A stretch of 64,000 nt of DNA, taken from positions 1-64,000 of the forward strand of contig JAAPAO010000110.1 in the NCBI GenBank assembly GCA_013115145.1. Direction: 5' to 3'. The translations under genes were made by a program, and so were the position numbers. The first letter of the stretch is position 1; each line of letters starts with the position of its first letter. Shown piece by piece: positions 1 through 64,000 of this stretch. The stretch is from Perkinsus chesapeaki (Eukaryota; Perkinsozoa; Perkinsida; Perkinsidae). A model generated the notes under the pieces. The model was not told the origin of the DNA and made no database searches. It was given only the letters and a program-made list of their open reading frames with translations.

Positions 1-111
1 TAGCCTAGCGGTTTCTTCTACACAAAAAGATATCTTGGCGAGCGAGAACGGCGGTGAGCCTTCGCACGCCACATGCGAAAATATTCGCGACGCCGAAAAT
101 TGAATGCGCGT

Positions 112-190
112 GTAATTATAATCGATTCCCTAAGAATCGAACCTGTGCCTACTGGATGAAAGTCTACTTCCCTAACCTACTGATCTACAG
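112..190 (-). repeat. tRNA 3'-part relic, possible antisense intron
   Basis: On the minus strand a T-arm core (GGCACAGGTTCGATTCTT) is followed by an AT-rich tail. On the plus strand that tail reads GTAATTATAATC and the segment ends in CTACAG, so the whole block has the shape of a short GT-AG intron in a plus-strand transcript. The host transcript is unknown because it lies at the window edge, upstream of the exchanger start at 395. The shared GGCACAGGTTC core links it to the antisense element at 53250-53294. Confidence 0.45.
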
Positions 191-394
191 CATTTAGCAT
201 TTGGCAAATGTGATATCCGCGTCGCCCGCTACCTTCATTCGAGCACTGAATCAGCAACTCACATGTGATAGTTCCGCTAGCCCGTCGATCACCCTTTGAC
301 AAAACGAGCTCTACAACCCATCATTCTTCACGCAGCTAAAGCACCGGCTTTGATTTAGAAAACGGATTTATCGATCGAGCCGTGTGTTTTGAAC

Positions 395-3300
395 ATGAAA
401 GCCGCCACGCTTCGTTTAACAGTTTACATGTCTTTCGTGGATGATAATGCGGCAACCTATGAGAGTCTCGTGTCCGGTAACTCTGTTTTATTTTCGATTG
501 GACTATTGATTGCCTTTATTTCGGGGTACTCTTAGTCAACCTCAACAGAATCTTGTTAGGTGCTACCTCAGATACCTTGTGAACACCGGGAAGGTTAGAC
601 ATATATCAGAATCGACAGCGAGTGTTATAATTGGCTTTACGATCGGCATAGTAAGGATCACCGTCCCCTCCAGAGAGTCCCGAATATATACTAGAAGTCT
701 TTGTAAAATTTTGGAGTGCATCGCGGTGGCGAACTAACGCGATTCAAAAGCAATGTCGACCAAGCGAATCATGGATGGCTTTATCATCAAAAAATAACAC
801 ATGCTCCTCCTTCAGATAATGAGATTACTAGGGACAGGTGACCGGCAGGCGATGCTAAGCATTAGCGCTGAGCTGTTCTATTTTGTAAGCTGATATCTCC
901 TATGGAGCATTACCAGCTCGTACAGGCACTTTTACCACCTATAATATTCGAGGCTAGTTTCTCTCTTAACATGGAAATGTTCATGAATAATCTAACTTCT
1001 ATTCTAACATTTGCGTTCATCGGTAATAACAAGTACCGAACAGGACATACCAACCCAGTCACACAGGCACAACTATATCAGCCTACGTTACCTCTACTTT
1101 ACTATGGACCTTCTCAACGACCTGGCTAATAGGGCTCAAAAACACCGAAAGTCTGCAGGGCTACTGTATGGCATTCGGCGCCTCAATTTCAAGTACCGCC
1201 CAGCTGCACTCGGGCATTATCGTGTACCCCCAGGCACGGACCCAGTCGCAGTGTTGGCTCTCATGGGAGGCACGAAGTATCGTCCTAATAGGACTTTGCA
1301 TTCCCTAGTATTCGGTGAAAGCGTGCTTAATGACGCAGTGGCTATCGTGCTGTTTGTCAGCCATCAACGTGAGACCGCCTATTTGCCTATTTATGCATTC
1401 ATCTCTTTGTCCATCAGAAGCGTATTTTAGCGGCGCCGCTGACGGAGGAAAGTCGATGAATCCGCTCTTTCACTTCTTAATAGGTAAATATCGAAAGGTC
1501 CCCGGATCCATCCCTGGCTAGAACATTAATATTATCTTCGATCTAGTATGGTTGATATATATACCTATATTAATAAGTTGTACTGGATAGCCTCATCATC
1601 ATAATGTGATTCAGAATGATAATCATAACTTTTAAAACATCGATTGTTTCAACACACCCACCGCACACATGACTTATTTTCCGGGAAAATAAGTTCCAGT
1701 TAAGTTCCAGTTAAGTTTACTTATTTTCCATGAAGGAAAAATTTTCCCCGTCCCGTTAATCCATCGCCTCCTATCTCGCCTACTTGCCCCCAACTCTCAA
1801 CCTTTCAGTTACTCTTGGGTCGATAATATTCGGCGTAATGAGCGGTGCGTTGGTCAGTGCTACATACCGCAAATCGTAAGATTCATGAACTCTTATTGAT
1901 GACTATATTTCCCACAGGTCAGTATGGAAGTTCCCAAAATATGAAATAGGTGGCATGTTCCTCTCCATCTACATCACTTTCTCTCTATCAGAGCTACTCG
2001 GTCTCAGTGGCATTATGGCGATATTCTTCTTCGGATTGGTGAGTCCTACCATATTAGCGTTCGTTACTACTTTATTCCCCTACAGCTGTTGGTTAGAACA
2101 TTTTGACTGAACTCCCGGTAGCGTTTTCAAGTGTAGTCGATTTAGGCTTTAACGCCGACGGATTGCATGCAGCACCGCCTCGTCCCATATCAGATGCTCG
2201 CTCGGTACAATCTACACAACTTATCTCAACCCTCTCAAGTAGCCTCCAAGCTGGTGTTTAAGACCCTTGCATTCTTCTCTGAGAGTCTGGTAACATCTCC
2301 TGCTGTTGATATGCCTTTGAATGAACCCTTCTTAGGTGTTCCTCTATTTGGGTATTGTTGCGTGTATGTCCATTGGTGAGTATCGATGGAACGTTGGATT
2401 GATAGTATTCACTCTTGCATTGATAGTAAGTTTCTCGTTTGATAATAGTATCCTACATCCTGCTTAACATCATCATTCAGAAGGCTCTAGTAGGGTTATA
2501 CTATTACCAATGTATTGCTACTACTTAGTAGTATTATTAACCGCCAGAGGATAGGCAAAGTCTGCCGGCCTTCGTCACGCAATACTCAGTTTCCTTTCCT
2601 GGAAAAGAATGGTATTTCGAAATATCATATCATGGTTTGGTGAGCTGTAGTAGTACTAAAAGCTCTCTCGCCCCGAAGACCATACCATACTTCCGATAGA
2701 TCCACATCGCAGTAGCGTCATATTAATTAGGTATTCGCCAGAGCTTGTAATGTATACCCGTTGTCATGGTTATTAAACCATTTAACCCGGTACCAGCCCA
2801 TCACCATTAACACCCAGATCGTAAGTATCGTTCACCATAGTCCTCACTTACCATCTTCAATAGGTTCTTTGGTTGGCTGGTATACGTGGGGCGATAGCAT
2901 TCGTATTGATGTTGAGAATGCCAACACGACTTGGTGATGAAACCCGAGATGTGTTGGTCACGACAACGATATCGGTAAACTCTTTTCTTCCTCATCATCT
3001 AGTTGCCAGCCGGCCAATCCGCTCGTTATATTGTTTAACACTCTTCACTGACCATGCAGTCATCTGGTATCCGGCAAAATTCCGGAGGAGATGGGATATA
3101 AAATGTTTTCCTATTCCCGAAAGTTTATGGCTCCGAATTCACATTTGCCCTCGTCCCATCCAAGATGGTATTTGCGTTCAGATAATTGTTGTGACAACCC
3201 TCCTAGGTGGCCCACTCGTTGAGCATATAGCAGTTACACTTGGAGAGCTACGCCCAACACAGCCATCAGAAGACCGACTAAAGCAGAATCTGCATTCGGA

Positions 3301-3631
3301 TATGGTACGACAGTGACCTCAAGCATTAGACCATTACCAGCTTCAGGCGAGTGGCATTGGTCGAGCAGGATATTTGCCAACTGAGCTCAGTGAGAGGCTC
3401 AACGATGCCCTCGAATACGTTGATAGAAAATACATACAACAATACTTAGGCGGACCGCCACCACCACAGCACGGTGAGAATACAAGTCATCTCGCTGGTA
3501 TCATGTCGGGTGTTGGATCAGAGCCAACAGAGCGGTTGATTGAGGAGCCTTTGGATATCGGTATTGATACCTATTATCGAGATAATGATGCCAAACGATT
3601 GATGATTGCTCGATCAGTTGTCTTTGAGTAA
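395..3631 (+). CDS. Na+/H+ exchanger (NHE/SLC9, CPA1 family)
   Basis: This is a membrane cation/proton antiporter. I model 15 exons: 395-525, 572-650, 816-884, 917-1022, 1067-1192, 1234-1368, 1418-1483, 1809-1875, 1918-2038, 2194-2289, 2336-2425, 2731-2820, 2864-2974, 3182-3304 and 3347-3631. Together they give 1695 nt (564 aa), an exact multiple of three. Family landmarks appear in order: LLPPIIFEASFSL, STDPVAVLAL with the transport Asp, VFGESVLNDAVAIVLF, NVYPLSWLLN, and AGIRGAIAFVL with the conserved Arg. The tail is hydrophilic and proline-rich (GGPPPPQHGEN). ATG 395 is chosen because it is followed directly by a first membrane segment. Most introns are 32-50 nt. Intron 7 (1484-1808) is longer and holds a tRNA relic and a palindrome. 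The subtype (plasma-membrane or organellar) cannot be told. Confidence 0.93.
1484..1520 (+). repeat. decayed tRNA 3'-part at start of NHE intron 7
   Basis: Directly after the donor (GTAAATAT) comes CGAAAGGTCCCCGGATCC and then ATCCCTGGC. It matches the element in the SMS-like gene intron at 46905 (CGAAAGGTCCCTGGTTCG, then ATCCCCGGC) at most positions, so it looks like an older copy of the same tRNA-derived piece. The T-loop is mutated from TTCGATC to ATCCATC. Confidence 0.55.
1672..1694. repeat. palindrome in NHE intron 7
   Basis: Arms ACTTATTTTCC and GGAAAATAAGT (11 bp, perfect) flank one central base. A third copy of the arm lies at 1719-1729. Between them GTTCCAGTTAA is tandemly repeated. 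Confidence 0.7.
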
Positions 3632-3802
3632 TGATATTATTAATGTATGCCTTTCCAGTAATATCTATCGAGTTAGTATTCATCGGCATTCACTGGCAGC
3701 CCTAACTTGGACATCTTGGAGTGATTAATTTAATTATACCACATTTCCGTCAAATCATAGATCATTAACAACTCTACATAACAATACATGCTAATAATAC
3801 TA

Positions 3803-6800
3803 CTAAAACCGTCCAATACGTTGGCACTGTTTAATCGTTCGTGCTAAAACGTCACGTTCTTCAAATGAAAAGGAATCAAGTGGTGCTTGCAAAGACTCAT
3901 CATAGGTCTGCCTTATAATAGCGAAACCTGGATGAAGGGTCAATCCTGAGGAAGTATAATATATACATAACTTATAGTATGGAAATATCTGCCGGCCCAA
4001 AACCCTTCGACGAATCACCATGGAAAATACACACTTTAGCTCTCAGAAGTGGGAATTTGATGAAGGCTATCCTCTTATTAATGCATTCAAAAATTTTAGA
4101 GCAGTATCCACTCGAAACGCACTGTGTAGATAATAAGATACTTCACCAACCACGACGCCGAGACATCTCACCTGTAGTCCCGAATCCTCCATTCACACAA
4201 GTCGGGCAAGTAAAGCTAGTCGCATCTGGTGACACACCTGCACACTTCTGGTGATACCATTTATCACAAACGTCACAGGTGATCCAGGCATCAGTGTCGG
4301 TATAGAGGGTAGTAACGACGTTACAAATCTCACACATATCAGTATACACCTGCAACGAAAGATACGCACGAAACGGTCGAGGTCGAGGTCGAGTTCCCAC
4401 CGTGGAGAAGTGTCGGCAACACTCCACTATATAGAAGAAGCGCATCTGCAAGGTGTTTCGGATATATCCTTCAACCGGGGGTGCCAGGACAGGATTCTCG
4501 CAGGCTTGTGGCAGCAGAGGAGCGTTAGGCAGGCGGTCTGGGAACTCGAAGATGTCGGTACATCGCTGATTGTGGGTGGCCCAATATTCCTGATAAAAGG
4601 GATAAAGAGCAACAACACAATCGGTAGGGGGTAGTACCAAAGTCCGCCGGTCACCAACCCATGGTCGAGGCCTGGTCCGGTCAAGGCTCAAATTGTGGAC
4701 AAGACACTGAGCGCGAACACGCCAATCAAAGGCCGCTTCAATTATGGTGATGACTCGGTACTCTACGGAGACAGCCAAAGGCAAGCGATCAATCTTGATC
4801 AACGCCTCCTGAGGTGAGGTCCCAAGTTCGATTCGCGGCACGGGCATTTCTTACGAGTAAATCATCGATAGTAACCATCACCAACGGCTTTGTCTCAGCG
4901 CCCTCATCCTCATTGCCTTGCTGCCCCTCTGAGACTTCCGTACTGAGATGGAGCTCCCAGGGTTCGAACTCGCGCAGATCACTAGCCGATACTCGACCTG
5001 AACCAGAATCCCCGAAGCTATCTGGGAGTCGCCTACCTTCACCGCTTGGCGGACGGAGAACTCGAAGCTTCCTCAATATCGTTCTAACACTTCTCATCGT
5101 ACTTCCCACCACCTTCCTCAACTCCCCAATTTCTGGCACCTTCAACCTTAATCGTCTGCTCCATGCTAGAAGGGATATGCAATCAGGAACTGACGCAAAA
5201 TTTGACAATCGGATCTCCAGCGAGCAGCAAGCCACCTGTAGGCTTCGGACTTTGCAGCCTCGCCATCAGCGCACTTTTCTCCGCTCTGCGTTGGTCGGGC
5301 GTTAGAGTACTAAGTACCTGAACGGCAGCAATAACGTGCGCACGCGTGCAGCCATACCGACCCTCCGACGTTTTCTTATTTCCATTTCGACAGGCGGCTC
5401 CACTCTGGAGACTCTAGGAGCATCCCAGGGGGCCAAATCGAGTATTCTCATCGACAATGGTAAAGACTCCGACGGACCTTCCGTCGCCAGTAGCTCTAGA
5501 GCCTTGCTTTTCTTAGAGGGCTTCTTAGGAGGGTAATAAAGCGGTAGGGGGTAGGCATAGTCGGGCACACCGTCGATACCAGGCTGCAGCCGTCCTTGTA
5601 TCAGAGCATCACGGATCGCCAAGTCGATAACATTATCGATCGCTTGATCGATTTCAACATTTTCCTCCACACTATCGCTTGTTACCTTCAAACAGTGGTT
5701 CACCTGATAGCACACAGCGACCTTGATTTTAGAATTTCGCAAAGCGTCTCGGAAAGCAGTACCGATCCATCCGAAACACCACGCGGATATCCCCACTCAA
5801 CGCTACGAGACTCCTCCTCGAGTAGACTTGCTCCAGATTTCGACAACTGCAATCTATGCTCAATCATATGATTATAAGAAGATAGTGATTATTCAGTTGG
5901 TAAGGCGATGAAACAAAGTAATTTCGAGACTGTCCCTGCCGCCCTCCAAAACCGCCCCTCAAGTTGATGCTGTCATACCGCTCCGCTAATTTTCGTCTGC
6001 CACCAGCTCACCTGCAATTCAAGCACAGTTGCCTCCTCAACAGCTCGTTCTAGTTCAGACAGCAGGTGCCCATCACACGTAAAGGCAGCATGTCTGAGCT
6101 CCTCCGGGCATTCTCCAGGACCGTCAGCGAAGCTCTCCTCGGACTAAAACAATACCAACTCCGAGCGCCATCACTCCACCCCAACCTACCCCCGGCGATT
6201 TCAACATTCGTGACGGTGCGTCGACCGAATGGCAAATCTGCCTTGCTCTCTCGAGCGTGCAGTTGGAGTCGGTCAAGGCCTCAGAGAGCTTCGTGTTATC
6301 CGATCGTGCCCGCAGCTCGCGAGACAGCCACTTGTCCGCTCCAGTATAAACAAACAGCTTCTTAGAGGCCGCCAGCAAACTCTGTAGATTCGCTTCAACT
6401 GGATCAATCGGTGCACCTAACCAGTGGATCATTGAAATGACGCGGGTTCGATCCCCGGTCGCACCATTTTCGGCAGTTCCTATCGGTGTTGTTGCTGCTG
6501 CTGTGCCACCACCGCCCGTGATCCTTCTAGTGTAGCTATCCAGTATCGTTTCCATTGACTTCTTCCAATTCTCCTTGGCATCACTAATCTGTCTCGATAA
6601 TGTCCGCCATTCCTCCGCCGATTGAATGAGCTCTCGAGATTTAGTGAACTCCTCATTCTCCATCGACGCCGCCCGTATCACTTCTTCAGCACTTTGCAAT
6701 GACAACCTCCTAATAACAAAGCCGATATAATACAATCTATGTCTAAGACATATACTACACTGCTATTCTCTTTCAGTATAGCATAATAATGTTAATATCA

Positions 6801-9800
6801 CTGCGGAATTGAGAGCCCACAGGGTGACCCAGAAAATGCCATTTTTTTATTTTTGTAGTAAGATGAAAATAAAACTGGTCAATTTATTGAAGTTCAGAAG
6901 CTCTCGAGATCGGATTCAGAATAGTAATAGTGACCAGCCGCACTAAAGCCGATTTCTCCCGAGTTGTGAAGTTATCGTCGAATTATAGGGCCACCTGAGG
7001 CTCTCAATCACCATACCACCGACCACCGAGTGACTTCCCACTGTAACATTATCACATCAGACGAAACATTGAATCCTAGACTGTCCCCATAAAAAGTTAT
7101 TTGATTTACGTCAATAACAGATGCCTCCAAACGCTCCATCCCCACTCACTTTTTCCTAGACCGTCGGCTCTGATAGAACGACAGCCATTGGTCAGCCTCT
7201 CCAGCAGCTTTCAGGAAGCTCTCTTCGACCGCCACCTCCACATCAAAGCTGTCCAATCGTCCCATCAATTTCCGCAACGCTCCCAACGAAAACTCCGTGG
7301 CGGTTGACTCAGAAGATCCAGCAGGAGCAGCTGCTGCCTCCTCCTTCTTAACCAAAAGCTCGCTGACCTCCTGTTGCCATCCTTGGGCTGCCTCCTCAGC
7401 GGCAATCGCACCAGAGATGAACCCGACCTAAACGAGTGCACATCACTGCAGCGTCGTCGTCGCCGAGGGATATAAAGCCTTTAAGATGTATGCTTGGAAC
7501 AGCTTACCTGCATTAGGAAATCTCTCGTAACGAAATCCTTCAGGACCGGATCTTCATCAAGTTCTCGAACGTACTGTGATACCTGTTATATACAAATACA
7601 ACCGACAGATATTGATAGAGTGCCAGAAGGACTTGATCTAATTTCTTTCTAGTGCGTCACTCCTTCGACCAGGCAGACGGGTGCCCTACGTATCGGACAC
7701 CTATACTGTTGCAGGCCCATTGTGATGGGCGGCGGCGATGGTAGATATAATTAAACCAACAACGACCTCAAGATTAACGAATACAGTCGCGTAGAAGTGT
7801 TGTGAATACCATGAATGCTTTCCTATTTCTTCAAAGTAAATAATTCAGTAATTCAGCACCCTCTCTGCGAGTCCTGTTATCTTTGCTACATCTCCTGGAC
7901 ATATACTAGCAGGCAAGTAGTCTCGCAGTAACGTCCAGAGGAGCAGCAAACGGCAAATACTCCTACACCTTACTTCGCTCATTATGGGTTTATTAGTCCC
8001 CTCAATCCTATTCTCCTTTTCATCCCAATGAAACAGCTCTCGGGCACGCCGCTGCCATTCCAGCAAGGCGTTCACTAGGGCTCTCAATGAGCTGAGGGAC
8101 CAATAAATTCTCACGCGCCCCAAAATCATCGCTTCTTACCTTTCGAATGCAGTAACACGCGATTTGGAGGCATCGACCGCTCCCAGGAGCTCCAGCAGTT
8201 GACCGAAAAGCGATGGCTCGGCCTCCTCCTCGGCCTTCCTTTTTTTAGCGTCTTCCTTCTCATCCTTCTTCTCCTCGCTAACGTTCTCCTCTCCTTTCAC
8301 ACCGTCCTGCTCTATCGCCGCCACACGGCACTTCACCATGCGTTGAACAAGCCGCAAGGTCCTCCTTTCAAGCTCGGAATTCTCGGCAATTATACCATCA
8401 ACCTTGGTGATCAGCTCTGGCTCTCGTACCAGAGAACGATCAATGCGCTCAACAACTGCACTTAGTCGCTTCCACGACGCTATTTCAATAGGAACTTTTA
8501 CTCTGAGAGAAACGTCCATGCAAGGATTCGAACCCACGACCTATGCCTGCCTACCTAAGCATGTTACTGCTCGACGACTCCAGCTGTCCAAGGGCCGCAA
8601 TGAGATCCCACTCCCCAGCCCACGTCGATCTTCGCACTATATAGGGTGGGTAGTCCTCATCCAGGGAGGCACTCGCGGACTCCTCCCTCTCCTGGACAAC
8701 GTTGCCCTGCCCATCCCTAGAATTCTTTATATTCCACCTCTCCTGGCAAGTCGGTAACGATTCTATCAATAAGGTGCACGCCTGAGGCAGTAAGGTAGAT
8801 ATATGGAAATGGCTCAAAGTTTGGTCACAAGTTCCACATCAAAACCAATTTGTTGAGAAAATGTCGGTATGAGCTTTCTGTAGCAAACCATCGAGGATAT
8901 CAATTATTCTATTCACTACTTTTCTACGTTTTATCAGCTACTAATTACCAAATATATTAGTAAATCTATGAAGACCTATCCAATGCTTGAGAGTCCCAAC
9001 ACATCCAGAGTAACGAAAATCCAAAGACTTCAACATGTGACAAGTTACCTTTTCAATCTCCAACAGAGCTCTATCGAACTCGCTGGCCTGCTGTGGTATC
9101 GTCTGCGCCGAGGAGATATCGACCAAACGCGGAGAGTCGGAGCCCTCCTCGGCCCTCTGGAGTATCTTCAATCTGCTTGGATAGCTCTCACTGAGCTTTC
9201 TCAATACAGAGGAGTTCATAGGCATCTGAAATAAATAAATAAAAACGCCTGTGGGAATCGAACCCGGGTCGCCTCCATGATAAACTTACATTGCTAACCT
9301 CCTTACGTACATCCCACGCCCATACTTCTTCCCTCATAGCAGTAAGCAGATCCTCCAGCGGCTCCCTTGCCCTCGTTCCCGCAATACCAGTCCGAAGGTA
9401 GTCCATAAAAAAGAAGGACAAAGCTCTCAGCCCTCCGCTCGGCCTCGGGAACTGACAAAGGCAACTTGCACCATTCAAGCGTCGGGAAGGTCTCACCGTA
9501 GCCGCCTCGCTGTCCGTCAACTCCTTCACTCTGGACTCCCATTTATCCACTTCCCCACCTATCTGACGTATCTTTTCATATAGCAAATCATCCCTCAACC
9601 TCAGCTCCCCACCGCTAGCTCTGAGCTCCAGAAATATCTTACAGCTCGGAAGATTCTCCAGATTTTCCCGAATTTCTTTATCATAAAGAGCAACTTGCCA
9701 TCGCAATTCTTCCATAAGATTCTCGACAAATGCCGGTCCGCTCGTCGATCGATTTCCCCCTGCCTTCGGGCTCACCAAAGCCGGCCCCTGCTCATCAATC

Positions 9801-11525
9801 GAAAGCCTGTCACACGCCACACATATCTTTCTAGTGTAACCAATCTCCCATGCCTCCATGGCGGCCTCGGCATGCCTACCCCACTGCTCTCCATCCTCAA
9901 CAGCAACTTTGACTTCACCCAGTATCTTCGACAAGTCCACCGCCTTTGCTATTCCACTTTGCCTTATCTCCTCAAGTAGCAATCGTCCCTCCACAGGAGC
10001 CCTCCTCCTTCCCTGCTCTAGCATCTCTCTACATCTCCTTTCCCATCCCATCCCCCTCCTCAATAGTGACTCCACCTTATGACATACCTCAGGCACCGAC
10101 ACCCTCGGCAGCTCACCGTGCTCTCGCCATAGCTCTCTGAGCCCGCTTGTCGTCAGAGGCCCTCCTACCTCCTCGAGGCCCTCCATGGCCGTCTTCCCCC
10201 CAAGCTGGGCTTGATCGACAGCTATCGCCCTGAGCGCTTTATCAAGCCATCCCCTACCAGCCTCCTGAGCTTTTTCAAGAACCTTCACAATCTCATTATC
10301 CGCTTCATCCCGGAAGCCCTTTGAGTCCAAGTCTTCCAAGAGGCTCTCTACGACATGCAAAGAGATATGACTCTTCTTGCCTCCCAACTTCGACCGTGCT
10401 TTCTGGGACCATTCACCACTCGTGGAGGAGGGAAAGGACTTCTCCTCTCTCCTTGGTGGATTGCCGCTTTCAGCAGCAGCAGCAGCAAGGCACCTTGACC
10501 ATGGATAACAACAAGCAACAATAGGAGAACTTTCACAATAACGACGCACCCGTTCAAAGCTAAATGTTCGACGCCAAGAATACGCTTATCCCCACAATAT
10601 GCTAATTTCAAAGAAAAATTACAGAAAATCGCAGCGAGATATAGACGGAATATTTTGTAGAGTTGGCTCAAGATATCCCCTCATCACATGCATCCTAAGC
10701 AAAGCCTACTTCAATGCAACTTCCGGTATAATCTGCAAGGCCTGTCCTTCCTTAACAAGCTCCTCCATCCTTTCCTCACTCCCCTGAGCCACTCGTGCTT
10801 CAAACCTCTCAGCTGGCAGTATCAAACGATGCAATGCGACAACCTGACTATTATAATATCTTGCACCTTACCATCGCACTTACCTCTGAATGAAGTCCGT
10901 CATATACTTTCTCCAAAACCCTCCCTTCATACCACAACGCTGATGCCTCCGCCAGCCCCACCCGCTTCCCTCCACTCACAATCATACCCACAACTTGCCG
11001 CCATCTCTCCAGCTCCTCAAGGCCTCTACCAACCCCTCGGACCTCTTCAACTGCCCATTGGTTCCTTCGTAAATTTCTACCATTGAGGACGTTACTAATT
11101 CTAGTGCTCTCTTCGAACCAATCCTCTCCTTGTCTCTCCTTAATCGCCATCTCGCCCCCAGTCTTCCGAGCCTCCAACGCGTCCATAACAGCATCAATGT
11201 CAGCCTGCAAGAACGGGCCCGCCGACCCTTCAATGAAAAGAGCATCGCAAAGGCCAGCGGCCAAGTCGGTCAATTCAGGCGTCCGATTCTCCTCATCAGC
11301 TCTCTTAATCTCCTTCCTATCAGCCGCCAGCTTGGCCTTCTCCCTAGGTGGTAGCACTAACGGCACCACCGCCTGGTAGTTGGCCCCAACTCTACAGGAG
11401 TTCTGTGAGCTCCTGTACTGTAGAAATCTCATATTGTGGCTACTCTGCCCAGCATGCTCTGCCGCCTCTATCGAAGTTGTTGATGATGATGAGGTGGATG
11501 ATGAGGTTGCTGTTGTGGTGGCCAT
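3803..11525 (-). CDS. PLU-1-repeat / PHD-finger protein, multi-exon
   Basis: This is a large gene read right to left from ATG 11525 (MATTTATSSST) to the stop at 3803. Exons repeat a helical pattern typical of PLU-1-like regions: a Leu-rich stretch, a short 'LPI' or 'VPE' phrase, then a Trp in a basic helix. Examples are near 4700-4806 (ALIKIDRLPLAV ... AAFDWRVRAQ), 5100-5190, 7150-7440, 8140-8500 and 9290-10540. Near 4160-4300 a PHD finger follows: CEIC, CDVCDKWYHQKC, CPTC, the Cys4-His-Cys3 spacing that binds histone tails. KDM5 demethylases combine these two domains with JmjC, but I see no JmjN, ARID or JmjC here, so this looks like a reader or scaffold of chromatin. A Lys/Glu-rich stretch lies near 8230-8320. 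At least four introns carry tRNA pieces. Not every exon boundary is settled, notably 5300-5900, 7450-8000 and 10540-10710. Confidence 0.7.
4809..4854 (+). repeat. antisense tRNA 3'-part intron, 46 nt
   Basis: This is a phase-0 intron of the minus-strand PLU-1/PHD gene; removing it joins ...IDDLL to EALIKIDRL. On the plus strand it reads AGGTCCCAAGTTCGATTCGC and then GGCACGGGCA, followed by TTTCTTAC. This is T-arm, acceptor strand, discriminator A and a T-rich tail. The complement of that tail, GTAAGAAA, is the host's splice donor. Confidence 0.75.
4954..4992 (-). repeat. sense tRNA 3'-part intron, 39 nt (boundaries uncertain)
   Basis: It contains GCGCGAGTTCGAACCCTGG followed by GAGCTCCA. The only frame-preserving splice I find (donor GTATCGG at 4992, acceptor GGGAG at 4954) joins DSGSGR to LHLSTEVSEG. 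A 55-nt GT...CAG version (4943-4997) breaks the frame, and unspliced reading is also open, so the intron itself is less certain than the others. Outer T-stem pairing has decayed. Confidence 0.5.
5879..5935 (+). repeat. degenerate tRNA-like segment in PLU-1 gene intron
   Basis: On the plus strand ATTCAGTTGGTAAGGCG resembles a D-arm and A box. ATTTCGAGACTG, about 30 nt on, resembles a T-loop. It lies antisense in the intron that ends at the exon SKSGASLLEEESRS. Stems are not well formed; weak case. Confidence 0.25.
6417..6464 (+). repeat. antisense tRNA 3'-part intron, 48 nt
   Basis: The plus strand has GACGCGGGTTCGATCCCC then GGTCGCACCATTTT, an almost intact T-arm plus acceptor strand ending ACCA. 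The host gene runs on the minus strand, where the piece becomes GTGCGACC...TGGTTAG. Splicing restores TAEN-G-APIDPVEANL (phase 1). GTGC occurs at both the donor and the first exon bases after the acceptor, which resembles a short target-site duplication. Being 48 nt, it can also be read through in frame. Confidence 0.75.
8503..8554 (-). repeat. sense tRNA 3'-part intron, 52 nt
   Basis: This is a phase-2 intron of the PLU-1/PHD gene joining SSNML-R to VKVPIEIASW. From the donor it reads GTAGGCAGGCATAGG, then TCGTGGGTTCGAATCC, TTGCATGGACG and TTTCTCTCAG. The inner GGG/CCC base pairs of the T-stem persist and the outer pairs have decayed. The T-rich tail forms the acceptor. Confidence 0.78.
9226..9288 (-). 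repeat. sense tRNA 3'-part intron, 63 nt
   Basis: This is an intron of the PLU-1/PHD gene between VRKEVSN and MPMNSSVLRK (phase 0). It reads GTAAGTTTATC, then GGCGACCCGGGTTCGATTCC and CACAGGCG, followed by TTTTTATTTATTTATTTCAG. The run of T after the tRNA 3' end (a Pol III terminator in a real tRNA gene) is here the pyrimidine tract. Confidence 0.78.
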
Positions 11526-11944
11526 GGTAAGGGGTAACCCTATAGTGACATCAATAGAATTAACGCATCCACAAATCACTTACTACACAGTATGACCCAA
11601 AGCATTCTCTACGGTGAAGGGTAGGTCCACGAAAAGAGACCACAAGATACTAAAGCCGCCCCGTTGCATCGACTACTCAACTTTATAATGTTAACTCCGC
11701 CAGTTTCATTAATGACGCTACGATTAATACTATTTTCCTAGTAGCGAAATGAAATGGTATGGAACCCATACCGACTTCTCAAATAAAATACATTTTCAAC
11801 TGACGTGGACCCTAAAAAAACTATGCAGTCCAACATTTCCGTTACCCATAAACCTTCAGCCATACGAATAGGCTGAGTACCCCCCCCAAGGGTGCTAGTA
11901 AACCCAAGTGATAGTACAGCCACTAACACAATCCCTATCAGAGA

Positions 11945-13201
11945 TCACGTTAAATTGCAGAGTAATCGCCTCAACCAATCATCAGAGCCGCTCTCGTCAG
12001 CCAACATTAACGCTGATGCCACTCGGCCCAAGTCAATATGCCTTAAGTTAATCCTATCAGCATCCTCCAACAACCTCCCCGTTTCCATACCGCTCCTTTC
12101 TCCAATCGCCTTGAATACCTCCTCTACCCTCTCCAGCCTGTCTCCTGCTACCTTAGCCACCATTACCCATAGTCTCCCCACCGCAGGTAGCCTGCCCACT
12201 ATCGTCCTTATCAACGCTGCAGTCACAGATCCCCTCCAGAACACCATCGGGGGGACCGGCAATACCGGAGCCTCTGCCTGCTGTCGATCCAAGAAAACTA
12301 GTAGTGCCTTCGTGTGTGGCTCGGGACTCGTATACCTTATCACGACAATATCAATGAACCGCACAGGCCCTCCTCTTCGACAAATTCGCACCAGAGCCTC
12401 GAGATCCGTATGCCTCGGAAGGTAGAGGACAACTCTATTGAACGGACACGTTGCACTAGTCGCCCAATCTGTCAGCTGACAACTCGCTGGGTCATACACC
12501 TCAGTAGAATAACACTTCTTCCCTCCCCATGGTGGTGACAGGAACATCACCGACTTCTCATTCCTCGGCTTGCACGCACGCACATCACCCTCCACATATC
12601 TTATCCTGCCATCCCCCACACCATACACCCCAGCATTATGCTTGGCAATGTCCAACCTTTGCCGACTGATATCACAAGCCACGACAGATCCTCCTTTCCT
12701 TCCCCGATTCAGCGCGAACTGTACCACATTTCCCCCCACTCCCGCGCAGCCGTCCACCACTTCCGTCCCCGGATACCGTCGATAAATCTCATCAGCAGTG
12801 AAACGTGCGATGTTTTCCGGGGTCACCTCGAACCAGGCGGCCTCATCCATCTCGATCCCCTCATCGAACCGACTCCAAATAATATACCGCCGCTTCCAAT
12901 CTTCTCTCGAAATCCCTTCCGGTCGGCTCGCCTTTGCTTCACCAGCTGCTCGCCTAGGCCGTCCACACGTACGGGGATCGAACTCCTTCGGCGTTAACAT
13001 CACTAAGGTATCATCAACAACAACATAACGATGCTGATCGCCGTAGAGGACACCTTCTTCAATATAACCTAAAGCTGTCCTGGTCGATGAGCGCCCAACC
13101 ATACGATGTGATCTGATTGGTAAAGAGGAATGTACCATACATAAAATGAAGCTACATGAACAGGACTGGACAAGGAGTTCAAACCGCGATATGAAAAACA
13201 T
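11945..13201 (-). CDS. TGS1: RNA cap trimethylguanosine synthase, TGS1-like
   Basis: This is a 418-aa open frame with no intron needed. TGS1 converts the m7G cap of sn/snoRNAs (and of spliced-leader mRNAs where present) to the trimethylated form using SAM. Visible motifs: WSRFDEGIEMDEAAWFEVTPE upstream of the fold, the SAM-binding VDGCAGVGGNVVQFA, the acidic VVACDIS and the catalytic SPPWGG. Length and motif order fit the family's catalytic core plus a C-terminal extension. ATG 13201 opens the frame; a start at the MVHSS or MVGRSS methionine is equally possible. A Trp-rich stretch before the fold and a divergent tail complete it. It is one of the few intronless genes in the window. Confidence 0.88.
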   Translation of the reverse strand: MFFISRFELLVQSCSCSFILCMVHSSLPIRSHRMVGRSSTRTALGYIEEGVLYGDQHRYVVVDDTLVMLTPKEFDPRTCGRPRRAAGEAKASRPEGISREDWKRRYIIWSRFDEGIEMDEAAWFEVTPENIARFTADEIYRRYPGTEVVDGCAGVGGNVVQFALNRGRKGGSVVACDISRQRLDIAKHNAGVYGVGDGRIRYVEGDVRACKPRNEKSVMFLSPPWGGKKCYSTEVYDPASCQLTDWATSATCPFNRVVLYLPRHTDLEALVRICRRGGPVRFIDIVVIRYTSPEPHTKALLVFLDRQQAEAPVLPVPPMVFWRGSVTAALIRTIVGRLPAVGRLWVMVAKVAGDRLERVEEVFKAIGERSGMETGRLLEDADRINLRHIDLGRVASALMLADESGSDDWLRRLLCNLT

Positions 13202-15090
13202 AATCTCACATCGTCAATTACGCCTCCAATGGATGCTGAGGTATTATAGTATATGAGATATACTGTTGAAGATGATCAGACATCATTATACTACCACCAG
13301 GCCTTCTCGAAGAAGGGCCTATTGATGTGAGAGTATTTGTGTTGAGAGTATTTCCCTATCATACAGTAGAAATGACTGGTACCATTTCTATCAGCTGGAT
13401 GGGTATGACACCATACGAGGAGCTTGCCATTTTTTCAATGCACCACCCTCCATCACCTACCCCCCCATATTGGTATTACTATTAATTATAGAATATATAA
13501 TAACAATGCCAAATATGACCTTTCCTCACAAGAGTATATCTTAATAACACTATATAATGATAGACCTGCGGCCGTCGAAGAATTCATATCAAACCTCACG
13601 TATCCTCTATCAATTCCTATCCTTCCTAAGATCATCGCTTGTACATTCACTGGCGACTTACTCGCTTATACACATCATCATAATGTTAATTAATTTATAA
13701 TAAGCCCGGCGGTTCAACTTCGTCACCGAAGAAGAAGAAGAAGCACCACAAATGACCCAGAAACGTCTCGCAGACGATTCTAATTTTCCACGGCGGCGGA
13801 GCGAAGCAAATAGTACACCACATCCACTTGGCCACTTTTGTCCCCCTTAATGGCCATCCATACCAATGCTTACCCATTGGATCTATTATAACCGACAGAA
13901 ATCCTTATAATAGGGCATTATTACAGTGGATATAATACTTATTACTATTATTACTACTATTATACCTATTATAAGGCATTATTATAACATTTTTCTATTA
14001 TAAGACCCTCATAGTACTCCAACAAAATAATAAAATTAGCACACCTACGTTGCCTACCCTTCACCAGCAATCACCGTCATAACAGTACTAAACCATTTTA
14101 ACCAACCAACCATTTCGACCCGTTTAAAGTTCCCACAATAATATTTCTCAATCCGGTATGTATAGGACTATAACGCAACAACAACACCAACTGTGATGTT
14201 ATCTTGATAAGACGTAATACTACTAAGTAGATATGTGTACGTTGTTATTAGCAGACTGATGACACAGGTTCAATTCCCACCCCCTCCAATTTGAATAACA
14301 TTTGAATCTTCCACCGAGGAGGCATCATCCATCTCTTGTATACCATAACCACTCTCCTCAGATGAATCACAAACCACATAACCCTCCACGATGCCCTAAA
14401 ATGACCACCAAACCCTGTAAGCCTTTCGCACTGCTAACATCCTTTCAATCGCAATAATAATATTAATTGCTATCAATGGTAATACTTTCAACGTTTTCCG
14501 AGTGTTGCTCTGTAAAGCAGCAAGAGAGAATGCAAAGATCTTCCTTCAACGCCCAGTTGCATTTCACCAAAAATACCTCCACCGGAACTATAATTATAAT
14601 AACCGATTCCGCGTGTTGAAGAGGTTAGTATTGGCTTTGTAGTGGTATCGAAATAGCGAGTGGGAGGCTTAAGATACTACTAAGGTGGGGCAACTATACA
14701 TTATAAAAATATGACATAATAATGTATCACTAACACACGGGATTGTCTCACGCTCCACCTTCCCCTCTGGCCCACCTCATCGACATCCCCTCGGAGTAAT
14801 GGTTGATGAGCTGCCACTTTATTAAACCATTTCATATCAGATGCCGCCAATTGACCAATAACATGGTCGCGTATGGCAAACTGAACGAGGATGAGGCTAC
14901 TAGTAAATATATTATATAAATGCTAATATTACTACACTCTCAAGGATAAAAAGTCATTGATTATATTATATACAATTTTCCATCACGACCAACTTAGTTC
15001 GTAAATTACCTCCTCTTCTCTTTAACGATATTATTATCTCCCCCTTCTCAACCTACGTTACGTTCCTATCTGCTATACTAGGAAAAGTTT
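13202..15090. other. AT-rich region without a supported gene
   Basis: There are short simple-sequence runs (ATT/ACT-rich at 13920-14000) and no long frame with family resemblance. A tRNA-like fragment lies at 14251-14288. Part may be 3' sequence of the minus-strand gene starting near 15.1 kb. Confidence 0.5.
14251..14288 (+). repeat. tRNA 3'-part fragment
   Basis: It reads GCAGACTGATGACACAGG, then TTCAATTCCCACCCCCTCCA: a T-loop of the TTCAAT type and a CCCCCTCCA acceptor-like end. No 5' half with pairing is seen upstream. It is not assignable to a gene. Confidence 0.4.
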
Positions 15091-15149
15091 TATTATGTAT
15101 CACGCTTCAGCAAACAATTCAGAGGGAAGCCTCAATTTAATTTTCCCGC

Positions 15150-16765
15150 TCCTTCCCTCCCCAAGGGCACCTAATGTGAGGAAGTACCATGGCTGGCTAC
15201 ATCTGCAGTCGAGCTTGAGGAGTTACGGGAATTACCAAACACCCAAAGACACGCTTATTGACCCCAAGTCCCATATAAATTGGTGAGGAGACCCAGCTCA
15301 CTCACAAGTCCAAAACGGTTGAGGAAGCCGCCGACCAACTATTCCCGCACTTGTCCGAATACTGGCTATGATCTCCCCCAGATACATTTACTTACCCGTA
15401 TAGCTTGGATAGTTCCACAAATCTGCCCTCGTATCCGCACACTCCGGAAGCCCCACTCTATCTCATTCCAGCTCAATCCAGTGAATCCGTCATCATCACT
15501 CGGTAACCACATAAATCGAGGCTCTTCTCCCTGAACATAAATTGTTTAACCGTGTAAGTGGACCATCCGCTACATACACACTTAACCCGATCGCAGGGGT
15601 GTGTCTGAAGACCGTATCAAACCAATGTGAACTAGTCACGAAGGCCTACGGAATCTACTACTGCCATCTCTGAAATTCAGAACACTACCAGTTACCGGTA
15701 GTACTCAGGATGTATACAATAGTTCCCTAATAACACCATGAAGTGATAATACAACTAACTCGCACAATAGAGACGGTATCAAGTAAGTTGCACGGTAATG
15801 AGCAGTAAGGTTAATATCTCAATAGTGCCCCCCCAGTATCCACTACCTCTGCGCTGGGATCCTCCATTCTCAAAATAAACTGTAAGCCATCATGCATATG
15901 AAAGTACATATCCTCCCTATACAGTCTGCTATACCCCTAATAACAACAATAATAATACTTCTCATACCGCTCTCTCCGCAACTTACCTCGAAATCGGTGC
16001 CGACTCTCTCTGACATCTGTATAACATACAGGGGTGAATACTCAAGCCAGATATGTTCCGAGTCGATGTCTCCTTTATATGGCCGCAAAAACCTCAGCTT
16101 TGGATCCTCGTCTAAACCACGTCTTCCCAGCGAAGGCGACGAAAACCCGAAACCCGAAAACCCGAATGACCTTATTCCTCCACCTCACCTTGGCATCGAA
16201 GCAGCTCTATCACAGTCTCGTTCACCAACGGTGACCCCTCTCCAACAAGGGGCTCGACAGATACAATCTACCACTAGAAATACTACACCACAGCAGGAAC
16301 GTCTCACCGTAAATGCCAGAGTAGGCCGATCAGATCTCCTAGGCCGGAAACGACTGGTAATACCGTTGCGGTCGATCTTGAGGAAATGCGTCACGGGAGA
16401 GAGCAGGTCGACCTGACCAGAAAGATTCCTTTTATCAACCTCAATCTATTACTACCTCAATAACAACCCTAAGTCCATTGAAATCCACAGGAGTGTCGCT
16501 CGCATCGAATTGCCCACTGTGAATGACCGCTGCCACCAGATCACTGTCCGCAGTATAAGATACTTGCGTCTAAGATAATAGAATGTACTAGCTCCCGCCA
16601 GGCCAACCTACACTGTCCAGATCCTTCCCAGGCACTGTGATATACCTATCCTTCGCCCGAGGCGATGATGGCCCAGTAGCACGCTGTTTCTGAGGAGAGA
16701 GCGGTATGAGAACCTCACATACGTACCCTTCCCATCATAAATACCCGACGAATGCCACTAGTTTT
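15150..16765 (-). CDS. Uncharacterised multi-exon gene, possibly Rxt3-like
   Basis: Several convincing minus-strand exons exist but the model is incomplete. In gene order: KDRYITVPGKDLDSV (about 16590-16690), TQVSYTADSDLVAAVIHSG with FDASDTPVDFNGLRVV (about 16440-16560), THFLKIDRNGITSRF (about 16320-16420), DEDPKLRFLRPYKGDI with WLEYSPLYVIQ (about 15985-16115), MEDPSAEVVDTGG (about 15820-15870) and FMWLPSDDDGFTG with LSWNEIEWGF (about 15405-15540). The 'YTADSDLVAAVIHSG' phrase recalls the Rxt3 histone-deacetylase-complex domain as I remember it. That is a weak assignment. One junction (near 16130-16300) does not stay in frame in any way I found. Confidence 0.4.
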
Positions 16766-17151
16766 AAAGACGAGCAGCACGACACTGCACATCAGCGCAA
16801 CCGATCATACAAATAAAATGCACTCAGCAGTACTAAGAATCCCTGTACTAATCCACTACATATATTCTGAATTCTCATCGACGACCAAAGCCAAGTTGTC
16901 TCCTCCTAATAGGACACCGCCCAGTAGACCTTATAAAAAGTAATACGGCCGATTTTGAGAATCCTATCTACGCCACCTTCCCTTGTATATGTTATCTCCC
17001 TCTGGCAACAACGAACCCCCTATAGCTCACCTTGGTGCTCGAGAGCAGTCTCGACCTCCGAGACGAGTTACAGCAACACCAGAGCCTTTGTGCCCTCAAC
17101 AACGGGTTGTGTGCTAATAGATCACCAGATGTAATACGGACATCTATTGCC

Positions 17152-17251
17152 NNNNNNNNNNNNNNNNNNNNNNNNNNNNNNNNNNNNNNNNNNNNNNNNN
17201 NNNNNNNNNNNNNNNNNNNNNNNNNNNNNNNNNNNNNNNNNNNNNNNNNNN
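17152..17251. other. assembly gap (100 N)
   Basis: One hundred N bases, a conventional gap of unknown true size. The minisatellite begins immediately after it. Confidence 0.99.
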
Positions 17252-17490
17252 TAAATGATACACACCTATATACTGTAATAAAGCCTATATGATACACACC
17301 TATATACTGTAATAAAGCCTATATAATACACACCTATACACTGTAATAAAGCCTATATGATACACACCTATATACTGTAATAAAGCCTAAATGATACACA
17401 CCTATATACTGTAATAAAGCCTATATGATACACACCTATATACTGTAATAAAGCCTATATGATACACACCTATATACTGTAATAAACCCT
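17252..17490. repeat. 34-bp minisatellite, about 7 copies
   Basis: The unit begins ATGATACACACCTATATACT and continues GTAATAAAGCCTAT (34 bp). About seven near-identical copies run to 17490 with single-base variants. The array abuts the gap, so the real array is probably longer and was not assembled. Confidence 0.93.
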
Positions 17491-17835
17491 ATATTAAGAA
17501 CCCCTCGTATACATCTGTCTTCTAGACCCTATATTGAGGTGCGTTACTAAGTGTAAAGAATATCTCAAATCTTGAACAATCCCCCTATACCGATAGTTGG
17601 TTATAAGCACTGCAGATGACATTAAAACACAGTCGAACATAATGTTATAACATACCCACGAATTTGGGACTTTGATTCCTCCCATATTCCCAGTCGCTCT
17701 AGTAGCTCGCCTGCAATTAGCCTCTGTAAGGGAAAATCAAATATAAAAGTCGAGGCACTCCGAGGCACAAATCGCCCGCCTTAATCGGATCTATATATCC
17801 CATATAGAAGAACCCTTCCTTCCCTCCTTCCTATA

Positions 17836-18345
17836 GTACCCTTCCAACGTCATCCCTAGTAATCGGTAGCCCTCTACAGATAGGTTGATATATCATAGCC
17901 TTAGTAATCACTGCTGGATGATCCGACCGTCGACGACGCTTGCTCTTGGGCTCAGTATAGCGCACTGGCTCTGTGGATTCAGCTTCACTTGAACTGGTCT
18001 GAAGGGGAACAATTCATACCATATTTCCGCCAACTCTCAAGCTCAGTATATTCGGCAGAACCGAGAAGTTCCCATTAGGTCCGTGTCTATATCATATTCC
18101 ACAGGTCCATTGTAAACCTCTATTTGCGAGTAGAGCAGCCGACATTTGTGTCTCTTTTAACGTTAAAAATACACCACAGACAAGCCTCAGTTTCCTAATT
18201 CCTTTATTCCCTAAGCGAACTCCCCTTCATTCTCCCATTAATTATTTCATACCATATTTCCTTCATATTATTACCTCACTACTAGCTGGTGGAGGTGAGC
18301 TAGCATCCCTACCAAGCATCTCTTCATCTGATGAGTTCTCAGGTG
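17836..18345 (-). CDS. C-terminal exons of an uncharacterised protein
   Basis: Three minus-strand exon candidates read in order: VSSPENSSDEEMLGRD (about 18273-18345), HKCRLLYSQIEVYNGPVEYD with DTDLMGTSR (about 18050-18155) and SEAESTEPVRYTEPKSKRRR with DHPAVITKAM, ending at a stop near 17836. The last exon could instead be read in a second frame (RPVQVKLNPQSQ) because the splice phase is ambiguous. No family recognised. An acidic/serine segment followed by a basic Arg cluster suggests a nuclear protein. Upstream exons were not found. Confidence 0.35.
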
Positions 18346-18838
18346 ACGACACCTATGCCAGAACTCATACCGACATTTCCTATTCATTACCTCTGCTGAC
18401 CTATACCGCATATTCAATAACTCAATGGTTTTAATCACTAACACCGGCGCGCGCCACGAAACAGCACCCGCCCAGCGCGGCCTTCATTTTGCGCTCTTCT
18501 ACTTGCTGCCTTGTCAACAACCATATTAAAGGACATTCAATGCTCCAACAGACCTCATTATATCCCTTAAGGTCGGAGCTAGCGATCAACAGCTGACTCC
18601 ATGGGAAAACTCCTACTTCCGATGTCCATTGAATGTTTTTGAAAACGAAGGGAAGAACGAAGGGAATGCTGTCTGACTGGGAGGGCGAGTGAAGGGATTC
18701 AGAGACCTAAGGAGATGACCAATATGTAAATTACCGTAGATTCCAATGCCCATTCCTCGGGTATCTTAAGTTGCACCGTGCACGATCCACACGTGCTCAG
18801 GAACACAAGCTCTCTACGATATCCTTGACCAGTTTCTT

Positions 18839-19920
18839 ATGATTCCCTTTCGACCCTTTATTCGGTCATCAGACCTTCTACGTAGTACAAGCAGTATCCT
18901 AAGTCGACGGTGCCATAGTACACCAGCCTTCCGAGGATTCTCATCAGAGGCAATTACCAAAAAGGAAGGGGATAATAATAAAGGGGAACCGCAGAGTAAA
19001 TGGAAGGCTCCTCTGGCATTTGGTAATAATCTGACGGAAATACGGTATGATTCGGTAAAAATACCACCTATTCGGCCGCTTTAAATCAGTGTTGGAATAT
19101 CTGTTACCATTCCTCAGCTCAGCCACTTAACATCACTCATGCGAAGGGGCAGATATCGTCCTAAATTATGTGCAATTTTCACTGAAGTCTTCACTTCCTG
19201 CAGTATGCCTATTTTCCCTCTCTGTCCTCAAATGTGGCCCAACTACTAGACGAGCCTATTTCAAAGTGCAGCAGTATTTCAGTATTTCAAAGTCTACATG
19301 CACCTTTTTCGCTATTAATTTGATCAGGTGCTGCATTAGGCCTTGGTCTTGCCGGTCTGATAGCCTACGACCCTCAAGTGCTGGATCAAATCAAACAGGC
19401 TATGTCCAACGACCATCTAGAGAACCCTGGTGACAAGGCATTTACCACATTAGAAAAGAAGGATCGAGACGAACTCAAATTCGTTGGAAAAATGATACCC
19501 AAAATGGGCGAGGAGCAATTCGATACGACTGATAATATTATACTAGTGGTGGGTTTAGCGGGAAAACCGCTCCAATGCCTTCTTCTTTCTTCTTATCGAT
19601 CTCACTCTCAGACGTTCAATAGCGAACAACAGCGCCGGGAGAATCTTTTGCAGCTCGGCAGTTTCATCCGAGACCTTCGGGATATTGCGATAGCCAAAAG
19701 AGTCGCAGAAAAAGCAAGCAATTTGGAAAATGTAATAATGTCGCAAGTCGTTGATGCAGTATTGGACCAGACACACTTTTACTATGCCATAGCGCCAGGA
19801 GCGTCTAAGGATGATAAGCTGGATTTAATATTGTATAAAGGGCAGAGAAGGCAGAAGGTTACCATAGGAGGGTCGGAGAGAGCCGACTCGGAGAAGGCTG
19901 TGGATGAGATGGAAAAGTAA
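18839..19920 (+). CDS. Uncharacterised protein with mitochondrial-type leader
   Basis: ATG 18839 opens an Arg/Ser-rich N-terminus (MIPFRPFIRSSDLLRSTSSI ... RRCHS) with the look of a mitochondrial targeting peptide. After introns, an exon at about 19328-19549 encodes a glycine-rich hydrophobic segment (GAALGLGLAGLIAYDPQ) and a charged stretch. A 70-nt intron follows. The last exon (about 19613-19920) is charged and helical (RRENLLQLGSFIRDLRD; KASNLENVIMSQVVDAVLDQ) and ends in KAVDEMEK. Probably a single-pass mitochondrial membrane protein. No family recognised, and the exact splicing of 19035-19327 is open. Confidence 0.5.
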
Positions 19921-20224
19921 TAATATATAGGGGAAGGGTTTATACAACTTTATCTGGTTTGAAAACAAAAGTAACCAACTTTCATTTGATACTGAAGAGC
20001 GTATTGGAATGTTTATTATTGTTAATTATCTAATATAACCGGTTTTACCACAATAAACACAGTGAGTGGCTGTAACAGTAATTAATTGAATATTAAAGCA
20101 TATATTGAAACTTGGTTATTAATAGTATGTATAGTCTTGAATTCTCCATAGTCTTTATTACTGGTGCCAACGGGGAGTCACTTTTGGGTTTTGATTTATT
20201 TGTGAAGTTCCGGAATCTTGCTTG

Positions 20225-22008
20225 AGATGAAGTCGATGCTGTTAGGTTCTTCGAGCCAATGTGTCGACCGTTGGAGGATCTGCCAAAGTATCCGGAGGAA
20301 ACACCAGTTGAGGAGGTTAGCGCTCTCAATTTCTATGACAGAGTTATTGCAGCAGCTAGACCGGAAATGGCCATTTTGCTGCAAATGTAGTAGGGGATCT
20401 GAGCTATTTTGTATCTTGCACGGTTGAAGGTAGGATATTTCAGGTATGAGGATACATGTTTCCTATGCTTCCTTATGAGACCGTTTATCAATCAACTCGA
20501 GGATACCTTCCGTCGCGCTCATCTGCCCATCACCATAAAGCGCCTCAACATCGAAAAGAATGACTTTCCTCTCGGGTAGGTCATGGGCCGGAATGCGCCT
20601 CGCGCAAAGTGTCATCCAGATGCCCTGTCGCCAGAGGCACCCCAACCTTCGTACTCTATCGTGGATACTCTCCCAAACCTGAAAAGCTGGTAGTAGTCTG
20701 GTTGGGGAGGCTCGAATGTGATGGGATCTCCTCAGGCTGAGTTCAGACCGCGGGACATAGTTGATAGGATAAGGACTGACTTACTGCATGAGCATCCTGG
20801 TATAACATTATCGGAACATTTACTTAAGAAATGGGAGGGTATGGTTAACCAGGTCTCACAGAGGTAGGGAAGGAATAACTAGAAAAATAATAGCAATATT
20901 TTTGCGCGGCAAAAAGCACGTTGGGGAAAATCCAAACGGCCTGTAAAGAGGAGGATGTGCTCTTTCCACAAAGCCGCGTTGTTGGCCAAGTATTATTAGT
21001 ATTGAGAGAGTATCCTATCTGACTATCTGAAGGCAGAAATCAGCCAGGATAAGGGCCATTCATCGGGCTTTTGTTATTTCTCATACCGTACTTTCCACAA
21101 ATATCAAAGAGCTATCCCTACCTACAGTGGAGATGAGTTCTACCTTTCACACGATTAGGTTCCAGCTCCTGTCACAACTTATAATGTGGAATACCGAACT
21201 AGAGAAGTCTCAAATGGTGTTGGCTGGCGTCAGCAGTTCCTCTCCAGAAGCTGTACGTCTCTATAACGCGGATGTGTAATGTTAAGGTTAGGTTAAAGCG
21301 ATCGACAAGTACTTGGTCATGGCTAGCTCTGGCGATGATAAGGAGCTTTTCACCACTGTGGTATGGTAGAATGTTAGGCTGTTTGAGGGAAGTGTGGTAT
21401 GAGCAGGTATCGGAAATAATGACGGCTGATATGCAGCGAACAGATCTTCTGGACGAGAATATCAAATACCTCAACAAGGAGGTAAAGAGCTTCTACAGCA
21501 CTTCGTTGGTAGGCCACTTGGATGATAGGTGATGAACGCCGAAATGGACGCGCTAGTGATGGCCGAAATGATGGCAGAAAATGTTATTCAACTCGAGGAG
21601 GAAAAAGGGAAGGCCTCTGAACGAATTGCCTAGTTTCTGTCACTGCTGCTGGTTTTGGGTTGCTGAAGTCTTCCTGTGTGGAGAGAATGGCCACATTGGC
21701 AAGCCGTACAACAACGATTAAAGCTACAGTCGAGTGCTAAAACGTGCATACAACTAAGCCTTTGGCAAATTAAGGTGCAGCAGACAGTTATCGGCATAAT
21801 CTGGCGCGGCCTTAGACATCCAGGTCATCACGGAAGAGGAAAGTGCCGCAGCTCTACATTTAGATAATGTGAATCACAACGATCGCAACTCACTGAATGC
21901 AACTCAAGCCGACGTGTCGTTCGCATTTTGTATGATCACAGTGCAACAGCAGTTATTGGCTGCTGCTGTTCATACCGGCCATCGCTTGGACCTTCATCTC
22001 CATGTGTA
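20225..22008 (+). CDS. Uncharacterised multi-exon gene, possibly lipid-transfer (SMP-like)
   Basis: Plus-strand exons that look coding: FFEPMCRPLEDLPKYPEETP (about 20249-20390); FLMRPFINQLEDTFRRAHLP then ITIKRLNIEKNDFPLG (about 20461-20577); FVLYRGYSPKPEKLVVVWLG (about 20645-20710); EFRPRDIVDRIRTDLLHEHP (about 20735-20865); coiled-coil exons near 21140-21620; and a last exon VITEEESAAALHL ... HTGHRLDLHLHV ending at 22008. The 'LPITIKRLNIEKNDFPLG' phrase recalls SMP domains of synaptotagmin-like tethers. That is only a resemblance. The exon chain between 21290 and 21820 is not certain. Confidence 0.35.
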
Positions 22009-22824
22009 ATGTTCTCTATGATACCAATGGTATAATACCATATTTGCATGTTTATAATTGCATTACTGGGGAGACTTAGTGTTGGAATCGTCTCCATGTA
22101 ACGGTAGTACTACGTCTAGCGTTAAGAACTCGAAACGGATAAAGCAGTGAGACTTTTCCCCTATTCATTTGTTGTTTCTATCAGAAGACATTATTTAGTT
22201 ATAAATCGATATGACATGGACAAAGACCTCATAATATGATAACAAGTAGTAGTAGTAGTGGAGTGTTATACCATAACTTCTTTGCTGGTGGTGCTTGAAC
22301 TAATGGTGGTGGTGACACTTATTGCCGGGGGAATGGCCTCCGTTGGAGCTCCTTTGCTGCGACTCTGAGTCAAACACTACTAGTATGAATAAGAATATAA
22401 AATATAATTGCGAACGTTTGCCTATATGGACATCCTTCCCCGGGAAAATGGTTTTACCAACGCGCTTGATAGGAACGGAATCTAGACCAGCTACATGTTG
22501 AAGCATGCACAAGCGCACCAATACCACTAGCGATTTGGGGACTAAGCCACTTACATGCAGGAGAGGTTAATGAGAACACTACTACCGATTGTACAGACTT
22601 TAGAGTAAATTTAGTAAATTCAACTTACTGCGCACTAGATTTCTTCTGAAGAATCTCCTCCCCTCCCCCTCACCAAAGCCTGTGCATGTTTGATAGCTTC
22701 ATAGAAGTCCTGAAGATGCAGAAGTTGAGCATATGTGATGGGTAAAGAATCCGACTCTGATACATGAAGGGATGTCGATGACCTGATTGCAATGGAAATT
22801 TCGAATTCATTCACTTAATTATAT
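22009..22824. other. intergenic region
   Basis: I see no supported gene. There is a short trinucleotide run (TAG)n near 22245-22260, and the convergent ends of the flanking genes face this stretch. Confidence 0.45.
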
Positions 22825-23999
22825 TTACACTTTCCTGGCAGCCTCAGCCCAGTAGTCTGTATCCAATGGGGTTCCATGAGGAGTTGCCAAGGCACTTCCC
22901 TCATCCACGTTGTAGTTCCCAAGGGTCTGCTGCCCATGCGGTATAAACTCAGGAGCATCTTTGGAGAGCTTCCGAGTGGAGCGTGAACCTTCTGCCGACT
23001 TGGCGGAGCCTCTACGGCCCGACTGAAGCCCATTGATCATGACGTTCACTTGTAAGGCTTCTTTTGTATACCTTGCCGCCGCTGCGCTCTTCCACAGGAA
23101 CAACACTAACTTTCTTCTCTTCTTTTTTTTCAGTCGGTTTATCTTCCTTTTGTACAGCTTCTTCTTTCTCCTTCGGTGAGGAGGCTTCGGTGGCCTGTTG
23201 AGTTCCCGCAATCTTGCCTCTGAAATTCACACCAACGTCCGCGTTATAGTTGCACGCATGCACAAGACGACGCGTCAGTGCAGATTACGCTGCAATTAGA
23301 CGTTCGAGCGCCTTTGGGCCTCCGGGGAAGTGGCGGTACTTGGTAACTGAGAAAAGGAAGGTAGAGGAAAGGCCTAGAATGCAGAATAACAGCGGCGGGA
23401 TTCGAACCCGCGCCCTTTCGGACTAGCGCCTGAAGCTAGCGCCTTAGACCACTCGGCCAAACTGTCGCTGGAATTGTTGATCATATCTTACCCAGGACGT
23501 TGGTTGGAATGAACTTTCCACCTTTCAGAGATAGCTCGAAGGTTACTTCATCATCTGCTGTCGGATACCTGCCCACCAGTACCTCACGTCGCTGAACCTG
23601 AGCTCACCAGAACTCCTTTCCACCAGAATCTTTGAAGGAATCTTTTGTGATTTCAAGATCACCCTTAACCTCGTTTGAAGATACCATCCCTCGACCTCTC
23701 TTCACCCAATACCTATTCCGCCAGATAACAACTCGCCTATAATAAGGCAATCACCATTGAACCTTTCCACAATAGCGGTAATTCTCCCCACTAGAGGACT
23801 TCCCAGCGACCGAAGAGCTCGCGGTTGTGCCGGATACCGCTTGTGAGTCTTTCTTAACATCACCCTCGGCAGACTTTTCTTTAGTAGGAGAGTTCGCTGC
23901 TGTTGTCGGGGCCGTGTTCTCTCCTGCCTTTTTGGCCTTGCCACCGCCCCCGCTGCTCGGCTTGGTGGGAGGTTTATGAGTTTTACTAACAGTTGGCAT
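22825..23999 (-). CDS. Uncharacterised 269-aa Lys/Glu/Ser-rich protein
   Basis: Six exons (23763-23999, 23608-23699, 23492-23568, 23289-23346, 23072-23219, 22825-23022) total 810 nt and keep one frame through every junction. The N-terminus is Lys/Pro/Ser-rich (MPTVSKTHKPPTKPSS). A compact middle follows (KGDLEITKDSF, WYPTADDEVTFELSLKGGKF, VTKYRHFPGGPKALERLIAA). Then comes a Lys/Glu-rich stretch and a tail ending GTPLDTDYWAEAARKV. The middle may be a small folded domain; no family recognised. Intron 3 (23347-23491) carries a complete tRNA-Leu-like sequence in the same orientation. Confidence 0.75.
23387..23466 (-). tRNA. tRNA-Leu(CAG)-like gene inside an intron
   Basis: This is a class II tRNA on the minus strand: D-arm TTGGCCGAGTGGTCTAAGGC, anticodon arm CTAGC-TTCAGGC-GCTAG (anticodon CAG), a long variable arm (GTCCGAAAGGGC) and a perfect T-arm GCGGG-TTCGAAT-CCCGC. 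The 3' acceptor strand CGCTGTT pairs only partly with GACAGTT. An upstream CAGCG would pair better but with extra bases between, so the acceptor stem may be damaged. It sits in the 145-nt intron 23347-23491 of the 269-aa gene. It could be a functional intronic tRNA or a recent pseudogene. Confidence 0.8.
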
Positions 24000-24339
24000 G
24001 TGAAGTGGGCTACTTAGTAAATAACACTTCCTCATCAACCATCCTTCATTGACACACTCCAACGCTACTGCACTGAGGATGGACAATCCGGTATATGCGA
24101 TACCATGGCACTCTTCAGAGGAAGTCACCAGTGGGTATTTCTGTCATCTCTTGCTCGATTTCAAGCACCTATCAAACTCTATCCCCCGGTATCGGCGACC
24201 CTCACTGTTTCGTTCACTTCTTCTTTCATCACTGACGGCTCATAAAGCTCCACACCTCCGCCCGATCCCCTGCTCTCTTTCTCTTCGGAAAATAGGTATC
24301 TAACCCCCTATCAGTCCCCAGCTTCCACAATCATCCACC

Positions 24340-24565
24340 TTGGATCACCTCCAAGCAGTATATCCTGCTGAGGCTGCAAGACTGAGTGCAGCGAGGCTCA
24401 CAGAGCCTCCCGTCATAACACCTACTTGATGATAACACTACAACCCAACGAAGGGCTGTCCCTACCGGAAGCCACAGTAGCTGCTGCCGCACCACAGCCC
24501 ACTGTACAAGCCCCTGCTGCAGCTGTCAAGAGAAGCTCGGCCATGGAAAATGGCAAATACTAAAT
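24340..24565 (+). CDS. possible coding exons, uncharacterised
   Basis: Two open plus-strand stretches have coding-like composition: LDHLQAVYPAEAARLSAARL (from about 24342) and LQPNEGLSLPEATVAAAAPQ (from about 24438), the second ending at a stop near 24563. No start, splice chain or family could be established. Confidence 0.25.
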
Positions 24566-24588
24566 ACTACACCGTATTACCAGTGGTA

Positions 24589-24633
24589 ATTCGAAACTCA
24601 CTCGTGGTAATTTACCACAAGTGAGTTTCGAAT
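24589..24633. repeat. 45-bp near-perfect palindrome
   Basis: The left arm starts ATTCGAAACTCACTCG and the right arm ends AGTGAGTTTCGAAT. Arms are 22 bp with one mismatch around a single central base. It lies in apparent intergenic DNA. No flanking terminal repeats typical of a transposon are seen. Confidence 0.9.
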
Positions 24634-25027
24634 GCCCGAGGTGGAGATGAATGTATACGGATTCTAACCGGATTGGACTAACCCTACCACAAGAACTGAA
24701 GCCAATAACAGCGTGCCGCACTTGAGACCTCCCCAGCAGTTAGTTCCCGAAATCTGGACATGTCCCATCACGGGGGAGGATGAGGAAGGTTCCAGCCACA
24801 TAGATATCAAACGGGAGGGACAGCGCGGAAACAGAATTCACACCATTTGCTGATTAACGATTATTGGTGGCGCAACAACCGGCTCAGAGCCGCAAACAAG
24901 TCCTGACTGGACGAGAACGGTTGAATATCAAAAGTCTTCAGAATAATCTATGATCCTTCCCTGGGAAGAATGGGCAAGGAATTGTTGAGTATAAAGCTAA
25001 GACGGTCTTAGACTCTCGGTAAGACTC

Positions 25028-25600
25028 TTAATAAAGACGAGATACATCCTTCTTTTGCAGACGGAATACGCGAATGGTGCCTTCAATTGTGCTTAAGATA
25101 TCAAGTGCTCCACCATCAGCATTGATTTGATGAGAGGCCCTGTCTAAAGGAGATGCATATTGCATAAGAAGAGGCCTAATATGGTCAGGATGTATCCCCA
25201 GCCCTAGTAGAATTCCAACTGTACCGGTCACGAACGGAACAGCAAATGAGGTACCACTCTTTCTGTAATACCAACCATTGTACTTGACAATAACATCGGT
25301 ACCAAAAGCAGCTATGTGTACTTGAGGGCCATAGTTGCTCCATGCTTCGAGGACATAGTCATTATCCCCAGAGAGCGCTCCGAGACAAATGATATTAGAC
25401 AGCCACTTAGCCACACATGTGTACCGTTGAGAATCATATTCACCATAATTGCCAGCCCCAGCAACTACAATGATATTCTTCCGTGCCATCTCTTCAAAAG
25501 CTCTACGATAGCCGTCAGACGGATTGCGCCATGAAATTGATAAAGAGACAACCTCCACACTAATATCCATTGCGAGATCAAGCCCCTCAAAGTCATGAAG
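25028..25600 (-). pseudogene. subtilisin-like serine protease, 5'-incomplete
   Basis: The C-terminal half of an S8 family protease is clear: NIIVVAGAGNYGEYD carries the oxyanion Asn, and YRKSGTSFAVPFVTGTVG carries the catalytic Ser in the GTSxAxP context. The stop is at 25028. The Asp and His motifs (D-T/S-G and HGT) that must precede are absent upstream in any frame I could read. Instead there is a TTG/TTA/GTA-rich stretch and a hydrophobic frame (IIISISCKLFLLVFLVYVL) in a different phase. Either the 5' exons lie far upstream behind a long intron or the gene is a truncated relic. As it stands it could not form a catalytic triad. Confidence 0.6.
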
Positions 25601-25989
25601 TGACGACGTCGCCGTACGGTCCGATGGTGTCACCGGACCGTTGGGCGTGATAGAACCAGGTGGAGTAGGAGTAGTAGTTGTAGACTACAACTTGTAGTTG
25701 TTGTAGTAGGACGAGGAATAGTACCTACATAATAGAGACGATAATGGTCGTACAAGGCTCTAAGGCTAGCTGCAGCTGCTGCGCCTGGGCCACCGCCACC
25801 AGCAATGACGCTGGTAGTGGTGGGAGGCGCCAAGGCCTCTTCCCCGGTCTGGGGTTGAGACCATTGGAACAATGGTGATAGTGATACGATAATACATAAA
25901 CTAAAAAAACTAATAAAAATAACTTACAGCTTATACTAATAATAATAAATGCTGTACAATGAATTATGTGAAGACGTGATGTTTCTGAC

Positions 25990-26035
25990 AACTAGCGTTC
26001 TAGCTTGAACTACCGTTACGCTGAGCTACGATCGA
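25990..26035 (-). repeat. tRNA 5'-half-like fragment
   Basis: On the minus strand GATCGTAGCTCAGCGTAACG and GTAGTTCAAG resemble a D-arm and A box (TAGCTCAGC..GG), followed by a weak hairpin CTAGAACGCTAG. No T-arm follows. It lies just upstream of the subtilase fragment. Confidence 0.3.
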
Positions 26036-26304
26036 TCGACACAAATTTCTTAGCTTGGCTAGCGTCGCCAAGTGAACTGTCAATCGAATTCAGTTTGTAT
26101 TTAGTTTAGAATTTACCCATAAATGTCCTACTACTATTAACTACCACTACTATTCGCGTACCTGTTTCACCCTGTAGTTCACACTATTGGAGTTGTTGTT
26201 GTTATTATTGTTCTTGTTGTCGTTGTTGCGTTGTTAAAGTCGTTAATTAGTAAAATGGCCTGATCGAGGACACACCACGAGCACTTACCGCGTTATTCTT
26301 ACCT

Positions 26305-26631
26305 TTGGCTCTTTTATCCCAGTCTTCTCCGGGGTCACATCCCGGGCCGCTTGCTTCCTCCGAGTTACCAGTGGTGGGCGGTACCCTGCATTTGAACCGT
26401 GTTACTCTTGGGAGGCTTATCCCAGGACTGTCAGAGTCCCTTCAGTTACGCTGCACTTTTCGCACGGCCATGCGACAGGTCTACCGTGATCCCACCAATC
26501 CGAAGCTTGGAGCTGTGACAGGAGGAGGTGATTGTGATAGGATCCGTACGCTTGGATTTCGTGTTTCGGCTTCTTCACAATACCTCGTTAATACCCGTAC
26601 GCTGTCTACAAGAAGTGCTTTAGCACTCTAA
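26305..26631 (+). CDS. hypothetical ORF, 108 aa
   Basis: This is an open frame with balanced composition (MALLSQSSPG ... RQVYRDPTNPKLGAVTGG ... LVNTRTLSTRSALAL). No family, no convincing splice partners. It may be a terminal exon or chance. Confidence 0.2.
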   Translation: MALLSQSSPGSHPGPLASSELPVVGGTLHLNRVTLGRLIPGLSESLQLRCTFRTAMRQVYRDPTNPKLGAVTGGGDCDRIRTLGFRVSASSQYLVNTRTLSTRSALAL

Positions 26632-27051
26632 AGTCATGGTCCATGGTGAGGGGTGGGTAGTATACGTATTGTAGATGCATTACTACTGTCGTAGGAGAGT
26701 AAGGTAAGTTAGTATGGTTCTTCTATTATTTACTATAAAACCGAGCCCCGAAGGAAAGGTGTGAGGAGTAGGACCTGTATTGATCGAAATTCGAGGCCGT
26801 TGATTTTACGGAAATCGCAAGGCCATTTCTGACATTAAAACTTCATATGGAAATTTCCATGGAAATCGTTCCACAGAGGAAACTGTTTTTCTGCTCCGCC
26901 GGCGAGCAGCGGTGTTCCACCCTGCTCAGTATCCGCTCGATATCATAGAGTGAGCCTGATCTCATCGCCTGTCGAGTCTACAACGGTAAGTGCCGGCAAT
27001 AAACCACTATCAGAGGTCCACTGATATAAGCCAACACTTACCGTTATAGGC

Positions 27052-27122
27052 TTCGTATAGGCTATATGGTTCCTGTATCCTGATGTACTATAAAGATACG
27101 AAAACAATATAGCCTATACGAA
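27052..27122. repeat. inverted repeat, 16-bp perfect arms
   Basis: Arms TTCGTATAGGCTATAT (27052-27067) and ATATAGCCTATACGAA (27107-27122) are separated by 39 nt. About 55 bp further on lies a second, larger palindrome. Confidence 0.88.
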
Positions 27123-27177
27123 TGCTTCTGTGTTTTCCAGCTGGGGACGAATAAGGGCCGCTATGAGACCGACTCGG

Positions 27178-27226
27178 CCAAAATGTTGGTTGGACTCGGT
27201 CTGACCGAGTCCAATCAACATTTTGG
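27178..27226. repeat. 49-bp palindrome, 24-bp arms
   Basis: The left arm begins CCAAAATGTTGG and the right arm ends CAACATTTTGG. There is one mismatch in 24 bp and a single central base. It is followed by further short self-complementary runs (GAGTTTGTGC ... ACAAACCG). Confidence 0.9.
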
Positions 27227-28043
27227 CGGCGCACAGAGTTTGTGCTACAAACTTTGTACCACAAACCGTGCGGCACAATGGTGCCCAGTTATCCTCATCA
27301 CACATCGCTCTTCGCCAGGACACGAGTCTCCGTGGCATATAATGAAGAGAATAAGCAGACTCTAGCCACTCTTTGATAGAGCGGTAGGTCCCCCAACCGA
27401 CGATTACGCGAATAGACCTATGGGGGGAACCCAAGGGATGGGCGTCATGGTACTTTTATTCAATGAAACGCTTTTCATATGTCACGGGTGCTATTTCGAT
27501 CGATTGACCATTTGGTTGCTGGCAAGCAAGTTGTTAGTCCTTATTTGCGGAATTTGAGTTGTTAAAGCCCGCCAGTGTCCATCCCAAAGATCCTGCACGT
27601 TCTAACATTACACAGGAGAAGTTCGTTACCTGTTTGTCATTTTTCTCGAAATTTCTTCAATTATGTTAAATTCCCGTTGGTTGCATTTTATGGCCCAATT
27701 TTCATTTTTGACAACCCTGGATCGAATGATAACATATATTAATAGAAATATCACCTACGATTATTAAGGCTCAATAACTAAGTTTATCTATTAATAATTA
27801 TAATAATGAACAGCTCCCACGTAAAAGTAACCCTCCAAGGGCAAACTTATTTTGTGGTAGCTGGAAGGCCCGCCTGCTCTCTACTAAAACTGCAATTCAG
27901 TTCACACCTATCCGAGCGCCGACTTGAAGACCGCATCTTACCCCGAGTTACCATTCAGCAACCAATACGATACAACACAAGTCACAATAGTCAGCACAGC
28001 GACAAGTACATGATTTAAAAGCCTTTAGTAGGAGGCAGACAGA

Positions 28044-28684
28044 TCAGCCCGGTCCAGTATGAGACTCACACTTCCACAGCCCACCATGGTGATTCCGGGC
28101 ATATCCATGATATTGGTGTCTGGACAAAAAAAGATCAAGCGTATCTCATCCGACAGATTACCTTTTATATTCATCAAAAATGAATCCATGTCGCTCAAAC
28201 GGTCGAGGCTTCGCGTCCTCCGAAGTCCCCTGTTGATGTGGTGGGACATCGACCTCCTCTACAGGTTGCTTTGTATGGACTGCTCCAAGCCCCACTGAAT
28301 CAACGCCCCACTCCAAGTAACGCCACTTAGCCTCCTCCCACCTTCCCTATTGAATTGCTCCTCACCACAGAGCTGCGATGGTCTCCAATGACCAGTTCTC
28401 ACGTCCAACGCCCCTGTCCACGGTAACACTTTAGTCAAGCCCGCAGGATCACTACAACCCGAACGATGTGATATTTCCTACCACAGTTCCTACAAATCAA
28501 AGCCACCAGTGGCCTCCTTCTGTTCCTCACTCAACTTAGTCGCCTCAACCAGCGCCCGCCCAGCCTTGCTCTTAGTGTCTGCTACTGTCGGTCCAATTGT
28601 TGTCCTCTTGTAGTGGACTGAGCTGTCGTTCGGGCGCGCCATGGAGAAATTCCAGACATCATCCCTCTGAAAACTCATCGACAT
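28044..28684 (-). CDS. Uncharacterised 164-aa protein
   Basis: Four exons (28494-28684, 28366-28413, 28162-28341, 28044-28119) join to 495 nt in one frame. The protein starts MSMSFQRDDVWNFSMARP. It has a Trp-rich central helix (NWSLETIAALWWEEAKWRYL), an acidic-to-basic linker (QQGTSEDAKPRPFERHGF) and a His/Gly-rich tail (HQYHGYARNHHGGLWK). Introns are 78, 24 and 42 nt; the middle one is unusually short. No family recognised. The consistent phases make it a real gene. Confidence 0.6.
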
Positions 28685-29480
28685 GCGGTGAACTCGGTAT
28701 GGTACATCACATTTGGTTTGCCCAAAGCAAGTGAAGTCGAGTTGATGTGACCGTCAGCAGATGTGCCTCCAGAAGGACACGCTACATGCGGGGTAGTGTT
28801 CAGACTATTAAGCTTGCCGCCACGATACCTGCACGGGATCTGTGGTGGATATTAGTATCACTATATAGAACTGTTGATAATATGTGCTCTAGAGTAGAAA
28901 TGAAACATGCGCTGGACTAACAATTAGAGGAGGCGGCGGCCCTACACAATATGCCTGTGTGTAGCTACTGCATACGTGTTAATTATTGTCAGTGACGGTT
29001 AGAGACGAGCACCACAATTAACCCTGATTGCTGCTGCTGCATTGACACCACTGTCTCGGCATTATATAGTACAATTCCACTGCAGCCTACCACATACTAA
29101 TAAAACACTATGGTACTTTCCTACTATTGCCCGCCACCCGTCATCACCCGAGGTTCAAGGCCCGCAAGATATACCCATATTTCCTCCTACCAATATCGAA
29201 AGTACCCCTTCCATCGACCCGTGCCCTACTACCCCTGATCCAACAGCACTATACCATCCCGACCAGTGCCGTCTGCCGAGAAGGAATTACTAATCGCACG
29301 GATTCCATACATAATAAGGAAACCCTACCCTTTCAGCCACCTTCCGTTGAACACAACACCAGAAGGACATACCGAAACTTAGGCCCACATTCGACGAAGG
29401 TCATCTTCATCATCGTAACGTCCGTAGTCACCAGCATCCTTGATTACCTTCCATGACGGAGGCTCCACAGTATCCTCCGG
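28685..29480. other. region without a supported gene
   Basis: Only short open frames with no resemblance are present. Confidence 0.4.
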
Positions 29481-29489
29481 CGTAGCCCG

Positions 29490-31036
29490 CCCGCAGATCT
29501 AAAATAGAGAGGGCAGTCAATAGGAGCAGCTTAGTGCCTACATTCGTTAATAGGAAATCTGCCGTTATTTTAGCAAGCGGGATTTTCTCAACATCAGTTC
29601 CCTTTGCAAAACAGACAATGCCAGGGATGTCCTCATCCAGTCTAGTAAGCAGGCCACCACCAACAATACGCTTTCTATCGATGCTTGGTAACTGTCAAGA
29701 ATGCTCGAAACGAGGAATGATAAACTGTATTACCCCAAATGAATCCTGACTTCTGAATGCCCGAAGTGGAGTGCCTTCTACCAAATCGTGATCGTCCTGG
29801 ACGTGACTGCTCATGCTTGAAACTGCGACAACTTTTCCGAAGTCCGAGTCTGCTATCCAGCGGGATAAGGCTCGGCCAAAAAGACGCTTTTTCTTGTACG
29901 AGGTACGCAGTTGTAGGACCTAGAGAACCGCTACACTACACGCCGGAAGCAGACTTTCATTACAGACTCGAACTAACTATATATTCCAGAAATCTATCAC
30001 GCGAACGTGATCCAGAAGCAAGATTAAATGTTAGGGCTGGAGGGAATGCATCCTCGGCCACTGATGGCTCTGGAAACATATTTCCCACCAAAGTTACATC
30101 CAATTTATGCATAACAAGTGCTTATTGAGGGACACATTTTCGCGGGACTAGGTGGATCCTTCAATGTAATTTCCTTTTTCGCGCGATGGATTTCTGTAAG
30201 GAGATCGTTTTTCAAGTTCAGTGCGAAAAGAAATGACGCTTGACATTTGATGAAAACACTTTAACGGAGAGGGTGAAACCGAATCCAGTTGGTTCATCCA
30301 CCGAGCGTAGCTTAACAAAACCTTCGCCTTTTTACCAAGCAATCGCTCTCCGCCCCAGCGTAAAGCTCCATTCCAGTAGTAACAGTGTTCCCATCATCCA
30401 AGGTCTGCACTAGAGGATCGATATAAGGAGAAGTGAAGACACCAATACGGTGAAGCTGATAGGGGGATCACATGCAGGATCAGTCGAGGCCAGTTGCCAT
30501 TACATTCATGGACTCGATTAGATAGTCACAAGCCAGCCCTTCAATCGATGCAAAACTGCCGCATGCGACTATCAGATTTTTCCCTTTCAACGAGAAGTCA
30601 TTTAGTTGCCAGTAATCCAAGTCGTTTGCCGTTGACGACTCTGGCACGCGTACTACAGTGCCTTGAGAGGGGCTCATGTTTGTGAACAACTGATAATGTT
30701 GAAAATATGCCACATACGGTTGCATCCTAGGATTCTAGTAAAAACGTTTCAGAAGAACGCTCTTGGAAATCCTTTTCGGAAATTGAACTTCCCATCTGAG
30801 GGATCATCAAGCTGATATTAAGGCATTTTGGTACACTTATACAATTAACCACGCAAGCGTGTTGAAGTCCAACAACACTCGTGACGATACTGCCATAGAT
30901 AATAATAATGTTTCGGAATCACCAATGCCAGTTTTAAGGTACGGCAATAGTCCTTTTTCAATAGCTCTGCTAATAGTGACCTTTCTTTTGATGGTTCATC
31001 ACTATTGTTATCTTGCTCAATCTTGTATATTCTCAA
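29490..31036 (-). CDS. Uncharacterised multi-exon gene(s)
   Basis: Minus-strand exons with coding character, in gene order: RIYKIEQDNNSDEPSKERSL (about 30850-31036), VVRVPESSTANDLDYWQLND with LIVACGSFASIEGLACDYLI (about 30480-30670), GNTVTTGMELYAGAE (about 30350-30430), LSYARWMNQLDSVSP (about 30160-30330), LDVTLVGNMFPEPSVAEDAF with PALTFNLASGSRSRDRFLEY (about 29985-30105), and RIVGGGLLTRLDEDIPGIVC with VEKIPLAKITADFLLTN (about 29550-29680). These may belong to one gene; junctions are not resolved. No family recognised. Confidence 0.4.
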
Positions 31037-31219
31037 CGGTGCGGCGTATGACTGTCCCTCTAAATTAGAGGCTCCAGTAAAATCCTAATACTTGTTACTG
31101 CACAATCGTAACACAACAATGTAGTAATAGCGCTCATTTATGTCGATATGCGTTCATAAGCGGTCTACCTTTTTGAGACGCACAATTACCCCTATTTTTA
31201 TACCAACAACAACTACTCC

Positions 31220-31480
31220 CTATGCGAGAGCAACAAAACGCTCTCTACCTTTGATTGACAGTTTTATATGCATTTTTGGGCACTGTATAGCCGCCCCTCG
31301 TCGGGGCAATTTTACGACAAGAAGGCAGAATTCTCTACCATGCCCGGATGCCGAATAGTTTCCGAAGCTATTCGCCAGACGCGTGCAGTGAAATATCCCA
31401 ATAAAAGACCCTCCTGGCCTTGCCAGGATGGCAAATCTAAATTCATCTTTTTTAGTAAACAAAAGGGCAGCAGTTGATGG
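31220..31480 (-). CDS. hypothetical exon downstream of CLP1
   Basis: This is an open stretch ending at 31220 (LARPGGSFIGIFHCTRLANS ... KLPRRGAAIQCPKMHIKLSI). It may be the C-terminal exon of a separate gene or the first exon of the gene that follows. No family recognised. Confidence 0.25.
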   Translation of the reverse strand, partial: PSTAALLFTKKDEFRFAILARPGGSFIGIFHCTRLANSFGNYSASGHGREFCLLVVKLPRRGAAIQCPKMHIKLSIKGRERFVALA

Positions 31481-31505
31481 ATAGGAAACTATGGTTAGCA
31501 ATGAT

Positions 31506-34500
31506 TTACGTTCCTTCAAAGTACTTGAGTCCATTGATATCGCCAACTAGCAAATAGTTAGATATCAGGGGTCCCGGAGCTGGACACAGAAGCTGTAACA
31601 CAGCATTGCTAGCATTCTTGTCACCACCACCGCTGCCGCCTAGCATCAATCCAGCATCACCATAGGTTACTGACCGGACCCAAACGAGGCCGGCCATATT
31701 TCCAGTAAATACCTGAATCGCGAAGACTGTACGTTAAAGACATTGTGTAGCTGTAGGCGCCATAGTTCCGATCAAATGAGCTACAGTCGACAGAAGGTTA
31801 TTTCCGGCGGCCAGGTTAGTAGGTAGCCGACCAGCACCAGGGCCGGACTGGCTAGACCAGCTAGTTGACCATTGACGAAAAGTTGAACTCCAGTTAAGGT
31901 TAACGACAGCAGGTCAAGCCCACAGATATTTGTACTAGTTTCAATACTAAGCTTTGAACGAGAATGACTTGACCCCCTTACTGCCCCCCCCCCACAATCA
32001 GCGCTTTTGAAGCTCTGACCATTACTTACATCTTCAAGCTTGGGCGCGACTATAACGGCCAACAACGAATCCTTCAGCTCGGCCGGATCGCCCTTCCACA
32101 ATTCTACTCCCGGAGGAGTGGTCTGTGTTGTGAGCTTGCATAGAGTTACACTCCTCAACGGAACAGTGACATTATGTGGATTGAGTTCACGCAAAGCTCC
32201 GAAGAAGTAATCCCGAACCTGATCGACAACAAGCAGATCGCTAACAACTTAACAAGATCGACCTACCCTATTAGTATTCAGCCACTGCATCCTTGCCGCA
32301 TCTGTCGGCACCACTCCACCAGACTTCGGCAATGGCACAACCTCGACCTTTGGTTCCTTATTTCCCTCATCATCAGGAGACTCTAATCCATCCAAATATA
32401 TCATACTGGCGACAGGATCGTTGGCTAGCTTATTCGTATCAGATCTCAGCCGAGCAGCGTCACCTGAAACGATGACGAACAAGATGGAGATTCCCGAGTG
32501 TTAACAAGAGTAACCTCAATAACAGCTATACGCCGACTACAACTCGTAATTCACCACTCAAAGTGCTATAGGGATCAATGGGATATGTCATTTCATTTTC
32601 GTGAAATTAGTACGTTCGTAACTGGCGAATCGGCAGCAATTTGCTGGCAGGGGAAGATAACCAGTACCACTGTGCATATTTTCATACTCTTCTCAAGCTT
32701 TAGCCCCAGTCCTTATCATCTGCGACGAAATGCAGATGCGTCAATGCTAGTGACCGCTAATCGCCCAGTACGGCGTACGAATTAAAAAAAGAATCCCTTC
32801 GGAAAATCGAGATTTCCTCTCGAGCTCCTCTAACCCTACCTGCGGCATCATCCCCATAATATGAAGCCAGGTCTTGATACAGCTCGTTGTCATCAAGTAC
32901 AAGTACGATATCTACTTCGTAAGCCGATATTATAGTCTTTAATAGCTCTGTCGATGGCTCCGCTGGTGCATTTATAATGAGACCCGATCTAGCAATATTC
33001 CTGAAGGTAACCAATAACTATGCAACATCACCAGGAGTGCCACGAACTTCCCAAATATTATTCTCATAACTTCATTGTGTCATGGCTGAGGAGTCAGCAC
33101 GTCCCCGAGCTAGCATAATGCTACCGCGTGTTTATTAAGTTAGGGCCCCTGTATAATCCAGCTAGTAGCATTTGGCTCAAAACTGTTGCAGAGTTCATAC
33201 CATTCGAACGGAGTAACACTACTTCAGGTCTCTTTTTATCTCTATCTGTATCAGCTAGGATGAAATCACTTTGATATTTTCTACTTATTTCCCGTAAAGT
33301 TACGAAGTCGAAATAATTTAATTAAATTCTTCACGAGATTTTCAGTCCTCGACAACCATGTTGCAACTGGAATGAGCTCCTCCTCCTTCTCCTTCTCACT
33401 TTGGTCCTCCGCTCATCTTCTCTATCCCCGATCCTGTACTAGGCTGTACTGCAGCATGCTTCAGCCTCGACTTCACCGTCTCAGCCAGCACTTTACACCA
33501 CCAAGTATACACTTGGGGATTGTCAGTCCAATGCTTGTAGCCGTAAAAATACCTCAATAGGCAACCATACAAACCACACCCTCTCATGGCAAGCCTACCA
33601 CAAGCTCCGGCCTAAACGATTTGACAACTGATCCATAGTTCCACCAGCCTGAACTGCCTCGAATGAGTTAAGATCTTTCGGAGGTTGACTGATCTTATAA
33701 GTAGCCGTCGGCTCTCTATCAAATTCATAACAACTACTATCCAGTATAGTAGCATTAATCGTTCCCGGCAAGTGTGGCAGCTCTCTAAAACTTCCCGTAC
33801 ACCGCGGATCTAGCTCCACAAAGATCGGTCGCCGATGCTTCCGAAGAGCAAAGTTCGCCAACATATAAGCCAAAGTCGACTTGCCACTCGCAGCCGACCC
33901 GCAAACCAGCACTCTAGGTGGCGGACACATTGCCGTACCAAGCTCGGTAGCCCTCTTCCGTCTCTGTTCAATTATCGATGCCACACTAAAGTAATGTGGC
34001 ATCGTAGCGTTGGTCGCATCGTATTCCTGTACTGTGGAGCCACGTAGCTCTACACAGCAACCGTGCCATGTATACACAGCCAGTTGAGAGCCAGCTGAAG
34101 ACAAGACCGTCCCGATCGGGGTAAGCTTATTATTACGTCTTATAACATATTCGTTTCCCAATACAAGCTCCTTGCCGAATATCTCAGCACTGGCGAAGGT
34201 ATCAGGCACCTTTGAGTGTGCCTTCAAGACAACAGCGCCCTCTTTAGTTGCTCCAGGATCCGTACTCGGCAGAGGAGCCAGAACCTAACCAAAGTACTGA
34301 GACGCCGTAGACCTTCGAAGCGCGAATTTCCATTAATCCTTATAACGCTGCTCTCAAAGGTTTTAGAGATTCCCAACGAAAAGCAATTTCCAATCACATT
34401 TTTCATCACAACCGACAACCCACTATCAAAATCTCTCGCGCAGGATATTCTCAGGATTCTCCCCAGATGACCACACCGCCCTCGACTGCCCTTGCCCCCA

Positions 34501-35594
34501 GCTAGCCCCTTACTACCAGTCGTAGCTCCGTGCCTGGTCGAAGCTCCTTAGTCCTTTGCAAGCCGATCATTTGTAGATTCTCCTGTTGTATAGATGAACC
34601 CACATGTGTCGGACCGCTAATAGAGCCGCCCTCAGCACCATATCCTCCAGTCGTTGCTGCTTGATGCTGTAGATTAGCCTAAAACCAATACAGATTTTCC
34701 AAGCCTCCGGCCACCCTCATTCGAGCCCTACAATTCCCTCACCGAATACATACAATATAAAAACTATTTAGTCCATAGAAAATCGAAAGGAGCCATGTAA
34801 ATTCTCGCAAAATTCCCTTTCCTATAATTGCATATTTTCAACCACCGTAGCCTACCTGAAGCACATGAGGCTGAGTTATCTTATTAGCTCCACCCAGATG
34901 CTTATCGTAATGCGATCCTCCTCCTTTATTCTGGTAATGAAACACGCTAGCATTTGGATCTGGTTGCTGTGGTGATGGTTGAGGCGGCATCATTCGGTCG
35001 TAGGGACCAGCATTGCCCTGATGGCTGTGATCGGGCATGTGGGGTTTGACGTGCTGCTCTCTTGTTGGCGGGGTTGGATGCGAGCCGGTAGTTGGAGGAT
35101 AACCCTTACCAAAGCCTTTACCTATAATATAGGATTGATGTAATAATAAAAACTATATATAACAATATATATAATATATAAATGTAATGATATAAAAATA
35201 ATATATAAATGTAATGATATGAAAATAATATATAAATGTAATGATATAAAAATAATATATAAATGTAATGATAAAAAAATAATATATAAATGTAATGATA
35301 AAAAAATAATATATAAATGTAATGATATGAAAATAATATATAATAGCCTATCCCCTAATGGTCCCCATGAATAGTACCTTTCCCGGGCCATCCCTTCCCC
35401 TTCCCATAAAATCCCTTCCCCATCGCCATCATAGCAGCAAATGCGGCTGGTGGTGGCTGAGGTGCTTGCTGCATATTCCGAAACTGATGGAGGGCCGGCT
35501 CCTCGCCCTGTGGTGGCCACGCTCCTCCTCCTCCTCTTTGGCCATCACGGTTGTTGTTGCCAGTTGGTGGCCCCCCTGGGGATTGAGGCCACAT
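31506..35594 (-). CDS. CLP1: polynucleotide 5'-kinase CLP1-like, with long N-terminal extension
   Basis: CLP1 is the 5'-OH polynucleotide kinase-fold subunit of the pre-mRNA 3'-cleavage machinery and, in animals, of the tRNA-splicing endonuclease. Exons from 34.6 kb downward give the N-terminal beta domain (KELRPGTELRLVV; SAEIFGKELVLG; LAVYTWHGCCVEL), the P-loop VLVCGSAASGKSTLAY, FVELDPRCTG and PGTINATILD. Later exons give WTDNPQVYTWWCKVLAE, GLIINAPAEPS, VDIVLVLDDNELYQDL and LPKSGGVV. The C-terminal domain ends LCPAPGPLISNYLLVGDING and the stop. A preceding exon set starting MWPQSPGGPPTG adds about 150 residues rich in Gly, Pro, Gln and GKGKG runs. Its first intron holds a 27-bp tandem repeat. 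The Lys-Ser/Thr of the Walker A motif is intact. Confidence 0.88.
35152..35345. repeat. 27-bp AT-rich tandem repeat in CLP1 intron 1
   Basis: The unit is AATAATATATAAATGTAATG plus ATATGAA-type endings, about seven copies with small variants (ATAAA, GAAAA). It fills most of the first intron of the CLP1 gene (about 35123-35376) and creates a fake repetitive frame on the minus strand. Confidence 0.92.
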
Positions 35595-35801
35595 ACTGGA
35601 AACAAAAGCTACAATTCAGCTCCAAGCAAGACTCATTCCCTTTAAAGATGTCCAAGTAGACTTCACTACAACCAAACAGACACGTTAAAATGAGGCATGA
35701 TAGTTGATAATAAAAATTAGAGAATTCACTTCACCACCGAGTTGTCGGTCATGCCCGCTTGGCCTTCGTTTGACGCGGCCACATAGCATACCTAGCAAGG
35801 A

Positions 35802-36893
35802 TCATTGGAACTCGACAGTGCTGACAAAGCCATACATATCCATTCCGCAGGTAACAACACCTAGAGCACCGACGAAGGAATCGTGGGTCTCGAACCAACC
35901 TAAAATGAATCTTTCGACCTCAACCTGGTAGAGCCCTATACCGCTGTTATGGAGGCCCTGGACTGCCAATAGAAGACTTTTGACGGCGAGCTGTAATTGG
36001 GCTGATTCCTGCTCAGCATTATGGCCAATCTCCCCTTGCAAGGCCACCTGCCAACGCATTAATAAACAACATATAACTGATGTCCTTCTCAATGTTGGAG
36101 CATCTTGACCGATGTAATCGAACTACTTTGTCGCAGATTTTCTTCATTTTGCGGGATAATTATTTACCATCCCCAACTAGTTGATCAACTCAGTGGCGGT
36201 GAGATATACGGTGTATATTATACACAAAGATCGAGCGGACTTCGGTATCACGATATTATCCACACTTACTTCTTGACGATATTTCTTATAAGCCATTGCA
36301 AAGTTGACAAGATGCATCAATGTGAAGAACTTCATACACAGCTTGAGGGTATCAGCAGGCTTACTGTCACGTCTGACCTACCAACACCTCGCCTATCGCC
36401 CCAAAACTGTCCAATACTCCTCACCAATCCAAGCTTCTGAAGCCATAGGACCCGGTCAGTCAACAGGAAGGCCACCAGTAGAGTTTTGCTGGCCACGCCA
36501 AGAGTCCTGTCGAACTCGGACTTCTTTTTGAATTCGCTTGGAATTGTCGGTATGACCGCAAGCTCCTTGAACCACCTGCAAGGAAGGGTATCTTTGGCGT
36601 ATCTTTTATAGTGCGGTAACCTGAAGGTGCGTCTACTGTCGCCCAGCAATCCTTGTACTAGTTTAATCTGCTTGTACAGCTCCTTACTGGCGGGGTCACT
36701 AGACTCGAGCAAGATACCACCGCACATGCGAGCAAAGTATCTTAGGGGTATCTTAGGTTGAAGCGCGAATTCTGCCTTACTGAGCTCCTCTGAGTAACTT
36801 GTCTTTAACCTCAAGTCTAGCAAGTTGGCTATTAACCACAGCCAATGACACAGGCACCAATTCCAGCTGGGAACCATCTGCTTGGGAAGCCAT
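35802..36893 (-). CDS. PEX11: peroxisomal membrane protein PEX11-like
   Basis: PEX11 proteins shape and divide peroxisomes and act in their membrane. Five exons (36781-36893, 36621-36740, 36425-36575, 36270-36341, 35802-36047) total 702 nt and encode 233 aa, a normal family length. Landmarks: VKDKLLRGAQYFARMCGGIL at the N-terminus, LLGDSRRTFR in place of the family's S/T-R-K-x-F-R phrase, LLVAFLLTDRVLWLQKLGL in the central membrane region, and a Gly-rich C-terminal segment (VGALGVVTCGMDMYGFVS). ATG 36893 is the first Met of the exon. Introns are 40-83 nt except the 222-nt one before the last exon. Presence implies that the organism has, or had, peroxisomes. Confidence 0.85.
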
Positions 36894-37269
36894 TAGAGAT
36901 TTCACCGTACACAAATCACTGCAGAGAAGTTTCAAAGAGACTGTCTTTTTAAGGAATGCAATAATAATATAATAATATGAAATAGTTTATGGGATGAGGA
37001 GTGCTTCAAAGAGAAAGACCAATATTTAATATAGAAGCAGAAGGCTTTCACGTAAATCATCTTTGTAACTAGAGCAATAGTGAAGATCTCACCCCGTACA
37101 GAGTTGATAGACTTCATGGAACCAATTTTGAAGCTCAGCTGTCCGCGTTATTTTAAGCGGAGACTTCCCTTTCAACAAGCATCGGATAGGTAAATCTTGC
37201 ATGACTTGCATAACAAGCAATTCCTCAACGCTTCCTTCATCTGCCGTTCGAAGAGTTACGGGACACTCT

Positions 37270-40200
37270 ATGTACAAAAGTAGCAGTCAACAATCACAGA
37301 AAGCTGGTGGGAAGGCCTCTGCTACCGCTCCGGCGCCAATAGGGTTATCCGACGAGATATTGTCGAATATGGCCGTGGGTAAGGTGTTCAAAGATGCTAC
37401 GAAAAGGGTAAGATACCAATAATTTGAGGGAAATATGGTATGAAAAGTCAGGTGAATAGCATAGATTTCACCTCTGATGGAAGATATCTCATTGCTAGTA
37501 GCGACGATGAAAGTGTCAGTATCTACGACACGGAAAAAGGTACTTCAGACTTGCCGGTTTTCGCCCTTTTTATCCGCCTGCAGGTTCCAGACATAAGATG
37601 CTTTATTCTCGCAAATATGGTTGTGATAATATACAGTTTGTACATAGTGGAACTAACTCTGCCCTTTGCTCCAGTCGAGTGGATTTTGATCGTAAGCATT
37701 GGTGTTATTTTTGACCTATAAAGCATCTTTTTGTATTCGACCTTGAACGTATCTTTCTCAGATTCCTTGAGGTATTGGGATCTCTATGAGAATAAATTCC
37801 TCCGCTACTTCAAGGGACACACCGGTCCCGTATCTTCGCTGAAAGTCCACCCGTAAGCCGACGGTCGAATGGAATATTGACATTTAAATGATATTGATCT
37901 TTACTTATATTTCGAGATGTACGCATTGAAGGTACGAAGACCAATTCTTGTCTACTTCGCTGAGCACAGCAAGTGGTGGCGATTCTACGTGCCTTATGTG
38001 GGACCTACGAAAGGAGAAGCCTGTGGCGAGGGTATATAGTCAGGAACAGATCACCAAAGGTAGTAAAAGGTTGATGGGGTAGAAACGGCACTTTACACTG
38101 TAAATAACATCACGCGTAAATTGGAGGCACAGTTCTCGCTAGGAAATTCTCTAGCAGTCTATTCCGTTAATCTATAAATCTGATTGAGCTCTGATAGTTC
38201 TGAGATTACCTTGGCAATATGCATACCTGCTGGATATCTAACGGATTCGAGACTGTTAACTATGACTCTGACAAGAATACAGTATTGAAGTACATCTGGG
38301 GATGCCATTCTTGATTAGAGAGTCATCATACCAGGTCGAAATTCGACCCACGGATACGCTTAGTCCAAACTAGTTGACCAGTTGAGAAAAATATTGATGT
38401 TGACCTGCTATTATTTTTCAGGGAGCTCTACCGCTAATCTTGGCGGTCCTTGTGCAACCTATGATACCCAAGGCCTGGTGTTCGCAGTATCAAGCTCGAC
38501 ACCAACTGGTGATGGTAGGAAGCCGATTGCTAAAGTGCATATGTTTGATAATCGTCAATTTGAAAGGGTAGTATCCTGGGGAGTTCGAATCGGTGAGTGT
38601 GTGGTAATCAGAAGCTCCTATTGCCTGAACCACTTTGACATGGTCATGGAGGGTTGGTAAAATAACTCCACTGCGGTTTTATTGAAAAGCTAATGCTTCA
38701 TAGAGCGTTTTTAAAGTACTGACTATATACGATGCCCTGGCATCATGACTCTAGTATGTCGATAGTTCGGTCAATCTAGGAAACCCCCCAGTGGTATATA
38801 GCCCATTTGGCTCGCCCGAATCTGATACACTGATGCGTTATCCACATTTAACTTCCTTGATGGGCGGTAACGCTCTACCTTATGTACAAGTTTTGCTCCG
38901 TGAGGTAACGCGTTCATTCCGTCGACCTACTAAGAAATCAAAATTAACGTCTGATAAACGAGACTCATTATCAGTCGCAAGTTGCGACTCGCAGCTTGCG
39001 ACCTGAATGAGGAAAACCTCGTTTTCTCAGCTCTCGACTCCTCAGCCAGTTCTTTGCTTGTTTCTTCCGTCTGGCAAGCGGTGGAAGAGTTATCCGGCCT
39101 CGCTAGAGAGCCGAAGCTTTTAATAGATGTATGCGATATCCGAGTTTCACGCACAAATCGGGTATTATGAAAAGGAAAAAATAGGGCACATCTTCAGGAA
39201 TTTCTAAGAACGGAACATCAAAATACGAGTCGAAGCCCTTGGCAGGCACTCCGCAATGGAGCCTCCATTGTTACCCAATAGATGGGAGACAAAGCGGAGC
39301 GCCGGCTGCGGAGCGTAGCTGGGCTACGGTACGCGAGGTTGCGGCGAGAGACATCTGCTGAAAGCCGGCTTCGTTCATATGATGCGATGGCATTTTTTCT
39401 CGAAATTATCACTTGTTGTGTGAGCCTTCTCGCACCGTCCCAACGTCCCGGCCGTTCAAGAGTCTTGAACGTCTTGGATCAAGACTCGAATGTCGAGTTA
39501 TTTCGTCGCAGAGTAACGGCATCTCTACAATGCTTTGTCATGGTGGCTGGGTGCACTGCTGGTGGCTCAGACGAAGAGGTGCTCGCTCTACTATTCCCGG
39601 ATGTGAGAAGACTTAATACATTGACGCGAATGCATTACGCCACGAGCAATTGTCTGAATCGTATAGTGGGATGCAATACGATCGTATAGTAGTCCATACC
39701 GGACTACACGAACTCATGCCTGTGGATCAACAGTGGGAGATAGAGGCGCGGCCGGATAAAAAGCTACTACAGCATACATAACGACACGTGGGTACCTCTG
39801 TCGGACACAATCTTCGAACCCCTCGCGGGGGAATGGCCGATTTCAGCATGGCAAACAGTACTTTCGATTGTGTCACATTGGACCAGGGAAAGGCAACGTA
39901 CTAAAGTGACACAAGTACGCTGGCTTCAGTGTATATTACCAAATTGAATGGCCGCGCAAGTCGCCCGACTTGAACCCTATTGACTACGGCGTTCGGTTCA
40001 TGCTAAAAGTTGGTCAGAGAAGCGCGCTCCAACGTAAAGATCGAAGATTGAAAGCTAGTCGTCCCTCTGTGCTTCGTGGACATGAAATTTCCGTCATTTG
40101 ATGTATCCAAACTAACCGCTTATGACTTCACATCTCCGGAAAGGTCTCAACGACTCCCTTCTCTCTTCGCAGAGCTCTCTGCCTATCTGGCCCAAAACTG

Positions 40201-41262
40201 CTCTTCGGTACACCCAGATTAACAACACGTGGTATACAGAATGTGTGGGAACGCATCAAGTTTCATCGATTAAAATGATGCTGAGGAGCACATGTACAGC
40301 ATAGCGACTCGTTATCGGCGAGGATGGATGAAAAGGTGTATCAGAGCCTGTTGAGGTCATCTTTTTCCCATGTCAACTCTCATGTCTCAACTCTTGCTAA
40401 TGATGGTGTTCTTGGTACCGTTGGGCGCAATGCCTCAGCAGTGCTGAGTCAGGACGCCTCATCACACCACTAGGTGTCACACCTGGTGGGTAACAAAAAT
40501 GTCAGCAATTCAGCCTATTTGGCAATAAGTGTTTTCATATCGCATAGTATTAGAACTATATTTCTAATAGGAGGGAGCCGCTCTCATTAAGGTAGCATGT
40601 TGTTTTTGTAGGGTGAATTCGAGGCATTCGACTTGTCTACGTTCACACAAGGCTCTCCTTTAAGGTCCATGTTGTTCTCACCATGTGGAAAGTAATACAG
40701 TCCGCGCCATTGCTCGCCCAACTATTCTCAGGTATCTTCTATGCTCTACTGCAGCAGGCGATCTCTTTGCAATTGATTCCTTTTCGGGGCGTCTGCGAGC
40801 TGCTTATAAATTTGACAGTGTCCATCTGCAGTCCGGCTCGCAGACCTTCAAGAGCCTTCCCGAAAGGGACGGATTAAGGCCTACTTTTTCTCCTGATGCT
40901 CGGTGGGTGTCAGTAGCGTTCCTGGTCTCGAGCGTATTAAGTTTAGATATGTCCTTTGTGGTGTTCCGGGCGGCAGCATATATATCTGGCCAATATTGAG
41001 CAAGGCAGCGCAGGAGCAAGCCATGAGCGAGGACCCAGCGAACGTCCAAGCTTGCGAGCCTAAGCCAGTTGGAATACTAAAGGGGCACTCTGGATATCCT
41101 AGATGTGTTAAGTTCTCGCCAACGAGATCTCTGATAGCATCCGCGGCCGCAGCGGTTGCTTTATGGATACCTAAGCAGTTTACGGCGCCAATAGGGACAC
41201 AGACGGATCCAGTGGCGATAGCTAAGCAACAGGTTATAAGGGACACAGGATATGCGTGTTAA
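37270..41262 (+). CDS. WDR82: WD40 protein WDR82/SWD2-like
   Basis: SWD2/WDR82 is a seven-blade WD40 protein shared by the COMPASS H3K4 methyltransferase and by cleavage/polyadenylation and termination complexes. Exons along the frame give MAVGKVFKDATKR, VNSIDFTSDGRYLIASSDDE, SIYDTEKG, RYWDLYENKFLRYFKGHTGP, STCLMWDLRKEKPVAR, PCATYDTQGLVFAVSS, EFEAFDLSTFTQGSPLRSML, LLCSTAAGDLFAIDSFSGRL, RYVLCGVPGGSIYIWPILSK, and a last blade KGHSGYPRCVKFSPTRSLIA with ALWIPKQF. The first exon is 37270-37407 and the stop is at 41260-41262. The roughly 2-kb intron between about 38.6 and 40.6 kb holds a mariner relic. CLP1 and this protein, both of the 3'-end machinery, lie 1.7 kb apart with PEX11 between, probably by chance. 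Confidence 0.88.
39280..40310 (+). mobile_element. mariner/Tc1-like transposase relic in WDR82 intron
   Basis: Reading several frames, a decayed DDE transposase is visible: WPRKSPDLNPIDYGVR (about 39948-39995) matches the family's W-P-x-x-S-P-D-L-N-P-I-D signature at the third catalytic acidic residue. WLQCILPN lies just before it, and upstream are stretches such as RRLRSVAGLRYARLRR and FVMVAGCTAGGSDEEV. Frameshifts and stops make it inactive. Terminal inverted repeats were not identified. It lies in the sense direction of the host gene. Confidence 0.65.
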
Positions 41263-41317
41263 CGTATGAGAAGGCAGCTTAGTCTGACCTCGCCGGGACC
41301 GGGAGGTCAATTGAATT

Positions 41318-41370
41318 GCCTAGTAAACTAGCCGTAGAGTTGACCCAATTGAACGGCTAGTTTACTAGGC
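41318..41370. repeat. 18-bp perfect inverted repeat between WDR82 and AK6
   Basis: Arms GCCTAGTAAACTAGCCGT (41318-41335) and ACGGCTAGTTTACTAGGC (41353-41370) flank a 17-nt loop. The loop and flank share CAATTGAA motifs. It starts 56 nt after the WDR82 stop. Could help 3'-end formation or be an inserted element. Confidence 0.88.
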
Positions 41371-41669
41371 TTATAGGGAACTGTGGGGAAAAGAGCAATA
41401 CAAAAAAATATTTCCCCTAAAGAGAATGCAGAACTCCTTTATTTCGCGTCGAGCAGTTCTCGGTTACGACTGGAATTCATTCTTAGTGTTTCGACTAGCG
41501 ATCGAAGCGATCCTCTTTCAGGTCACTCTGGGCTATTAACCATGGTCAGCCTAAACCCGATAACGTTTTCTGTAACCATTTCTTCTATAATCGTATTTTA
41601 ATATTACTTCGCTTTGAGTTTCCAGTCTCTCAGTAGCTTTGTCTCCAGCAGTGCACTGTGCCATTCTTC

Positions 41670-42580
41670 ATGCCGTATTCTGTCCTGGTAGCCGGCACCC
41701 CTGGTGTAGGCAAGTCGACGTTCTCGAGGGAACTTGCGGCGGCTATTGGAGACTGCCGCGTTATAGAGCTCGGCAAGACTAGTAATAAATACATTGAGCA
41801 CGCATGAAGCTAATATACGTTTTAGTTGCGGCTGAGCATTTGTATAGTGAGTGGGATGATGAGCATAATTGTAGCATATTTGATGAGGAGGCAGTTGAGC
41901 AGCATCTTGGGAATCTCGGAGTTTTCGGCAAGGAGAATGTCGTTGTGGATTTCCATTCACCCGACTTCCTGCCTTCAGAATGGTACTAACAGGATGGATT
42001 AGGGAGCAAGTGGTGACATATTACAGCACAGTTCGCAAGGTGTTGCTGACATCGTGGGCATATCGTGCTCTCCTATATATAGAGACTACTCGCGAGTTTG
42101 ATGTGAAATATGTTACTAATGAAAGAATGAATAACCGTCGTAGTCGCATTACTTCGGAACTTCGGTATGCCTTTATATTTTGCAAGTCGTTACTTGTAGC
42201 ATCGGGTCAGTTTTAATCCCGTATCACCGTTTAGTTTGGGAGTGTTGTTTCGGTTATGGTGTCAACTGTCAGGTTCGACGTGGTGGTAGTTTTGCGGTGT
42301 TCAACGGAGGCATTGTGGTCTCGATTGGAGCAACGCCATTACACCGAGGAGAAAATAAAGGAGAACGTGGAGTGTGAGATTTTCCAGACGGTAAGGTCCG
42401 GTTGGTTGAGGTGATTGGTTCCTATTCTAAGGACTCGAGTTCGATCCCTGCGTTCAGATTCTTGACGATTGTCGAGAGCACTTCGGGAATGAGAAGGTGT
42501 TGGAGCTGCAGAGCGTTTCTATCGACGACATAGCTAAGAATGTACAAAGCGTCCTGGCCAAGCTAGGCAAGGCACAATGA
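41670..42580 (+). CDS. AK6: adenylate kinase 6 / FAP7-like NTPase
   Basis: AK6/FAP7 is a nuclear P-loop NTPase that acts in 18S rRNA 3' maturation and 40S assembly. Four exons (41670-41781, 41826-41982, 42273-42390, 42458-42580) give 510 nt, 169 aa, the same size as known family members. Motifs: VAGTPGVGKSTFSREL (Walker A), LYSEWDDEHNCSIFDEEAV, VVVDFHSPDFLPSEWFDVVV, RLEQRHYTEEKIKENVECEI (lid region). The last intron (42391-42457) is a tRNA-derived sequence. The second intron, 290 nt, has nothing recognisable. Confidence 0.93.
42391..42457 (+). repeat. sense tRNA-derived intron of AK6, 67 nt
   Basis: This is a phase-0 intron joining EIFQT to ILDDCREHF. It reads GTAAGGTCCGGTTGGTTGAG (D-arm-like), then TTCCTATTCTAAGGACTC (anticodon-loop-like ATTCTAA, which would be a TCT anticodon) and GAGTTCGATCCCTGCGTTCAG (T-arm, then acceptor AG). 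More of the tRNA is kept than in the other copies; only the 5' acceptor strand is missing. The anticodon stem no longer pairs. Confidence 0.75.
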
Positions 42581-42711
42581 ACATTACCATCTATTACTGT
42601 TCCTTTGCTAAATACGTACCTTCATATGGGCCTTGAGTTGACCTAATTTGTATCTTGCATCCATGAACCTGAGATTCTCGGCAGTTTCTATTGTTCCCGT
42701 TTCGATATCTT

Positions 42712-45510
42712 ATGTCAAGTCCTGTGGAGTCGGCGGTCCCCTCGACTGCACCAAATTCATTGCCGCAGGAGTCAGTGAATGGCAGTTCTCATCGGCGACG
42801 GGCATATTGGGGCAAAGGGAAGGGTCGGCGGAGCGAAGCGATTCGTGTTTCGCAAAATAGTGATGATGGCACGCCGCAGCATGAAGAAGCTCGAGGCAAG
42901 GGCCGTAGAGGGTATTGGGGAAAGGGAAAAGGGGGCAGTGGAAAAGCTCGGCCGACTGAGGTCGAGTCGAGCTCCTCTGCTCCAGAGGGTGGCGAGGGGA
43001 GAAAGGAAAGGTCAAAAGGCCGACGGAGGAATAAGAAGGATGTTACTGTGGTGGACAACAATGGTGCTGATGGAGAGGTTGGGTCGGTGCCTGGTGGTAA
43101 GAAAGCAGCTGGTAAGGGTCATGTGGAGTGGGCTAAGCAGAATCGATACAAGGGACGGAGACGAGGCGTCAGCTTCAACCCGACAGGGAGCGAACTGGTC
43201 GATACCCTTTTGTACCAATTGGAAGGCAAAGGCAGTTACGATTGTATGATTTGCATGACGAAGATCGGCCGACGTGCCAAGGTGTGGCAATGTCGTGAGG
43301 GTTGTTGGGCGATATTTCACGCCAAATGTATAGAGCAATGGGCTGCCTCGGCTCACAGTGAATTTGCCACTTTTCGTTGTCCAGGGTGCCAGAAGGAGCA
43401 TACGGACGCGAGGCCGATCAGTTGCTACTGTGAGGGTGGCATCGCTATGTTTGATTCCCATAGTTGCGGTCAACAGTGCCAGCGAAAGAGAGCGTGCGGT
43501 CATGCGTGTAGATTCATGTGTCATCCAGGGCCGTGCCCACCCTGTGAAGAGGTAGTTGGCGAAGTGGCCTGCCATTGTGGCAAGGAGGTCAGAAAGGATG
43601 TGAAGTGCCATGAGAATCTGGAGGGTTGGAGCTGCGGTGAAGTCTGTGGTAGGCTGATGCCGTGTGGAGTTCACCATTGCACTAGGACCTGCCACGCCGG
43701 GGAGTGTGGTGGCTGCGAGGTCGTGTTGAAGGATGTGACCTGCTATTGCGGCAAGCACCGGTCCGATGAGATAAAATGTGACCGACTCTCTCTGGGCTCA
43801 TGGACATGTGGTGATGTTTGTGACAAGTTGCTGGCTTGTGGTAACCATCACTGCACCCTCCCTTGTCATGCTGGACCATGCCCGAGCTGTCCCTTGGACC
43901 CGAGAGCTATCGGAGCCACTCGGTGTGCGTGTGGTAAAACGGCCGCGGTTACCGGTGCTGAACCGAGGAGGAGCTGTGTTGACCCTCTTCCGACTTGCGG
44001 CAAGATTTGCGCCAAGCCGCTGCCATGCGGGCATCTCTGTCCTAAGAAATGTCACAACGGTCCGTGCGATGATGAGAAGTGCGAGGAGATGGTAGAGCTC
44101 ACTTGTGTTTGCGGAAAGACGAGACGGCTGATGCCGTGCTGGGAGGCAACGACGATGACGGGACCGATGAAGTGCCATAAAAAATGCAATGCTTTGAAGT
44201 CCTGCGGAAAGCACCGGTGCAACGTGGTCTGCTGCCCCGGCGGACCAGATGCACATTTCTGCACTCAAGTGTGTGGCAAGCTCCTGAACTGTGGTAAGCA
44301 TCATTGCGATTACCCCTGCCATCTCGGTAAGTGTCGGCCATGCGCCCATGTCAGCTACGAGACCCAGTACTGCTACTGTGGGCACGCCTCTCGGGATCCA
44401 CCGATCCCTTGTGGAACTCCCCCGCCCTACTGTGACCGGCCATGCTCGAGGCCGCGGTCCTGTGGTCATCCCTGCCCACTGAAATGCCACTACGGTCCAT
44501 GTCCTTTATGCACTGTACTCGTCGACAAGGAGTGTGGTGGCGGCCACGGAGCGATCAGGAGGGTGCCGTGTCACGTCACAAACGTGAGCTGCGGCTCTCC
44601 TTGTGGCAAAATGCTGCCCTGCGGTCGACATTGGTGTCAACGAACTTGCCATGGTGGGCCGTGTCTGGCTGAGGGCAAGAGTTGCGAACAGAAGTGTTTC
44701 AAACCTCGACCGTCCTGCGGGCATCCCTGCAACGAGGTCTGTCATGACGGACCGTGCCCAAATACGAAATGCAAGGCCACGGTGACTGTATCCTGTCCGT
44801 GTGGGAGGCGAAGGGAGTTGCGGCCATGTGGTCTCCTGCCGAGTGACGTGGACAACGCTCCTGAGGAGCTAGAGTGTACAAAGGAATGTGAGGATGAGAT
44901 GCGGCAGGCTCAACTGAGGCTCGCATTTGCCTTTGGTGACAACACTGGCTCCGACGAGCACTACTCTGGCGATCTGGTCAGCTTGGCGGAAAAGAACGCT
45001 GAATGGCTAGCCGGCATGGAGAAGCACTTGACAACGGCGGTGGTCCAGAGGCCGGTGTCGATGACCTTACCTCCGATCAAGGACCGTGAGCGCATACAAC
45101 TCCTACTGGACTATGCCCAGCAGAACTACAGACTAGAGTGCATTGCAGATGCAGATGGTGTTGTTACTTTACACTGGGTGACGGGTGCTCGGAGACCACA
45201 TCCAACACTTAGCGAGGTTATTGCAATGGAGCCCCCCTCGACTAGGTTGCCTTATACGATTGACTTTGATCCACAAGCCTGCCCAAGGATTGTAGTTGAA
45301 ACTGGCTCTGGAGCTGCTAGCTTACGAGGAGAAGTGTATAAGAGACTGAGGGATTGGCTTGGTCAGTTCAGATGCCGACGAGATGGTCGAAATTTATTGA
45401 TTGAATTCACGTCTGAAAAGGCAGCTCGAGAGGCTTTTAGACACTTGAAGACGACACTTGACAGCTCTGTCATCAGCCCACTGGAACACGCATATCTCGA
45501 AAACGCCTAA
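42712..45510 (+). CDS. NF-X1-type zinc finger protein
   Basis: Intronless, 932 aa from ATG 42712 (the frame is open slightly upstream but only with TTG). Order: a basic Gly/Lys-rich N-terminus with two YWGKGKG repeats; a RING/PHD-like module (YDCMICMTKIGRR ... CIEQW ... FRCPGCQ); about nine NF-X1 fingers of the form C-G-x-H-x-C-x3-C-H-x-G-x-C (e.g. RACGHACRFMCHPGPCPPC, LPCGHLCPKKCHNGPC); an R3H-like domain around ERIQLLLDYAQQNYRLEC; and a C-terminal RRM-like fold (RIVVETGSG ... NLLIEFTSEKAAREAF). This matches the NFX1/NFXL1/FAP1 family, nucleic-acid-binding regulators with ubiquitin-ligase potential. GC is higher than in neighbours and the lack of introns stands out. Confidence 0.92.
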   Translation: MSSPVESAVPSTAPNSLPQESVNGSSHRRRAYWGKGKGRRSEAIRVSQNSDDGTPQHEEARGKGRRGYWGKGKGGSGKARPTEVESSSSAPEGGEGRKERSKGRRRNKKDVTVVDNNGADGEVGSVPGGKKAAGKGHVEWAKQNRYKGRRRGVSFNPTGSELVDTLLYQLEGKGSYDCMICMTKIGRRAKVWQCREGCWAIFHAKCIEQWAASAHSEFATFRCPGCQKEHTDARPISCYCEGGIAMFDSHSCGQQCQRKRACGHACRFMCHPGPCPPCEEVVGEVACHCGKEVRKDVKCHENLEGWSCGEVCGRLMPCGVHHCTRTCHAGECGGCEVVLKDVTCYCGKHRSDEIKCDRLSLGSWTCGDVCDKLLACGNHHCTLPCHAGPCPSCPLDPRAIGATRCACGKTAAVTGAEPRRSCVDPLPTCGKICAKPLPCGHLCPKKCHNGPCDDEKCEEMVELTCVCGKTRRLMPCWEATTMTGPMKCHKKCNALKSCGKHRCNVVCCPGGPDAHFCTQVCGKLLNCGKHHCDYPCHLGKCRPCAHVSYETQYCYCGHASRDPPIPCGTPPPYCDRPCSRPRSCGHPCPLKCHYGPCPLCTVLVDKECGGGHGAIRRVPCHVTNVSCGSPCGKMLPCGRHWCQRTCHGGPCLAEGKSCEQKCFKPRPSCGHPCNEVCHDGPCPNTKCKATVTVSCPCGRRRELRPCGLLPSDVDNAPEELECTKECEDEMRQAQLRLAFAFGDNTGSDEHYSGDLVSLAEKNAEWLAGMEKHLTTAVVQRPVSMTLPPIKDRERIQLLLDYAQQNYRLECIADADGVVTLHWVTGARRPHPTLSEVIAMEPPSTRLPYTIDFDPQACPRIVVETGSGAASLRGEVYKRLRDWLGQFRCRRDGRNLLIEFTSEKAAREAFRHLKTTLDSSVISPLEHAYLENA

Positions 45511-45689
45511 ATCGAGCAACAGTGTGTTTATGGCCAAAAGGGGAGAGTTCCCACTAGTATCGTCATCCTCTTTACTGTTGCATTATTGATTCTCTTATCC
45601 ATTTATTTTGGGTTAGCATCCTCTCTACCTTCACTAGCAGCCTTATTTATTCTGTTACTCGGTTCCTCCTTGTTCGAGGGTAATAATCG

Positions 45690-47404
45690 ATGGCCTCATC
45701 ACCCCCGTACTATGATGGCCCTACTGCGGCAGAGTCGTCCAAGACGAAGTCTCTCTGGGGAAGATTCCTTCATCGCGTTAAAGTCTTTAACAAAGCTCGA
45801 ATGGATTACGTGCGTCTAGCATGGCCCACTGAATGGGCAGTCTTCAAGAAAGGTGCCTGGTAAGATATCTTAGCTTCATCCTTGCACTTTGAAGAATGCT
45901 CTATCAGGTGGGGTATCCTATTCTTTATTATAACCTTATTAATCCACAACTGGGTTCATAACTGCGTTTACATGTTGGCAGGCCAATACGGAGTGTAAAC
46001 CTAACCCTCCCCGATCCCATCGCCAGCCGTTTCCTCAGATACGGTCCGTATGGTCGCCCTGGCAACCCTGTAGTCGACCTTCTCTTCGAGCTCTTCGGTC
46101 CTGGTCCTGCCGAATGGAATGTAGGCCCTTGTCACATCACTATGCGTATCTTTGCTTTCAGCCTGCTCCTGGAGACATCATCCTATATTTCACCATCTTA
46201 ATGGGCGTCGGCTACGCCCTACGACCATTGCTCTTCCCTTTTCCATACAGTAAGCCATCCCTCAGCTCAAAGTGAACAATGCCTAAAACGATAAAATTTA
46301 ACATAAATGCATCACCAACTTATTTGTCATGAATTCCAGAAAGTCTAGATTCCTCACTATTGAAAAGTCGAAAACAAATTCGTCATATTGAAGAATCAAT
46401 TTTGGAAAAAGCTACGAAAGAAGCTTTCTGTAATCTCTGAACAGGGTTCATATGAACCCCTTGGGTCGCCCAAGTGTGATGATCAATAAAAACTCAACAG
46501 CAAATTTCAATCGCTTTGTCGCACTGCATCAATCCTGAGGTTTTGTCGAGTATATTGTATAGTTCCTCGGACTGGGAAGCTCTGAGGACGACTTGTCTGG
46601 GCCATTGTATCCTTTTTAGGGGCTATGAATATCTTATGGAGATGGGCAATGGTCGCGAGTTTGGCAACGTATGCCCGACTCGCTTCTTTCATATTCACGG
46701 TGCGTTACAGATCCACACAAGTGCGCACTATGAAGAATATCTTTTAGATTCTTCCTGGTCCCGCGGACCACTGTTCTGAGGCCAATTTCGATCCGCCTAC
46801 TACGGCGAGTGAAATTTTCGCTCGAATATTTGTATCCGGTGGATGCAGCGATCTAATATTCTCAGGACACATGCTGTACGTTATTACAGTGACATGCGCC
46901 TTATGTAAGTCTCTCTACCGAAAGGTCCCTGGTTCGATCCCCGGCAACGGCATCTTTTTCTCAGTTCGCTACGCTCAAAACTGGTTCATTAAGTATTTCG
47001 CACTCGTTCTTAACATACTACAAGGAATTCTCATCATCGCGTCACGGCGTCACAATACTGTCGACGTGGTAAGGCTTGACCATATCCTTTTGTCACTTCA
47101 TTTCTATCAGGTGGTTGCCGCTTATGCCGTGCCTTGCATTTGGTGCACCTTCGCCTACTTTGTAAGCTCGCATCACCACGTGGCATTTATCAAGTATTGC
47201 CAGGTACCCAACGACTTTGAGGTTGAAGTGCCACCAGAGATCACTGGCCAGGACACAGGCAACTCGGGGACCGATGCCGGAACGATGAGCGAATGCTCAG
47301 AGCCTATCACTGATCTCAATCCTAGTAGCCATACCCGTGCTAGTGGTTCTACAACTGTTACCGATATCGAACTTGGTCACCCGGTGGCCACTTCTACGGC
47401 GTAG
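45690..47404 (+). CDS. sphingomyelin-synthase-like (PAP2_C) protein, copy A
   Basis: This is a multi-pass membrane enzyme of the SMS/SMSr family, which transfers a phospho-head-group between lipids. Nine exons (45690-45859, 45908-45994, 46039-46120, 46162-46249, 46620-46699, 46748-46904, 46965-47068, 47111-47161, 47204-47404) sum to 1020 nt, 339 aa. Catalytic motifs: GGCSDLIFSGHM (family C-G-D-x3-S-G-H, here Ser for Gly) and RRHNTVDVVVAAYAVP (His...Asp, with Asn where the others have Tyr). TM helices are clear, e.g. GILFFIITLLIHNWVHN. The tail is acidic and Ser/Thr-rich. First of three tandem copies; head-group and donor cannot be deduced. Intron 6 is tRNA-derived. Confidence 0.85.
46444..46475. 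repeat. two adjacent palindromes in SMS-A intron 4
   Basis: GGGTTCATATGAACCC (16-bp perfect) is followed at once by CTTGGG-TCG-CCCAAG. The 370-nt intron also holds an open stretch upstream of them (QIRHIEESILEKATKEAFCN) that looks like decayed coding sequence. Confidence 0.7.
46905..46964 (+). repeat. sense tRNA 3'-part intron, SMS-A intron 6, 60 nt
   Basis: It reads GTAAGTCTCTCTACCGAAAG, then GTCCCTGGTTCGATCCCC, GGCAACGGCA and TCTTTTTCTCAG. T-stem CCTGG/CCCGG pairs in four of five places. The discriminator-like A is followed by the T run that ends in the acceptor. The splice is phase 1, joining TCAL to RYAQNWFIKY. The relic in NHE intron 7 belongs to the same family. Confidence 0.82.
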
Positions 47405-48963
47405 TGGTAGGGGTGTAAAAAACACCCCCAGATTTGTTGCAACCGTCTTGTGTTGCTCTGAGCCCTCGAGTAGGGTTGCTTATCCTATTCCAGACAGTAT
47501 GCCTGAATACCATTTCGTCCGGGCCAAAGTATGACGTTGCCGATTGTGCTGTTAATACGTCAATATCAATTGGTCCGTGACTTGTGTCTTATACAATCGT
47601 GATACTTATTGTTCCTTCCAAAACCGTTTCACCGCGGGATACCTCACTTCGTTCCCACGTTACTCTTTCTGGCTTGAGTTTATCAATTACCGACTCCAGT
47701 TGAATGGTTCTTGCGCTTCGATAAACTTGTACCGGAATTGGCGTAATTGATTAACTTATTCGAGACTAAGTGAAGCATCAAGGCTTGACTCTACACCAGA
47801 AAGGCAAATGTGGGGGGGGCTGTGACGCCGATTGATAACGCGTCACAGAAATGCGCCATAATATTATGATGATATTGTAAGCGGAACTCGTGAAGCGCTT
47901 CGCTCCGCCGAGCCCGACTTATGTTCTTTGTGCCAGCTTGTCCCATTTAGGCCTTCTTATATCGAATCTTTCTCACATATCTTTAGCTGAGCTATGTAAG
48001 CTTAGTACGCTATAGTATATACGTCAAAGTAGACATAAGTATAGTTGCTTAATAGTTATTTCATAGTTATTCATAGTTCTTTTTAGAGTCCTAAGTGTAG
48101 GTTCTCTAGTTCTAAGTATTGGTTAAGTTCCTTTGTTGGTTGCATTACTAACTAAGGCCTTATCTGGTATTATTTAAGAAGTTATTGAGTTATATCAGTT
48201 GGCGCGTGATTGGTTCACACGCCCAAACTCCTTTTTATAAGGCTTATTAATATATTCTTGTGGTTGGTTGTACCGAGACCGTCCACAATATTTTGTAGTG
48301 CTTATGACCAACACAAAAGGAGACATTTTCACTTCTCACTTGTTTCGCTTTTCTAACTCCATTTCGGGCGTGCGCTTGACAGGCGCGAGATTGAAGGAAG
48401 ATCTTCAATTGAAGAAGAATCTTGGCCCGATAACTGTCCGTTGAATAAGATTTAGGATCTTTCCTAATACGAACTTGTCTGTCCTCTCTTCCGGCCCATA
48501 ACAATATTTCCTAATTCGTTCTTTACGTCATTCTGTCACTTCTTGTTCACCTTGTATAATAATTATATATTATTATAATATATGATTACCATCTCACTAG
48601 GAGCCACCTTCACGGAACTGCAGAAGTCTCTATGGCAACTGCGAACAAACTCAATTCGGCCTCGATGCTGAAATGTGGAGAACCTCTCTTTTTAGCTCCT
48701 TTATACCGCGTTGCTTACAAGTTGCTGAAAACTAATAAAATCGCCCGGGTTACCTGGAGCGAAGTTACGGCAACTGTTGTTACAGGCAACCGCAGTTGTT
48801 ACAACTGCGAGTAGACGGAGTAATCAATTGCTTCAATTTTGGACGTCTGAAAGTACCTCGTAAAATAACTTGGATTGTAAAGTGAAATCGATTGAAGCAC
48901 CAAGCTAGCAAGCACAGAGCTCGAACGCAGACAGCAGTTTAACACGCTCTTGTTTTTGAACCA
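47405..48963. other. intergenic region between SMS copies A and B
   Basis: No gene supported. TGTGACGC ... GCGTCACA (47821-47847) is a perfect 8-bp hairpin. It is followed by about 700 bp of AT-rich sequence containing a TATA-like TTTTTATAAGGC near 48233. The TGT start suggests a solo LTR but I could not find a matching right end. Confidence 0.35.
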
Positions 48964-51181
48964 ATGGCAGCAGCTGGCAGCACCACTTTACGGTTATTTT
49001 TTAAAGGGAGATGGAAGTATATTAAAGAGGCATGGCCGGTTGAATTGGCAGTCCTCAAAAAGGGATGGTATGGCGGACTGTGGGGTACTTGTTGAAGACA
49101 ATTGTTCCTTCAGGCCTTACATGGTTGGTGGTTTAATATCACTTCTTATTCATAATTGGGTTCATAACATGGCTTACTATTACGCTGGAAAATACCATGT
49201 GTAAGTGGGAATGTGCTCAGGACGACTCGGGCAAACGACGAGGCACGTCAATTTTGGATGGACACTTATCGAGGCTACCCATCATCCATCTTTATTATTT
49301 ACCCTTTTTATCGTTCTCAACTGAACGTAGACTCAATTAGACTATCTCTCCCCGATAGGTACGGACCCTACAAAGGGCCCAACAATCCAATCCATGATTT
49401 TGGTTTCGAATGGTTCGGGACAGCTTTCGTCGGTTGGTCGGTAAGGTCCATTGTTACCCTACCTGTTCGATGTCTTGCTCCAGATGCCTCCTGGTGACAT
49501 CGTACTCTATATTACTCTTATTATCGGCATCACCTTTGCAGTCCGCCCCTTGTTCTTTGCCTTTCCAACACGTAAGCCCCATGGTTTGGATATTTAAATG
49601 CAGCGTCGAATAGGTACTATGAATATTTTATGGAGAGTATTAACTATGAGCATCTTCACTGTGACGGGCCGGTGTATCTCATTCATCTTCACAGTAGGCT
49701 TCAATCCGACCTTGTGGGAATCTTTCGGACGTTTTTCTTCTCAGTTGCTACCGAGCTCGGCCGAGCATTGTTCTGAAGAGGATTTTGATCCTCCCAAAAA
49801 TTGGGGGGCTATATTTACCCATTTGTCGGTGTCAGGAGGATGCAGTGACCTCATATATTCAGGGCATATGATGTACGCATTGCTCTGCACATGTGCTTTA
49901 TGTAATACCACCGGATGAGGGCGGCGGCGGAGGGGAAATATCCAATAGGAAATTCACAAACAGGAGGGCATGCTCTTTGGTGCTGGGGTTGTGGAAAGTG
50001 ATGTGGATAGGAGTAATATATATGTTCGATATAAGTTTTATTGCATTCAAGCATAATACTTTATTATTATAGTAAGAAAACCTTTCATATCATATTGGTT
50101 ATTGATAAGTATGATATAAAAAAGCTCTCTTATATATGCTTCAAGTTTGATAATAGTTGTATTACTATTTTCTCCAACCAAAAGCCGAGTCCGTCAAATC
50201 TGGCGTTGATGTGTTTTCCTGCATTTTCCTCAATAGCTCGTTCTGTGTCAGTTCGATATGCCCAGAATTGGTACATTAAAATAATATCGCTGTTATTGAA
50301 CATCCTTCAAGGCTTTGTAATTGTCGCCTCAAGAGCACATTACAGTGTCGATGTGGTAAGTAGTTCGAGGCCACTATCAATTTTGTGATCATTTCTTGTC
50401 AGATAGTAGCAGCTTACACCATACCAGCGTTCTGGTGCACATTTGCCTATTTCGTAAGTTGCACTGAGGGGGTCTGTAATTTCAGCGTTCGACGGTGGAG
50501 ACATGCGCTCTGGCGGAATAATATCGGAGCTGTCAAGAGAAATTACTTAAATTGATTGGGGGAATTTCGTGGAGGTCATATTGGTCGGGCATAATATGAA
50601 AAACATAGTCAAGCGTTTTCAGCGGACTTACATCTCGAAACACCTGCGTCACAGATTTAGTGAGTAAATACTTTTCTTATCGCGTGCGAAGTCGCTGTAC
50701 TTTGAGAAATTGATAGATTCTAGAAGAAGTTACATGTTCAAGAAGGATACACGGCGGCTTCTTTGGTTTACCTATTCCATGGGCGTACCTTTTATATTCG
50801 ATTTCTACTCACATTTAGTCGGCAGAATCTATCCTAGAAGTATCTACGAGTGAATATTTGGGAGTTTCAGCTTGGTAAATTGCGACAGTTCAGTTTGTCA
50901 AATATCTTTTGTTGAGCGCTCACCATTTTGTTGGGACGTCCCATTCCGTGCAATACTTGACCATTTTGGTATTCCCTATTTGTCAGGTCCCTGAGGATAT
51001 CGGTCCGAATACGGTACCGCTCCCAAAAACGTCGGGGGATTTAGGCGGAGCGCCAGCCGTCTTGTCCGATTCACCTGCTGAGAACGCGATTGATCTCGAG
51101 CTTGGACCTATTGGAGTCACCGCATCTTCATCGTCATCGGTTCTCCAGGATAGGGAACAAGAGGTCAACGGAAGAGCGTGA
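48964..51181 (+). CDS. sphingomyelin-synthase-like (PAP2_C) protein, copy B
   Basis: Nine exons at the same positions and phases as copy A (48964-49067, 49114-49200, 49359-49440, 49484-49571, 49614-49693, 49745-49901, 50252-50355, 50403-50453, 50987-51181), 948 nt, 315 aa. Catalytic residues are complete: GGCSDLIYSGHMMY and SRAHYSVDVIVAAYTIP. A Cys-rich luminal loop precedes (AEHCSEEDFDPPKNWG). The tail is acidic and Ser-rich, unlike A. Introns 6 (350 nt) and 8 (533 nt) are long where the paralogues have 39-60 nt. Intron 3 (49441-49483) has a weak T-loop-like CCTGTTCGATG. Confidence 0.87.
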
Positions 51182-52159
51182 CTCAGCCACGAGCTAGCTC
51201 CCGTCCGCTGCAGCTAAAGGCTGCTGTCCATGGTTGTTGTTATTATTATAATAAAGGAGAGTTTCATACTACTTGTTCCTTCATAACCATCTTCCCCGGC
51301 AACCGTCATCGGTGGTGATGCGGTGTACATACCATAAGTTATTATTATTATTTTGGCTTGAAGGATTCTTATTTACTATCACTCAATGTAGATACGTTGT
51401 CGTAACATTGTCTATTATCACACTGTTGATCATTTTGGGTTTTAGTGGCTCAGATGGTATAAGTGTGCGCATGCGTGCAGATTATTTGTGTCGAGGGACA
51501 GCTTTGCAGTATCATTGCGATTGTATTTTATGTCAATGTTATCGTCAACTGATGATTCTCCGGCGCAGGTCCAGCAGTCTACACTAGAGGTTCAAGCGGC
51601 AGAAGGCGGACTTGAGAACACTGGTAAGCTGCTGGGGGCTCTTAGCATACAACAATAGGCAATTTGCCCATTATATATCTCTATTCCTGATGTATGGTCA
51701 TATTTCTATTCAAGGGTAATATTGTTCATAATATAAGTATAATAACGACCAATTTGAGCACACGTCCACGAGAATGTGTGCCTTTCTGCTGCACATGTGT
51801 GCATAATAAGTAACTTTTATTATCGCTAGGTAAGTCTGTAGAGGTATTTCCATCAGACTTGCTTCTCATATTGACAAAACAACGTTTTCTTCACTTTCAA
51901 TTACTGTGTAGTTATTGTACACTCCTGCCGTAGGGTAGATGTTGATAAATGTCACTCGTTCAATCGGAGCTGTTAGCGACACTTCTCTCTCGTATCTATT
52001 CGTACTGCAAGCTCCTTGCAAGCTTAATTCTCGTTTTGCTCAGCCACTTCTAAAGTTGTCGATAAATGCGAAGTCAGTGGGCTAGCAGCAGCAGGAGCGT
52101 CGTCACAGGAATGTGGCCTCCGCTCCCCCCGCCACCGCCGCCGACCATTTCTTGTGCGA

Positions 52160-53746
52160 ATGAAATCGTCTATACGTGCTAGAATCGACTACGTCAAAGA
52201 GATATGGCCGTTAGAATGGCTCGTGTTGAAAAAAGGAGCATGGTGAGATAACCGTATCATTGCAGTGGAATTGGCTTGCACGACATCGCGGCCGCTAGAG
52301 CACCCGTAAAACCTCTCTCAGCTGCTTGAGGCTCATCGGGTGTGTTTGGTCATATGAAAAAAGTTTTCCCTTTCCCGCGATGAGAGTCGTTATTTCTCGA
52401 ATCTCCAGACATCTCCCCTTCGTAAGGTGCTTTTCCGTAACAAACTGAAGTGTCCATACTATACAAGTCATGCTACACATTCTTTCTTTTCCTTCACGGC
52501 GATTCCGAGGTCCTTCTAGAGAGATATTTGTGAATAATAAAATGCAGTTGAGGAATGTATATTCTCCTGCTTCAGGTGGGGGATCCTACTGTTTGTCGTT
52601 ACATTGATCGTCCACAACTGGGTGCATAATATGGCTTATTACTACGCTGGAAAATATGAAGTGTAAGGAGTCTAGCGGAGCGAAGCTCTAAATTATTATT
52701 ACCTTGCAGTTACGGTCCATACAATGGTCCAAAGAATTCAATACACGACTTCTTCTTCGAATGGTTCGGGACAGGCCTTGTCGATACTGCTGTAGGTGGG
52801 CGCAGGTTCGATCCCTGCACACTGCATTTTTCCAGGTTGCCCCCGGTGATGTAACTAATTATTTCAGTCTACTATTCGGTATTTGCTACGTTCTTCGCCC
52901 TTTACTCTTTCCCTTTCCGCACAGTAATATTTAATATTGCTTCGCTCCGCTGTACTATTGTTCCTAGGGGCAATGAACATGCTTTGGCGGTGGGGCGTGG
53001 TCGCCAGTCTGGCCACCTATGCTCGATTGCTTACTTTCATGGTCACTGTAAGAATTTGCTGTTAGCTCGGAGTTTCACGCCTCATCTTTCAGCTACTTCC
53101 CGGTTCGGCACAGCACTGTTCCGAGGAAGAGTTCAATCCACCAGCAAACTGGGGTGTCATTCTAACCAGGCTCTTCACCTCGGGAGGCTGCAGTGATCTT
53201 ATTTTCTCTGGTCATATGATGTATACCATTATCGTCACTTGTGGAATATGTAATTAAAATGCCTCTACTGGGGTTTGAACCTGTGCCCTTTCAGGTCGCT
53301 ATAGCCGTAATGTTTACATTAAGGTTTTTCTTATCTTACTCACTATATTACAAGGCTTCCTTATCATAGCCTCACGCTCTCATTATAGCGTCGACGTCGT
53401 AAGTTGGTCTAACAACTATCCAAGAAGTATCTTTCCTCCTTAGGTTGTCGCTGCATACGCGGTGCCCTGCATGTGGATCGCCTTCGCGCATTACGTAAGT
53501 GTGATGTGCTGAATACTCTCACATACGTCTCAGGTCCCCAATGACTTCCGAGTCGAAGATTCGGAATCAATCTCCTCTCCTGACGAATCTGGTCGCGAGG
53601 AGGAGGAGGGTGATAGCGCCCTGCCGTCTCCAGGTTCAGTCAGCAATCGCCCACATAGTAAAATATCTTCCGAGAGCACCAGGACCTCTCCCGGAGGGCG
53701 TGACTTGGAGCTCGGCGAGTCCCCGCCGACCGGAGCTAGATCTTGA
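52160..53746 (+). CDS. sphingomyelin-synthase-like (PAP2_C) protein, copy C
   Basis: Nine exons again in register (52160-52242, 52576-52662, 52710-52791, 52836-52923, 52968-53047, 53093-53249, 53295-53398, 53444-53494, 53534-53746), 945 nt, 314 aa. Motifs: GGCSDLIFSGHMMY and SRSHYSVDVVVAAYAVP, both catalytic His and the Asp present. ATG 52160 (MKSSIRARIDYVKE) aligns best with the paralogues; an upstream Arg-rich open stretch might add exon sequence. Introns 3 and 6 are tRNA-derived. The very acidic tail (EEEEG) distinguishes it from A and B. Confidence 0.87.
52792..52835 (+). repeat. sense tRNA 3'-part intron, SMS-C intron 3, 44 nt
   Basis: It reads GTAGGTGGGCGCAGG, then TTCGATCCCTGCACACTGCA and TTTTTCCAG. 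The T-stem GCAGG/CCTGC pairs perfectly, the best of the set, so this may be a young copy. It is phase 0, between LVDTA and VAPGDV. The same intron in copies A and B (41 and 43 nt) lacks an intact T-arm. Confidence 0.82.
53250..53294 (-). repeat. antisense tRNA 3'-part intron, SMS-C intron 6, 45 nt
   Basis: The minus strand reads GAAAGGGCACAGG, then TTCAAACCCCAGTAGAGGCA followed by TTTTAATTAC. In the host direction the complement of that tail, GTAATTAAAA, is the donor, and CCCTTTCAG, the complement of the variable-arm side, is the acceptor. The intron position and phase are those of copy A intron 6, which carries a different tRNA piece in the opposite orientation. Confidence 0.8.
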
Positions 53747-54531
53747 AGATGATATTTGTTGAGTCAGACAATGCATTCTGACTGTCTTCGGGTGTGGTTT
53801 TGTTGTTGTTATTATTACCTACATTTTGCTCCAGTAGCGCGCACGCGCTGAGTGCCATTACTCCACAACATATTAATTGTGGGTGTTCTTATTATTCTCC
53901 GGTGAGAATCAATTGTAAGATTTATGATGATTTTACTACTAACTAACCACTCCATGTCTTACCGGGTTTGCCTAATCATACTGCCTATCCTCATGGCTGC
54001 TCATCATCATACCTAAAACGACACGAATCTAAAAGAAAGTGTGAATCTAATCTTCCAAGTGTCTGGTAATGACTTCTTAATGATATTATCGCAACGTGTG
54101 ATCCTATTGATTCACTTAAGTAAGGTTACTGTTGCGTTTAATATGGTGGTGCTTCCAGAGCTTCGACTACGAGTTGTTATGGAGGAATCAATTTCCTTTG
54201 TTGATGGTCGAACTTGGTGTAAGTTACTTCACCTGTAGAACACAACTGGTCAGTAGTCCATATAACGGTTATCAAGGTGTTAACAACCCTCTGTGTGCAA
54301 ATGAGGATTAGGGAAGTTCTGAAGCGATGCTTGTATATATCAACACTTAGCCAAAAGCTCGGGAATGTATTTATTGATTATAAAACTGTATATTATCATA
54401 ATATACAGTATTAATAATAAGAAGTGGTATAATAGTAATAATAGCAGTATATATAATAATATTATTACTGTTGTCATAACAACAGTAATGGGAAATGTTA
54501 TCTTCCTCGATCAGTGTAGATAACAACTAGG
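53747..54531. other. intergenic region with 3'-end hairpins
   Basis: Two perfect hairpins lie beyond the GH18-like gene's stop: ACTGTATATTA-TCA-TAATATACAGT (54385-54409) and ATTACTGTTG-TCATAA-CAACAGTAAT (54464-54489). The stretch 54230-54290 is similar to 58718-58775. Confidence 0.6.
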
Positions 54532-55669
54532 TCACATAAAGGTCGAATAGTTCCCCACACTGCTCCTGGCTAATATATAGAAGAGTGATGCCTCATCCCA
54601 AGGATGAAGGTCCGTAACAAAGGTCTTCTGGTGGTCGAGCATGACGCCACGCAAACCGTATTGAGTGACCAATCTAAGCTTGTCAATGGCACGGGTTTGA
54701 GAGAAGAAATAATAACCATTATCCTCGTTGAAGAGAACCGAGCCATTACCTTTGGGATCAGCGTGAAAATCGTAAATCATGCTGGAGTAGCCCAGGTCTG
54801 CGGTGACGTATGTAGCCCTTGCAAGTAGTGGTATCTGCGATAACAAGGATGGGTTAGGGAATACCTCGAATAGCAGTGGTTGAGCGCTTACGGCTAGGAT
54901 CATGCTCTCGGGTTTTGCACCGGCTAGAATGGCATTCTCAATAACTTCCTCGACGAACTCATCAGTGTTGAAGATAGCAGCCATCAAGTCATTCCCGACT
55001 TCGGGCCACAATCCAACAAAATTGATATCTGCGGTTGCAGCAAGGCCGCTCTTCTTTACGACATACCAGTCTGTCGGGGCGAAACTGCCATGCAACGACC
55101 ACGTAGTGTAATAAGCCGCGACTTTGGTACTTACTACACGGCAGCTGTCAGGTCAAGGTCCTTAATGGCCCGGATGACCTCCAGCACGTCCCTGTCATCA
55201 GATCTCCCCTGCACGTTTATCATGAAGCCATCCACCGGGTACTTCTTGAGAAAGTCGGTGGAGCTCTCGAGGAAAACGGTCTTGTTAAATGTTTTGCCTT
55301 CGAGTTCAACCGAACACAGTATCGTCCCGTTTCCGTCCGCAACTCGTCGATTTAGAATCTAAATCGACGAGATCTAAATTTTAGATCTCTGAAGCCGGAC
55401 TCATTCCATTCAGGGTAACGCGGGAAGTCCTGCTCGATTTTACTGTTACTAATGATATAACCACCGAGCACGAAGCTCCTTGCACCGATATCGATGAGTT
55501 TGTCAAAGTAAAAGTCCCAAGCATAGCTTTGCTCTTTTGGGCAAAGATTCTTGTTGAAGCAGAAAGGGCCTTCCTTGACCGCCCACGGGTATCGGACCAT
55601 CTTGTAGAACTCGCTGGTAGTAGCGTGAGCAAGGACGACAAGTGAGGGGACGTGTAAAACACTCCACAT
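54532..55669 (-). CDS. GH18 (chitinase)-like secreted protein 1, frame interrupted
   Basis: The protein begins MWSVLHVPSLVVLAHATTSE (signal peptide). Recognisable TIM-barrel strands: SFVLGGYIISNSKI, KKYPVDGFMINVQG, ATADINFVGLWP, YVTADLGYSSMIYDFHAD, QYGLRGVMLDHQ. At the barrel strand that should carry D-x-x-D-x-D-x-E it has DGFMINVQ, so the catalytic Glu is missing and chitinase activity is unlikely. The frame is broken at 55343-55388 by a 29-nt self-complementary insertion relative to its neighbour. Unless that is spliced out, the product stops early. A second intron (about 55083-55137) also has near-complementary ends (GTGTAGTAAG / CTTATTACAC). Confidence 0.6.
55343..55388. repeat. double palindrome inserted in GH18-like gene 1
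   Basis: Two overlapping palindromes occur: 14-bp arms around one base (55343-55371) and 9-bp arms AGATCTAAA / TTTAGATCT (55370-55388). Aligning GFRDL-(N/R)-(R/K)-RV with gene 2 shows that 29 nt have been added here. The added sequence is a mirror of the local bases. No GT-AG pair removes it in frame. Confidence 0.8.
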
Positions 55670-56747
55670 ATGCCTGATATAGCAGCACTCAAGTTAAAGA
55701 CCCGCGTACTAGATCATCTCGAATCTACCCCTAGCACTACTGTATACTTCTCAAGAATATGTTTCGCGGACGAGGACGTAAATCCTGGGCAATTTCAATC
55801 ATGGAATTGCTTATTCGTGAAACTGATTTCCACTACCAACAAATTGGCCCTATTTGGTCTACTGATCTCCATATCCACGAAATGAATTCCCAAAAGGTAT
55901 ATATCTGTAAATCGCCACTGAGGGCAAACTCAATGACGGAGTGGTATAGACTAGGCAGAGTAGCGGTTACTGACACTGTCACAGTGACTCCTGGATCTTC
56001 TCATCACGTCACGCCATCCTGTCACGGGATCGAGCATATTAGTTAAGTACACCAATGATTGATATATTATCTTGTACGTCCGTTAATCAATTAGCGAAGT
56101 GCCACCCCTCCATGGAGCCTGCCTGAGAACGCCGGCTCGGTCCAATCCTTGGATTTCGGACATTTTGCCGAGAGCTGGTCAATGCCCCTCTGCAATACAA
56201 CAGTAATTAGCCGCGGAGCTTTCGAGATCAATAGTTATTCCTCTGCGAACGACCACAGTGGAACTCGTGAATTAACGGCACCGTGTGAGGGCAACCAAGG
56301 GCCCGATGTTCTGTGAAACCGGGCGGTCCTCGTTCCACGTTGATCTTATGATAAACCTGACCCAAGCTTACCTATTTACACAACTCAAGTCGATGTTAAC
56401 AAAAAAAAAGCGCTGAAGGATACTCCAATTTGAGAAGTCCTCGACGAATAATAAGGATAAGTGTAAATATCGGGAACAAAGCTTGATCAGGGCCAGGTCG
56501 TAATGATACGGCTGCGACTGAGTAAACAAAAAACCGCCAGCTTCCGCCGCTCCTTCAGACTGAGTGAACTATCATGCACCACCACATGAGGCTATTGGCT
56601 GATACCAATCCATCCGCTGCATAACATGCATGCAGGTAACGTCAAGCATGGAAGTACTGTGTAGAGGCACTTCCTTATTACAGTATGGTATAGAGATAGA
56701 ACTAGAGATAGCTTGCCAGCCTCAGCCAACGCTCGATAACGCCTGCC
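55670..56747. other. intergenic region
   Basis: No supported gene; only chance-like short frames. Confidence 0.5.
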
Positions 56748-57866
56748 TTATGACCGCATTGCCTTGTGGATAACGTTGGAATCTGATCTCGGTGTCGACT
56801 TACCGTAGGTAGCCAAAGCGTAAAAGAGTGAGGATTCACCCCAAGGCAAGAGATCCTGGGCTAAGACATCCCCCTGTGCAAGCATGATGCCACGTAGCCC
56901 ATATTGTTTCACCAGTCTGAACTTATCAACCGCACGGGTTTGCGAAAAGAAATAATAACCCTTCCCGGGGCGAAATATAACCGAACCATTACCCATCAGC
57001 GTGAAGGTCATAAACCATATCGGAGTAACCCGCGACTGATGTAGGGAAATATGTAGGTTCTGCGAGGAGTGGTATCTACGAAGCATCACCATCGGTTCTA
57101 GGTTATCGAATGAGCACTCACCGTCAAGATCATCTTCCTGCGTTTAGTACCGGCTAGAGTGGCATTCTTGATAGCTTCCTCGGCGAATCCATCCGTGTTG
57201 AAAGTAGTAATCATGCTAGCATCAGGCAACAAGTATACGAAGCTTAGATCTGCGGTTCCAGCTAGGCCGCTCTTCTGGGCGATATACCAGTAAATCGAGG
57301 AGAAACTGCCACCGAATAATCCAGCGCTGTGAGGCTGAGCTGGAGGGAGCCTACCTTAATGCCGCCATTAGTTTGAGCTCCTTAATAGCCCGGATGAGTT
57401 CGAGCACGATCTCTGTATTGTTTCCGGTCTCCTTCCACGGGGTTATCACAAAACCGTCCACGGGGTACTTCTTGAGGAAGTCTCGAACGCTCTTTAAGAA
57501 TACGGTCTTGTTGAATACTTCATCGTAAACTTCACCAAGGGAGCTCAGGATCGTCCCATTTCTTTCCTTTACTCGCTTTCTCAAGTCACGGAAACCAGTC
57601 CTGTTCCACTCGGGGTAAAAGATAACATCTTTAACGATTGTACTATTTGCAATTACATAACCACCGAGCACAAAGTTCTCTGAACCGATTTCGAGAAGCT
57701 TACGAAAGTAGGCTTTCCAAGTGTATTTAGGCCAATTCGGACAAAGTGTTTCGTTCCGACATTGTGGTCTCTCTTTGATAACCCAGGGATATTGGACGCC
57801 TTTATAGAACATTTCGTTGGAACGAATAGGAATGTAGAGTAGGAGGATGCATAGAGCAGTCCACAT
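56748..57866 (-). pseudogene. GH18 (chitinase)-like secreted protein 2, frameshifted
   Basis: Paralogue of gene 1: MWTALCILLLYIPIRS signal peptide, FVLGGYVIANSTI, FLKKYPVDGFVITPWKE, ADLSFVYLL, SDMVYDLHAD, GNGSVIFRPGKGYYFFSQ, QYGLRGIMLAQG. Three introns are seen (near 57300-57350, 57074-57120 and 56800). The strand that should hold D-x-x-D-x-D-x-E reads DGFVITPW, again without the catalytic Glu. Between DLHAD and GNGSV (about 57000) five bases present in gene 1 are missing, which shifts the frame. This is either a pseudogene or a sequencing error. Confidence 0.6.
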
Positions 57867-59158
57867 AGGATTAGGTCAGCAGGCCAACGAAACTGAAGTA
57901 ACCCAACTTATGCAGGGGCGTCTTTATAGATCCTATGGTTGAGGGCGAGTCCATCTAGCACATGGAGCAGGAAGCAGCGGAGGGTGTCACCAACACGGAC
58001 GTGTCGGCTCACCCCGTATACTCAATCGATACCTTCTCTAGAGTCGCAACGCTTCCTGTGAGCAGTCAAGTTGTCTTAAACCGTTGTCAGTCAGTTGTTG
58101 AGTCAGTGTTGTTGTATTCCGTCGTTTGCATGTGAATCGGTCTGCTTCAAACTGGTCTCCATGTTATCTGGTACCGTAGATGGCGCCAGGAGCTGCACAC
58201 TTCGCCCGATATCACCGCATGTCTAGAAACTTGCCAAGGACAGAGGGGAATGCATTCATTGGACGTGGAAGTATCTCACGCAACGGTTCCTCTCCCGTGC
58301 GCTCAACGTATTCTGATTCGTTTCTAAAGTTATTGGATACCCATCCGCCATGCCGTATGGGGCGGCTCTAGTGGAGCCTTCATAACTCTACGGGAGTACT
58401 ACTGTCCAAATATCTGGTGCGAGAACTGAAATACCTTTTGAGCCTCAGAATCGGAGGTTGTACTGTTGCCTTCGTTCCTGCTGGCTAGTTCTCGATCGCT
58501 CTGGCCACCCATACGAGGGTGTCGGTAGTGTCTAGTAATGTCTCTGCAGTGACATCATCGCAGCGTGTGATTTGCTTGTGGATCACAATATGTAGTTATA
58601 TCGATTGGTTTATGTATGGTCATTGTTGTGTTAAATATATTGGATTGGAGTCATTATACGTCACTTAGTTAATTCGGGTTGTGTTGGTTTTTCCACACTT
58701 TACTCGACTCCGGTTATAAATCACAACTGATCAATCGTCCACATAACGGTAACCAAGTTGCTAACCCTTAGTCCCCAAATGACGGGTAAAAAATAGTCTG
58801 AAGAGGATAAGGCTCGATACATTCAAACTTAACTGGTCACTGATATTGTGATACCAATAGTTAATATGTTTAATGATATCATTACAAAGCAGCCGAGTTA
58901 CTCATAACTGTTAGCCCCTTTGACCAAGGCCATTCCGTCGGCCAGGGCGGGCTCCTCTTGAACACTAGTCCATCGGTGCGCACACAACACCTCGCATCTC
59001 GGGATTAGCAAGATATTATCATCCTTGGGGGGCACATTTTAGGCTGGATGTCTCCCTGGTGGTATTATCGCGTAGATCGCGTTTTAACACTACTTTGAGA
59101 ACACAATACATGTGGAATAACAGAAACGAAGACAAATCACACTCTTCCAACACATGAT
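57867..59158. other. intergenic region with duplicated block
   Basis: No supported gene. ACAACTGATCAATCGTCCAC followed by ATAACGG (58725-58752) resembles 54240-54267 downstream of GH18-like gene 1, so the duplication that made the GH18 pair reached into flanking DNA, or a third copy has been lost here. Confidence 0.5.
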
Positions 59159-60606
59159 TCAAAAACTTTTCGGTCCTCCACAGATGTAGTCGAAGTTACA
59201 CTGACAATAGCAACCATCACAACAGGGCAAACGGCGAGGAATCCTCACCCATTGGAGCTCCAGTCCCTGACAGATTCGACCAATAGTAAATTGTCTATCT
59301 GCAGACGTCTGAACCCTCGGACGACTTGGGCAACCTGAGGGGCATAAATCGACAAATTCGGGTCGTTTCGACTTCACATCCGCCGCATTTGAAACTGTAG
59401 GGATCTTGTTTCCTTCGTGGTCTGTACCAGGATCCCCTCCAAGAACATGGGACACTCTCTGTGCTATTGCAGAGAACAGATCAGCATCACGATGGTCGAC
59501 CAAAACAAACGTATCGACGACGGAGCGAAGCTCTTCCATCGTGTCCAAGTTGTTAATCTAATAACTTATCAACAACGATAAGTTATTGAAAGCTCACCTG
59601 TGCCCTCGCCTTCTGTGCCACACGATGGCACAACTTCGAGTCGGCTGAGCCATGCCGGGCCAGTGACCGAATAAATGCCAAGGACTCCGCTAGTGAAACG
59701 TCTCCTAGTAACCTGAGCAGACGACGGTTGCTGGCACTTAAAGATTAGTGAATGCCCCATTCTCTTAAGATACCCCAAGTCGGCACAGAATCAGCCTCTA
59801 TAGGCTGACGGGCGCCAAAAGGAAATTCAAAACCTTTTTTAGTTTTTTCGACACTAACTATTACTAAGAGCCTATCACTGAGATGCAACTATCATGTAAG
59901 TTTCAATACAATTTCGTGGCGAGTGACTCTTTTATGTCTACCTGTGCGAATGTCTTGCCATCTGCGCAAACACACCTCTGTGGGCGCCTCCTCCTCCTCC
60001 CTGTTGTTGTTGACCTTCCCCTATGCTCGACACCAGTCTTCGAGAGAGAACATCTGCCATGATGACCAATGACAAGCCACACTTATAGTTAGGAAGCTGT
60101 TCAGGCAGGACTTGACCAATCCTTTCGAACACCAGCGACACTGATAAAGAAATATCGACGTACTCCTTCAACATGTTCTCACTTAATTGGATCGTTTTCT
60201 CTTCTTTCTGGCCAGTAGTGACTATTGCTTTATTTTCGTTGGTAGTTCCAGCCCGCCTTCCATACCGGCAAAGGTTCTCCAACTTAAACCAATGCTCATC
60301 AATCGCTCTAGCAATTATCGCGGAGGATCTCTCGTCTAGTATTGCCGCTGAAGAGGCAACTCGACGACAGAAGACTTCCCAGAATGCGGTGGGCCGGGCT
60401 GCTGCTGGATGAACTAGACAGTCCGTTGCAGTGTGCCTGAACAAGTGACGTTTGAAAGGCAAGCTCCTCTGTGATGGGTAATTTTCAGCACCGAATATCC
60501 CGCGATTGAGTAGCCTGAAGGGCCTTTTAGAGCTTCGTTGCTGCCCTGTACTGTAATTGACCTCTGTTAAGTGGCTGATGACGACAATCCTACTGGCAAG
60601 CATCAT
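59159..60606 (-). CDS. heptatricopeptide-repeat/RAP-like mitochondrial protein (tentative)
   Basis: Three exons (59942-60606, 59598-59730, 59159-59557) total 1197 nt, 398 aa. The start at 60606 gives an Arg/Ser-rich leader (MMLASRIVVISHLTE ... QQRSSKRPFRLLNRG) of mitochondrial type. The body is made of helical repeats such as AIIARAIDEHWFKLENLCRY, AESLAFIRSLARHGSADS, MEELRSVVDTFVLVDHRDAD, LFSAIAQRVSHVLGG, which recall the HPR repeats of organellar RNA-binding RAP/octotricopeptide proteins. No RAP domain is seen; the C-terminus is Cys-rich (CCDGCYCQCNFDYICGG). Intron 2 is a 40-nt hairpin. Confidence 0.5.
59558..59597. repeat. 40-nt intron that is a hairpin
   Basis: This is a GT-AG intron in phase 0 of the 398-aa gene (joins KARAQ to INNLDTMEEL). 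In the plus-strand direction its core is AATAACTTATC (59560-59570), a 6-nt loop AACAAC, and GATAAGTTATT (59577-59587), 11 bp perfect. Only the donor bases (GTGAGCTTTC) and the last AG fall outside the stem. Confidence 0.85.
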
Positions 60607-60643
60607 GCTACTTATCCTTCTAGGATCCAAGGATGGTATCCTA

Positions 60644-60663
60644 GGTTGATCCTAGGATCAACC
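60644..60663. repeat. 20-bp perfect palindrome upstream of the 398-aa gene
   Basis: GGTTGATCCTAGGATCAACC lies 38 bp before the proposed start at 60606. Related CCTAGGATA and TAGGATCC bits flank it. Confidence 0.85.
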
Positions 60664-60738
60664 ATTACTGGCAGGCATCGATGACAGTGTCACTGTCACA
60701 TTTGGGGAGTATCCAATTTTAGGAAAGAATATTTAAAA

Positions 60739-61138
60739 TTACTCTTGTAGAAAATTTATTTTATGAAGGACCATTTCGGGAAGACCGGAGGAGGCCCGAT
60801 CGATGCCAAACCATCTAATCTCGATTTCCACAATCTCCACGGATTCCTTTCCAGCACTTCCCGCCAAACCCGACAAAAACTCCTCCACCGTGCCCGGATT
60901 CCATAGCGATTTGACAGTAGTTGTTACAGGTACTAATGTGCCCGTTCTCTCACCGTAATAGAGTCTTATCCGCCATCGAGAGCACCTCTCTTCCATACAT
61001 TCGATGATGCTCTGGCTTACGTGCCTTACTGACCTTCCATGGCCGATTCCAACGCCATGGCGAGTCTTGTGACAATAGACGCCTTGAACGCCTCAGAAGA
61101 CCACCACCACTACTACAGTAGGAAGAGGAGGAGGCCAT
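60739..61138 (-). CDS. small basic protein, possibly mitochondrial ribosomal
   Basis: ATG 61138 opens MASSSSYCSSGGGLLRRSRR, then WRWNRPWKVSKARKPEHHRM, a phrase reminiscent of the 'PWR/KxSxxRKxxHRKR' segment of fungal mL60-type subunits. A second frame (RLYYGERTGTLVPVTTTVKS ... WFGIDRASSGLPEMVLHKIN) continues to the stop at 60739. I could not find an in-frame GT-AG splice between them, so one junction or the reading is wrong. The family assignment is weak. Confidence 0.3.
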
Positions 61139-61362
61139 GAAGCCGAAAAAAGTAACTACTACGCCGATGAAGACGGACCGTGCAGCCAGCAGCGTCCGCT
61201 TACCATTGTGGTATCAGTTCGATCTACAACACTGTGCTCGACTCCACTGTACCCCAAATTCATAGCTCATAAACTCTGATCGATTGAGCTCTTCTAAACA
61301 ATAGAAACGGTTTCTAGATTCATTTCGGAAAGGAGACAGCAGGTAATTGTGTCACTTAGGAA

Positions 61363-62182
61363 TTTACTTCTCCTTCTTCTCTTCAGCTTTCTCCGCAGTA
61401 GGCTCCGACTCACCAGCCTTCTCCTCCTCTTCTTCCTTGGCCTTCTTTTGCTCAGCCTCTATACGTTGGGCTTCATCCACTGTCCAGGTTGCTACTGCCT
61501 AATAAAGAAGTGTCATCTAGTGTAATTAATTATTCTTTATTACGACTAAGCCAATGAGCAGAAGAATAAATCCAATGACAAGGTTGAAGGGGAGCTCCCA
61601 TTTGGGGAGGAACCAGAGGTAGACGAGGCATATCTGATAAGACAAGATAACATTGTAACACAGATAACCGACCAATCCTTTATAATACTTCATAATAGCG
61701 ATACACCCTTTAGGCGAACTGGACACTCGGAAGATCTCGTGAGCCCAGATCGGCCCCTATCCACTGTAGAATTGTATTATCACTGACGTGGATGATGAAA
61801 GGCGCGAACCAAGGTAGACTGTTAAGGCCACCATTCAGATACGATATTGATTGAAATTTTACGCCTCGAAATAGCTGCTTCGGAGTAACCAAGTGATACC
61901 CTTCCCTATTACACAGATAAGAGCTCCTACTATTCGACGGATAAACTTGAGGAGGTCCTCAGCCCCGTTGATGCCCAATACCTAACGAAAGCGAATGGGC
62001 AGGATTACGGACAGTATAAGGCGAACCTCGTCCAAAAGGTCTCCCAAACTCATCGATTTCTCTTCCTTTTTCTCGACAGCTCCATCGTCAGCCTTGGTCT
62101 CCTCCTCCACCACAGCTTCCTTCTTGGGCTCCTCCTCCTTGGCGGCGGTTGAGGAAGCCTTTGCGGTCTTCTTGATAGACAT
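61363..62182 (-). CDS. small membrane protein with Lys/Glu-rich ends
   Basis: ATG 62182 gives a Lys/Glu/Ala-rich start (MSIKKTAKASSTAAKEEEPK). A 45-nt intron joins LLDE to VLGINGAEDLLKFIRRIVGA. Further exons give LPWFAPFIIHVSDN and the hydrophobic ICLVYLWFLPKWELPFNLVI with LLLIGLVVIKNN. A last exon is charged (VDEAQRIEAEQKKAKEEEEE) and ends at about 61363. The middle exon order and frames are not all confirmed; the TM exon may end the protein at 61526. Probably an ER or other endomembrane protein; no family recognised. Confidence 0.4.
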
Positions 62183-62420
62183 TACTTACGTTAGGAACAA
62201 AAACGTACTGATAATAAGGAGTTCCCGTAGCTTACTGCACGAGATGATCTCGAGATTATTTCAATTTGTATCATGAAGCTTTATAATACGGTTTTAAAAG
62301 TATTATTTATGCCATATTTTGGAGGAAACCTTTGAAAGTTTTTTTGAGTTTCACGAATCGAATGCATCCTGAGTAACACAACTCCCCGATCATCAACAGC
62401 CAAGACTACTGTTTTCATGC

Positions 62421-63264
62421 TCAATCGAACATGAGGCTGGTGTCTGCCCGGAACCTGTCTAGTTGACTGCGGCTGGCAACTAAGTTGGGCATTCTAGGGT
62501 TCTGTGCTACTGTATACCTGCAATAAAAGCCGCCCCTTAGAATCGAACGAAAGACATTTAATTGCGATCACGGCGCTCTCCCAGCTGAGCTAAAGTTACT
62601 ACGTCTGTTCGGGATGGTAATAATGCCCGCCGTATTCTCTATTCGATAAACTCCAGCGCCCCAACTGGCTGTAGGCCAGCATCGGATGAACGTCATTCGC
62701 CGTAGACCAGTGGCCGTATCTAAGGTCGAAGCATGCATCACTCGCATCCACTCAACGTAGCCTACTCGTTCCCTTCCCCATAGTGGTGCTTCGGATACCC
62801 TTGTTCTCGACCACCCAGGAGCTCTCCTGCGGCAGGGCCCGGGATGGTGAGCTCCCACCCTAAACTTCGCTCATGTCATTCAGTATGGGCCATGAGTAAT
62901 ACCTCCAATAGTCATCCGAGGCTTCCCTACAACCCGGGCTGCGTCTCGCCTCCTGGCTGAGCTGGCTATGCTTCCAGATCTTGATGAGGCCGGCATTGAG
63001 CTGGAGCGACTACGATTGGTTCGGCCTGAATAAGGACAAGAGTGCGAGAGAATTGATTGTTGTCCACTGCTGACGCATGCTTCATTGGGTAGAACGGGTA
63101 TCGAATAGAGGCAAACCGCCGGAAAAATAGAAAATATGCGTTGATTTCTTACCGCTGCTTGGACACTGATTGGCTAGTCTAGCAGAGGGGGTTGGTGATG
63201 GTGCAAAAGGGACAATTCTACGCTCATAGACCTCCGGCATGTGGCTTGCTGGTATCCTATGCAT
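62421..63264 (-). CDS. Uncharacterised 187-aa protein
   Basis: Five exons (63153-63264, 62903-63079, 62766-62826, 62603-62719, 62421-62517) total 564 nt with every phase consistent. N-terminus MHRIPASHMPEVYERRIVPF is followed by an Arg/Ser-rich stretch (RTNRSRSSSMPASSRSGS) likely to be phosphorylated. Then comes a Tyr/His/Gly-rich part (QGYPKHHYGEGNEYGHWSTA; LSNREYGGHYYHPEQT) and a tail ending FRADTSLMFD. No family recognised. It could be a cytoskeletal or pellicle-associated protein by composition, which is a guess. Intron 4 contains a whole tRNA-like sequence. Confidence 0.65.
62518..62602 (-). repeat. intron made of a complete tRNA-like sequence, 85 nt
   Basis: This is a phase-2 intron (joins HPEQ-T to YTVAQNPRMP). 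It begins GTAGTAACTTTAGCTCAGCT, continues GGGAGAGCGCC (a perfect D-arm GCTC/GAGC), then an anticodon region, TTTCGTTCGATTCTAAGG (T-arm) and GGCGGCTTTTATTGCAG. The donor GT is the first two bases of the tRNA-like 5' end, and the oligo-T tail makes the acceptor. Acceptor and anticodon stems are badly mispaired, so it is unlikely to work as a tRNA. Confidence 0.78.
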
Positions 63265-63420
63265 TAAGGAAATGGGAAAAGATCCAAGTTGGTAAGAACT
63301 GCAGAGATTTGCATTTATTCTCGGCAGATGGAACAGAGTGTCAAGCTGAGCAAAAACGAAGACGGTCGATACGCTGCATAGTTACTTCACTCAGCTATGA
63401 ACCGTAGAGACTTTTTCAGT

Positions 63421-63493
63421 GGTCTCGTGGCCTAATGGATAAGGCGTTGGTCTTCGGAACCAAAGATTGTGGGTTCGAGTCCCACCGAGATCG
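63421..63493 (+). tRNA. tRNA-Arg(TCG)
   Basis: A complete cloverleaf: acceptor GGTCTCG/CGAGATC (one G-T pair), D-arm GGCCTAATGGATAAGGC, anticodon arm TTGGT-CTTCGGA-ACCAA (anticodon TCG), T-arm GTGGG-TTCGAGT-CCCAC, then TTTTT as Pol III terminator. It lies between two minus-strand genes. It is the only tRNA in the window that looks intact in every stem. Confidence 0.95.
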
Positions 63494-63707
63494 TTTTTAT
63501 CAGCGAGATATTTAAATCCTGTCACAGGTTACTTGTGGTGAAGGGTTGAGTCGTAAAAAGATCTCTTGACCCGCAGTATCATCATGGTCAACAAGGAGCA
63601 ACGAACTACGTAGACCCAACGCAAGCACCTATTGTTCGATAACACCCTTCGGCAGATAATAGGATTAAAACATGCTCTCAAAAATCGGAGTATTCAGATT
63701 TTAAGCT

Positions 63708-64000
63708 TCACATCTTCCCTTCTACTATTTGTTGGATAAGAGAAAGTAAACAGGTGGGGACAAGACACAACGAGACAATGAACAATGATTTTGACAAGTA
63801 GTATCGGAAGTCTCTTTCCCTTCCGTCATAAGCGACCATTCGGCAATAGAGATAAGTCGGCATAATAAAGGCCACCGTATTGGAGCCTACAATACCGACA
63901 AAACTGAAGGTTACCCCTAAAGACCGGACAAGTATAGCCGTACCAACCGAAAAGACTTGACATAAAATCGATACAACAGCGGCGCCAACACCAGAGTCGT
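63708..64000 (-). CDS. amino-acid transporter (AAAP/SLC38-like), C-terminal part
   Basis: An open minus-strand frame enters from the right edge and stops at 63708. It reads GVGAAVVSILCQVFSVGTAI, then SLGVTFSFVGIVGSNTVAFI and MPTYLYCRMVAYDGRERDFR, with a last hydrophobic segment (LFIVSLCLVPTCLL). The V-G-x-x-x-x-x-x-I-x-P-x-x-Y arrangement late in the protein is typical of the amino acid/auxin permease family. The gene is cut by the window end. Substrate unknown. Confidence 0.7.
   Translation of the reverse strand, partial: DSGVGAAVVSILCQVFSVGTAILVRSLGVTFSFVGIVGSNTVAFIMPTYLYCRMVAYDGRERDFRYYLSKSLFIVSLCLVPTCLLSLIQQIVEGKM

What the first reader, a model, noticed from the sequence alone, without database searches (positions are those of the whole stretch)
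1484..62602. A family of short introns built from tRNA 3' parts, in both orientations
Short GT-AG introns at 4809, 4954, 6417, 8503, 9226, 42391, 46905, 52792, 53250 and 62518, a decayed one at 1484, and the tRNA-Leu intron at 23347, contain a tRNA T-arm and usually the 3' acceptor strand. Hosts are seven unrelated genes. For the AK6, SMS-like, 187-aa and 269-aa genes the splices are fixed by exact frame closure. The form GGTTCGANYCC is expected well under once in 128 kb of single strands at equal base frequencies. By eye I count seven, five of them in 44-63-nt introns without a whole tRNA. I know of introners and of tRNA-derived SINEs, but not of spliceosomal introns made of tRNA 3' halves. 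Inference: tRNA or tRNA-fragment sequence is inserted as, or converted into, introns in this genome.
Basis: partly seen in the sequence, partly recalled or inferred. Interest (0 to 1): 0.96.

Follow-up and report, generated by a model that had tools for sequence, protein, structure and literature searches.

The report
tRNA-like B-box elements in tiny introns
In this clam-parasite genome (almost certainly Perkinsus chesapeaki) many very short introns consist almost entirely of a sequence that looks like the back end of a tRNA gene, in either direction, perhaps kept as a protein-docking site on the DNA rather than as a working or freshly copied tRNA piece.

Summary
Eight of the ten named introns (4809, 6417, 8503, 9226, 42391, 46905, 52792, 53250) are spliced out in deposited P. 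chesapeaki proteins; five carry the tRNA-like stretch in sense, three in antisense. 4954 is inside an exon; 62518 and 1484 are unconfirmed. GGTTCGANYCC occurs 1735 times genome-wide against 148 for the reversed pattern; of 92 sampled sites 75 are not tRNA genes. These share a ~36-nt tRNA 3'-end signature and nothing outside it. Splice-signal modelling puts roughly 50-66% in tiny introns. Most are not plain tRNA copies: outer T-stem pairs are close to chance (144 of 285, against 51 of 51 in tRNA genes), A boxes are hardly dispersed, and near-identical pairs are rare. Three tandem paralogs share intron positions, yet one intron holds the element in sense in one copy and antisense in another, so these elements entered old introns rather than creating them. 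Best reading: tRNA-derived B-box (TFIIIC-type) DNA sites retained in introns. Neither protein binding nor RNA splicing was measured.

The parts
4809..4854 (-). 46-nt intron of PHD-finger gene FOL47_000575; element antisense to the gene (element on + strand, 4815-4850; core has 2 mismatches)
   Evidence: Exact exon mapping of deposited protein P0137; PWM 23.1 bits
6417..6464 (-). 48-nt intron of the same gene; exact core, antisense (element on + strand)
   Evidence: P0137 lacks 48 nt here; exact core at 6445 +; my own gene finder had called it exon
8503..8554 (-). 52-nt intron of the same gene; exact core, sense
   Evidence: P0137; P. olseni ortholog gap-free at the junction
9226..9289 (-). 64-nt intron of the same gene; exact core, sense
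   Evidence: P0137; P. olseni ortholog gap-free at the junction
42391..42457 (+). 67-nt intron of the AK6-like gene; sense, core AGTTCGATCCC; by eye resembles a degenerate whole tRNA
   Evidence: P0001 exons 42274-42393 and 42458 on
46905..46964 (+). 60-nt intron 6 of SMS-like paralog c1; exact core, SENSE
   Evidence: P0124
52792..52835 (+). 44-nt intron 3 of SMS-like paralog c3; exact core, sense, all three outer T-stem pairs kept
   Evidence: (P0121)
53250..53294 (+). 45-nt intron 6 of SMS-like paralog c3; element ANTISENSE (core GGTTCAAACCC on - strand); same intron position as 46905-46964
   Evidence: (P0121)
49441..49483 (+). 43-nt intron 3 of paralog c2, same position as 52792, without an intact element
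49902..50251 (+). 350-nt intron 6 of paralog c2, same position as 46905 and 53250, no exact core
23347..23491 (-). Gene-finder intron of 145 nt enclosing a whole tRNA-Leu(CAG) gene at 23387-23466
   Evidence: no protein evidence
62518..62602 (-). Putative 85-nt GT-AG intron with a relic of a whole tRNA (D-arm TAGCTCAGCTGGGAGAGC, decayed T-arm)
   Evidence: splicing not verified
4945..4980 (-).
1484..1529 (+). Weak, decayed match; intron not established
   Evidence: 16.6 bits

Best explanation
A dispersed class of ~36-nt elements with the register of a tRNA gene's 3' end (AAAGGTC variable loop, T-arm/B box GGTTCGANYCC, 7-nt acceptor spacing, discriminator A, T-run) sits in noncoding DNA; about half of the exact copies make up nearly the whole of a ~45-nt spliceosomal intron, in either orientation. 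I infer that the elements descend from 3' parts of tRNA genes that entered existing introns and intergenic DNA long ago, and that the B-box core is retained by selection acting on DNA, most likely as a TFIIIC-type docking site (like extra-TFIIIC sites), while the tRNA's RNA structure, 5' half and acceptor identity were mostly lost. In sense the T-run doubles as the 3' splice site's polypyrimidine tract; in antisense the complement of CGAAAGG gives CCTTTC before the AG. Shown: presence, excess, profile, absence from deposited proteins of eight introns, shared intron positions. Inferred: tRNA ancestry, selection, TFIIIC binding.
For: 1735 exact cores vs 148 reversed; 75 of 92 sampled are not tRNA genes. 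Conservation only from about -10 to +25 of the core (75 elements), also in copies with low splice score (24 of the 64 grouped). Register matches a tRNA gene: discriminator A and T-run at the right distance. Core sharp, structure lost: outer T-stem pairs 144 of 285 in 95 elements vs 132 +- 6.5 shuffled, tRNA genes 51 of 51. Excess with one mismatch ~957 against ~1587 exact (both include tRNA genes), where steady neutral decay would give at least as many (my reasoning). PWM scan of 294 kb: >=16 bits 35 (tRNA genes included) vs 1 control, but 6-12 bits 19 vs 20, i.e. no decayed tail seen. A-box TAGCTCAGNNGG only 167 vs 65. Splice-signal mixture: 50-66% of 70 in 34-80-nt introns at thresholds 6-10; local gene models put 11 of 70 in introns and 3 in exons against 33 and 163 of 600 random positions. 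Opposite orientations at the same old intron of paralogs.
Against: No binding, RNA-seq or cross-species DNA could be examined. The B-block TFIIIC domain gave only a sub-threshold hit (21.2 bits, cut-off 22). Retention of discriminator and T-run is not needed for a pure B-box site. The inference of selection leans on the ancestor having had a paired T-stem, and on samples with five palindromic twins among the 75. Copying is not excluded: loci picked because they share a 10-nt string include pairs alike over 26-37 nt (L119/L120 26 of 26, L116/L117 92% of 37, L118/L120 91% of 35), one element lies in a 335-bp repeat (L125/L126), L116 is 91-93% like tRNA-Leu genes over 29-32 nt, and nearest-neighbour identity is shifted up against column shuffles (peak 15 vs 13-14 of 23). 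Splice-site adjacency is moderate: GTAAG 162 vs 62 per other letter, TTTNCAG 69 vs 35, antisense CTTAC 96 vs 73. At splice thresholds 9-10 same-strand elements outnumber opposite-strand ones (0.23 vs 0.10, 0.13 vs 0.03). The coding-plus-splice test barely separated elements from random positions (30 of 70 vs 352 of 1000 at threshold 10; 15 of 70 vs 82 of 1000 at 16). About 8.5% of exact hits are expected to be background.
Confidence: 0.43

Rival explanations
1. Introner or mini-SINE: a mobile element built on a tRNA(-Thr-like) 3' half spread by retroposition or transposition and created or colonised introns; the B box is kept because copies need it to be transcribed and to move.
For: Constant 3' end with T-run. 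Subset with GTAA(G/T)CGAAAGGTC-like sequence at a fixed 12-nt gap, as in a tRNA-Thr-like anticodon arm, so that GTAA is the 5' splice site and the terminator the 3' splice site (gap 12: 18 of 87 GTAAG strings; 16 GTAAT strings among the 100 listed, counted by eye). Elements flush with intron ends in both orientations. A few pairs alike over 26-37 nt. P. marinus hosts transposons that target tRNA genes (PMC3706591).
Against: No near-identical pair in the samples: best non-core identity 17 of 23 among 70 and 18 of 23 among 89 elements (89 is only about 6% of the set). Of eight 63-72 strings seen twice among 164, five are tRNA genes, one is the same palindromic locus, two are not (tRNA identities by eye). 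Shared old intron positions in the paralogs. No conserved sequence beyond ~36 nt.
Confidence: 0.27
2. Neutral relics: whole tRNA genes or fragments inserted at random into noncoding DNA and now decaying.
For: Some copies resemble whole degenerate tRNAs by eye (42391, 62518, L053, L095, L100), others the tRNA-Leu 3' end (L116). One whole tRNA gene lies in a predicted intron at 23347.
Against: A boxes are hardly dispersed (167 vs 65; eight D-arm patterns in 294 kb at about control frequency). Core sharp although T-stem pairing is close to chance. Fewer one-mismatch than exact copies in excess and no decayed tail.
Confidence: 0.12
3. The motif was never tRNA-derived: a B-box-like DNA motif (for TFIIIC or another factor) arose repeatedly by selection in introns and spacers.
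For: Few copy lineages, no structure, orientation-free, present at opposite orientation in one paralogous intron.
Against: The acceptor-length spacing, discriminator A, T-run and AAAGGTC variable loop are tRNA-gene features with no obvious role in B-box binding; L116 is 91-93% like tRNA-Leu genes over 29-32 nt.
Confidence: 0.13

Closest known systems
Extra-TFIIIC (ETC) sites, e.g. C. elegans (PMC6950938; passages seen)
   Same: Dispersed tRNA-gene-like sites outside tRNA genes; over-represented in introns in C. elegans; 44.6% overlap repeats, nearly all putative tRNA pseudogenes (CeRep3).
   Different: C. elegans sites carry A and B boxes; the same paper contrasts them with yeast and human sites. 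Here B box only, few copies, and the site can make up almost the entire intron. No TFIIIC binding data here.
Introners: Gozashti et al. 2022 (PMC9860276; passages seen) and Amoebophrya (PMC7789003; passages seen)
   Same: Repeated sequence class coinciding with intron boundaries; Amoebophrya is a relative of dinoflagellates.
   Different: Published introners are mostly DNA-transposon-like families, often with TSD/TIR; here copies mostly share only a motif, occur in both orientations, and at two sites sit in old intron positions. 'tRNA' does not occur in the main text of PMC9860276.
tRNA-derived SINEs (recalled)
   Same: tRNA-gene ancestry and internal Pol III promoter box.
   Different: SINEs keep A and B boxes in a 5' head and have many copies; here only a 3' part, no A box, few copies.
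Dada transposons that target tRNA genes in P. marinus (PMC3706591; passages seen)
   Same: Same genus; mobile DNA tied to tRNA genes.
   Different: Dada inserts into tRNA genes and is kilobases long; I did not search for Dada sequence at these introns.

Membership tests
Extra-TFIIIC (ETC) sites | B-box motif outside a tRNA gene | tested here: met
   75 of 92 sampled exact cores are not tRNA genes
Extra-TFIIIC (ETC) sites | Occupied by TFIIIC without RNA polymerase III | not testable with these tools
   No occupancy data; PF04182 hit sub-threshold
Introners | Multiple introns with similar sequence across most of their length | tested here: inconclusive
   No near-identical pair among 89 elements, but a few picked pairs are alike over 26-37 nt; most elements were not fetched
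Introners | Insertion creates a new intron | tested here: not met
   Tested at two sites only: SMS introns 3 and 6 are at positions shared by all three paralogs
Introners | Target-site duplications or terminal inverted repeats | not tested
   No empty-site sequences available
tRNA-derived SINE | 5' head with A and B boxes | tested here: not met
   No conservation upstream of -10; A box hardly dispersed
tRNA gene or recent tRNA copy | Paired T-stem | tested here: not met
   As a class: 144 of 285 outer pairs vs 132 shuffled; tRNA genes 51 of 51; 11 of 95 single elements do keep all three pairs
Spliceosomal intron | Removed between GT and AG in the mature mRNA | tested here: met
   Eight introns absent from deposited proteins, orthologs continuous at the four junctions checked; no RNA reads examined

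The most novel reading that the evidence does not exclude
Several hundred tiny introns of Perkinsus (roughly 780 by extrapolation) have had their whole interior replaced by an orientation-independent B-box element while intron position and length stayed fixed, so that introns serve as the genome's main extra-TFIIIC docking sites: an intron class defined by DNA-level protein binding and not by the RNA.
Probability: 0.3. Interest if true: 0.87.

Novelty: new variant of a known kind. Interest (0 to 1): 0.72.

Why it matters
Where intron sequence comes from, and whether intron interiors can be swapped while positions stay, are open questions. Here the same intron in two paralogs holds a tRNA-like element in opposite orientations, which makes intron turnover directly testable in sequenced relatives. 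If the B box binds TFIIIC, it would give a protist related to dinoflagellates, whose chromatin is unusual, a large set of architectural sites hidden in introns.

Tried and rejected
Rejected readings: (1) fresh tRNA insertions for most elements, because T-stem pairing is close to chance; (2) decaying whole tRNA genes as the general source, because A boxes are hardly dispersed; (3) split or trans-spliced tRNA halves, from (1), an inference; (4) an RNA-level splicing element, because both orientations are spliced out.

Led nowhere or weak: gene-finder runs (one search failed; one search merged genes; with intron penalty -10.5 kept 1 of 24 hand introns). The model used (penalty -9) agrees with most introns of P0137 (by eye) but kept only 7 of 24 hand-built introns in its last round, so region classes are rough: of 38 hits of at least 12 bits 6 were tRNA genes, 9 short intron, 2 long intron, 9 exon, 12 intergenic; the hits at 6435, 52795 and 53256 are introns by protein evidence although called exon or intergenic. 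Searches have little power with 140-nt flanks. At thresholds 11 and 12 one search gives intron shares of 0.90 and 1.16 on very few elements; I disregard them. Spacing peaks of TTTNCAG are partly caused by the T-run itself. Leave-one-position-out frequencies had 15-28 background hits among 44-55 and were not used. The nearness of acceptor strands to real tRNAs was tested against only 11 tRNA strings and shows no clear excess. Rfam finds only the two whole tRNAs in the window at E up to 1. On re-checking I lowered the best explanation from 0.45 to 0.43 and raised the introner rival from 0.25 to 0.27, because near-identical pairs are rare rather than missing.
Full report
What and where. The window is contig C14:1-64000 of a 35.4-Mb, 884-contig assembly. 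Its proteins match Perkinsus chesapeaki (P0001 98%; P0121 100% over 314 aa), so I take it to be that species (inference).

The observation. I tested the named introns against deposited P. chesapeaki proteins. Eight of ten are spliced out: 4809, 6417, 8503 and 9226 in one PHD-finger gene (P0137), 42391 in an AK6-like gene (P0001), 46905, 52792 and 53250 in SMS-like genes (P0124 and P0121). Orthologs of P. olseni and P. marinus are continuous at 52792 and 53250, and P. olseni at 9226 and 8503. 4954 is in an exon; 62518 and 1484 are unconfirmed. How the deposited models were made is not known to me, so they are not proof of splicing by RNA. Five of the eight carry the element in sense, three in antisense.

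Genome-wide excess. GGTTCGANYCC: 1735 exact sites vs 148 for the reversed pattern; up to one mismatch 6210 vs 3666. I looked at 92 of the first 100 sites listed in contig order (window, C1:1-230000, and 60 fetched loci in C2-C23); 17 are tRNA genes and 75 are not, 70 after merging palindromic twins. The half motif GGTTCGA alone is not enriched (58 vs 68 in 294 kb).

Anatomy. The 75 share, relative to the first core base, AAAGGTC-C-R from -10, the core (fixed by the search), YRG at tRNA positions 63-65, four nearly random positions 66-69, GGYA at 70-73 and a T-run; nothing clear is conserved before -10 or after +26. That is the register of a tRNA gene's 3' end with its terminator. The low-splice-score group (24 of the 64 elements put into three groups) shows a similar profile.

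Mostly not tRNA copies. All 17 distinct tRNA sequences keep all three outer T-stem pairs; 95 elements (the 75 plus 20 from loci chosen for a 3' splice site) keep 144 of 285 against 132 +- 6.5 in shuffles (p 0.036), and 11 of the 95 keep all three. The A-box pattern TAGCTCAGNNGG is found 167 times vs 65; eight D-arm patterns in 294 kb outside tRNA genes occur at about control frequency (for example 2 vs 2, 11 vs 7, 19 vs 17, 16 vs 10), with two clear relics (window 62592, C1 220248). Near-identical pairs: best 17 of 23 non-core positions among 70 elements and 18 of 23 among 89, though the distribution is shifted upward. Against this, loci that I picked because they share a 10-nt string include L119/L120 (26 of 26 nt), L116/L117 (92% of 37), L118/L120 (91% of 35), and L116 resembles tRNA-Leu genes (91-93% over 29-32 nt). 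A PWM trained on 59 elements outside the window and C1 finds 35 hits of at least 16 bits (tRNA genes included) vs 1 control, but 19 vs 20 between 6 and 12 bits: strong elements or none.

Intron share. A splice-signal-only mixture estimate gives 50-66% in 34-80-nt introns at thresholds 6 to 10 for 70 elements; same and opposite strand are similar at threshold 8 (0.24, 0.21), same strand prevails at 9 and 10. Predicted introns of up to 110 nt are about 11% of bases (33.6 of 294 kb). Local gene models: 11 of 70 elements in introns and 3 in exons, vs 33 and 163 of 600 random positions. Adjacent splice signals: GTAAG upstream 162 vs 186 for the three other letters (both include some tRNA-Thr genes); TTTNCAG 69 vs 105; antisense CTTAC 96 vs 220, the last only 1.3 times the mean. 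Among 87 listed GTAAG strings 58 have a gap of 5-14 nt to the core. With about 1414 non-tRNA exact sites (1735 x 75/92) this suggests some 780 introns, near 1% of all by my rough gene finder (786 introns predicted in 294 kb). The gene finder predicts 116 introns in the window and misses three of the eight confirmed ones, so the window is rich in them.

Old introns. Three tandem SMS-like paralogs (c1 45.7-47.4 kb, c2 49.0-51.2 kb, c3 52.2-53.8 kb) share their intron positions: eight modelled in c1 and c3, seven in c2 (its intron 5 was not modelled), with equal exon lengths around introns 3 and 6. At intron 6, c1 has a sense element, c3 an antisense one, c2 a 350-nt intron without an exact core; at intron 3 only c3 has an intact element. 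The deposited proteins pair by paralog across species (c1 72%, c2 88%, c3 69-82% within; 49-64% between; P. marinus has all three), so the triplication and its introns appear to predate the species split. The elements therefore entered, or replaced, the interior of old introns.

Mechanism. The sharp core amid lost structure, both orientations, and scarcity of copy lineages point to DNA-level constraint on a B box; TFIIIC is the known B-box binder (established knowledge). The tRNA-gene register, including discriminator and terminator, points to tRNA ancestry. Why such elements are frequent in tiny introns: the T-run, or in antisense the complement of CGAAAGG, is a ready polypyrimidine tract, so a ~36-nt element fits a ~45-nt intron without spoiling splicing (inference). 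A subset with GTAA at the tRNA-Thr anticodon position shows how a tRNA 3' half can be a ready-made intron.

Known or not. Full-text searches for introner + tRNA-derived + intron gain, Perkinsus + introner, Perkinsus + intron + tRNA gene, introns + derived from tRNA + intron gain, introner + transposable element + dinoflagellate, Perkinsus + SINE + genome + introns, extra TFIIIC + B-box + introns, TFIIIC/ETC terms, Perkinsus chesapeaki + genome + introns and a five-term mix listed no title or abstract start describing such introns; I saw those listings, and passages of five papers. The library holds open-licence papers only.

Noticed in passing
window 37270-45507: Deposited protein P0001 fuses WD40, AK6-like and NFX1-like reading frames into one model; probably an annotation fusion.
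   Followed up: no
L032 (G000:C1 near 302700): A whole tRNA-Thr(AGT) gene is followed directly by TTTTTCAG and has GTAAG in its anticodon loop, so its 3' half reads as a ready-made intron (anticodon by eye).
   Followed up: partly
window 17218-17539 and 35138-35380: Tandem repeats with 34-nt and 27-nt units.
   Followed up: no
window 52676, 52941 and elsewhere: A short GCGGAGCGAAGC-type repeat recurs in small introns and spacers; by eye only.
   Followed up: no
L125 and L126 (G000:C34, C267): A 335-bp repeat, 97% identical, contains an exact element, so a few elements are carried by larger repeats.
   Followed up: no
G000:C13:94788-94895: Sub-threshold B-block TFIIIC domain match, possible TFIIIC subunit exon.
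   Followed up: no
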